Assembly (NCBI GenBank): GCA_021201095.1
Contig: JAJQFO010000164.1
Span: 1-37,198, forward strand
DNA: 37,198 nucleotides
Direction: 5' to 3'
Source: Lachnospiraceae bacterium
GTDB lineage: Bacteria; Bacillota; Clostridia; Lachnospirales; Lachnospiraceae
Part shown: positions 1-37,198 of the stretch, one piece after another
How positions within the stretch are numbered: the stretch's first letter is position 1
How the letters are laid out: each line of letters starts with the position of its first letter
Made by a program: the position numbers and the translations under genes
The notes under the pieces: model-generated
Database searches by the model: none
The model's input: the letters and a program-made list of their open reading frames with translations, nothing else
Told to the model about the DNA's origin: nothing

Positions 1-176
1 CCATCAGCATCCACCCGTTCCGGCAGCGGCGCAATGACTTTCCTGATATCACGCTGCAAATTGGCGGCGGCTTTTTGCACCGCTTCGCTCACATTCTCGT
101 TTTCACAGCATTTCCCTGCGTGAACCACATGAGAATGGGCTATCATGCTTATTTTCGTATCATTTCTGATAATCAT
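1..176 (-). CDS. Probable GH115 alpha-glucuronidase, N-terminal part (runs off window)
   Basis: The 58 visible codons begin MIIRNDTKISMIAHSHVVHA and lead into the segment VQKAAANLQRDIRKV. That segment resembles the N-terminal domain of GH115 xylan alpha-1,2-glucuronidases, where 'AAEDLQRDIEKVTG'-like helices are typical; this is a recollection of the family and no alignment was run. The start is supported by GGAGGCGGAGAAG ending four bases before the ATG. The ATG overlaps the stop codon of the preceding small reading frame as ATGA, which suggests translational coupling. The remainder lies before position 1, so no catalytic residue can be checked. It would fit with the neighbouring plant-polysaccharide genes. 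Another enzyme with the same N-terminal domain is possible. Confidence 0.5.
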   Translation of the reverse strand, partial: MIIRNDTKISMIAHSHVVHAGKCCENENVSEAVQKAAANLQRDIRKVIAPLPERVDAD

Positions 177-340
177 AAAACTTCTCCGCCTCCAGCTTCA
201 GCCTTAATCACATATAACAGCCTGTCATTAAAATGTTTTTTCCCCAGCTCCTCTGGCGGCGGACAGCTTGCAGGCGGTTCCAATGGGATTGGCTCAATAG
301 CGTCTATTCCCTTATGCTCATAGGCATATCTCCATTCCAT
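173..340 (-). CDS. 55-residue reading frame, possible C-terminal remnant of an interrupted gene
   Basis: I do not recognise this frame. It encodes a proline-rich 55-residue peptide starting MEWRYAYEHKGIDAIEP and ends in a TGA that overlaps the next start codon as ATGA, an arrangement typical of genuine operon neighbours. The ATG lacks a convincing ribosome binding site. The same frame stays open upstream for about ten more codons, crossing the stop of the ATPase remnant and ending at a TGA within its last codons. The simplest reading is that this is the tail of a longer protein whose front was replaced when the ATPase gene arrived. A genuine small gene is the alternative. Confidence 0.4.
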   Translation of the reverse strand: MEWRYAYEHKGIDAIEPIPLEPPASCPPPEELGKKHFNDRLLYVIKAEAGGGEVL

Positions 341-357
341 AAGTCTGTCGAACTTGC

Positions 358-1942
358 CTACACAACCGCTTCAATTAACAGCTTATCGCCAAGGATAATC
401 TCTTGAATCCCTGTTTTTTTCTTCTTATTAAAATTGAAACTCAGCATATATCCCTTTTTCATATGGAAATAATCCAGATATCCAGAAAGCTGTGCCTCTC
501 CGCGCTGATTGTATGCATTTCCCCGCCAGAGCTTGAGTTCGAGGATGTTTTGCTCTCCTTTATAAAAAATCACCAGATCCATGCGCTCGCTGTTACGGGT
601 CTGCGGTTCAATGCTATAATTTCCAACACCATTAATGATTGGTTTGAGAAAAAGAAGAAAATATTTTCTTCCCACATTTTCCAGAAACCTCTCATCTTCC
701 TGACTATATAGCTCTTCAAATGTCTCAATAAACTTTTCCAATATTCTCCGAATGTCCAGATGTCCATCCACAAAAAAATAGTTTCGTTCCCGCTCACCAG
801 CATCATACATCCTGCTCGTCACAAATTCTTCCGCGATAAAATTATTGTACAGCACTGTCTCAAATATCCTGTTTGATATCACCGCGCGTTCGTTATCATT
901 GCGAATAAACCCAAACATAGCTGCATCTTTAATATAAGAGTTTGTCGCAACATAAGGAATGGATTTGCCGTTAAACAACAATTCATAAACTACTGTCCGC
1001 AGTTCCGGATAAGCTTCCAGTTTTCCCATCAGAGATTCATAAAGAGGATTGTCTTCTTTTACAAGTCTTTTTTCTGCCTCGTAAAATCCGTCCTTCGTCC
1101 AGACACTGTTTTTGTCCGGGAATTCGCCGCTTCCCACAATTTTTTCATCCATAAACTTGCAGATACGTGAAACCAGCACTGGATACCCTGATGTATAGCT
1201 ATATATCAGCTCAGAAAGCTTTTGAATGTCCATACCCGTATGATAATCGTTTTCATACTGAGCAAGCATATTTTTAATATCTTCTATAAGAAAAGCTCAT
1301 GTCAATATCGAAATCCGCAGCAATATTCCAGGGACTGTTCATCTTATGTTCTTCGTCAGGTCGAATTTTTCTCTTAATACTTCGGACATCATAAACACCC
1401 GCGAGAATCACTGACCAAAAGGCAGCTACTTCCGGACGTTTCAGATAATAGGCACGCAATTGCGCCAGAAAATCCAGGAACACCTGATTATTAGTAGCAG
1501 TATCCACCTCATCAATCAGTAATACAATCTTTCTGTCTGCCTTTTGGCACCACATCTTTAAAACTCTGAACAGATCCTGCAGCGAATAATTCTGCTCTAT
1601 CGGTTTTTTCCCAAGTGCTTTAAGTTTCTCTTCTATTCCATTTGGAAACGAAGGAACATTATCCAGAAGTTCATTCGCAAACGCCGCTACAAATGCAGAA
1701 ATATTCTGAAAGCACCCTGCATCCAGTGTCTGAAAATCAAGGCTTACCACTTCATAATCTCTTCTTAAATATCGCGCCAGAGCACGCAATGTAGTTGTTT
1801 TACCGTACTGTCTGGCCCTGTTAATCGTAAAATATTCTCCCTGGTCTATCATCTCCCGGATTGCTTTTAATCTGGAATCCAGATTCACCATATAATGTCG
1901 GTTTGGGTCGCAGGCACCACTTACATTAAATCTTTTCGCCAT
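358..1942 (-). pseudogene. AAA-ATPase with PD-(D/E)XK nuclease-like domain (DUF1703 type), frameshifted copy
   Basis: The first part (1274-1942) begins MAKRFNVSGACDPNRHYMV. It has a Walker-A-like loop RARQYGKTTT and a Walker B motif KIVLLIDEVD. It then stops after MSFSYRRY. The second part (358-1269) has a C-terminal nuclease-like core with ERMDLVIFY followed by ILELKLWRG. The frames rejoin if one T is removed near 1288: TTTTCTTATAGAAG becomes TTTTCTATAGAAG and reads MSFSIEDIKNMLAQY. That gives one protein of about 525 residues, the usual size for this family. A true point frameshift or a sequencing error would both explain it. The role of the family is unknown; a defence or mobile function is often suspected. 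A second, more damaged copy lies at 16391-16955. Confidence 0.85.
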
Positions 1943-2041
1943 TTAGAATCTCCCTTTAGTCGTCCGCTTTCATACAGATTTCTACATACATGGTTTTCTC
2001 ATGCACGATCCACCAATTAAATCTGACATTTACTATAGCGC

Positions 2042-2074
2042 ACTATAACACATGTTTGCATGAAAATCCATGCA
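2042..2074 (-). promoter_or_regulatory. Probable extended -10 promoter of the ATPase gene with upstream inverted repeat
   Basis: On the minus strand TATAGT (2042-2047) is preceded by TGT, an extended -10 element. No good -35 is visible. Just upstream lies the inverted repeat TGCATG-N6-CATGCA (2057-2074), in a position where an activator could bind. The start codon of the ATPase gene is about 100 bases downstream. Confidence 0.35.
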
Positions 2075-2178
2075 CTTTTGCTCAGTTTCAAGGTTGTTTC
2101 AAGATTATTATACGCTTCATATGGGATATTCCTTTTACAAAACGGCCTTCCATTGGCAGTACATTTTCCAATGAGCTT

Positions 2179-4485
2179 CTATACTTTCATCTTCCGGCAC
2201 AGTTTGGCCGCCTCGCCTCGGGTGACGGCCTGATGCAGATCATCGCTCCCATCTCGCTCCAACAGTCCCAATTCGCAGGCTGCCCGCACATAGGGCCTCG
2301 CCCAGGGTGCACAGGTTTCGTCATATGCGCAGGGTGTCTGGGGCGGCAGCTCTCTCCGGCTCTTATAGCCATTGATCGCGAAAACCAGAAATTCCTCCAC
2401 TGTCACTTCTTTTTCCGGATAAAAATATCCATTTTCTACAAGATGTTCGTCAATAATCCCATTCTGGTACGCGCACTCGACAGCGCCTGCATACCATTCG
2501 TGACCGATCACATCTGCAAACATGTCATTGTAAACGTTCGTGTAGAAAAAACGCACCGTTTTGATGACCATGTCCAGCACATCCACCCGGCTGGCCGGGT
2601 GCTCCGGGTCTGAAATCTCTGCAAGGAGCTGCGCGTCCCCTTCCGGATTTGAGACATGCTCATAAGCTGCTGGTTTCACAGGCAGTGTGATACAGGCGGG
2701 CGGATTCCATTCGCCGAAGCCGCCTGTCACACAGGCCGCCAGAAATTGATAACCCGAACTGTCACTGCATATGTGTGCCTGCGGACGATCGTGTGAGCCA
2801 TCCTCGCGTGCGTGCGCCTGCGGCTGGCCATCTGTCCAATTCCGGCACACGCGAACCAGCTCGTCCGCCACGAATCCTGCCATCCGGTATGCGCCGTAAT
2901 CGTTCGTGTGCGTATAATCGTCCGGGAAAAAGCTGGTCCGGACGGCTTCCCGGCCATTTTGCATGATCCACTCCATACTGCGCCCATGCAGATCCGCCAC
3001 CGGCACCTGCAGCTCGCTGCCAATTTCTTTGCACACCTCGGCGTATTCCGCCAGAAGGTCGTTGTAGCTGCCGTCCCCGCCCTTCCAGGTATTCCGCGCA
3101 AGCGGCGTGACAAGAATCGGATACGCGCCCTTTTCTCGGCATTCTCGGATGTAGCGCTCCAGATTTTGCCGGTAGCCGCCCTGCGCTTTCAGATGATCCA
3201 ACTTCTGATCATTGTGAGCAAACTGGAACAGGCAGTAGTCTCCCTTGCGAATATATTTTTCCACAATCGCATAATGCCCTTCCTCGCGGAAGGATTCCGT
3301 CGTAAGGCCGGAATGCGCGTGGTTGGACACCGCCACATCGCCGGTCAGATACGCTGAGAGCATCTGGCCCCAGCCTGAGTAGCTCGTGCCGGGCGCATAA
3401 GGGTAATCCGCGCTCTGATCCGTCACCGTAGAATCGCCAGCGATATAAATGGTTGCACAGTCAACTTCTTCTATGGTAAGTTCGCTGATGCGCGGCTGGC
3501 CGGCGAGGATTGTGATATCGAGAGTTGTATCGCTGTATGCGATTGTCTGGCCGCGGGGGATAATATCGCAGACGTTGACAGTCATGGTGTATGTCTGTTC
3601 TGTCCATGGTTCTTTTGAAGATTCTTTGGCGTGTTCTCTGGATGATTCATCTGATAAATCATTGGATGTTTCTGTCGAGGATATATTTATAGAGTCTGCT
3701 CCAGAAATCCCGTTCTGAGCCCCTGAGCTCTTTGCGTAAAATACTTCGCCAGAATCCACAGAACCGTCTGGTCGAAGTATTTCCTTTGCAGAGCCAGAGT
3801 ACTTCACAAGATATCCCAGCCGTCTCCGGCCGGTAAATATCATCAAATTCGTATCTGAAGTATCTGAAAGGACCGAATCCGTACACGGGTCTTTATACAG
3901 CCGGGGTCTGCGGATTTTTACCGTCACCTGGTAATTTCCCTGATGCGGCACATCCAGCTTGAAGGAAAGCGGAATCCGCCGGTGCTCTTCTTCCAGCGGT
4001 CGAGTTTCTTCTGCGGAACCTTCTCCGGCTAAGTTCTCTCTGGATGAACCTATATGCTCCGAATCTTCTGCCCAGTTTTCTCTTTCTGTAATTTTTTTAT
4101 CTGAGCCTTCATCGTCCGATTTTTTTATTGTATCTACAACCTTTTCATCAGGATTCAAACTTTCCCTGCGCTTCAGTTCCGCCATTATTCCATCCGAGTC
4201 CAGATAACAGCCGTACTCATCCTCCTCTATACGAGAAAGGATCTCATCCTGATACCAGTAAACCGTGTCAAACCCAGAGTTCAGTTCCGGCAATTTCAGC
4301 AGCTCCTGCTCCCGCCTGTTTTCTTCCGTCACGAAGCCGTAGCCTTTTTCCGGCTGATACAGATCCTGTGCGGATACATGGACGATATTTTTGAGTTCTT
4401 TGCCGTCCGGCGCCTCTGCCCTCCCGGGCGAATAAAACGCATCTGTCTCAGCTGCTGTTCCAAATACATATGTTCTGTAAAACAC
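2179..4485 (-). CDS. CE12-type rhamnogalacturonan acetylesterase with two C-terminal SLH-like repeats; N-terminus disrupted
   Basis: This SGNH hydrolase removes acetyl groups from rhamnogalacturonan fragments. CE12 blocks are visible: GDSTVTD (nucleophile Ser352), GWGQML, NHAHSG (Asn388), QFAHND, and PDDYTHTN with the catalytic Asp/His near 523-526. Residues 654-709 and 722-766 resemble S-layer homology repeats (FADVIGHEWYAGAV; APWARPYVRAA...VTRGEAAKL). No signal peptide is present, so a surface role for them is doubtful. Two Ser/Glu-rich stretches (about 113-170 and 254-296) interrupt the N-terminal region. The GTG start is preceded by GGAAGGAAC. However, the frame remains protein-like upstream (EEKYYTTDTKASIVIDGK), and it joins an ATG at 4673 once a 77-bp insert is removed. 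The intact protein probably began MYDTNQRNPESEYPEEKYY. It lies downstream of GH28, probably in the same operon. Confidence 0.85.
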   Translation of the reverse strand: MFYRTYVFGTAAETDAFYSPGRAEAPDGKELKNIVHVSAQDLYQPEKGYGFVTEENRREQELLKLPELNSGFDTVYWYQDEILSRIEEDEYGCYLDSDGIMAELKRRESLNPDEKVVDTIKKSDDEGSDKKITERENWAEDSEHIGSSRENLAGEGSAEETRPLEEEHRRIPLSFKLDVPHQGNYQVTVKIRRPRLYKDPCTDSVLSDTSDTNLMIFTGRRRLGYLVKYSGSAKEILRPDGSVDSGEVFYAKSSGAQNGISGADSINISSTETSNDLSDESSREHAKESSKEPWTEQTYTMTVNVCDIIPRGQTIAYSDTTLDITILAGQPRISELTIEEVDCATIYIAGDSTVTDQSADYPYAPGTSYSGWGQMLSAYLTGDVAVSNHAHSGLTTESFREEGHYAIVEKYIRKGDYCLFQFAHNDQKLDHLKAQGGYRQNLERYIRECREKGAYPILVTPLARNTWKGGDGSYNDLLAEYAEVCKEIGSELQVPVADLHGRSMEWIMQNGREAVRTSFFPDDYTHTNDYGAYRMAGFVADELVRVCRNWTDGQPQAHAREDGSHDRPQAHICSDSSGYQFLAACVTGGFGEWNPPACITLPVKPAAYEHVSNPEGDAQLLAEISDPEHPASRVDVLDMVIKTVRFFYTNVYNDMFADVIGHEWYAGAVECAYQNGIIDEHLVENGYFYPEKEVTVEEFLVFAINGYKSRRELPPQTPCAYDETCAPWARPYVRAACELGLLERDGSDDLHQAVTRGEAAKLCRKMKV

Positions 4486-4548
4486 GCTGTTCCTTCCATC
4501 CTTTCCATCAATGACTATGCTGGCTTTCGTATCCGTAGTGTAATATTT

Positions 4549-4625
4549 TTCCTCAATATTTCAACGGGGAACGCCACATTTTTCCACGATAATCTATTTG
4601 CAGATACCACATTTTTCCACAATAC
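4549..4625 (-). repeat. 77-bp insertion with 33-bp-spaced repeats, breaking the CE12 start
   Basis: The direct repeat TGAGGAA occurs at 4626-4632 and 4549-4555, 77 bases apart. Deleting 77 bases fuses an upstream frame (ATG at 4673, with GAGGAATAG upstream) to the CE12 frame through ...SEYPEE-KYYTTDT. Inside the insert GTGGAAAAATGTGG occurs twice, at 4607-4620 and 4574-4587. A degenerate third box GAGGAAAAAT begins at 4554, so the three boxes have an exact 33-bp period. Because 77 is not a multiple of three, the insert shifts the frame and introduces stops. Confidence 0.6.
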
Positions 4626-4679
4626 TTCCTCAGGATATTCCGATTCAGGATTTCTCTGGTTCGTATCGTACATCTATTT

Positions 4680-6305
4680 CTATTCCTCAAACCGCACGTC
4701 CTTGCACAATTCGACAGCCACTCCCAGGCCGCCGGTGATTTTGACGTTCTTAAACAATATATTGCGGACAGGATGTGTCTCATCAAAGCCTTTAAATTCG
4801 ATCGCTTTACAGTCTGTCCAGTTCTCGAGAAGGCTCCTGCCTGTGACAGTCACGCGCTCATAGGTAAAATTCTCAAAATGCGGCGGTTCCGGCGCCGGAA
4901 TGCCGTCATCGTTGTAACCGACAGAAACGGCCTGCAGACAGGAGACCATGCAGTCCTGCACATGCAGGCCGCGGACATAGCCGCCGCGTTTTGGCGTACC
5001 CTTTACCTGAATACCGACCATAGAATGTTCAAGGTCGCAGTCCCAGATTTTCACATCCTCGACGCCGCCGCTCATCTCGCTGCCAATGCACAGCCCATGG
5101 CCGAAGGCACTATAGCAGTCAAAGATGCGGATATGCCGCGTAGGGCGGTTGATTTCGTTGCCCTCCGGATTCTTGCCGGACTTAATAGCAACGGAATCGT
5201 CTTCTGTATGGAATGTACAGGCAAAAAGCGTGCAGTCCTCGCTGGAATCCGGATCCCAGCCATCCCCATTCCAGGTGCCTTTCGAGCTGAAAAGACAATG
5301 ATCCGTAATAATATGGTCACTGTAGACCATGTGCAGATTCCAGCTGGCGCCGTCCGCAAGGGTCAGGCCGCTGATCCGGATATGGCTGCAGTTGCTCATA
5401 TTGATGAGACGGCCGCGCACACGCCCGGGAATCGTATTATCATTCTCGCAGGTCGCCACGTAATCGGCGTTGGCTGCCAGGTAATCCTTTAACCGCTCCT
5501 TCTCAGACTGAATGGTGGCCCAGGCCAGCGCAAACCCGCCGCCCCTGATGGCACCTTTGCCGCGGATAATCACATTTGTACAGTTGGGGCCGGACGTATG
5601 ATCGAGATCGCCCAGATTCAACAGACTCTGATAACATTCCATCTCCGTCCCCTCAAACCGGCTTCTGATACGCGGCAGGTAATCTGCGGGGTCAGCCGAG
5701 CCCTGCAAAACAGCACCCTCATCCAGATACAATTCCATATCACTGTGAAGGCGCAGCGCACCGGTAAGATAGGTGCCGGCAGGAAGATAAACCGAGCCGC
5801 CCGCAGGGCAGTCATCGAACGCCTTCTGCAGAATGGCCGTGTTCATCGTCTGACCGTCGCCTTTCGCAAAATAGGGAGATGCTGTGACATCGATACGCTT
5901 TCGCGGCATGGGTGTTTGAAATGTGACAGAAACGCTATTCTGAGATAAAGCCCCGGCAGGAACCGCTGCAACCGCTGCGGCTCCTCCAGCAGAATGGTGC
6001 TCCTCCATATGAATGCTGCCCGGATATGCAGGATAAGCAGCAGTACTGCCATCAGAGGGTTTCTGCCCGGTTGACTGTATCGCAGAAGTCTGTCGGTCAG
6101 CAGACAGCACAGCTACCTGTATCATATACTCCCGGCCCGCCTCCAGATTTTCCACGGTAAAATGCGTCCTGTCCGTCTCTCCTGCGATCGCACCGTCCAG
6201 GAAAACCTGATAACGAGTGCAGGCGCCTGCGCCTTCGGGTTTTTCCCACCACACTTCGGCCCTGTCCGGGTCGGTGTAATAATCTATTTGCCGTATCTGT
6301 TCCAT
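4680..6305 (-). CDS. GH28 polygalacturonase-type hydrolase with N-terminal FN3 domain, cytoplasmic
   Basis: This GH28 enzyme hydrolyses galacturonide or rhamnogalacturonide linkages. The family signatures are all present: NGDGWDPDSS (346-355), TEDDSVAIKSG (Asp369/Asp370), GHG (402-404) and QVKGTPKRGG (435 is the conserved lysine). Residues 1-75 form a fibronectin type III-like domain. An Ala/Gly/Pro-rich linker (about 85-125) separates it from the beta-helix. I chose the second of two close ATGs because AGGAGG lies six bases before it; the first abuts the Shine-Dalgarno sequence. No signal peptide is seen, so it probably acts on imported oligomers. It lies 137 bases downstream of the response regulator that likely controls the locus. 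Confidence 0.92.
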   Translation of the reverse strand: MEQIRQIDYYTDPDRAEVWWEKPEGAGACTRYQVFLDGAIAGETDRTHFTVENLEAGREYMIQVAVLSADRQTSAIQSTGQKPSDGSTAAYPAYPGSIHMEEHHSAGGAAAVAAVPAGALSQNSVSVTFQTPMPRKRIDVTASPYFAKGDGQTMNTAILQKAFDDCPAGGSVYLPAGTYLTGALRLHSDMELYLDEGAVLQGSADPADYLPRIRSRFEGTEMECYQSLLNLGDLDHTSGPNCTNVIIRGKGAIRGGGFALAWATIQSEKERLKDYLAANADYVATCENDNTIPGRVRGRLINMSNCSHIRISGLTLADGASWNLHMVYSDHIITDHCLFSSKGTWNGDGWDPDSSEDCTLFACTFHTEDDSVAIKSGKNPEGNEINRPTRHIRIFDCYSAFGHGLCIGSEMSGGVEDVKIWDCDLEHSMVGIQVKGTPKRGGYVRGLHVQDCMVSCLQAVSVGYNDDGIPAPEPPHFENFTYERVTVTGRSLLENWTDCKAIEFKGFDETHPVRNILFKNVKITGGLGVAVELCKDVRFEE

Positions 6306-6334
6306 AATCATCCTCCTGCCAGTAATATCAAGAT

Positions 6335-6363
6335 TGTAACTGTTCCGTATCTTCACAGTTACG
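6335..6363. repeat. Interspersed palindromic repeat, family 2 (copy 1)
   Basis: A hairpin with arms TGTAACTG and CAGTTAC surrounds a 13-base loop. The reverse complement of 30712-30740 matches this 29-base stretch at 26 positions, loop included. That conservation argues for a repeat family rather than chance. It sits in the leader between the response regulator and GH28. Confidence 0.65.
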
Positions 6364-6396
6364 AGACTTTTCCCTGCTTGCTATATGCTTTCATAC

Positions 6397-6421
6397 GTAC
6401 CTCGCAGCAGGTGCGAGGTAC
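6397..6421. repeat. Interspersed palindromic repeat, family 1 (copy 1)
   Basis: A perfect 10-bp inverted repeat, GTACCTCGCA-N5-TGCGAGGTAC. The flanks CTTTCATAC and TGTCC are also conserved in copies at 12141 and 25256. It lies just after the stop of the response regulator gene. There is no T-run, so it is not an ordinary intrinsic terminator. Confidence 0.75.
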
Positions 6422-6442
6422 TGTCCTGAATAGTTCCCGTCA

Positions 6443-7249
6443 TCAGATCTTCTGCGTTTTCCTGATATAACTCCGGTACTCGGTAGGCGTATACCCGGTG
6501 TACTTCTTAAACATGCTGCTGAAATACTGCGCGTTATTGCCATATCCGCATCTGCGGGCAATGTCCTGAATCGAGCTCTCCTGTTCTTTGACCAGCAGCT
6601 GCATGGCAAGCGTCATTCTCCGCTCCAGCAGGTAGGCGGAAAATTTCTTTCCGACCTCCTTGCGAAAGGTTTTGCTGAGATAATTTTCCGTCATAAACAT
6701 GCGGTTCGCGGATATCCATTTCAGGCTCAGATCCTCGTTGTCAATCTCTTCTTCAATGTAGCGGAGAATCTCGTTGACGGTATGCGAATAGGAGTAAATC
6801 TGCACAGAGCCGGACGCGCCATCCTCCGGATCCAGTTTTTCCCGAATCGAATCCATAAATTTTCTGGATTCTCTCTCTTTTTTGCACTTTTGAACGGCCT
6901 CCAGCAGGCTTTCTTCATTGACCGGCTTCAACAGATAATCCTTTGCCCCGCACCGCATGGCCTCCTGCGCCCAGGCAAACTCCGCGTAGCCGCTCAGAAC
7001 GATAAAATCGGTGTCCGGCCGAAAGGAACGGACTTTCTTCTGGAGCTCCAGGCCATTCATCACCGGCATCTGAATGTCCACCAGAATCAGGTCGACCTCG
7101 TTGTCCTTCAGATAATCCAGAGCCTCCAGTGCGTTGCCCGCTGCAGCGGCAAGCGTGATCCCGTAGTCCTCCCACGCGATCCCGTCGGCAATCGCTTCAC
7201 GCACAATCCGCTCATCATCCACTACCATGATCCGATATCTGTCTTCCAT
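6443..7249 (-). CDS. Response regulator, CheY receiver plus AraC-type DNA-binding domain (YesN type)
   Basis: This is the transcriptional half of a two-component system, likely activating the pectin-use genes. The receiver domain (1-125) has acidic Asp11/Asp12, phospho-acceptor Asp58 in LILVDIQMPVMNG, Ser86 in VLSG and Lys108 in LLKPV. The C-terminal 100 residues are an AraC/XylS helix-turn-helix pair, with the signature IARRCGYGNNAQYFSSMFKKYTG split over the second helix-turn-helix. It is co-transcribed with the kinase: the kinase stop and this start overlap as TAATG. GH28 and CE12 follow on the same strand. AraC-type regulators bind direct repeats, so the repeated boxes before the permease gene (16127-16157) are candidate sites. 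Confidence 0.95.
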   Translation of the reverse strand: MEDRYRIMVVDDERIVREAIADGIAWEDYGITLAAAAGNALEALDYLKDNEVDLILVDIQMPVMNGLELQKKVRSFRPDTDFIVLSGYAEFAWAQEAMRCGAKDYLLKPVNEESLLEAVQKCKKERESRKFMDSIREKLDPEDGASGSVQIYSYSHTVNEILRYIEEEIDNEDLSLKWISANRMFMTENYLSKTFRKEVGKKFSAYLLERRMTLAMQLLVKEQESSIQDIARRCGYGNNAQYFSSMFKKYTGYTPTEYRSYIRKTQKI

Positions 7250-9234
7250 TATGTCCTCTTTTCCTCCACAGGAACCTGCCTCATCCGTACCTGCACGACT
7301 GTAAATTTGCCTTCTCTGAATATGCGGATTCCATATTCCTCTCCAAATACGGAGCGGACTCTCTTTTCGATATTCAGCAGTCCAATCCCGTTTCCACGAG
7401 GAAGCAGCGTTCCGCTGCGCAGCTTTTCCATCAGGTTTTCTTCGGGCTCCGGCCCATTGTTGCGGACCTCACAGATGTAGTCGAGAGCTCTCTCGGGGGC
7501 ATTCTTTTTCTTCGATTTCATCTGTTGTCCTTCTGCCAGTTCCTGCATAAGCGACATCTCCGGTTCTACCTGACCATCTGCCTGTTCCTGGATTGACAAC
7601 GTCTCCGTCTTTGCCTGGTCATCTGCCTGCGCCCGGATGGGCAACATCTCCGTCTCTGCCTGGCCATCTGTCTGCTCCGGATTGGGCATCATCTCAGGCT
7701 CCGCCCGATAGACCCGCACCTCAATCGTACAGGGCTCCAGCATCTGCTCCAGGCCATAGTTAATCGCGTTTTCCGCGAGAGGCTGTATGGTGAATTTGGG
7801 GATTTGCAGATGCCGGCAGTCGTCCGCGAGATCCATGCTCACATTCAGCCTGTCTTCATACCGGTATTTCTGAATCACAAAGTAATGACTGACAATGTTC
7901 ACTTCCTTTTCCACCGAAATGAGGAATTCCTGGTTGCTGATTGTCTCCTTCAGCATGATGCTCAGGCTGCTGATCATCTCCGCCGCGTTTTTATGGCCAG
8001 CAGTCTTCACCATCCAGTATACAGAATTCAGCGCATTATACAGAAAATGGGGATTCATCTGCGACTGCAGGGCCTGCAGCTGTGTCTCCTTAATCAGCAG
8101 CTGATTGGCGTAATTATCCCGAATCAGTTCGTTGAAATTGCGCGACATCTGATTGAACGCGCATTGCAGTTCGTAAGCATCCTTGTCGTGTACTTCTTTT
8201 TCATACAGGGGCAGCTGATCGGAATTCGCGTCCGGCACCTGCTGGATATAGTGAATAAACTGGCGGATATCTTTTGTGATCCACCGTGCAAAAACCATCC
8301 CGACAGCTAAAGCGGCCACACCGCTTAAGATCAGCAGAACCATATAAAAACGGTAGGCAGCCTGCGTTCCATGAAAGAGATCAGAATAAGGCGTCAGTAC
8401 CACATAAGAAAACGTATAGTCTGACTGTATACGCTCCACCAGAAAATAAGCTTCTCCATGGATTTTTTCCACATGAAATCCGTTTTCCCCCGGCGCAGAA
8501 ACCGTTTCTGAGTCGAGCACACCATCACTGTCGTTCAGGATGTAATGATAATTTCCATCCGTATCTCCCAGTATATAGATCCCGTCATGACTGTCTGTCA
8601 GTGCTTTCCCCAACGTATTAAGATCTACAAAAAATACAATCACGCCCAGATGGGTCAGGGAAAGATCTTTCTTTTCCTTGATCTCCATCGCCATGATCAG
8701 CACATTTTCCGCCCCGGTCATTTCCGTTCCGTCCAGCAGGATGATTTTCCCGCTCGCACGGACCGCCTCATCGATGACCGTCGCGGCGTCTTCTTCCGAA
8801 AGCTGATAATAATGCGTCATTGCAATGCTTCGTCCGGAATTGCCGCGGTCAAAAAAGCTGGCGCATACGATTGAGCTGTCCGAACGAATATTTTTCTGAA
8901 TGCAGTCCGCGATCATATTATAGCTGGCATTTTTTTCAGAGCTGGAAACTGCTCCCTCTTCTTCCGCCTCCAGCAGATTGCCGGCCGCATTCTGCACATC
9001 GTCCGATAACACTACATTATACAGAGTTGTCTGAATGGCATCCAGATTGTCCTCGAGATTTTCGACAGAAGAGTCAATGAGTTCCCCGATCAGTTCGTAG
9101 ATATACTCCATATTATGCTGCTCCAGCCGGTACAGAGAAAAAAATCCGCCGCCGGAGCATAGTAAAAGTGTAATAATCAGAGTTGCGGCCACCTTCTGCA
9201 CCATGCTCCATCTTTTTTGTCCTTTTTGCTTCAT
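7249..9234 (-). CDS. Sensor histidine kinase, YesM type, with repeat insert in the ATPase domain
   Basis: This membrane kinase has one transmembrane helix near residues 15-32, an extracytoplasmic sensor region of about 250 residues, and a second helix near 290-315 followed by a HAMP-like segment. The histidine box is QMNPHFLYNALN, the PF06580 form. The N-box is QPLAENAINYG (from 484) and the G-box is RGNGIGLLNIEKR. Between N- and G-boxes lies an unusual Glu/Gln-rich insert of about 70 residues made of roughly 15-residue repeats. The start is supported by GGAGAAAAA. Together with the response regulator and the upstream solute-binding protein it resembles a sugar-sensing three-gene set in which the binding protein may present ligand to the kinase. 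Confidence 0.93.
   Translation of the reverse strand: MKQKGQKRWSMVQKVAATLIITLLLCSGGGFFSLYRLEQHNMEYIYELIGELIDSSVENLEDNLDAIQTTLYNVVLSDDVQNAAGNLLEAEEEGAVSSSEKNASYNMIADCIQKNIRSDSSIVCASFFDRGNSGRSIAMTHYYQLSEEDAATVIDEAVRASGKIILLDGTEMTGAENVLIMAMEIKEKKDLSLTHLGVIVFFVDLNTLGKALTDSHDGIYILGDTDGNYHYILNDSDGVLDSETVSAPGENGFHVEKIHGEAYFLVERIQSDYTFSYVVLTPYSDLFHGTQAAYRFYMVLLILSGVAALAVGMVFARWITKDIRQFIHYIQQVPDANSDQLPLYEKEVHDKDAYELQCAFNQMSRNFNELIRDNYANQLLIKETQLQALQSQMNPHFLYNALNSVYWMVKTAGHKNAAEMISSLSIMLKETISNQEFLISVEKEVNIVSHYFVIQKYRYEDRLNVSMDLADDCRHLQIPKFTIQPLAENAINYGLEQMLEPCTIEVRVYRAEPEMMPNPEQTDGQAETEMLPIRAQADDQAKTETLSIQEQADGQVEPEMSLMQELAEGQQMKSKKKNAPERALDYICEVRNNGPEPEENLMEKLRSGTLLPRGNGIGLLNIEKRVRSVFGEEYGIRIFREGKFTVVQVRMRQVPVEEKRT
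7495..7701 (-). repeat. In-frame tandem repeat inside the histidine kinase ATPase domain
   Basis: About three to four imperfect 45-bp units encode segments such as DGQAETEMLPIRAQA, DDQAKTETLSIQEQA and DGQVEPEMSLMQELA. The insert is flanked by conserved kinase motifs, so it is an addition to a loop of the fold. The ATP lid region is the probable site. Confidence 0.75.
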
Positions 9235-9307
9235 TTTTTCTCCTTATATACCGTAAAGCAGGCTGCAGCATTTTCCGTATGCTGATGTATTCGGGCAATT
9301 TCCCGCA

Positions 9308-10696
9308 CTACTGACCGCTCTCCAGTATCTGCCAAATCCCTTCTTCTACAGACAAATCTCCATACATGATGGACTGATATGCCTCTTTCATCACTTCGAT
9401 CACTTCCGCGGAATTTTCCGGATCCGGCGGGGTCACGGCCGACACCATCCCTCCTACATGATCTACAAAGGCGAAAACATTTTTCGTATATACATCGGTT
9501 TCTTCCGACGCAAAAAACACACTGCGGATATCAGTGGAAAGAGACACTCCTCTGTCCATTCCAATCGTCAGTGCGGCATTGGGATCGTTAATCAGATAAT
9601 TGATCAGGGACGCAGCTGCTTCCGGATCTTCACAGCCGGAAGAAATGCACCAGTACATGCTCGGAAGCGCATACATGCCGCTCTCGGTGCCATCATTCAT
9701 TTTAGGAAGCATCGCCAGACCCAGTTCATCTCCGAACGCATAGCAATAGGTCGTATAGTAATTATTCAGAATAAACGAGGTCGCAGATTTTCCCTGTATA
9801 ATATAGTAATCTTCTGTCGCGGACCAGGATATCTGCGTCTCCGGATCGATAAAAAAGCCTTCCTGAATCCCGTCATAGATGTCGGAAAGGACTGCCGTCA
9901 GTCCGCCAATTACCGTCTCATCCTCTGCCCAGGGAAAAAGGTTCCCATCCGGATCGTCATCGGAAGAAAAAAACTCATAACCGTAGCTGCGCACCATGGA
10001 TTCCAGTATCCAGCGCGCTTCTGTCAGAAACGGAATATCCGATGGGATCCCGGTCTCCTCATAGATGGTCTTCACCGTCTCCAGATAGTCACTCCAGGTC
10101 CAGTCATCTGCGGGCGCGTCCACTCCTGCCTCTTCAAAAACAGCCTGGTTGTAAACGACCGACACCGTATTGAGTCCGGTCGTAAACCCGGTCAGCACTC
10201 CATCAACCTCGCCTCCGCTCAAAACGTCCTCGGAAATCCCGGTTGTGTCTATCACGCCGCTGTCTATATAGCTTTGCAGATCCAGAAACTGTCCGCTTCT
10301 GGAAAAATCAATCAGATCCGTAGTCGAAATCTGGATCAGATCGGGAAGATTGTTTCCCGCCGCCTGCGTCATCAGGTTCTCCACATAACCTGTCCAGACC
10401 GTATATTCGTACGTCAGCTTTGCTCCTGTCAGCTCGGTATACTCATCCAGTACCTTGATGGTTGTATTATTTCTCTCCTGATTGCCCCACCAGGCAACCC
10501 GCAGGCTGACAGTTTCATCTGTTAAATCGAAAGCTGCGTCAGAGATCTGCGGCAATGCATTTTTATCTGCGGCTTGCTGCAAAGCAGCGGTATCCGTATC
10601 ATTTAGATCCAAAGCCAGAACACTCTGAGAAGCTGCCATCATCCCCATGAGCAAAGTAAAAACTAGGGACAGTATCTGGATTTCTTTTTTCTTCAT
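9308..10696 (-). CDS. Family 1 extracellular sugar-binding protein associated with the two-component system
   Basis: This is a solute-binding protein of the maltose-binding type (SBP_bac_1). It starts with a basic, hydrophobic signal peptide (MKKKEIQILSLVFTLLMGMM) and a cleavage region near VLALDL. Typical features follow, such as LRVAWWGNQERNN and NNLPDLIQISTTDL. No lipobox cysteine is visible, so membrane anchoring is not explained. The start has GGAGAGGGAAT upstream. It lies 73 bases before the histidine kinase in the same direction, without an adjacent permease pair. It may therefore serve signalling, or it may share the LplB/YtcP permeases encoded upstream. Confidence 0.9.
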   Translation of the reverse strand: MKKKEIQILSLVFTLLMGMMAASQSVLALDLNDTDTAALQQAADKNALPQISDAAFDLTDETVSLRVAWWGNQERNNTTIKVLDEYTELTGAKLTYEYTVWTGYVENLMTQAAGNNLPDLIQISTTDLIDFSRSGQFLDLQSYIDSGVIDTTGISEDVLSGGEVDGVLTGFTTGLNTVSVVYNQAVFEEAGVDAPADDWTWSDYLETVKTIYEETGIPSDIPFLTEARWILESMVRSYGYEFFSSDDDPDGNLFPWAEDETVIGGLTAVLSDIYDGIQEGFFIDPETQISWSATEDYYIIQGKSATSFILNNYYTTYCYAFGDELGLAMLPKMNDGTESGMYALPSMYWCISSGCEDPEAAASLINYLINDPNAALTIGMDRGVSLSTDIRSVFFASEETDVYTKNVFAFVDHVGGMVSAVTPPDPENSAEVIEVMKEAYQSIMYGDLSVEEGIWQILESGQ

Positions 10697-10715
10697 ATTC
10701 CCTCTCCAATTAATC

Positions 10716-10793
10716 GGATAGGGGGAGTCCTCTCCCCCCTATCCGCTGCGCGAGCCGGGTGCGGCTTTAGCCGCAAAATTCCTTACCCGGCTC
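10716..10793 (-). terminator. Two strong hairpins between the deacetylase and solute-binding genes
   Basis: The first is GGATAGGGGGAG with CTCCCCCCTATCC (10716-10744). The second has outer arms GAGCCGGGT/ACCCGGCTC (10752-10760, 10785-10793) enclosing GCGGC-TTTA-GCCGC. Neither has a clear U-run on the minus strand. They may act as processing or attenuation structures that separate the importer genes from the signalling genes. Confidence 0.5.
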
Positions 10794-10902
10794 TGTGCAT
10801 CATTAAAAATGGCAGTTATAGTAAACGACGTAAGTCCGGATTTAAATGACTCGTCTGGCTTTCAGTCGGCGTTCCAAAATCCGGCTTTCTGACCATTTCT
10901 TC

Positions 10903-11700
10903 CTATAACAGACTCTTCTGCTCTCCTCCCTGAATCTTCACGATCTCGCCATCCACAGAAAGCCACAGATCCATAGCGGTCGGATTATACACAAAGCTCT
11001 CATCCGCGGCAAACTGCAGCAGTTTTGACGCTTCCATATAATCATGAATTTCGATGTTCGTGGCATACCAGATATCCTGCTGCCCTCCCATCATTTTACA
11101 GAATTTCTCTATTGTCTCCCAGTTTTGATACATGGTAAACTCGTAGGAATGGCCCCAGACATACATGCATTTTAAATACTGAGTCTTTTTGAAATTCAGA
11201 AATTTCTCTCCCAGCTCAAGGAGATTGTGATTGTGGTGGCAGGTTGCCTTCCAGTTCATCCACTCGGCCGGCAGTTCAAAGCTGCCTGTCTCCTCTACGG
11301 TACGCCCATAGGCAATGCCGCAGTCCGAGAAAATACGCTTTACCTGATCGCTTACTGAACCGTTCGGATAGGCGTGCCCTCTCACCGGATAGCCGGTGAT
11401 TTTCTCCAGTGCCTTCCTGTCTTCGACGATTTCCCTGTAAATCTGCATCGCCGGGCAGCGGGCGATGGTGGGATGCGTGAGCGTGTGCGTCGCGATCTCA
11501 TGTCCCCGGTAAACCTCTTTGAGTTCTTCTTTATGTATCCGCTGTTCCTGATCCATCAAACCCGAATTCAGGTTAAAAGTGCCTCGTATTCCATATTCAT
11601 TGAAAATAGAGACCAGCTTTTTGTCTTCCGTTCTGCCGTCGTCATAGCTCATGGTGAGCGTTTTCGCTTTCCCCTCCGGGAAACAGATATAGATTTTCAT
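10903..11700 (-). CDS. Polysaccharide deacetylase family protein (NodB-like), cytoplasmic
   Basis: This is a carbohydrate esterase 4-like enzyme expected to remove acetyl groups from a saccharide. The metal-binding and catalytic motifs are visible: TMSYDDGRTED (Asp pair) and ATHTLTHPT (His-x3-His). The strand motif RGHAYPNGS also matches. GAGGGAGGAAAA immediately precedes the chosen ATG (MKIYICFPEGKAKT), giving 265 residues. There is no signal peptide. Its place between the two solute-binding proteins of a pectin locus suggests that it acts on imported acetylated oligosaccharides, complementing CE12. Substrate specificity cannot be read from the sequence. Confidence 0.88.
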   Translation of the reverse strand: MKIYICFPEGKAKTLTMSYDDGRTEDKKLVSIFNEYGIRGTFNLNSGLMDQEQRIHKEELKEVYRGHEIATHTLTHPTIARCPAMQIYREIVEDRKALEKITGYPVRGHAYPNGSVSDQVKRIFSDCGIAYGRTVEETGSFELPAEWMNWKATCHHNHNLLELGEKFLNFKKTQYLKCMYVWGHSYEFTMYQNWETIEKFCKMMGGQQDIWYATNIEIHDYMEASKLLQFAADESFVYNPTAMDLWLSVDGEIVKIQGGEQKSLL

Positions 11701-11946
11701 TTTTCCTCCCTCTGACCCGCAAAAGCGCGGGCTCCGCAAATTATTTCAGATCACGTTCCTGCTCGCAGCTTCGTTGCCGTTGAGCATTGCGAAGCGATTT
11801 TAGTTTCGCAGCTTTCATTATACCGCACTCTAAAATGAATGGCAATGAAGTTCCGGAAGATGAATCGCAGAGATAATGAATCCCCACGGTCCGAAAGCCA
11901 GGAGCAAAGCCCGGCGGAGGTATTTCCTTCCAATAAGTTAAAATGC

Positions 11947-12001
11947 GAGAAACGGCGTCCGTCCTTTCCTTCGCCTTCGGCGATGACGGGTGCCGTTTCT
12001 C
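11947..12001. terminator. Long hairpin in the 489-bp gap between deacetylase and solute-binding protein
   Basis: Arms GAGAAACGGC and GCCGTTTCTC enclose a second stem (CCGTC/GACGG) and a CGCC-TTCG-GGCG tip. It lies downstream of the solute-binding protein gene on the minus strand. The rest of the 11701-12189 gap holds a family 1 palindrome and no convincing reading frame. Confidence 0.5.
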
Positions 12002-12140
12002 TTTATAAGTCTATGTCCGTACTAATAGCGCGTGCTGTAATCCCATGTACATTCTGCCTGTTTCGCCGATCGCACGATGCAAAATTCTCGGCGCAGCTTA
12101 GTCCGGAGTTCAGGCGATTGTAAAATGTACGCTTTCATAC

Positions 12141-12165
12141 GTACCTCGCAGCGAGTGCGAGGTAC
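12141..12165. repeat. Interspersed palindromic repeat, family 1 (copy 2)
   Basis: A perfect GTACCTCGCA-N5-TGCGAGGTAC with the conserved flanks GCTTTCATAC and TGTCC. As with copy 1, it follows closely after the stop of a minus-strand gene. Confidence 0.75.
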
Positions 12166-12189
12166 TGTCCAAAATAGCCGCAAACGATT

Positions 12190-13869
12190 TTACTCTGCCT
12201 CAAAGGTCGTCGCCACTGCGTTCTCGTAGGTCGGGAGCTTGGTGGTCATGCCCTCATTGTAAAGCTCCAGGCGCTCGTCAATGACTTCCTGATATCCGGC
12301 GTCGAGATAGCGCTGCGCATATTCCTCATACAGAGAGTCAAATTCGTCCTCAGACGCTACGACCAGCTTATCGCGGAGCTCGATGTAAAGGTTGACCAGC
12401 GTCTCCTGATATTCTGTCACAGACTCCAGAGAGTCGCCAAACATGCAGTCGGTCACGGCCCAGCCATAGGAGGCCACCTCCACCTGATTGTAGTAGTTTT
12501 CAATCACTGCATCATTGAAATTCTGCGGCAGATCCTGCGGCAGGGAAGCGGTGATGGTTTCCTCGATCGTGCCGGTGCTTCTGGATGCGGTCACGATGCA
12601 CCAGTAGTCAATGCTGTTGTTGTAGCCCTGCTTATAATCAGAGGACTGCTCGCTGTAGTCGATGGATACTTTGTTGCCATCCTCATCATAGGTGAAGTTT
12701 TCACCCTCGATGCCCCATTGGAATGTTTCAAGGACATCATCCTGGCACATCCACTCCATGTACATCATGGCAGCGGTGATTTCATCCTCTGTCGCCTGAG
12801 AAGAGAAGCCGATCATCATACCGAACGGATTGTTCGCGCGGTAAGCCGGTGCATAGCCCTCTTCATTCAGTTCTGTAGACTGAACCAGTACGGCCAGCTC
12901 CGCGTCCGGATTCTGCTCATAGAAGGAAGTCAGCCAGTCCATGGAAGCGGAGATATATCCTCCATAAGAGAAGGTCTGACCATTGATGAAGTTCGATTTC
13001 TGGGTCTCCGTATCAATCGTGTAATACTCCGGATCCAGGATGCCTGCGTTATACTTCTGGTTAATGAAGGAAAGCAGAGCATAGTTCTCATCACTGCCAA
13101 GGGACGGGATCTGATAATCACCGTACATTACCCAGTTTTCTTCATCCTGCGGGAAGGCACGGAACGCATAGGTCTGATCGGAGCCAACGCCTGTCAGCAT
13201 CACATTGTTCACACCGTCCGGATACTCAGCGAGTCCTGCTTCCTTGATCGCCAGCATCGCGTCGATGTAGTCCTGTGAATCCATATCCGGGATGTAGTCA
13301 TAGCCTACTTCCTCGAGCCAGTCCATGCGGACAAAGGTAATATAAGTATAGTTTGTCTCGTAGTACGGTCTCTCACTCAGCACCAGATAATCGCCGCCGG
13401 CGATTTCCACATACTGCAGCTGGTCGCGGTCTACCATGCCCTGATAATAGGTCGGGGCAATTTCCGCAAACTGCTCGATGTCATACTCGGTCAGGTACCC
13501 CTCGGTTGCCCAGGTTGCGAGCTTGTCGTAGTCATACTCCATCAGGATCGTCGGAAGCTCTCCGGACGCACCCAGCAGCGCATAGTCTGTCATAACATCT
13601 GTACGGGTAATGCCGACATATTCTACATTAATGTTGTACTTGTCGCCAAACTCGCTCTGCACCCACTGAGTCCAGTAGTTGTCCGTCACATCCGGAACAC
13701 CCTCTGCGCCTCTGTCGTAGACCGGGATCTTAAGGGTCACGGTCTCGTCAAACGCTTCCCATGCGTCCATGCCAGCCGCTTCCTCGGCGCCGGCGATCGC
13801 CGGAACACTTCCGAATACCATCGTACCGGCAAGTGCCGCAGCAAGAACTCTGCTCATTTTCTTAGTCAT
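12190..13869 (-). CDS. Large extracellular sugar-binding protein of the LplA/LipO type
   Basis: This is the substrate-binding component for the LplB/YtcP permeases, expected to capture pectic oligosaccharides outside the cell. It has a classical signal peptide (MTKKMSRVLAAALAGTMVFG) with cleavage near AIAGAEE. The mature protein is of the 500-residue class, with typical phrases YWTQWVQSEFGDKYNI and ITRTDVMTDYALLGASGE. No lipobox cysteine is present, which is unusual for a Gram-positive binding protein. The start is preceded by AGGAGGATTACAA. It follows the two permease genes after a 256-base gap, in the usual order for this importer class. Confidence 0.93.
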   Translation of the reverse strand: MTKKMSRVLAAALAGTMVFGSVPAIAGAEEAAGMDAWEAFDETVTLKIPVYDRGAEGVPDVTDNYWTQWVQSEFGDKYNINVEYVGITRTDVMTDYALLGASGELPTILMEYDYDKLATWATEGYLTEYDIEQFAEIAPTYYQGMVDRDQLQYVEIAGGDYLVLSERPYYETNYTYITFVRMDWLEEVGYDYIPDMDSQDYIDAMLAIKEAGLAEYPDGVNNVMLTGVGSDQTYAFRAFPQDEENWVMYGDYQIPSLGSDENYALLSFINQKYNAGILDPEYYTIDTETQKSNFINGQTFSYGGYISASMDWLTSFYEQNPDAELAVLVQSTELNEEGYAPAYRANNPFGMMIGFSSQATEDEITAAMMYMEWMCQDDVLETFQWGIEGENFTYDEDGNKVSIDYSEQSSDYKQGYNNSIDYWCIVTASRSTGTIEETITASLPQDLPQNFNDAVIENYYNQVEVASYGWAVTDCMFGDSLESVTEYQETLVNLYIELRDKLVVASEDEFDSLYEEYAQRYLDAGYQEVIDERLELYNEGMTTKLPTYENAVATTFEAE

Positions 13870-14125
13870 TTGTAATCCTCCTTTTTAAATACCTGACTTG
13901 ATACAAGCGAGTCACGGAACAATCCGCAATATCCTATCTTTTTCTCGCTCGAATCATGGTTTATATGCACCCAAAGATTCGTCCATTCAAAGTCACTTTG
14001 TGAAGGGAATATCCAGGCAAAGCGAGACTGAGCCTTCGGGATACAATCTGATAAAACTACTCTGTTTGTCCAGTGACATTTTTCCATTAAGCAGTCACAT
14101 CTGCAGACAGATAACAGAACATCTC

Positions 14126-15055
14126 TCAGCCCTTCACTGCGCCGAGCATCGTACCCGATACGAAATATTTCTGCAGGAACGGGTAAATGCAGATGATCGG
14201 AATCGTGACGAACATGATCGCCGCCGCCTGCAGCACCTCCGGCGTGCTTGTCACGGCAGCTCCCTCGGAAAGTGTCGTCGTCTGTGCCTCACTTGCGGAA
14301 GCCACCATCTGATAAAGCTTGTACTGTACCATCTTCAGACTGTCCGTGCGGATATAGTACATGTTATCCGCGTAGGAATTCCAGCGGCCTACTGCGTAGA
14401 ACAACGACAAGGTCGCAAGGATCGGCTTTGAAAGCGGAAGCACGATCTTCGTCAGTACCTGGACATTTGTCGCACCATCGATGAACGCAGACTCTTCCAG
14501 GCTCTCCGGAATATTGGACGTGAAATAGTTTTTCATAATCAGCATGTTATACGGCGAATAAATCAAAGGCCAGATCAGCACCCACACCGTATCCAGCAGT
14601 CCCAGATCATGCATCAGCAGGTAGGTCGGAATAATACCGGCCGTGAAGTACATCGGAACCATCAGGACAAATGTAATCCACGAGTGTCCTTTCAGCCTCT
14701 TCTTAGAAAGCGGATAGGCCGCGCAGGTACAGGCCACCATACCCAGTAACGTAAAGACCAGCGTCACGCCCAGACTGTAGACAAACGAATAAACCAGGCT
14801 GCCGTCCTTAAAAATCGAGATATAAGCGTCAAAATTGACTCCCTTCGGCCAGAAGGTCACCTGCTTTGCCAGAACCGCACTGTTGCTGGAGATTGATTTG
14901 ACAAACAAATGCAGAAACGGCAGCACACAGGTCGCGCAGAGCAGCACCAGGATGATCATCATGACCGCGTCGCTGACCTTAAATTTCGATATTGCATGGC
15001 TGCCGCCGGTACTGAAATCGCCCTCGCCGGAACCATTTTTCTTTTTCTTAGCCAT
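14126..15055 (-). CDS. Carbohydrate ABC transporter permease, YtcP/MalG type
   Basis: This is the second membrane subunit of the oligosaccharide importer, with six predicted helices starting after a basic, Gly/Ser-rich N-terminus. The EAA loop that contacts the ATPase reads EESAFIDGATNVQVLTKIV, followed by LPLSKPI. Length (309) is typical. The gene starts 14 bases after the LplB stop, with AAGGGGG as ribosome binding site. No ATP-binding subunit is encoded nearby. In Firmicutes these importers commonly share a MsmX-type ATPase. Confidence 0.95.
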   Translation of the reverse strand: MAKKKKNGSGEGDFSTGGSHAISKFKVSDAVMMIILVLLCATCVLPFLHLFVKSISSNSAVLAKQVTFWPKGVNFDAYISIFKDGSLVYSFVYSLGVTLVFTLLGMVACTCAAYPLSKKRLKGHSWITFVLMVPMYFTAGIIPTYLLMHDLGLLDTVWVLIWPLIYSPYNMLIMKNYFTSNIPESLEESAFIDGATNVQVLTKIVLPLSKPILATLSLFYAVGRWNSYADNMYYIRTDSLKMVQYKLYQMVASASEAQTTTLSEGAAVTSTPEVLQAAAIMFVTIPIICIYPFLQKYFVSGTMLGAVKG

Positions 15056-15069
15056 ATGTACACACCCCC

Positions 15070-16017
15070 TTAGAGCAATCCGTCTTCGCCAAGCTGCTTG
15101 GCGACACGGTCAGCCAGCAGCACCAGCACCACGCCTACGAGCGACTGGAACAGGTTCACCGCCGTCGCCATACTGTACTTGCCGGCGGAAAGACCTTTTT
15201 CATAAATGTACACCGCAAACTGATAGGAAAAATCACGCACCATGGAGTTCTCAAACGCAGTCAGGCGCTCCAGATTGCTTCCCATTATGCGGCCAAGGTT
15301 CATAATCAGCAGAGTCACGATCGTCGGCCGGATGCCCGGAAGGGTAATGTGCAGCATTCTCTTCCAGCGGCCGGCGCCGTCGATCATAGCCGCCTCGTAA
15401 AGGTCGCCGCTGATACCGGTGATCGCCGCCAGGTACATGATCGTACCCCAGCCCATCGTCTGCCATACGCCCAGCAGCAGATAGGTCACTGCCCAGTGCC
15501 ACTTCTCCGTCAGAAATGGAATGCCGTTCTCAATAATCCCTGCGTTCATGAGCATAATGTTCACAAGACCGGTTGACGGACGGAACATGGTATAGGCCAC
15601 GCTGCCGATGATCGCCCAGGATAAGAAATGCGGCAGATAGAGAATTGTCTGTGTCACCTTTTTAAACTTCGGATACCGCAGCTCATTCAAAATAAGCGCC
15701 AGAATAACCGGAAGCGGAAAGCCCACTATCAGATCCAATAAGTTAAATACAATCGAGTTTCTCAGCGCGCGGATAAAGTCGTTATCATTGAAAATCTTTT
15801 TAAATGTCTCCAGGCCGACCCATTCACTGCCCGAGTAGCCCTTCATCGGCTTGTAGTCCATGAAGGCCATCCGCAGGCCCGGATACGCCGCGTAGCTGAA
15901 CACAATCACCAGAATGATCGGAAACGCCAGCATCACATAGAGCTGCCAGTCCCGCTTCATTGCTTTTCCCAATGGAACATCGTTTTTGGGAACCGCAGGT
16001 TTCTTCTTCTTTGCCAT
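15070..16017 (-). CDS. lplB: Polysaccharide ABC transporter permease, LplB type
   Basis: This is the first membrane subunit of the importer, with six predicted helices after a lysine-rich start (MAKKKKPAVPKND). The EAA loop is YEAAMIDGAGRWKRMLHIT followed by LPGIRP. It belongs to the LplB/UgpA-like class that pairs with YtcP and a large solute-binding protein. The start is preceded by GGGAGGCAAAGAA. It is the first gene of the operon; a candidate promoter with repeated boxes lies about 95 bases upstream. Confidence 0.95.
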   Translation of the reverse strand: MAKKKKPAVPKNDVPLGKAMKRDWQLYVMLAFPIILVIVFSYAAYPGLRMAFMDYKPMKGYSGSEWVGLETFKKIFNDNDFIRALRNSIVFNLLDLIVGFPLPVILALILNELRYPKFKKVTQTILYLPHFLSWAIIGSVAYTMFRPSTGLVNIMLMNAGIIENGIPFLTEKWHWAVTYLLLGVWQTMGWGTIMYLAAITGISGDLYEAAMIDGAGRWKRMLHITLPGIRPTIVTLLIMNLGRIMGSNLERLTAFENSMVRDFSYQFAVYIYEKGLSAGKYSMATAVNLFQSLVGVVLVLLADRVAKQLGEDGLL

Positions 16018-16112
16018 TTCTTTGCCTCCCTTGTCAGATTTGAAAAAAAATCGGAATAAAGCTCCGTCACTGCAGCAATTATTTACATTTTAATGTCTTT
16101 ATCCGGAAAATT

Positions 16113-16157
16113 TAATAAAGAAAAGTGGGGATTTTGTTCAAAAAAATGGGGGATTTT
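16113..16157 (-). promoter_or_regulatory. Candidate promoter of the importer operon with two direct-repeat boxes
   Basis: On the minus strand TTGAAC (16136-16141) and TTATTA (16113-16118) are 17 bases apart. Two copies of AAAATCCCC lie at 16149-16157 and 16127-16135, spaced 22 bases (two helical turns) and flanking the -35. This arrangement fits binding of an AraC-type activator such as the YesN-like regulator. The remainder of the 16018-16390 gap shows no gene. Confidence 0.45.
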
Positions 16158-16390
16158 CTTTTTGAAATGTCATTATTGCCGGAGCAGTCTTCACGTTATA
16201 CACTGGAAAATATACTTTCTGGCAAGTCAGATATCTGTGCAGGCTATGCCATAAACTGTCGGCTATGCATCAAGATTCCCTGTTAATACTGGCGGGCAAA
16301 AAAGCCGGATGCGCAGGAAGGTTATATTCCCCTTTCCTGTACATCCGGCCATTCTGCTGTAAGCCTTCTCCAGAGTATTCGATTTTTGTC

Positions 16391-16955
16391 TTATACAACC
16401 GCCTCAATCAGCAGCTTATCCCCCAATACGATTTCCTGTATCCCCGGCTTTTTATTTTTATTAAAGTTAAAACTCAGCATATATCCCTTTTTCAGGTGGA
16501 AATAATCCAGATACCCGGAAAGCTGTGCCTCTCCGCGCTGATTGTATGCATTTCCCCGCCAAAGCTTAAGTTCGAGGATGTTTTGCTCTCCTTTATAATA
16601 AATCACCAGATCCATGCGCTCACTGTTCCGGGTCTGCGGCTCAATACTGTAATTTCCGACACCATTGATAATTGGTTTAAGAAAAAGGAGAAAATATTTT
16701 CTTCCAACATTTTCAAGAAATCTTTCATCCTCCTGACAATACAGTTCTTCAAATGTCTCGATAAATTTTTCCAGTATTCTCCGGATATCCAGATGCCCGC
16801 CAACAAAAAAATAATTTCTTTCCCTCTCACCGGCATCATACATTTTGCTTGTCGGCATCCACCATATCCTGAATCTTCTGTAATCTTTCGTTCAGATTCA
16901 CCATATAATGTCGATTCGGGTCACAGGCACCATTTACATTAAACCGTTTTGCCAT
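16391..16955 (-). pseudogene. Second AAA-ATPase/PD-(D/E)XK copy, internal-deletion remnant
   Basis: The start MAKRFNVNGACDPNRHYMV (ATG at 16953-16955) matches the first copy. After about 34 codons it jumps directly to the C-terminal region at TSKMYDAGERERNYFF, out of frame, so the reading stops at KQNV. Roughly 370 codons, including the Walker motifs, are missing. The remaining C-terminal 149 residues differ from the copy at 358-1942 at only about eight positions, and the nuclease core ERMDLVIYY...ILELKLWRG is intact. The N-terminal remnant is less similar to copy 1 (LNERLQKIQDMVD against LDSRLKAIREMID), so the parents may have been distinct paralogues. Confidence 0.88.
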
Positions 16956-17015
16956 CCTCTTGCTTCTCCCTTCTATGATTTTTACCCCTTCTGTCTTCCA
17001 ATAGAAGTCAATTAT

Positions 17016-17891
17016 TCATCTATGCACCAGCACCCCCGTAAACCGCGGCACCTGAAAGTTTCTGCAAAACATTTCACATTTACATAGAAACAGGAAATAA
17101 ATATTCTTCTCACAGAGCCGCAGCGTCTCATAGTTTGCCTGCCCCTTGGCGATGATCACGTCCGCTTCTTCCCAGATGGTTTTCGCCTGCAGGGACAGCT
17201 CCGGCAGCCAGGTTCCGGCAATTCCGTTGCCGTTGTCATACACCTCGGCCACATTTTGCAGTCCGATTTCCAGGGCGTCCTCCATCGTCACATCGTTTAA
17301 GACGGGTTTGCCCCTGACCAGCACCCTGATGTTCAGCTGAGGATACATTTCCCGGATCACTTCCAGAAGCAGCTTATCCAGAACGCCTTCGCCCGCATTG
17401 TCTGTCAAAAACAGGAGCTGCTGTTTTTCGCGTAAATCCTGCTTTAATTTTTCAAAGCTCTCTTTTGAAATCCCATTTTTTTCGGGAGATTCGATTTCTT
17501 CCAGAAGCTTCTCCAGATAAGCCTCCTCTACGTTCTCGACCGCGGAAAAATCAATGTAATTTCCCACCAGAGAAAACCGCAGTGCCTTTAGCAGGGGATC
17601 CTCTGCGTTGTGAATCTTCTCCCGGATGGCCTGCTCCTTTTGCAGCATAAGCTGATTGTAATGAGATTTTTCTTCCGCATAATTCTTGGTTTCGCCGAAC
17701 ATCTCCTGATACAGTTTATTCAAATCCCGCACAATCACCGGAGCGCAGGTCTCCTTCGGAGCTTTGGACAGAAGTTCAAACATTTTCTGTAAAAAGATAA
17801 GCTTCTCATCTTCTGCCGCATCCGCCGGAAGTGCGTGCAGCTGCTTGTTTGTCAGGCACTCGAGGCATTCCGAGCGCAATAATGTATTCAT
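17016..17891 (-). CDS. DUF89/ARMT1-like metal-dependent phosphatase
   Basis: DUF89 proteins are damage-control phosphatases acting on phosphorylated metabolites. Visible family features are CLECLTNKQ (Cys9/Cys12), the metal-binding LFLTDNAGEGVLDKL (Asp164/Asn165), LVRGKPVLNDVT, ADVIIAKGQANYETL (Asp244) and the C-terminal FLCKCEMFC. I placed the start at MNTLLRSECLECL, with AAGGA upstream. This gives 291 residues, the usual length for the bacterial type; an earlier in-frame start would add an atypical hydrophobic stretch. The specific substrate is not evident. No operon partner is obvious. Confidence 0.85.
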   Translation of the reverse strand: MNTLLRSECLECLTNKQLHALPADAAEDEKLIFLQKMFELLSKAPKETCAPVIVRDLNKLYQEMFGETKNYAEEKSHYNQLMLQKEQAIREKIHNAEDPLLKALRFSLVGNYIDFSAVENVEEAYLEKLLEEIESPEKNGISKESFEKLKQDLREKQQLLFLTDNAGEGVLDKLLLEVIREMYPQLNIRVLVRGKPVLNDVTMEDALEIGLQNVAEVYDNGNGIAGTWLPELSLQAKTIWEEADVIIAKGQANYETLRLCEKNIYFLFLCKCEMFCRNFQVPRFTGVLVHR

Positions 17892-18055
17892 GCCAGGCTG
17901 TCCTTTCCTTTTGAAATCCGCTGTGAACAATCCATTATCCTTAAAAATCATGCAAAGTATAAACACAAACAGAGACATTGTCAATTATTTTACTTCCTGC
18001 CGCTGCCCTTGACTCATCAGAAATTCCATCGTCAAACACTTACTTGAAGAACAGA

Positions 18056-18151
18056 TTTTTCATTTTCGTGATTTTTTCAGTAAAAACTTTTTCATTTTTG
18101 GGGATTCTTTCAGTAAAAACTTTTTCGATTTTCGGGATTTTTCAAGGAAAC
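18056..18151. repeat. Three imperfect 31-33 bp tandem repeats
   Basis: Units begin at 18056, 18088 and 18121, each of the form TTTTTCATTTTCGGGATT followed by TTTTCAGTAAAAAC. On the minus strand they would encode an 11-residue lysine-rich repeat (KKFLLKES-like), but no real gene is evident. The 17892-18357 gap otherwise contains the repeats listed next. Confidence 0.7.
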
Positions 18152-18250
18152 GCCCCCTCACTGCGTCTCCGCTACCGCTCCGGTCGGTGAATATCCCATC
18201 CGTTTTTTGGATGGGATGCCCACATCCACAATCAGAGATTGTGGACATAC

Positions 18251-18291
18251 CACGCCCCTCAATCAAAGATTGGGGGCAAAGCCCGGCGAGG
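18251..18291. repeat. Interspersed repeat, family 3 (copy 1)
   Basis: The block CACGCCCCTCAATC-N3-GATTGGGGGCAAAG, ending CCCGGCGAGG, recurs at 28082-28123 with few changes. The core CAATC-N3-GATTG is an inverted repeat. A related hairpin (CCACAATC/GATTGTGG) lies just upstream at about 18230. Confidence 0.65.
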
Positions 18292-18296
18292 CGTCA

Positions 18297-18421
18297 GGTC
18301 GGTTCGTCCATATTAAGTTCGCTTCGCGAAGGACGAACCTGCTAAGGAAATGCCCCCTCACTGCGTTCGGCGGCTGGTCGGTTCGTCCATATCAAATTCG
18401 CTTCGCGAAGGACGAACCTGC
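18297..18421. repeat. Duplicated 46-bp hairpin element overlapping the NhaC 3' end
   Basis: Two near-identical 46-bp copies (18297-18342 and 18376-18421) carry GGTTCGTCC...GGACGAACC arms and a TTCGCTTCGCGAA core. They are separated by a GCCCCCTCACTGCGT block that also occurs near 18151. The second copy supplies most of the last 21 codons of the NhaC gene. Confidence 0.75.
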
Positions 18422-20052
18422 CGGATTGCCAGCAGTACCAGGATCAGCAGTACAAACGTAACCGGTGTCGCTGCCAGCGCTGCGCCGGTTCCTGCGAGCG
18501 CGCCCAGGATGCCTGAAATCAGGAATCCTACGGCGCTTACGCCTGCCGCTGTCAGGGCATATGGCAGCTGTGTGACGACATGGCTGATGTGGTCGCATCC
18601 GGCTCCGGCGGATGACATGATGGTCGTATCGGAAATCGGGGAGCAATGGTCTCCGCAGACCGAGCCGGACAGGCAAGCGGCCATGGAAATCATAAGCATG
18701 GTTTCATTGCCCTCGAACACGGTACAGATAATAGGGATCAGAATCGTAAATGTCCCCCAACTGGTGCCCGACGCAAAGGACAGTCCGACCGAAATCAGGA
18801 AGATCATAAATGGAAGAAACATCCAGAGGCCGCCCGCAGTCGCTTCCACCAGGTCATGGATGTAGACGGCAATTCCCAGAAGCTGCGTGATCCCGGAAAG
18901 GTTCCATGCAAGAATCAGGATGATCATCGGGCCGCACATCGTCTTCAGGCCATTGGGGATGCATTCCATAAAGTCGCGGAAGCCCATCACGCCCCGCAGC
19001 ATATAAAGTGCAAAGGTAAATAATAAGGAAATAAATGCTCCCGTTACCAGCGCTCTTACCGCGTCGCAGTCCGCGAAGGCTTCCATCAGGCTCGCCCCCT
19101 GGAAGAACCCGCCGGTGTCCAGCATCCCCCAGATGCTAAATCCGATCAGAACCAGCAGCGGCAGAACCGTGTTGCTCACCTTTCCATTTCCGTCGTTTTT
19201 CGCCGCGGCCGTCTCATTTCCGGTCGGAACCGTGAACAAATCGCCATTTTGAGCGTTAGCCTCATACTTTTTCATAGGGCCGTAATCCAGCCGAAAAAGG
19301 ACGACAAGGAACAGCATCAGCAGAGTCACCAGCGGATACAGATTCAGCGGAATCAGACGGATGAACATCTGAAAACCGTTGATCCCCATCTCCTCCGGCA
19401 CCGAGGTCGTCACCGCCGCCGCCCAGCTGGAGATCGGCGCGATGATGCAGATCGGCGCTGCCGTGGAATCAATGATATAGGCCAGCTTGGCCCTGGAAAT
19501 CTTTTCCCTGTCCGTGAGCGGGCGCATGACCGAGCCCACCGTCATACAGTTGAAACCATCGTCCACAAAAATAAGCAGTCCCAGCAGAATCGTTGCCAGC
19601 TGCGCTCCCGTCCTTGTTTTTACATGCGTACTCGCCCACTTTCCAAAGGCCTCAGCGCTGCCCGACTGGTTCAGTATGTAGACAAGCATAAACAGCATGC
19701 CGCAGAAAATCAGCACACCGGAGTGCCCGATGGTCGCCACATTCGCCACCAGGCCGCCGGTTTCATCATACAGCATCGTTTCCAGCGCAAGCTCCAGATT
19801 GCCATTCGCGTAGAGCAGCGCACCCACGATGATACCGGCGAGCAGTGAGCTGTACACCTCCTTCGTGATCAGAGCCAGCACAATTGCCAGAAGCGGCGGC
19901 ACGACAGACAAAATCGTCGCATAGGCCGCCGAGGTATGTTCAGAGCTGTCTGACTGGCCGGAAGTGACGGTCAGATAAAGCAAAATTACGCCCGCCGCCA
20001 GCAAAAGTACAGCAATGATACGCTTTAAAAGAGTTTTCCTGGATTCGGTCAT
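18358..20052 (-). CDS. nhaC: NhaC-family Na+/H+ antiporter
   Basis: This is a multi-helix membrane antiporter of about 564 residues (start MTESRKTLLKR, preceded by AAGGGTGATC). Family motifs include FVDDGFNCMTVGSVMRPL, IDSTAAPICIIAPISSW, FASGTSWGTFTILIP and SGSVCGDHCSPISDTT. It exchanges Na+ (or a related substrate such as malate/lactate pairs in some relatives) for protons. The C-terminal tail RPSRSEFDMDEPTSRRTQ is encoded by a repeat element also present just downstream. The original stop was therefore probably replaced when the repeat inserted. The hydrophobic core is complete, so function is likely retained. Confidence 0.92.
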   Translation of the reverse strand: MTESRKTLLKRIIAVLLLAAGVILLYLTVTSGQSDSSEHTSAAYATILSVVPPLLAIVLALITKEVYSSLLAGIIVGALLYANGNLELALETMLYDETGGLVANVATIGHSGVLIFCGMLFMLVYILNQSGSAEAFGKWASTHVKTRTGAQLATILLGLLIFVDDGFNCMTVGSVMRPLTDREKISRAKLAYIIDSTAAPICIIAPISSWAAAVTTSVPEEMGINGFQMFIRLIPLNLYPLVTLLMLFLVVLFRLDYGPMKKYEANAQNGDLFTVPTGNETAAAKNDGNGKVSNTVLPLLVLIGFSIWGMLDTGGFFQGASLMEAFADCDAVRALVTGAFISLLFTFALYMLRGVMGFRDFMECIPNGLKTMCGPMIILILAWNLSGITQLLGIAVYIHDLVEATAGGLWMFLPFMIFLISVGLSFASGTSWGTFTILIPIICTVFEGNETMLMISMAACLSGSVCGDHCSPISDTTIMSSAGAGCDHISHVVTQLPYALTAAGVSAVGFLISGILGALAGTGAALAATPVTFVLLILVLLAIRQVRPSRSEFDMDEPTSRRTQ

Positions 20053-20171
20053 TTTTTGATCACCCTTTCTTTTCGAAGTTTTCTTTTTGAGGTGTCCTGC
20101 CCTGGAATGTCTGCAAGCTATAAATGATACCAATTTCTTATCTTTCACGTTCCTTTACTCACAGCGATTCT

Positions 20172-20200
20172 ATCATGCACGATTTAAAATAACAAGTCAA
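20172..20200 (-). promoter_or_regulatory. Possible sigma-A promoter of nhaC
   Basis: On the minus strand TTGACT (20195-20200) and CATGAT (20172-20177) are 17 bases apart, about 120 bases before the chosen start. The -35 is good and the -10 weak. No equally clear promoter was found for the divergent kinase gene. Confidence 0.35.
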
Positions 20201-20316
20201 ACTGAGCCGTATGCAAAAATCATTTTTTTCACTTTTACAAAAAAATGCTTGCATTTTAAAAAAGCCTGTACTACCTTCTTTGTTGTAGTTATTCAGTTTT
20301 ATGATTGGAGATCCGC

Positions 20317-21282
20317 ATGATTTTCACAATTACCTTAAACCCGGCACTCGACAAAACGGTCGAGATTCCTTCCTTTCTGACAGATGCCGTAAACCGCGTC
20401 GCGCAGATGCGGACCGATCCGGGCGGGAAAGGCATCAATGTTTCCAAAGTCATCCAGAAACTCGGGGGCAAAAGCGTCGCCCTGGGCATCCTCGGCGGCC
20501 ATACCGGACGGTCGATTCAGACTGCGCTTGCCCGCATGGGGCTGGAGACGGATTTTGTCTTCACAAACGGCGAGACACGCACGAATCTGAAGATCCTTGA
20601 TCCGGAGGCGCACACCACGACCGACATCAATGAGCCCGGCCTTGTGGTTTCAAAAAAAGTTCTGGACGATCTGCTGCAGCGCCTGCTTCATCGAATTACA
20701 CCGGGCGATATCGCTGTGATTTCCGGGAGCCTGCCACAGGGCGCCCCTGCTAACACCTATGCGCTCTGGACAGAAGCACTCTCCCAAAAAGGAGTGAAGG
20801 TTTTTCTCGATGCGGAAGGGGTGCCGCTGAAAATGGGCCTTACGGCCGCCCCTTATCTGATCAAGCCAAATGAGCAGGAGTTCTCAGACCTGATCAACCG
20901 GACGCTGAAATCTCCCGGGCTGCCTGGCCAGGTACGAAAAACTCCCCATGAGCTGGCCGCAGCTGCCCGCAGTCTGATGCAGCAGTATCCGGTTCAGAAG
21001 CTTGTGGTCTCCATGGGAAATGCAGGCGCGCTTTTTGTGACAGCCAGGGAAACCATCTACGCAGAAGGGCTGAAGGTACCTGTCGGGAATACCGCCGGGG
21101 CCGGAGACAGTGTCGTCGCCGCCCTCGCAGTTGCGGAGGAACGGGGGCTTTCTCTAAGTGAAACCGTTTCACTTGCTGTGGCGACCGGTGCCGCAAATGT
21201 GATGTGCAGCGGTACCCAGGCTGCAGAGTCTGATGTCATTTATAATCTGTCTGTGAAAGTGGTCAGCCACAGACTGCCATAG
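20317..21282 (+). CDS. fruK: PfkB-family sugar-phosphate kinase, 1-phosphofructokinase type
   Basis: This kinase phosphorylates a sugar phosphate, most likely fructose-1-phosphate to the 1,6-bisphosphate; tagatose-6-phosphate is the alternative. The start MIFTITLNPALDKTVEI is typical of FruK/LacC. The first signature is GGKGINVSKVI (36-46). The second is GNTAGAGDSVVAAL with catalytic Asp264. GGAG lies six bases before the ATG, which favours it over an upstream TTG. A PTS enzyme I gene follows 194 bases downstream, which supports a PTS-derived substrate. No fructose PTS permease is visible in this window. Confidence 0.88.
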   Translation: MIFTITLNPALDKTVEIPSFLTDAVNRVAQMRTDPGGKGINVSKVIQKLGGKSVALGILGGHTGRSIQTALARMGLETDFVFTNGETRTNLKILDPEAHTTTDINEPGLVVSKKVLDDLLQRLLHRITPGDIAVISGSLPQGAPANTYALWTEALSQKGVKVFLDAEGVPLKMGLTAAPYLIKPNEQEFSDLINRTLKSPGLPGQVRKTPHELAAAARSLMQQYPVQKLVVSMGNAGALFVTARETIYAEGLKVPVGNTAGAGDSVVAALAVAEERGLSLSETVSLAVATGAANVMCSGTQAAESDVIYNLSVKVVSHRLP

Positions 21283-21476
21283 CTGTAAGGCAGTCCGACA
21301 ACTATCGTACTCGCTGCACACGCCAGCAGCCTGTCATAGCCGCAAGGCGATCCAGAGTCTGCTCTCGCAATGCCGCAGCCGTCTGCTCTCGCAGACATAG
21401 TCTTTAACAACCATGCTCGTTTATGCAAAACACTTTCCTCTGTTTTGCCACAGAGCTATAGAAAGGGACTTCTTCC

Positions 21477-23111
21477 ATGGAACAATATCAGGGAAAAACG
21501 GTTTATCCCAAAATCGCCATCGGTACCGTATTTTTTTACCATAAAAAGGAAACGCCGGTGCAGAAACGGCACATTGACGACCCGGAGGCGGAAATTGCCC
21601 GCTTTCAGGCGGCAAAAAAGACCGCTCTCTCCCATCTGGATGTGATTTATCAGAAGGCGGAAAAGGAGATCGGCAAAGACGATGCGGCCATCTTCCAGTT
21701 CCATAAGATGATGATGGAGGATGAAACCTATCTGGAAGCTGTCTGTAATATCATTCGCTTGGAAAAGGTAAATGCGGAATATGCGGTTGCAGCAACAGGA
21801 AAATCCTTTGCCGGGATGTTCGCGCAGATGGACGATGCCTACATGCAGGCGCGCGCCGCGGACGTAAAGGATATTTCCGGACGGCTTGTCGCGGTACTTA
21901 GCGGTGGCGGGGCAGATATGTATCTGTCCAGCTCGGATCTGCGCGCCCTGGCATCGCCAGTTATTTTGATAGCGGATGATCTGACGCCCAGCGAGACGAT
22001 CCAGATGGACAAATCCAAAATTCTGGCCTTTGTGACCCGCCAGGGCTCCGTCAACTCTCACACCGCCATCCTCGCGCGCACCATGCGGATTCCCGCTGTA
22101 ATCGGCGTCGGCATCCAGGAAGCATGGGCGGGAAGAACTGCGATTATTGACGGCCATACCGGCACCGTGATTCTCGACCCGGACACTGAAACCCTGGAAC
22201 AAATGACCGCGAAAATGCAGGAGGATGAGAAAAAGCAGCAGCTTCTGCAGGCGCTCCGCGGAAAAGAGACTGTCACAAAGAGCGGGCGGAAAATCCATCT
22301 GTATGCCAACATCGGCAGTGTCTCTGATATCGCAGAGGTATTGAAAAATGACGGTGAGGGGATCGGTCTGTTCCGGAGCGAGTTTCTCTACCTGGATTCC
22401 AGCGACTTCCCGACCGAAGAAGCGCAGTTTGCGGCCTACAAAACGGCCGCCCAAAGAATGGGCGGCAAAAAGGTGATTATCCGCACGATGGACATCGGAG
22501 CTGACAAGCAGGCGGACTACTTTCATCTGGAAAAGGAAGACAATCCGGCCATGGGCTTCCGCGCCATCCGCATCTGTCTGGAGAGGCAGGACATTTTCCG
22601 CACACAGCTGCGCGCCCTGCTGCGCGCAAGCGCTTTCGGAAACCTTTCCATCATGTTCCCCATGATCATCTCCGTGCAGGAGGTGCGGGAAAGCATGCGC
22701 ATCCTGGAAGAGGAAAAAGCCCGGCTGCGCAGGGAGGCAATCCCTTATAAAGATGTAGAAACTGGCATTATGATCGAGACGCCGGCTGCCGTCTGGATCA
22801 GCGGGGAGCTGGCACGGGAGGTCGATTTTTTCAGCATCGGCACCAACGACCTGACACAGTATATACTGGCAGCCGACCGGCAGAATCCCAGACTGGACGG
22901 CATCTATGACCCCCGCCACCCTGCCGTGCTGCGGGCCATACAGACTGTGATAGAAAACGGCCACAAGGGCGGCGCCTGGGTCGGCATCTGCGGCGAGCTC
23001 GCCGCAGACACTACATTAACAAAGACCTTTCTGGAAATGGGGATTGATGAACTGTCCGTATCCCCCTCCTTTTTGCTTCCCGTAAGAGAGGCCGTGCGGA
23101 ATCTGGACTAA
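21477..23111 (+). CDS. ptsI: Phosphoenolpyruvate-protein phosphotransferase (PTS enzyme I)
   Basis: Enzyme I passes phosphate from PEP to HPr, starting all PTS sugar uptake. The phosphohistidine motif is GSVNSHTAILARTMRIPAV (His195). The PEP-binding barrel has GIGLFRSEFLYLD, IRTMDIGADKQADYF and FSIGTNDLTQY, and the catalytic cysteine is in WVGICGE (Cys505). The 544 residues are slightly below the common 570. The ATG is preceded by AAAGGGACTTC. HPr is not encoded beside it. The 21283-21476 spacer contains imperfect duplicates such as CATAGCTGTAAGGCAGTCC and CATAGCCGCAAGGCGATCC, and no gene. Confidence 0.95.
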   Translation: MEQYQGKTVYPKIAIGTVFFYHKKETPVQKRHIDDPEAEIARFQAAKKTALSHLDVIYQKAEKEIGKDDAAIFQFHKMMMEDETYLEAVCNIIRLEKVNAEYAVAATGKSFAGMFAQMDDAYMQARAADVKDISGRLVAVLSGGGADMYLSSSDLRALASPVILIADDLTPSETIQMDKSKILAFVTRQGSVNSHTAILARTMRIPAVIGVGIQEAWAGRTAIIDGHTGTVILDPDTETLEQMTAKMQEDEKKQQLLQALRGKETVTKSGRKIHLYANIGSVSDIAEVLKNDGEGIGLFRSEFLYLDSSDFPTEEAQFAAYKTAAQRMGGKKVIIRTMDIGADKQADYFHLEKEDNPAMGFRAIRICLERQDIFRTQLRALLRASAFGNLSIMFPMIISVQEVRESMRILEEEKARLRREAIPYKDVETGIMIETPAAVWISGELAREVDFFSIGTNDLTQYILAADRQNPRLDGIYDPRHPAVLRAIQTVIENGHKGGAWVGICGELAADTTLTKTFLEMGIDELSVSPSFLLPVREAVRNLD

Positions 23112-23176
23112 AGTCAGAGAAGTAATGTCAAAAGCCTGGATGCAGTACACTGCCAAGGCCAGATCATGCCGCATAG

Positions 23177-23224
23177 GCACACAGGAGAGCCAACCATACC
23201 GGCTAGAGGTTTTCTCCTGTGTGC
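23177..23224. terminator. Hairpin between convergent genes
   Basis: A perfect 12-bp stem, GCACACAGGAGA/TCTCCTGTGTGC, encloses a 24-base loop with an inner GCC/GGC pair. It sits between ptsI and the convergent gene. There is no strong T-run on either side. Confidence 0.55.
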
Positions 23225-23276
23225 ATTCGACCATACTGCTCAAATCCTCCATGAAGGCGCACCATCCACATCCGCT

Positions 23277-25166
23277 TCACCCCCGCAGCCTCTCATACAT
23301 CGCCATGTAGTCCTCATCCGATTCCATAAAGTCCATCAGAAGATCATAGTCCTCCAGATTCGTGCCCACGCCATTTAAACCGATAAAATAGACATCCCTC
23401 TCGTTAGTCACATCATATCCGGCATCCGTCATGATTCTCTCAATCTCATCAAGATTTGCCTCATGAATGGCGATCACTTCCTGATATTTGTCATCTATCC
23501 AGCAAAACGCGGAGACAAAATTCTCATTTTCCATAATCTCATCATACACATCGGAATGATTCGATGCGGCATACAGCAAATAGGTCAGAATATAATAGCG
23601 AAATTCCGCATAAGCGCTGGATGTACTGCAGTTGCTGACATAGGCCAGCCAGGTTTCCGGCGTCTGCTCCTGTGTTTTGTAGTAATTAAATAAAGAAACA
23701 CATGTACTGGTTCCCCAGCAGTAAGCGGTAAATTCGTCCAGTAGTCCATAGATACCTTCGACATTTGAAGCAAGATTTTCATCCGGCTCACCCACGTAGG
23801 TGGAAAAGCGAAACGTCCGCAGCTCCTCCGGTATCATCTCAATCATTTCCTGCGATTCATACACGTCAGTAAAATCCATGTCCAGGCTGTATCCTTCCCC
23901 AACATATACGCTTTGAGCCTTCCCATTGCGGAACCTGGTCACTCCATCTACAAATTCCCCGGCATTCGCAGTCGTAAAGTGGTGGCACATCTCATGCACC
24001 GCCGTAGAAACATTCTGAACTGCGTCGCCGCCATAAAAGTAACACATAAAATCCTGCTCCTGATTCAGCGCGTAATTCAGAAAAAAAGCCCCGTCCAGGT
24101 CATAGGCATACAAAAGTGCCAGCAGATTTTCCTCTGTCGCGTCGTCTTCAAGCCCCGGAATAACGGACAGGTCGGTCAGCTCAGCAACCGCGCTTACCGT
24201 TTCCTCCCAGATGGCCGCAGCGACCGTACTCTGCGCAGCATCCGGACTCCTCTCTACGCTCTCTCCGGCAATGATTTCTCCGGAAGACACGTAGGATTCC
24301 GATACCGATCCGTCAGCAGAATCTGCCTGGGCGGAGTCTGTTGAAGTGGAGCCTGCTAAAGCGGAGTCTGCTGATGCAGAGCCTACTGCGGCGGAGTCTG
24401 CTGAAGCGGAATCTGCTGCGGCGGAGTCTGCTGAAGCGGAATCTGCCGCAGCGGAATCTGTCGCGGCGGAGTCTGCCGTTGAGGAATCTGCCGTGATGAG
24501 CTCCTCCGCAGAATCCTCATTTTCTCTCTCCTGTGAAATGCCCAGCTTTTCTGCAGTCTCTGAGACCAGGTTCTGCGCCTGTTCCGACACATTCGACGCC
24601 AGCTTCTGTGCCAGCTTCGGCACCTCTGATATCGCTCCCGGTACCTCCGATACCAGATTCCACGCCAGTGTTGGCACTTCCCGGATATCATCCACAAAAT
24701 GGAAACGCAGATTTGCGATACAAATCGCTGCTACAGCCACGATCAGAACCAGTAATCGTTTCAAAAGTGTATAAGTCTTTCTCCTTCGCTTCTTTTTTCT
24801 TCTGGCGGAAGCCTGTGCAGCCGCATCTGCAGACGTACGCGCGCCCGTACTCCGACTCCCGTAAGAATACGCCCCTGCGCTCCTGCCTGAGGATGCTCCT
24901 GTACTCCTGCCTGAAGATGTTCCCGTGCTCCTGACAGAAGATACTCCCGTACTCCTGCCTGAAGATGCTCCCGTCTTTCCTGGATATTCCCACGTTCCAT
25001 TCCCGGAATAGCTCCCCGTTCCTTTCGTGCTGCTTCCTCCGGAGCTCAAATCGATATCAGAAAGAAGATCATCCCAAAAATCATCATCCCAGATGTCCCC
25101 GCCGGTTTGGCCAAAGCCCTTCGCCTGATGATTTCCTTTACTCTGATTTTTCCCAGTCCCTTCCAT
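23277..25166 (-). CDS. Membrane-anchored repeat-rich protein with HExxH metallopeptidase-like domain
   Basis: I do not recognise a named family. The N-terminal 120 residues are Gly/Ser-rich with SSGRSTG-type repeats. A lysine/arginine patch (122-130) and one transmembrane helix (about 134-152) follow, so the C-terminal two thirds should lie outside the cell. Residues 226-284 are five-residue ADSAS/ADSAA repeats, a likely wall-spanning spacer. The globular domain contains AVHEMCHHF (His391, Glu392, His395), and the helix GLLDEFTAYC (Glu478) is a plausible third zinc ligand. This is compatible with a gluzincin-type peptidase. GGGAGGAAGCT precedes the ATG. It is divergent from the GH3 gene. Activity is inferred only from the motif. 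Confidence 0.8.
   Translation of the reverse strand: MEGTGKNQSKGNHQAKGFGQTGGDIWDDDFWDDLLSDIDLSSGGSSTKGTGSYSGNGTWEYPGKTGASSGRSTGVSSVRSTGTSSGRSTGASSGRSAGAYSYGSRSTGARTSADAAAQASARRKKKRRRKTYTLLKRLLVLIVAVAAICIANLRFHFVDDIREVPTLAWNLVSEVPGAISEVPKLAQKLASNVSEQAQNLVSETAEKLGISQERENEDSAEELITADSSTADSAATDSAAADSASADSAAADSASADSAAVGSASADSALAGSTSTDSAQADSADGSVSESYVSSGEIIAGESVERSPDAAQSTVAAAIWEETVSAVAELTDLSVIPGLEDDATEENLLALLYAYDLDGAFFLNYALNQEQDFMCYFYGGDAVQNVSTAVHEMCHHFTTANAGEFVDGVTRFRNGKAQSVYVGEGYSLDMDFTDVYESQEMIEMIPEELRTFRFSTYVGEPDENLASNVEGIYGLLDEFTAYCWGTSTCVSLFNYYKTQEQTPETWLAYVSNCSTSSAYAEFRYYILTYLLYAASNHSDVYDEIMENENFVSAFCWIDDKYQEVIAIHEANLDEIERIMTDAGYDVTNERDVYFIGLNGVGTNLEDYDLLMDFMESDEDYMAMYERLRG
24315..24491 (-). 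repeat. 15-bp-unit tandem repeat encoding ADSAx
   Basis: About twelve units encode ADSAS, ADSAA, ADSAL, TDSAQ and similar. The length is variable-number-repeat-like and always in frame, so repeat number could change spacer length without breaking the protein. Confidence 0.8.
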
Positions 25167-25255
25167 AGCTTCCTCCCCATTCGTTTTCTATTCATAGCCG
25201 TTCACTGTATTCACCGCCGCAAGGTTTTTTCTCTGTTAAATATACTTTTTCATAC

Positions 25256-25280
25256 GTACTTCGCAGCAGATGCGCAGTAT
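25256..25280. repeat. Interspersed palindromic repeat, family 1 (degenerate copy 3)
   Basis: GTACTTCGCA-N5-TGCGCAGTAT, preceded by TTTTCATAC and followed by TGTCT, matches the copies at 6397 and 12141 with several substitutions. It lies in the 279-base divergent gap upstream of both the metallopeptidase-like and GH3 genes. Confidence 0.6.
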
Positions 25281-25445
25281 TGTCTCAAATCAGTTCCTTC
25301 TATTTATTTAACTATCTTACTTTGCTTTCCTTTTTCTGTCAACGCCGCGCATTTCAAAAAATATTTATTTTCCTCTTCCACAAATCCACAAATCATGATA
25401 CCTTAATAATACACATCAATTATCTAAATCAGGAGGAATTTTATC

Positions 25446-27914
25446 ATGAATCGGGATCTGAAATCTCTGATCAGCCAGATGACGATTGAAGAAAAGGCCG
25501 GCATGTGCTCGGGGCTGGATTTCTGGCATTTAAAAGGAGTGGAACGGCTCGGCATTCCAAGTGTGATGGTCAGCGACGGCCCTCACGGACTGCGCAAGCA
25601 GGATGATCAGGCGGATCATCTTGGCATCAACGAGAGCATTAAAGCGGTTTGTTTTCCGGCAGGCTGCCTGACCGCATGCTCGTTTGACCGGGAGCTGCTG
25701 CATACGCTTGGAGACGCGATCGGCAAGGAGGCGCAGGCCAATGACCTTTCGGTGGTGCTTGGGCCGGCCGTCAACATCAAGCGCTCTCCGCTGTGCGGGC
25801 GCAATTTTGAATATTATTCAGAAGATCCGTATCTCGCGGGCGAGACGGCGGCTGCGTTTATCGAAGGTGTGCAGGAACACCATGTCGGCACATCGATCAA
25901 GCATTTCGCGGCGAACAGCCAGGAGTTTAACCGCATGAGCGCCTCCTCCAATGTGGACGAGCGCACGCTCCGCGAAATCTATCTGCCGGCATTTGAGACG
26001 GCAGTCAAAAAAGCACAGCCCTATACGGTGATGTGCTCCTACAACCGCCTGAACGGCACCTTTGCCTCGGAGCATCCCTGGCTGCTCACAGATGTGCTGC
26101 GCAAAGAGTGGGGATTTGAGGGCTATGTCATGTCAGACTGGGGCGCTGTGAATGAGCGCGTGGACGGCCTGAAGGCCGGCCTGGAGCTGGAAATGCCTTC
26201 CTGCAACGGCGTGACAGACGCCGAAATCGTGGAAGCTGTCAAAAACGGCACGCTCGAGGAATCGGTCCTCGATGCAGCTGTAGAACGGCTGCTGAAGATT
26301 ATTTTCGAATATGCGGACAACCGCGAGGAGCAGGAATTTACCCTGGAGCAGGATCACCAGCTGGCACGCCGGATCGCCTCGGAATCCATGGTTTTACTGA
26401 AAAATGACCCTGATGCTTCGGGAGAGTCGCCGATCCTTCCTCTCAAAGAGACAGAAAAAATCGCCTTTATCGGCGGGTTTGCCGAAAAGCCCCGCTTCCA
26501 GGGCGGCGGCAGCTCGCACATCAACTGCTTCCGGATTGACAATATCCTTGAAGAAGTAAAGGGCAACGCAAACATTACCTACGCAAAGGGCTTTGCGGCG
26601 GATACCGATGTCTACGAAGAAGCTCTTGCCGCAGAGGCAATCGAGGCAGCAAAAGCCGCTGATAAAGCGGTCCTGTTCCTCGGTCTGCCGGACAGCTTTG
26701 AATCAGAAGGCTACGACCGCCGCCACATGCAGCTGCCCCAGTGCCAGAACCGTCTGCTCGAAGAAATTTTAAAGGTACAGAAAAATGTGATCGTCGTCCT
26801 GCACAATGGCTCACCTGTGGAGCTGCCCTGGGCAGATGATGTCAGGGGCATCCTCGAAGCCTATCTGGGCGGCCAGGCAGCGGGCGGCGCGATTGCGGAT
26901 ATTCTGTTCGGAAAGGTGAATCCGTCCGGCAAGCTTGCAGAGACCTTCCCGCTTCGCCTGGAAGACAATCCTTCCTACCTGAACTTCGGCGATCCGGTTG
27001 ATGTCGACTACACAGAAGGCATCTATGTCGGCTACCGCTATTACGATGCGAAAAAAATGCCCGTTGCTTATCCATTCGGCCACGGACTCTCCTATACCAC
27101 CTTTGCCTACAGCAATCTGCGTCTCGGCTGCGGGGAGACCTGCTTCGCGGACGGACAGGCTGTAATGACAGAAAAGGATACCATTACCGTTTCCGTGGAC
27201 ATCACCAATACCGGCGACTGCTTTGGAAAAGAGATTGTCCAGCTCTATATCGCCGACAAGACCGGCGCTGCCCGCCGTCCGCTGATGGAATTAAAGGGAT
27301 ATGAAAAGGTAGCGTTAAATCCCGGAGAGACCAAAACCGTCACGATGACAATTGATTACCGGAGTCTCGCCTGGTACAGCACCTCCCTCCACGACTGGTA
27401 CGCCGCTTCGGGTACCTATGAAGTCTGCATCGGCGCCTCCTCACGCGACATCCGCCTTACTGCCGCTCTGCAGCTTTCCAACAGCCGGCTCCTGCCATTA
27501 AAGGTGACCAGAAATACCACTCTGGGCGAGCTGCTGGCAAATCCGAAAACGGTTGCATTTGTCCAGGAGCAGCAGAAGAAAATGCTCGCCGTCTTCGCCG
27601 CGCCGGAGGATGCGGACGATAGCTCAGCCGGGGATTCCGTTGATGGTGCTGCCGAAAATCCGGTTGATGGTACAACAAAATCCGGAAAGGAATGTGCAGC
27701 GGATGCCGGCTCGGCCGCGCAGGTTTCAAATGACAATCCGGCAGCGGAAGCAAAGGAAGCGGAGCACTCCGCCTCCGCAGAAGCGGTATCTGATGAGATG
27801 AACAATGCGATGATGATCTCCATGCCGCTGCGGAATCTCGTCACCTTCGGCGTATGCAGCAGAGAGCAGCTGAATGAAATGATCCAGGCGCTGAACCAGA
27901 TGCAGGAAGCTTGA
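25446..27914 (+). CDS. GH3 beta-glucosidase, cytoplasmic, with low-complexity C-terminal extension
   Basis: This retaining glycoside hydrolase cleaves beta-linked glucose or xylose from oligosaccharides. The (beta/alpha)8 domain has SDGPHGLRKQ, CGRNFEYYSEDPYL, KHFAANSQE and the nucleophile in GYVMSDWGAVN (Asp231). The alpha/beta sandwich and a fibronectin-III-like domain (PFGHGLSYTTFAYS onwards) follow, ending near residue 680. A further 140 residues include an Ala/Asp/Gly-rich stretch (about 718-775) and a terminal helix-rich segment (VTFGVCSREQLNEMIQAL) seen in some clostridial GH3 proteins. AGGAGG lies nine bases before the ATG. No signal peptide is present. It appears monocistronic, with a strong terminator after it. 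Confidence 0.95.
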   Translation: MNRDLKSLISQMTIEEKAGMCSGLDFWHLKGVERLGIPSVMVSDGPHGLRKQDDQADHLGINESIKAVCFPAGCLTACSFDRELLHTLGDAIGKEAQANDLSVVLGPAVNIKRSPLCGRNFEYYSEDPYLAGETAAAFIEGVQEHHVGTSIKHFAANSQEFNRMSASSNVDERTLREIYLPAFETAVKKAQPYTVMCSYNRLNGTFASEHPWLLTDVLRKEWGFEGYVMSDWGAVNERVDGLKAGLELEMPSCNGVTDAEIVEAVKNGTLEESVLDAAVERLLKIIFEYADNREEQEFTLEQDHQLARRIASESMVLLKNDPDASGESPILPLKETEKIAFIGGFAEKPRFQGGGSSHINCFRIDNILEEVKGNANITYAKGFAADTDVYEEALAAEAIEAAKAADKAVLFLGLPDSFESEGYDRRHMQLPQCQNRLLEEILKVQKNVIVVLHNGSPVELPWADDVRGILEAYLGGQAAGGAIADILFGKVNPSGKLAETFPLRLEDNPSYLNFGDPVDVDYTEGIYVGYRYYDAKKMPVAYPFGHGLSYTTFAYSNLRLGCGETCFADGQAVMTEKDTITVSVDITNTGDCFGKEIVQLYIADKTGAARRPLMELKGYEKVALNPGETKTVTMTIDYRSLAWYSTSLHDWYAASGTYEVCIGASSRDIRLTAALQLSNSRLLPLKVTRNTTLGELLANPKTVAFVQEQQKKMLAVFAAPEDADDSSAGDSVDGAAENPVDGTTKSGKECAADAGSAAQVSNDNPAAEAKEAEHSASAEAVSDEMNNAMMISMPLRNLVTFGVCSREQLNEMIQALNQMQEA

Positions 27915-28030
27915 TGGAGTACTGATAGACTTCTCTTGCAGCCCTGATCGAGCAGGAGGCGGCTTGTCGGCTCCTACTCGCCCGCGCAGTTGCTGTGTGC
28001 CAGTGGCATCCTTGTCCGGCACTGCGCATA

Positions 28031-28078
28031 AAAAAAGAATCCAGGGAAACGCTTTTCCGTCTCTCTGGATTCTTTTTT
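28031..28078. terminator. Strong bidirectional intrinsic terminator
   Basis: The stem AGAATCCAG/CTGGATTCT is flanked by AAAAAA on the left and TTTTTT on the right, so it works in both directions between the convergent GH3 and LD-carboxypeptidase genes. Confidence 0.9.
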
Positions 28079-28081
28079 ATG

Positions 28082-28123
28082 CCCACGCCCCACAATCGGA
28101 GATTGGGGGCAAAACCCGGCGAG
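28082..28123. repeat. Interspersed repeat, family 3 (copy 2)
   Basis: CCCACGCCCCACAATC-N3-GATTGGGGGCAAAA followed by CCCGGCGAGG matches 18251-18291. The surrounding 27915-28217 gap contains the terminator, this element and no gene. Confidence 0.65.
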
Positions 28124-28217
28124 GGAGTTTACCGACTGAAGCCCGACGCTGTCTACGCTTCAAACACAGCTCGCGCAAAGATTATTTTAGCTTGCGATCA
28201 CACAACCAGGTCAGGAA

Positions 28218-29477
28218 TCACGGCCTCAGCTCCATCTTCACCGAGATCCCATTTCCTTCTACGCGCACCGTCGCATAGCTGCCGGTCACCAGCGGCATCG
28301 CAGGCGGCAGATGCCCCAGATCCACATCCATCACAACCGGGACACCCTTGCGCCCCGCCACATCAAGCACGGCCTGATATCGATCCAGCCCCATCATTGG
28401 CTCCAGAGCGCCAAGCGGCCGGCCGATCAGAAAGCCTTTCACATAGCGGAACCAGTCCGCATGCTCCATCTGCCACATGGCGCGGCGGATAGCAAACGCA
28501 TTCAGGTCGCAGGCCTCCAGAAACCAGATGATCCCATCCTCCCGATACCTTTCCTGAAAAACCTCCGTATAATCATAACGTGTGCCCAGCAGATTCACAA
28601 GGCAGTCCATGCAGCCGCCGAGAAGCCGCCCGGAAAAGGTGGTCTGGGGGATCTCTTTTCCGGACAGCACCTGAAATGCTTCCGGCTGAAGCAGTCCTTT
28701 TGCCGATCCGTCATAAAATTTCAGCACCTTCCGCTCCGTCAGGTTGTAAGAAGCGAGCGGATTTTCCTCATTCTTTTTCCCTTCGAGCTCCCATTTGGGG
28801 TAGCCGCTGACCGTAAATGTCGGATAGCTTGTTTCTGAATCACGAGCCACCTCACTTTTCACATCGTCCGCGTCATAGTCAGTCTCAGCTTTCACATGAT
28901 CTGCAGCATAGTCAGCCTCACCTTTCGCATGATCTGCTGCACAGTCAGCAGAGTTTGAGGCAGCATCGTCCCCGGGAACCTCCTTCCACCCAGGCCCTTT
29001 CCCACTGATCAGCGCAAATGCATCCCTGATGGCCTGGTGCTGGCGGCTCATCCCAAAGGCGGCCGCGCAGGGACCGTAAATAGAAGCCGTATCGCAGATC
29101 GTGGCCAGCAGATAGGTCATATTTGTATTATCTGAATACCCCATAAACCATTTCGCCGGAGCCGCCGCAATCTGATCCCAGTCCATGTAATCCAGAATCT
29201 CGCACATCAGCTCTCCGCCCCCGCAGGAGATCAGGCAGTCATTGTCTTCCTTTAAATAATACGCCATCAGCTCCTCTCCGCAGAGACGGGGCGTATTGCT
29301 GATCCCGATACCGGCACTTGCATAGCAGTTCGGCCCCAGATCCAGATGGTAGCCCTGCCGTTTCCAGCGGCGCAGTGCATTTTCAAATGCAGTCTTGTAT
29401 GGTTCAATGCTGCATCCAAAGGATGGCGCGACTAAGCCAATCGTGCCATGTTCCGGTAGAAATTTTCCATATTTCAT
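28218..29477 (-). CDS. S66-family LD-carboxypeptidase (LdcA/MccF type) with repeat insert
   Basis: This serine peptidase removes a terminal D-amino acid from murein tetrapeptides, or inactivates microcin-C-like compounds in MccF relatives. Catalytic elements are present: the nucleophile in FMGYSDNTN (Ser115), Glu321 in WFLEACD and His389 in DVDLGHLPPAMPL. The N-terminal GTIGLVAPSFGCS is also typical. The family is usually about 310-350 residues. The excess comes from an acidic insert at about 172-215, made of three 11-residue repeats such as AADHVKAETDY, between the two subdomains. There is no signal peptide. The gene appears to stand alone. Confidence 0.9.
   Translation of the reverse strand: MKYGKFLPEHGTIGLVAPSFGCSIEPYKTAFENALRRWKRQGYHLDLGPNCYASAGIGISNTPRLCGEELMAYYLKEDNDCLISCGGGELMCEILDYMDWDQIAAAPAKWFMGYSDNTNMTYLLATICDTASIYGPCAAAFGMSRQHQAIRDAFALISGKGPGWKEVPGDDAASNSADCAADHAKGEADYAADHVKAETDYDADDVKSEVARDSETSYPTFTVSGYPKWELEGKKNEENPLASYNLTERKVLKFYDGSAKGLLQPEAFQVLSGKEIPQTTFSGRLLGGCMDCLVNLLGTRYDYTEVFQERYREDGIIWFLEACDLNAFAIRRAMWQMEHADWFRYVKGFLIGRPLGALEPMMGLDRYQAVLDVAGRKGVPVVMDVDLGHLPPAMPLVTGSYATVRVEGNGISVKMELRP
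28833..28964 (-). repeat. 33-bp-unit in-frame repeat inside the LD-carboxypeptidase
   Basis: Three units encode AADHAKGEADY, AADHVKAETDY and DADDVKSEVAR, with partly decayed edges. The unit size (33 bp) equals the period of the CE12 insertion. Confidence 0.75.
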
Positions 29478-29745
29478 ATCGCCGTATCCTCATTTCTGTC
29501 ATCCTTCAGAGAAGGAAGGCATTCCTTCATTCCTTTTGACATTGTTCTTTTTGTTGTATATACCACGCATTCTTCTGCTCTGTCAATCTCTTTTTATACG
29601 CAGAACGTTTGAGTCACACGTATTTCTCGTTGATTTTGCCAGTGGCGGAATCAGAATGCCTATGCTATACTCTGGTTTGGATAAAGAAAAGAAGCTTTCA
29701 TTCACTTATAAGTACTACGCATTTACAAGCCAAAGTGAGGTATTT

Positions 29746-29891
29746 ATGCTGACAAAAAACGAAACAAAAACCATCTACGATCTGGTGCACGGCGCCGGAA
29801 GAGAATACAACAGCAGGGTTTTCCTGCGCTATGACTGGCCGACTACTGCGAGGAATCCCTGATTCCGGCCGATATCCGGTTTCATGAATAA
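29746..29891 (+). pseudogene. Deletion remnant, probably of an AMP-binding (acyl-CoA synthetase-like) gene
   Basis: A good ribosome binding site (GTGAGG, five bases before the ATG) and an extended -10 (TGC-TATACT at 29666-29671) precede MLTKNETKTIYDLVHGAGRE, followed by YNSRVFLRY. That resembles the first residues of AMP-binding synthetases. After about 30 codons the frame is lost. A different frame then gives DYCEESLIPADIRFHE and a stop, which reads like the end of a protein. The simplest reading is an internal deletion joining the two ends near 29838-29842. The family assignment is tentative. The rest of the 29478-29961 gap shows no gene. Confidence 0.5.
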
Positions 29892-29961
29892 AAGCCGGTG
29901 AATGAGACGCATGATACACTCCCTGTACAAGCACATTTGCAGAAAGGAATAAAACAAATCT

Positions 29962-30558
29962 ATGGATAACGAACGCCTCCGGCAGCAGTTTGCCTTCTGC
30001 CTGGAAATGGATAAAGAAAAAGAAATCGGCCGTCAGACCTACCTGGCAGACGGCACTCGAAAAGAAAATGACGCGGAGCACGCCTGGCACATGGCCATCA
30101 TGACGCTGATCCTCGGCGAATATGCCAATGAGAAAATAGACCTGCTGCGGACGATCAGCATGCTCCTGATTCACGATGTTGTAGAAATCGATGCAGGCGA
30201 TACCTACGCCTACGATGAAGAGGGCAAAAAGACACAGCACGCGCGCGAGCTGGCCGCGGCCGACCGGATCTATGGGATGCTCCCGCCTGATCAGGCCGCA
30301 AAAATGCGCGCGCTGTGGGATGAGTTTGAGGCCTGCGAAACCCCGGAAGCCCGTTTTGCCCGCACGATGGACAACATCCAGCCCGCCATGCTGAACGCGG
30401 CCGCCGGCGGAAAGGCCTGGAGTGAAAAAGGTGTCCGCCTCAGCCAGATCCTTGACAGAAATAAAAATACCGCGGGCGGCTCCCAGGCTCTCTGGGACTA
30501 CTCGCGGAATCATTTCATTGAGCCAAACCTGGAAAGCGGGCAGATCCAGCCTGAATAA
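29962..30558 (+). CDS. HD-domain phosphohydrolase (YfbR/HDDC2-like)
   Basis: This is a metal-dependent phosphohydrolase of the HD superfamily; relatives are 5'-deoxynucleotidases. Metal ligands are visible in AEHAWHMA (His40), LLIHDVVEID (His71/Asp72) and a later Asp in RTMDNIQP. At 198 residues it has the normal size. The ATG is preceded by AGAAAGGAAT. It is followed by a long terminator hairpin and seems monocistronic. The exact nucleotide substrate cannot be read from the sequence. Confidence 0.88.
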   Translation: MDNERLRQQFAFCLEMDKEKEIGRQTYLADGTRKENDAEHAWHMAIMTLILGEYANEKIDLLRTISMLLIHDVVEIDAGDTYAYDEEGKKTQHARELAAADRIYGMLPPDQAAKMRALWDEFEACETPEARFARTMDNIQPAMLNAAAGGKAWSEKGVRLSQILDRNKNTAGGSQALWDYSRNHFIEPNLESGQIQPE

Positions 30559-30676
30559 CCTGTTTTTTGAGCCGATGCCGCATCCGTACTTCAAATTGTG
30601 CACATTGTGCATCTACGCTTCAATCCGGTCGGTGCCTTATGGTTCTGGCTCCCCGGCACCTTGCTTCGCGGAAATA

Positions 30677-30769
30677 AACTCACGCAGGTGGATAGAATAA
30701 AGAAAGCTCTCTGTAACTGTGAAGGTACTGAACAGTTACAGCTCTCTCATCTGTCTGCCTGCGTGAGTT
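30677..30769. terminator. Composite terminator containing a family 2 palindrome
   Basis: Outer 12-bp arms AACTCACGCAGG (30677-30688) and CCTGCGTGAGTT (30758-30769) are followed by GTCTTTTCTCTTTTT. That makes a plausible terminator for the plus-strand HD gene. Nested inside at 30712-30740 is TGTAACTG...CAGTTACA, the inverted counterpart of 6335-6363. Confidence 0.75.
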
Positions 30770-30790
30770 GTCTTTTCTCTTTTTACGCCC

Positions 30791-31951
30791 TTATGCATAT
30801 TGAGATTTTAAATCTTTGGACGGCTCTCCCTGGCCCAGATATTTTCCAGAAGAATACCACAGCTCTGACAGATCTCTGCCGGAAATCTGTTCGATCCCCC
30901 GCACCTCTTTTGCAAAATAAGTTTCCAGAAAAGTCCTTGTTTTTGGCAAAACCTTGCTTTTATCCTCATCGGGAACAATCGCTTCGTCGCGCTGTCTGTC
31001 ATAATATGCTTTGAATTTCTGGTAAGCACCCGGGAGCCAGTGCGGCAGCATGACGAACTCATAAAACCCGTAATAAAAGCCCTTCAGAATCTGCTGTTTT
31101 TTGGCGGCTTGGCTGGAAATAACGCGCTCGTTTCCCTCGTTTGCCCGGACAGAGCCGCTTAAGGCTTCATCCTCGCCTACCCCGATAAAAGCAAAGATCT
31201 CTTTGCAGGCGGCTTTTTCATCCTTGACAAATTCTTCAAAAAAAACAAGTTTGATGTTTTCCTGTGGAAAATGCCCCAGATATTCCCGAATACAGGTCGC
31301 ATAACAGCTCTGTGAAAACACCAGATATTTCAGACGTTTTTTCATGATCTGCCGCTCGCTGGCAGGATTATCCAGCACAGAATGCACATACCGGTCAAAT
31401 GCCTCGGCATGTCCGTATTTCTGATCTTCCTCCACCAGCCCCTTCTCCAGAAAGCCTCTGGCCAGAAAATATTTATAAGAAGAATACGCCCGGTCCACCG
31501 GGTTGCGCATCATAAAGATCAGCTTTGTATCCGGGGAAAAATCATGGCAGATTTTTTTCGCGCAGCCGGTAAACGTCAGTCCCGCGTTTACCTCTCCGCA
31601 CCGTCTGGTATCATCCGCGGCGATGTGTCCATAATAACGGTGCTGATAATACCATCTGCGTCCGAAAAACCACAGTCCGCTGACGCGATAGTACATTGGT
31701 TCCTTCACATCACGGCAAAGCACCACGTCTTTATGCCGCCGAAGAATCTCAAATAAAGACGTCGTCCCGCATTTCTGAAAGCCCATGCAGAGAAACTCCG
31801 GATTACGACCACGCTTAGACCCCGAACCACGTTTTCGGTCAGCTCTTCCGGCATCGAAAGCATCTGCCGGAGACTCCTTACAGGCAGCGTCTTTTGCATC
31901 CTGCGTCCGGCCAGTTCTGGGTTCACTCTCCCTGCCATCTCTGTCATCCAT
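30791..31951 (-). CDS. PAPS-dependent sulfotransferase
   Basis: This enzyme transfers sulfate from 3'-phosphoadenylyl sulfate to an alcohol or amine acceptor. The 5'-phosphosulfate loop is GFQKCGTTSLFEIL (59-65) and the 3'-phosphate motif is MRNPVDRAYSSYKYF (from about 148). The nearest resemblance is to the heparan/glycan sulfotransferase group. A charged, low-complexity N-terminal extension of about 50 residues precedes the domain. No signal peptide or membrane helix is apparent, so it is likely cytoplasmic. GGAGGATGTAAT precedes the ATG. It lies downstream of a TSUP permease on the same strand, separated by 167 bases with a hairpin. The acceptor is unknown. Confidence 0.88.
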   Translation of the reverse strand: MDDRDGRESEPRTGRTQDAKDAACKESPADAFDAGRADRKRGSGSKRGRNPEFLCMGFQKCGTTSLFEILRRHKDVVLCRDVKEPMYYRVSGLWFFGRRWYYQHRYYGHIAADDTRRCGEVNAGLTFTGCAKKICHDFSPDTKLIFMMRNPVDRAYSSYKYFLARGFLEKGLVEEDQKYGHAEAFDRYVHSVLDNPASERQIMKKRLKYLVFSQSCYATCIREYLGHFPQENIKLVFFEEFVKDEKAACKEIFAFIGVGEDEALSGSVRANEGNERVISSQAAKKQQILKGFYYGFYEFVMLPHWLPGAYQKFKAYYDRQRDEAIVPDEDKSKVLPKTRTFLETYFAKEVRGIEQISGRDLSELWYSSGKYLGQGEPSKDLKSQYA

Positions 31952-32020
31952 ATTACATCCTCCGTCATTTGCCCGTGTACGGTCAAAATATTCCGAAGCA
32001 ATATTTGTATATCAACCAGC

Positions 32021-32093
32021 GCCTGGCGCCAATTGCGAAGAATGTTCCGATTTGCGCAGCAAATCGAGAACGATACCGTGCCAATCGCCAGGC
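32021..32093 (-). terminator. Hairpin structure downstream of the TSUP gene
   Basis: Arms GCCTGGCG (32021-32028) and CGCCAGGC (32086-32093) enclose a second perfect hairpin GATTTGC-GCA-GCAAATC (32049-32065). It lacks a U-run, so termination is uncertain. Confidence 0.45.
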
Positions 32094-32118
32094 AATTTTC
32101 TTATGCACAGCTTTCCTG

Positions 32119-32889
32119 TCACAGGAAGGACTCCCACAGCATCATAAGTCCCAGGCAGAACAGCACCACACCTGTCACGCGGTTCGTCGTCTTGTCCTTC
32201 ATATGATTGGAAAACGCCGCAGCAATCAAAGCTGAAATCAGTGTAAACACAATGCAAAGCAGCAGCGCCGGGATATAATTCGTCACATCTCCGAAATAAA
32301 AATGAGAACATGCGCCTGTAAAGGCGATAAAGGTCATCACAAACACGCTCGTCCCGACCGCGGTCTTTAAATCATACTGCAGGATGGTCGTCAGGATAAA
32401 CAGCATCATCATGCCCCCGCCAAGTCCCATAAATCCGCAGTAGAAGCCGATAAAAACCCCGCAGATCACAGAGAGCAGCATGCGCCGGTTCGGCGGAATC
32501 GCCACCCCCAGCTTTGCCTGCTTCGTCGCGGGCAGAACAATAAAGCGCAGGCCCATCAGCGTCGTGAAGATAACGGAGAGACGCCCCATCTCCAAATCCG
32601 GCATATACTGGGAGAAATAGCTTCCCAAAACTGTCATGAGCAGCACTGCCGCCACCATGATCGCCCCATGCTTGAGATCCAGATTTCCATTTTTCTTATA
32701 CACGAATGCGGAAAATACCGACGCCAGCACATCCGACGCCAGTCCAATCCCCACGGCTTCATACCATGGCACCCCGAGAAATGTCACCAGCATCGGCACA
32801 ATCGCCGTAGTCGCCGACATCCCGGCAAACCCAGTCCCAACACCAGCCGCGATCCCTGCGGCGGCGCAGACGATAAACAGTTTCCACAT
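32119..32889 (-). CDS. TSUP (TauE/SafE) family anion permease
   Basis: This is a membrane protein of 256 residues with about eight helices and the TSUP duplicated hydrophobic pattern (AAGIAAGVGTGFAGMSATTA; FYCGFMGLGGGMMMLF). Family members export sulfite, sulfoacetate or related sulfur anions. The ATG follows AAGGGATAAAGTAT. Two promoters lie upstream, one with perfect consensus hexamers. Proximity to a sulfotransferase and to a remnant carrying a sulfite-reductase-like tail favours a sulfur anion as substrate, but this is inference. Confidence 0.88.
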   Translation of the reverse strand: MWKLFIVCAAAGIAAGVGTGFAGMSATTAIVPMLVTFLGVPWYEAVGIGLASDVLASVFSAFVYKKNGNLDLKHGAIMVAAVLLMTVLGSYFSQYMPDLEMGRLSVIFTTLMGLRFIVLPATKQAKLGVAIPPNRRMLLSVICGVFIGFYCGFMGLGGGMMMLFILTTILQYDLKTAVGTSVFVMTFIAFTGACSHFYFGDVTNYIPALLLCIVFTLISALIAAAFSNHMKDKTTNRVTGVVLFCLGLMMLWESFL

Positions 32890-32922
32890 ATACTTTATCC
32901 CTTGTCTGTAAACTCTTTGTTT

Positions 32923-32951
32923 ATACTAATACAAAATGCGTGTAATGGCAA
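32923..32951 (-). promoter_or_regulatory. Proximal promoter of the TSUP gene
   Basis: TTGCCA (32946-32951) and TAGTAT (32923-32928) on the minus strand are 17 bases apart. The implied start lies about 30 bases before the ATG. Confidence 0.5.
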
Positions 32952-33012
32952 GCAGCAGAGAATTAAAAAAGAATAAAATCGAAGGAATTCCTTAATTTTT
33001 TCCGACTTTATC

Positions 33013-33040
33013 ATTATAATTTCCCCGTCTGATTTGTCAA
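33013..33040 (-). promoter_or_regulatory. Distal consensus promoter of the TSUP gene
   Basis: On the minus strand TTGACA (33035-33040) and TATAAT (33013-33018) are perfect hexamers 16 bases apart. The transcript would have a leader of about 115 bases that includes the second promoter. Confidence 0.7.
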
Positions 33041-33075
33041 GCCTTTTCGCCTGCTTAACAAACAATTCACATTAC

Positions 33076-33120
33076 CATAGCTGGCATAACGATAAGTCAA
33101 AGTCCCCGATGCCAGCTATG
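33076..33120. terminator. Hairpin upstream of the TSUP promoters
   Basis: A perfect 12-bp inverted repeat, CATAGCTGGCAT/ATGCCAGCTATG, with a 21-base loop. It lies downstream of the FAD oxidoreductase remnant on the minus strand and may end that transcript. There is no U-run. The rest of the 32890-33355 gap shows no convincing gene. Confidence 0.45.
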
Positions 33121-33355
33121 TCATAAAGGATACCATATGCTCTGGCAGTCTGACCGACTGTAACAACGGAACCGCAAAAGAGCAGGGAATCCTCTGTTCC
33201 CCGCCCTTCCTGTTGTGACACGCGGCGCACGCATCCCATTCCGGCAGCTCTGCTGCGCGTTCTTTTGATGTACAGTTCTCCTCCGGCACCGATAAACAGG
33301 TCAATTTTGCGCATCATCAGCGCATGGCACCTGCTGGTCTATACTCCTGCCAGCA

Positions 33356-34168
33356 TCAGCACGTAGCTCCGCCTTTTACTGTCTTTTTCAATATGCTTTC
33401 CTTATCAATCCGGCCTTCCAGCAGCTTTTGGCTGACAACGTCAAATCCCAGCCGGGTCACGGTATCTGCAAAGCGCTCTCCCGTCTGTCCCTCATCGCGG
33501 AACAGCAGGATCGCTTTTTCGACCACATCCATAACCTCTTCCTCGGAAGTGAAGATCCGGGGCAGCGGCTCGCCATGCGCAACCTTTTTACCCCAGCGTC
33601 CGCCGATATAGATGCGGTAGCCGTCCTGATAATCGATCGCCCCGAATACACATTTAACGGAAAGCCCTTTTGCCATCAGATTTTCCGCGATTTCCAGCCC
33701 GATAAAACCAGCGCCGACCACAACCGCACTTCTGCAGGAATTCTGCTCCACGTAGGAACGCAGCCCGGCAGCGTCGTCCGGCGTGCGCATGGTAAAGACG
33801 CCACTCAGGGAAGGCCCCGGCACATTCGGTATGAACGGCACCGCTCCGGTTGCGATGACCAGCTTATCATAAAAGACCGTTTCCCCATTTGCAAAGCGCA
33901 CGGTCTTATCCTGCGGAGCGACTGCGACCGCTTCCATGCCCGTTTTTACCTGCACCCCGGTCAGCCCTGTATATTTCTCCGGCGTATTGACAATCAGCTC
34001 CCCGCGGCTTTCAATAGCCCCGCCCACATAATAAGGCAGACCGCATCCGGCGTAGGAAATATCCCCGCTCTTCGTATAGACAGTCACCGAAGCAGAGCTG
34101 TCCTCACGTTTCAGCTTTGCTGCGGTCTTCGTTCCGGCAGCTACGCCGCCAAGTACAACAATCTTCAT
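33356..34168 (-). pseudogene. FAD oxidoreductase (CoA-disulfide reductase type) fused by internal deletion to a sulfite-reductase-like tail
   Basis: Residues 1-170 are the front of a CoA-disulfide reductase/NADH oxidase-type flavoprotein. They include the FAD loop GGVAAGTKTAAKLKR, the redox cysteine in SYAGCGLPYYVGG (Cys42), ATGAVPFIP, and the second nucleotide loop VVVGAGFIGLEIAENL. Immediately after GLSV the sequence becomes KCVFGAIDYQDGYRIYIGG, then RWGKKVAHGEPLPRIFTSEE. That resembles the C-terminal end of 4Fe-4S/sirohaem sulfite or nitrite reductase proteins such as AsrC. The NAD domain, dimerisation domain and iron-sulfur region are all missing. The fusion is in frame, so a 270-residue product could be made, but catalysis is unlikely. 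The start has AAGGAGAGAAAACT and a strong promoter. Confidence 0.75.
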
Positions 34169-34231
34169 AGTTTTCTCTCCTTGTATCCCTGTTTCTCAGC
34201 GAGTAACCGGCAAACCTTTTCTATCCTTTGT

Positions 34232-34282
34232 ATCTTACTATTAAAAATGGCATATGTCAATTTATAAAACTGACATATGCCA
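34232..34282 (-). promoter_or_regulatory. Strong promoter overlapped by a perfect 12-bp inverted-repeat operator
   Basis: On the minus strand TTGACA (34255-34260) and TAAGAT (34232-34237) are 17 bases apart, with the start about 57 bases before the oxidoreductase ATG. The arms TGGCATATGTCA (34248-34259) and TGACATATGCCA (34271-34282) form a perfect inverted repeat with an 11-base AT-rich spacer, covering the -35. Each arm is itself nearly palindromic (TGRCATATGYCA), so two repressor dimers could bind. Confidence 0.7.
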
Positions 34283-34359
34283 AAAACTCTGTCTTCGAAT
34301 CAATATTTTTATACTATAAGCAACCCAGATATCCGGACTTTCCCATACGCTTCTGATTT

Positions 34360-35727
34360 TCACCGTTTCTCCAGCGGCAGATACGGCACGTGGTGGCCGA
34401 CATATTTGTAAGCTGGACGGATGATCTTGCCGCCGTTTACCAGTTCCTCCATACGATGGGCGCTCCAGCCGGCGATTCTTGCAATCGCGAAGATCGGCGT
34501 AAACATCTCCCTGGGAATGCCCAGCATGGAATATACAAAGCCGCTGTAGAAGTCCACATTGCAGCAGATCGGCTTGTGCAGATGCTTCTCGCTCGCCAGC
34601 ACTTCTTTCGCAATCCGCTCAACATTTTCGTAAAGCTCAAACTCCCTGACCAGGCCCTTTTCCTCAGAAAGAGACCTCGCGTACTCCTTCAGGATCACCG
34701 CTCTCGGATCGGAAAGTGTATAGACTGCGTGTCCCATCCCGTAGATCAGTCCCCGGCCGTCAAAAGCCTCCTTGCGGATGATTTTCCGCAGGTAATCGGC
34801 GAGCTGCGCCTCATTTCCCCAGTCGCTGACATGCTCACGGATGTCGGCAAACATCTGCTCGACCTTCAGGTTCGCGCCGCCGTGCTTCGGGCCTTTTAAT
34901 GAACCCAGAGAGGCAGAGATCGCCGAGTAAGTGTCTGTCTCCGTGGAAGAGACCACGTGGGTGGTAAAGGTGGAGTTGTTGCCGCCGCCATGCTCCGCAT
35001 GGATCACCAGCGCGATATCCAGCACCCGAGCCTCCAGCTCCGTATACTGACCATCCTCCCGCAGGGTGCGCAGAATATTTTCCGCCGTGGAAAGCTTCGG
35101 ATCCGGATAGCGGATGAGAAGACTCTCGTCATCGTGGTAGTGCTTGTGGGCATGATAGGCGTACACAGAAATCAGGGGCAGTGTGGCAATCAGAGAAAGG
35201 CTTTGTCGGAGCACGTTCGGAATCGAAATGTCATCCGGGTTTTCGTCGTACGAATAGAGGGTCAGCACGCTTCTCTGCAATGCGTTCATCAGGTTCTCGC
35301 TCGGAGCTTTCATGATAACGTCGCGCACAAATTTATTCGGCAGCTCCCGGTACTGTGCCAGAAGCTCCAGAAAGGAATCCAGCTGCTGGCGGTTCGGAAG
35401 CGCGCCGAACAGCAGCAGGTAAACCACCTCTTCATAATTAAATCTTCGCCCTGCAAAACCATTTTTCAGATCCATGACATTGTAGCCCTGGAAATAGAGC
35501 TGACCATCCGCCGGTATTTTCTTCCCCTTCTCAGTCCGGAACGCAACCACGTCCGAGATCTCCGTCAGTCCGGTCAGGACACCCTTGCCGTCCGACTCAC
35601 GCAGACCGCGCTTCACATCATATTCCGTATAAAGATTCAGGTCAAACTCGCTGGAAATCAGGCAGTATTTTGCCAGCTCCTCCAGCCTGATATCACGAAT
35701 CTTTTTTTCTTTCTCACTGATCGCCAT
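34360..35727 (-). CDS. gltA: Citrate synthase
   Basis: This enzyme condenses oxaloacetate with acetyl-CoA to citrate, the entry to 2-oxoglutarate/glutamate synthesis. It is the long Firmicutes type (455 residues). Active-site motifs are HAEHGGGNNSTF (His246), GPKHGGAN (His282), GMGHAVYTLSDPR (His333) and NVDFYSGFVY (Asp392). The start MAISEKEKK is fixed by AAAGGAGGAGACTT. It is monocistronic here, without aconitase or isocitrate dehydrogenase nearby. A good promoter lies about 190 bases upstream, and the leader may contain an attenuator. Methylcitrate synthase activity cannot be excluded from sequence. Confidence 0.95.
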   Translation of the reverse strand: MAISEKEKKIRDIRLEELAKYCLISSEFDLNLYTEYDVKRGLRESDGKGVLTGLTEISDVVAFRTEKGKKIPADGQLYFQGYNVMDLKNGFAGRRFNYEEVVYLLLFGALPNRQQLDSFLELLAQYRELPNKFVRDVIMKAPSENLMNALQRSVLTLYSYDENPDDISIPNVLRQSLSLIATLPLISVYAYHAHKHYHDDESLLIRYPDPKLSTAENILRTLREDGQYTELEARVLDIALVIHAEHGGGNNSTFTTHVVSSTETDTYSAISASLGSLKGPKHGGANLKVEQMFADIREHVSDWGNEAQLADYLRKIIRKEAFDGRGLIYGMGHAVYTLSDPRAVILKEYARSLSEEKGLVREFELYENVERIAKEVLASEKHLHKPICCNVDFYSGFVYSMLGIPREMFTPIFAIARIAGWSAHRMEELVNGGKIIRPAYKYVGHHVPYLPLEKR

Positions 35728-35755
35728 AAGTCTCCTCCTTTGAAAAATGATCTTT

Positions 35756-35796
35756 AAAAAGAAAACGGACGGCCTGGCATTCGCACAGCCGTGTGC
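35756..35796 (-). promoter_or_regulatory. Possible attenuator in the citrate synthase leader
   Basis: On the minus strand ACGGCTG...CAGGCCGT (35769-35792) can form a stem with one bulge, followed after CCG by TTTTCTTTTT (35756-35765). That is intrinsic-terminator-like and lies just before the ribosome binding site. The alternative hairpin GCACA-CGGC-TGTGC (35783-35796) uses the same bases and would prevent the terminator. Upstream lies an ACAAC-rich stretch readable as runs of Thr or Asn codons. The 35728-36074 gap contains this leader and the promoter. Confidence 0.4.
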
Positions 35797-35924
35797 TTCG
35801 CCCGCCATCCTCGTCGGTTGTTTTGGTTGTTGTAATAATTTTTATTGTGAAAGATGATTCCTGGAACCATCCAAAGAAGCCTGTATTCAGCTTCCTTCTG
35901 CTGATGCCGATTTCATCAAATTCC

Positions 35925-35952
35925 ATTATACACAGATGAAAAAAATTTGCAA
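35925..35952 (-). promoter_or_regulatory. gltA: Sigma-A promoter of citrate synthase
   Basis: TTGCAA (35947-35952) and TATAAT (35925-35930) on the minus strand are 16 bases apart. A start near 35918 leaves a leader of about 190 bases. Confidence 0.65.
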
Positions 35953-36074
35953 CCGCTCTTTTTTCAATTTTTCGCAGCTGTTTAGGCTGTTTGAACGCTG
36001 TTTCGCTGTTTAAGCAGCATCGGCCGAAACAGCAGTGCAGATCTTCAGTCAGCTGTCCTGAACAGCTGCAATTC

Positions 36075-36242
36075 TTAACCTGTAAAGAAAATAACTCCCA
36101 TCCCAATCAGCACGGCAAGTAAGAGCACAATGAGAATGAGCAATACAATCTGAACTGGTGTAACACCATTTCCCTGTTTCTTTTCGTCCCGCTCCCAGGA
36201 ATCCTCCCAGTCATTTTTTATTTCCCGTTCATATCGGTTCAT
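36075..36242 (-). CDS. 55-residue single-pass membrane protein
   Basis: This small gene encodes a charged head (MNRYEREIKNDWEDSWERD) followed by a strong transmembrane helix (about 29-52, rich in Leu, Ile and Val) and ends FFTG. GGAAGG lies about ten bases before the ATG. It overlaps the end of the ArsR gene by 14 bases in another frame, so the two are probably translated from one transcript. Its function is unknown. The pairing with a metal- or redox-type repressor suggests a small stress-linked membrane peptide. The acidic, tryptophan-containing head is cytoplasmic if the positive-inside rule at KK(21-22) holds. Confidence 0.75.
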   Translation of the reverse strand: MNRYEREIKNDWEDSWERDEKKQGNGVTPVQIVLLILIVLLLAVLIGMGVIFFTG

Positions 36243-36789
36243 CTGTTTTGCTTCCTTCCCGTCTGGAGGTTTTCCAGTGTCTGATCATGTTTTCCAGCTG
36301 CTCCATCGTATCCTGTCGTATCGTATAGCAAATCCGTTTTCCGTCCCGCCGGCAGCTGATCAGCCCGCTTTCATTTAGTACCTTCATATGGTGAGACATT
36401 GTGGACTGAGCCACTGCAACGGATTGAAGCAATTCGGCGGCACACATCTCCCTCTCCGAAAGCAAATTCAGTATTTTCAGGCGGTTCTCATCAGAAAGTG
36501 CCTGGAAAACAGCGGGCAAGTTCCAATTCCAATCTCCTGAAGCAGCGTTATGAGAGAGCGTTTCATCTGTGGAAACCATCTCCCGGGGGCTTTTCTTGGA
36601 AGTGTTCGCCTTTGATAAATTCTCTTTTGAAGATTTCTCTATGAAAGGTTTCTTCTTTGAAGGATCCTCTTCTGAAGATTTCTCCTGTAAGGATTTTTCT
36701 TCTGAAAATTCCTCCTGCAAAGATTTCTTCTTTGAAGATTTTGCTTTTACAGATTTTGAGGACTTTTTCTCTTTTTTCTTCTTACCCAT
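36229..36789 (-). CDS. ArsR-family transcriptional regulator with lysine/glutamate repeat N-terminus
   Basis: Residues 91-175 form an ArsR/SmtB winged helix: LPAVFQALSDENRLKILNLL, the recognition region VAQSTMSHHMKVLNESGLI and the wing RRDGKRICYTI. The usual CxC metal site of the recognition helix is absent; one Cys lies in EREMCAAELL. The ligand is therefore unclear. Residues 1-75 are a highly charged Lys/Ser/Glu extension with imperfect repeats (KKSLQEEFSEE, KSLQEKSSEED, SSKENLSK), unusual for this family. The start MGKKKKEKK was chosen because GGAG lies eight bases upstream. A palindrome just downstream of its -10 suggests autoregulation. It is transcribed together with the small membrane protein. 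Confidence 0.9.
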   Translation of the reverse strand: MGKKKKEKKSSKSVKAKSSKKKSLQEEFSEEKSLQEKSSEEDPSKKKPFIEKSSKENLSKANTSKKSPREMVSTDETLSHNAASGDWNWNLPAVFQALSDENRLKILNLLSEREMCAAELLQSVAVAQSTMSHHMKVLNESGLISCRRDGKRICYTIRQDTMEQLENMIRHWKTSRREGSKTDEPI

Positions 36790-36852
36790 ATGAAAATCTC
36801 CATTTTTTCTCAAACGATCCGGGAATATACCGACCTGCCGCATCGCCTGCCT

Positions 36853-36899
36853 GATCATACACCTGTATGCATCTTAACAGAAAAGTAAAGATTTGACAA
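36853..36899 (-). promoter_or_regulatory. Promoter and ArsR-type operator of the ArsR gene
   Basis: On the minus strand TTGTCA (36894-36899) and TAAGAT (36871-36876) are 17 bases apart. Overlapping the predicted start is GATCATACA-CC-TGTATGCATC (36853-36873), an imperfect inverted repeat with a two-base centre. This is the layout of ArsR/SmtB operators. Confidence 0.6.
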
Positions 36900-36930
36900 T
36901 TATTTTTAAAAATACTCTGGATAAGGCTTT

Positions 36931-36964
36931 CCCCCTGTCTGGCTATATAAAACCGGACAGGGGG
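36931..36964. terminator. Hairpin downstream of the acidic repeat frame
   Basis: Arms CCCCCTGTCTGG and CCGGACAGGGGG (one G-T pair) enclose a 10-base AT loop. It would end transcripts arriving from the right on the minus strand. No U-run is seen. Confidence 0.5.
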
Positions 36965-36998
36965 AGATTGCACAAGCTGCTCTTGCCCACGTCACTGC

Positions 36999-37187
36999 TT
37001 ATTCTGTCTCAGTTTCTTCTGTTTCTCCCTCTGTTTCAGAAGCATCTGCCATTTCTTCTGTTTCAGCAGCCGTATCCGTCAGCTCCTCCGTTTCGACCGC
37101 GTCTGTCAGTTCTTCTGTTTCAACTGCGTCTGTCAGCTCCTCCGAGTCGGCCACATCAGGGTATTCTCGGACAGCCGCCTCTTTCAA
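36999..37187 (-). CDS. Acidic tandem-repeat frame at the window edge
   Basis: A 62-residue frame from a TTG codon encodes repeated EELTDAVET (27-bp units) and ends in a Glu/Thr-rich tail. Three stops precede it immediately (TAG TAG TGA), and no ribosome binding site is visible before the TTG. It may be the separated tail of a gene to the right, a product of repeat decay, or not expressed. Confidence 0.3.
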   Translation of the reverse strand: MKEAAVREYPDVADSEELTDAVETEELTDAVETEELTDTAAETEEMADASETEGETEETETE

Positions 37188-37198
37188 TCACTACTAAT

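What the first reader, a model, noticed from the sequence alone, without database searches (positions are those of the whole stretch)
7495..36789. Recurrent in-frame tandem-repeat inserts in otherwise conserved enzymes
Conserved proteins here carry low-complexity or tandem inserts whose units are multiples of three: the histidine kinase between N- and G-boxes (45 bp), the LD-carboxypeptidase (33 bp), the HExxH protein (15 bp), the ArsR N-terminus and the edge frame (27 bp). Non-repetitive low-complexity stretches occur in CE12, GH3, GH28 and the sulfotransferase. Seeing so many in 37 kb is unusual for bacteria. Inference: an active minisatellite-generating process, filtered by selection for frame, may diversify protein loops.
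Basis: partly seen in the sequence, partly recalled or inferred. Interest (0 to 1): 0.7.

Follow-up and report, generated by a model that had tools for sequence, protein, structure and literature searches.

The report
In-frame minisatellites expanding enzyme loops
In a genus of bacteria related to gut Lachnospiraceae, short stretches of DNA keep being copied in tandem; inside genes the copies are nearly always whole codons and mostly sit in linkers, loops or tails, so close species carry differently sized loops in the same enzyme.

Summary
The window holds 8 tandem arrays (score 50 or more), against 3 in total over 20 simulated windows; 6 lie in listed genes, against 1 in total over 20 codon shuffles. 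In the genus sample 94 of 101 arrays in open frames have periods divisible by three, against 20 of 48 outside; without the two sibling genomes, 80 of 86 against 14 of 38. Recoding the genes with the same protein never restores the repeat score (0 of 50 for each of 6 arrays), so the copies are DNA duplications. No dispersed copies were found. Sibling species differ at these sites, twice by whole units (histidine kinase, GH65). The PTS Enzyme I loop block is 30-32 residues in 29 of 29 aligned outgroup sequences but 50-103 in 13 of 47 genus genomes. Local tandem duplication filtered by frame and position is well supported; benefit from the variation is untested, and tolerance suffices. Other families of the order also have arrays (8.3 against 13.7 per 100 kb), so the excess is modest. 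Coding minisatellites are a known kind; repeated expansion of one loop of a central enzyme within one genus is the unusual part.

The parts
7532..7695 (-). 45-bp array (3.6 copies) in the histidine kinase gene 7249-9234(-), residues about 514-568, C-terminal to the His_kinase domain
   Evidence: TRF; Pfam His_kinase at 385-463; G060 lacks 45 aa = three 15-aa units, G061 lacks 16 aa; same codon in 25 of 29 aa-identical pairs, expected 15.8; 0 of 50 recodings reach the score
28850..28949 (-). 33-bp array (3.0 copies) in the S66 LD-carboxypeptidase gene 28218-29477(-), between the N and C domains
   Evidence: TRF; Pfam domains 13-135 and 282-404; sibling G060 has the homologous array with diverged copies; G061 lacks 39 aa there; 0 of 50 recodings
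24315..24493 (-). 15/45-bp Ala/Ser/Asp-coding array in the HExxH protein 23277-25166(-)
   Evidence: TRF; the 12 relatives found align only from residue 303-334 on; same codon 32 of 47, expected 14.3; 0 of 50 recodings reach the score, though 33 of 50 still hold some array
24880..24974 (-). 24-bp array (4.0 copies) in the N-terminal region of the same HExxH protein
   Evidence: TRF; same codon 26 of 37, expected 9.4; 0 of 50 recodings
36610..36756 (-). 15/45-bp Lys/Ser/Glu array N-terminal to the ArsR-type HTH (36229-36858,-)
   Evidence: TRF; HTH_5 at residues 123-168; same codon 18 of 21, expected 8.3; small indels against G061
37078..37144 (-). 27-bp array at the window edge; in the siblings the matching frame is the acidic end of a larger open frame
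   Evidence: TRF; open frames of 233 aa (G060) and 273 aa (G061) in the stretches read
18056..18142 (.). intergenic 33-bp array between the ARMT1-like gene and the Na+/H+ antiporter gene
   Evidence: TRF; classed noncoding; similar repeat units in G001 next to its LD-carboxypeptidase gene
5976..6019 (-). weak 19-bp array (2.3 copies) in GH28, the one window array in a gene whose period is not divisible by three
   Evidence: TRF; listed; outside the Pfam matches of the protein
21477..23111 (+). PTS Enzyme I gene; site of the variable loop at own residues about 145-158 (no array found here in this species)
2179..4485 (-). GDSL/SLH protein with variable low-complexity stretches; 13-aa repeats in G061, fewer here, none at that site in G060

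Best explanation
These are mostly protein-coding minisatellites. In this genus, local tandem duplication of segments of roughly 12 to 108 bp occurs both between and inside genes. Shown: the copies are DNA duplications, those in open frames are nearly all of in-frame length, no dispersed copies were found, and sibling species differ at the same sites, in two clear cases by whole units. Inferred: replication slippage or unequal exchange makes and changes the copies; purifying selection removes those that break the frame or the fold; survivors in linkers, loops and termini are tolerated, drift and turn over. A few sites, such as one loop of Enzyme I, tolerate length so well that inserts come or go there repeatedly.
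For: Frame: 94 of 101 coding against 20 of 48 noncoding periods divisible by three, p 2.1e-11; without sibling genomes 80 of 86 against 14 of 38, p 9e-11. From the counts, out-of-frame arrays are about 29-fold rarer per base in coding than in noncoding DNA, in-frame ones about 1.5-fold. DNA origin: 0 of 50 protein-preserving recodings reach the observed repeat score at any of 6 window arrays; shared synonymous codons exceed expectation in 18 of 18 rows. Unit-sized change: HK 45 aa = 3 units; GH65 6 aa = 1 unit between proteins 98% alike. Position: LDCP between domains, ArsR before the HTH; of 10 other array-bearing frames scanned (of 21 listed), 7 have a Pfam family and in all 7 the array lies outside the main Pfam match (in one it overlaps a sub-threshold HTH match). 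Recurrence: EI loop expanded in 13 of 47 genus genomes; 8 changes on the EI tree, at least 5 forced by well supported branches.
Against: Ten of the 13 expanded EI loops show no array with period divisible by three at score 50, so tandem origin is inferred for them, or the repeats have decayed; likewise the 37-aa second insert of G060 LDCP. Seven coding arrays of the genus sample have periods not divisible by three, one of them in the window. The synonymous-codon test alone is partly circular, since TRF selects for DNA likeness; the recoding control was run to meet that, on the window only. Coding status came from a greedy ORF rule (90 aa or more), which may favour in-frame arrays. In the order sample alone the frame contrast is 26 of 29 against 6 of 10 (p 0.06). 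Genomes are drafts, so copy numbers are uncertain. No strain data.
Confidence: 0.8

Rival explanations
1. The inserts are adaptive: selection keeps changing loop length to tune enzymes or their partners (contingency-type variation).
For: EI loop changed repeatedly; 6 of 22 window genes vary against G060 after setting two likely artefacts aside; copy number of a coding repeat changes phenotype in E. coli tolA (PMC3477136, abstract).
Against: In-frame arrays are not enriched in coding over noncoding DNA (9.6 against 14.6 per 100 kb counts), as expected if merely tolerated; unrelated proteins are affected; inserts of different genes share no DNA match.
Confidence: 0.12
2. The inserts are copies of a mobile or palindromic element placed in frame, as recalled for Rickettsia palindromic elements.
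For: Dispersed intergenic repeats abound in these genomes.
Against: No listed match at another place of the own genome overlaps a coding array (window 6300-37198 searched; best 40 of about 300 candidates scored in each), nor in 2.6 Mb of held, partly redundant DNA apart from orthologues and self.
Confidence: 0.04
3. Old family features: the inserts belong to the protein families and are shared by distant genera.
For: Low-complexity regions are described as conserved in many prokaryotes (PMC6821194, start of abstract).
Against: 29 of 29 aligned outgroup EI loops are 30-32 aa; the LDCP array is missing in G061 and the eight other aligned relatives have shorter or unlike sequence there (one, G001, a long unlike one); the HK insert is missing in G060.
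Confidence: 0.03
4. Assembly artefacts of draft genomes.
For: Own genome is 362 contigs with 5.35% contamination; the named siblings are metagenome-assembled (titles).
Against: The same loci carry homologous but diverged arrays in separate records (LDCP in own and G060, ArsR in own, G060 and G061); the window arrays' copies match at only 73-85%, which assemble better than perfect repeats; frame is kept.
Confidence: 0.03

Closest known systems
Coding satellites/tandem repeats of prokaryotes (PMC6749651 and PMC8161180, passages read)
   Same: Arrays unique to their loci; periods in genes mostly multiples of three; density differs greatly among species
   Different: In the passages seen, coding examples are repeat proteins such as surface-layer or stress proteins; here loops of conserved enzymes are involved and one loop is expanded repeatedly within a genus. 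'Lachnospir' has 0 hits in the first paper
Variable intragenic repeat of E. coli tolA (PMC3477136, abstract)
   Same: In-frame copy-number variation within a gene
   Different: There between strains of one species with a tested phenotype; here between species, in several genes, untested
Low-complexity inserts in Plasmodium housekeeping proteins (recalled, no call)
   Same: In-frame low-complexity inserts in loops of conserved enzymes
   Different: Eukaryote of extreme base composition; here G+C is about 50%
Rickettsia palindromic elements (recalled; only a listing seen)
   Same: Extra in-frame peptide in unrelated proteins
   Different: Those are a dispersed family; here the inserts of different genes do not match each other

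Membership tests
Coding minisatellite / VNTR | Head-to-tail DNA copies of about 10-100 bp | tested here: met
   TRF; codon test; recoding control
Coding minisatellite / VNTR | Unit number varies between close relatives | tested here: met
   HK 45 aa (3 units) in G060, GH65 6 aa (1 unit) in G064
Coding minisatellite / VNTR | Varies between strains of one species | not testable with these tools
   One genome per species held; no metagenome scan offered
Coding minisatellite / VNTR | Periods divisible by three in coding DNA | tested here: met
   94 of 101 against 20 of 48 noncoding; exceptions listed
In-frame mobile element (RPE-like) | Dispersed homologous copies in several genes | tested here: not met
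   No other copy of coding arrays, within their limits
Contingency locus (adaptive switching) | Length change alters phenotype under selection | not tested
   Needs bench work

The most novel reading that the evidence does not exclude
The genus has an inherited, unusually high rate of short tandem duplication that works as a general loop-length generator: it repeatedly rebuilds the same loops in central enzymes, including what looks like the only full-length Enzyme I of several genomes, and some length changes are selected because they alter sugar-transport control or protein partners.
Probability: 0.15. Interest if true: 0.75.

Novelty: new variant of a known kind. Interest (0 to 1): 0.5.

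Why it matters
It offers a natural series of length variants of one loop in a central enzyme (loop block 31 to 103 residues), in places among species whose Enzyme I cores are nearly identical. With it one can test how insertions enter folded enzymes, whether they are neutral, and how fast bacteria build new, probably unstructured protein segments. It also warns that such length differences need not be gene-calling errors.

Tried and rejected
Mobile-element origin: not supported (window 1-6299 was not searched against the own genome). Old family features: contradicted for EI, LDCP and HK. Genus-wide test on the histidine kinase: only the own genome of 60 matched at E 1e-60, so that comparison rests on two siblings. 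HExxH protein: no Pfam family at E 0.001, and no match in the stretches fetched from G060 and G061. Literature: 0 papers hold 'tandem repeats', 'lachnospiraceae' and 'minisatellite' together; 'acetatifactor' with 'tandem repeat' gave one paper on diet and diabetes; the genus of the window is not known to me, and Acetatifactor was a guess. Searches had no taxon term; of their listings I opened four papers.

Rows dropped or set aside: arrays only partly in an ORF (5 in the genus, 2 in the order) are outside the coding/noncoding table. The genus table includes stretches of G060 and G061 chosen for matching the window, so some arrays are counted in orthologous form; one search gives the count without them. 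In one search, NhaC (N-terminal extension) and PfkB (contig end) of G060 I judge artefacts, so 8 of 22 becomes 6 of 22; G061 is 7 of 22. The codon test kept only periods divisible by three. For Enzyme I I aligned 38 sequences from 37 of 47 genomes; G015 (partial) was left out of the tree; second copies other than in G008 and the ten remaining genomes were not aligned, but their listed matches run through the loop in one piece and are shorter than the query stretch. G060, G061 and G062 look like the same records as G064, G066 and G008 (identical inserts); only the latter are counted in the 13 of 47. Of the 21 array-bearing frames, 10 were scanned; some of the others may be spurious frames.
Full report
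What was checked. Merged, there are 8 at score 50 or more (one search lists them); 20 simulated windows gave 3 in total. Six lie inside listed genes; 20 codon-shuffled versions gave 1 in total. Pfam supports the histidine kinase, Peptidase_S66, ArsR-type HTH, GDSL with a weak SLH match, GH28 and GH3; the HExxH protein has no family, and the sulfotransferase was not scanned.

How common. I sampled 354 kb of the own genome (window included), 1,121 kb of the genus in all, and 492 kb from other families of the order. Arrays per 100 kb: 13.7 in the genus (154) and 8.3 in the order sample (41), p 0.004 (a plain count test that ignores relatedness). The difference lies mainly in noncoding DNA (35.0 against 13.3, p 0.004); in coding DNA it is 10.3 against 7.0, p 0.07. 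Stretches taken without regard to the window range from 6.8 (G010) to 20.4 (G024). 100 kb of E. coli K-12 has 1. So the window is rich, its genome less so, and the genus moderately richer than its neighbours.

Frame. In the genus sample 94 of 101 arrays inside open frames have a period divisible by three; outside it is 20 of 48, not different from one third (p 0.22). Without the two sibling genomes, whose stretches match the window, it is 80 of 86 against 14 of 38 (p 9e-11). In the order sample it is 26 of 29 against 6 of 10 (p 0.06). From the genus counts and the coding share (about 981 and 137 kb), out-of-frame arrays occur at 0.7 per 100 kb in coding and 20.4 in noncoding DNA, in-frame arrays at 9.6 and 14.6. 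The generator therefore does not itself prefer multiples of three; selection on frame explains the pattern, and most in-frame arrays seem to survive. The ORF rule was crude and could favour in-frame arrays. The seven exceptions are listed; one is the GH28 array, found also in G060.

DNA duplication. Copies within arrays share synonymous codons more often than codon usage predicts in 18 of 18 rows: LDCP 10 of 11 against 5.0, HK 25 of 29 against 15.8, HExxH 32 of 47 against 14.3 and 26 of 37 against 9.4, ArsR 18 of 21 against 8.3, Enzyme I of G064 17 of 17 against 6.8 (codon usage from window genes). As TRF selects for DNA likeness, this is partly circular. So I recoded all listed window genes at random, keeping the proteins: 0 of 50 recodings reached the observed score at any of the six arrays, though some array of score 50 remained in 0 (GH28) to 33 (HExxH 15/45) of 50. 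Likeness of the copies thus goes beyond the protein repeats.

Sibling species. Two genomes share long blocks with the window, mostly at 90-94% (G060) and 83-92% (G061) DNA identity in the long matches. Of 22 genes with a match in each, 8 (G060) and 7 (G061) have internal indels of 5 aa or more; two of the G060 cases look like a gene-start and a contig-end artefact, leaving 6. They are the GDSL protein, HK, Enzyme I, LDCP, the sulfotransferase and the CoA-disulfide-reductase-like protein (name recalled); ArsR joins in G061. The other 15 show none once those artefacts are set aside. HK lacks 45 aa in G060, three units. LDCP has a homologous array in G060 with diverged copies and lacks 39 aa of the region in G061, which keeps what looks like about one unit. 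In the GDSL protein, 13-aa units number about seven by eye in G061, fewer here, none at that site in G060. Outside the window, GH65 of G064 is 98% identical to the own protein, lacks exactly one 6-aa unit of its array and differs again at another loop.

Enzyme I. All 47 genus genomes have a match. I aligned 38 sequences from 37 of them: the block around the loop is 31-32 residues in 23, 38-39 in 2 (the own protein and G050) and 50-103 in 13. The other 10 genomes' matches run through the loop in one piece without net gain. In the order search 123 of 196 genomes match, own included; I aligned 29 outgroup sequences, and all 29 have 30-32. On a quick tree built without the loop, the 13 expanded rows need 8 changes (gains or losses), at least 5 forced by starred branches; the label is also clustered (17 of 500 shuffles as low). 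Near neighbours differ: G014 has a 20-residue longer loop than G001 and G008a, with end branches near 0.01. The inserts do not match each other except G008b with G065, G071 with G072 and G023, short matches of these with G005, and a short match of G009 with G050. Only G005 (60 bp x 3.8), G066 and G064 (15 bp) show an array of in-frame period at score 50. In sequence alignment the solved Enzyme I 2hro is several residues shorter than the own protein at this site; that it is a surface loop and that the inserts are disordered is inferred, since structure prediction was off.

Position. In the window LDCP's array lies between the two Pfam domains and ArsR's before the HTH. Of 21 other array-bearing frames of the own genome I scanned 10; 7 have a Pfam family, and in all 7 the array lies outside the main match, e.g. 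between GH65 domains N and m.

Not a mobile element, as far as searched. Window 6300-37198 against the own genome finds many copies of short intergenic elements and no listed match elsewhere that overlaps a coding array (the best 40 of about 300 candidates are scored in each). In 2.6 Mb of held, partly redundant DNA the coding inserts match only orthologues and themselves.

How it most likely works. Tandem duplication by slippage or unequal exchange supplies arrays everywhere; frame and fold select; linkers, loops and termini tolerate them; units then diverge, which would explain arrays with imperfect copies and inserts without detectable repeats. The supply step is inferred. I found no evidence that length itself is selected; in-frame arrays are not more frequent in genes than between genes, which favours tolerance.

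Known kinds. Prokaryote satellites with periods divisible by three in genes, many unique to their loci, are described (PMC6749651 and PMC8161180, passages), and tolA in E. coli is a studied case (PMC3477136, abstract). The two literature searches that named a taxon found no such report for this group; they cover an open-licence library only. Plasmodium low-complexity inserts are the nearest parallel that I recall.

Noticed in passing
window about 6333-6443, 10703-10815, 12118-12193, 18146-18291, 25199-25303, 27946-28008, 28079-28125, 32041-32115: Short, apparently intergenic repeats with many matches in the own genome and/or in G060-G062, like REP or MITE elements; not identified.
   Followed up: no
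window 33356-34168 (-): The CoA-disulfide-reductase-like gene is 270 aa here but lies in frames of 869 and 957 aa in G060 and G061: an internal in-frame loss of 591 aa relative to G060 with a clean junction. Real deletion or assembly join is open.
   Followed up: partly
window 358-1942 (-): AAA-ATPase/PD-(D/E)XK-like protein lies in two frames here but in one frame in G060 and G061; related stretches recur in the own genome, one also at about 16391-16858.
   Followed up: partly
window 18342-18422 (-): GA-cis RNA (RF02987), 54.7 bits, at the upstream side of the Na+/H+ antiporter frame as listed, although the match overlaps its 3' end region 18358-18422 on the same strand.
   Followed up: no
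window 23277-25166 (-): The HExxH protein gene sits between Enzyme I and GH3 here; in G060 these two neighbours lie within about 200 bases of each other and no match to it was found in the fetched stretches.
   Followed up: partly
G008 (L218, L242): Two Enzyme I genes in one genome, one with the short loop block (31) and one with a long one (71).
   Followed up: no
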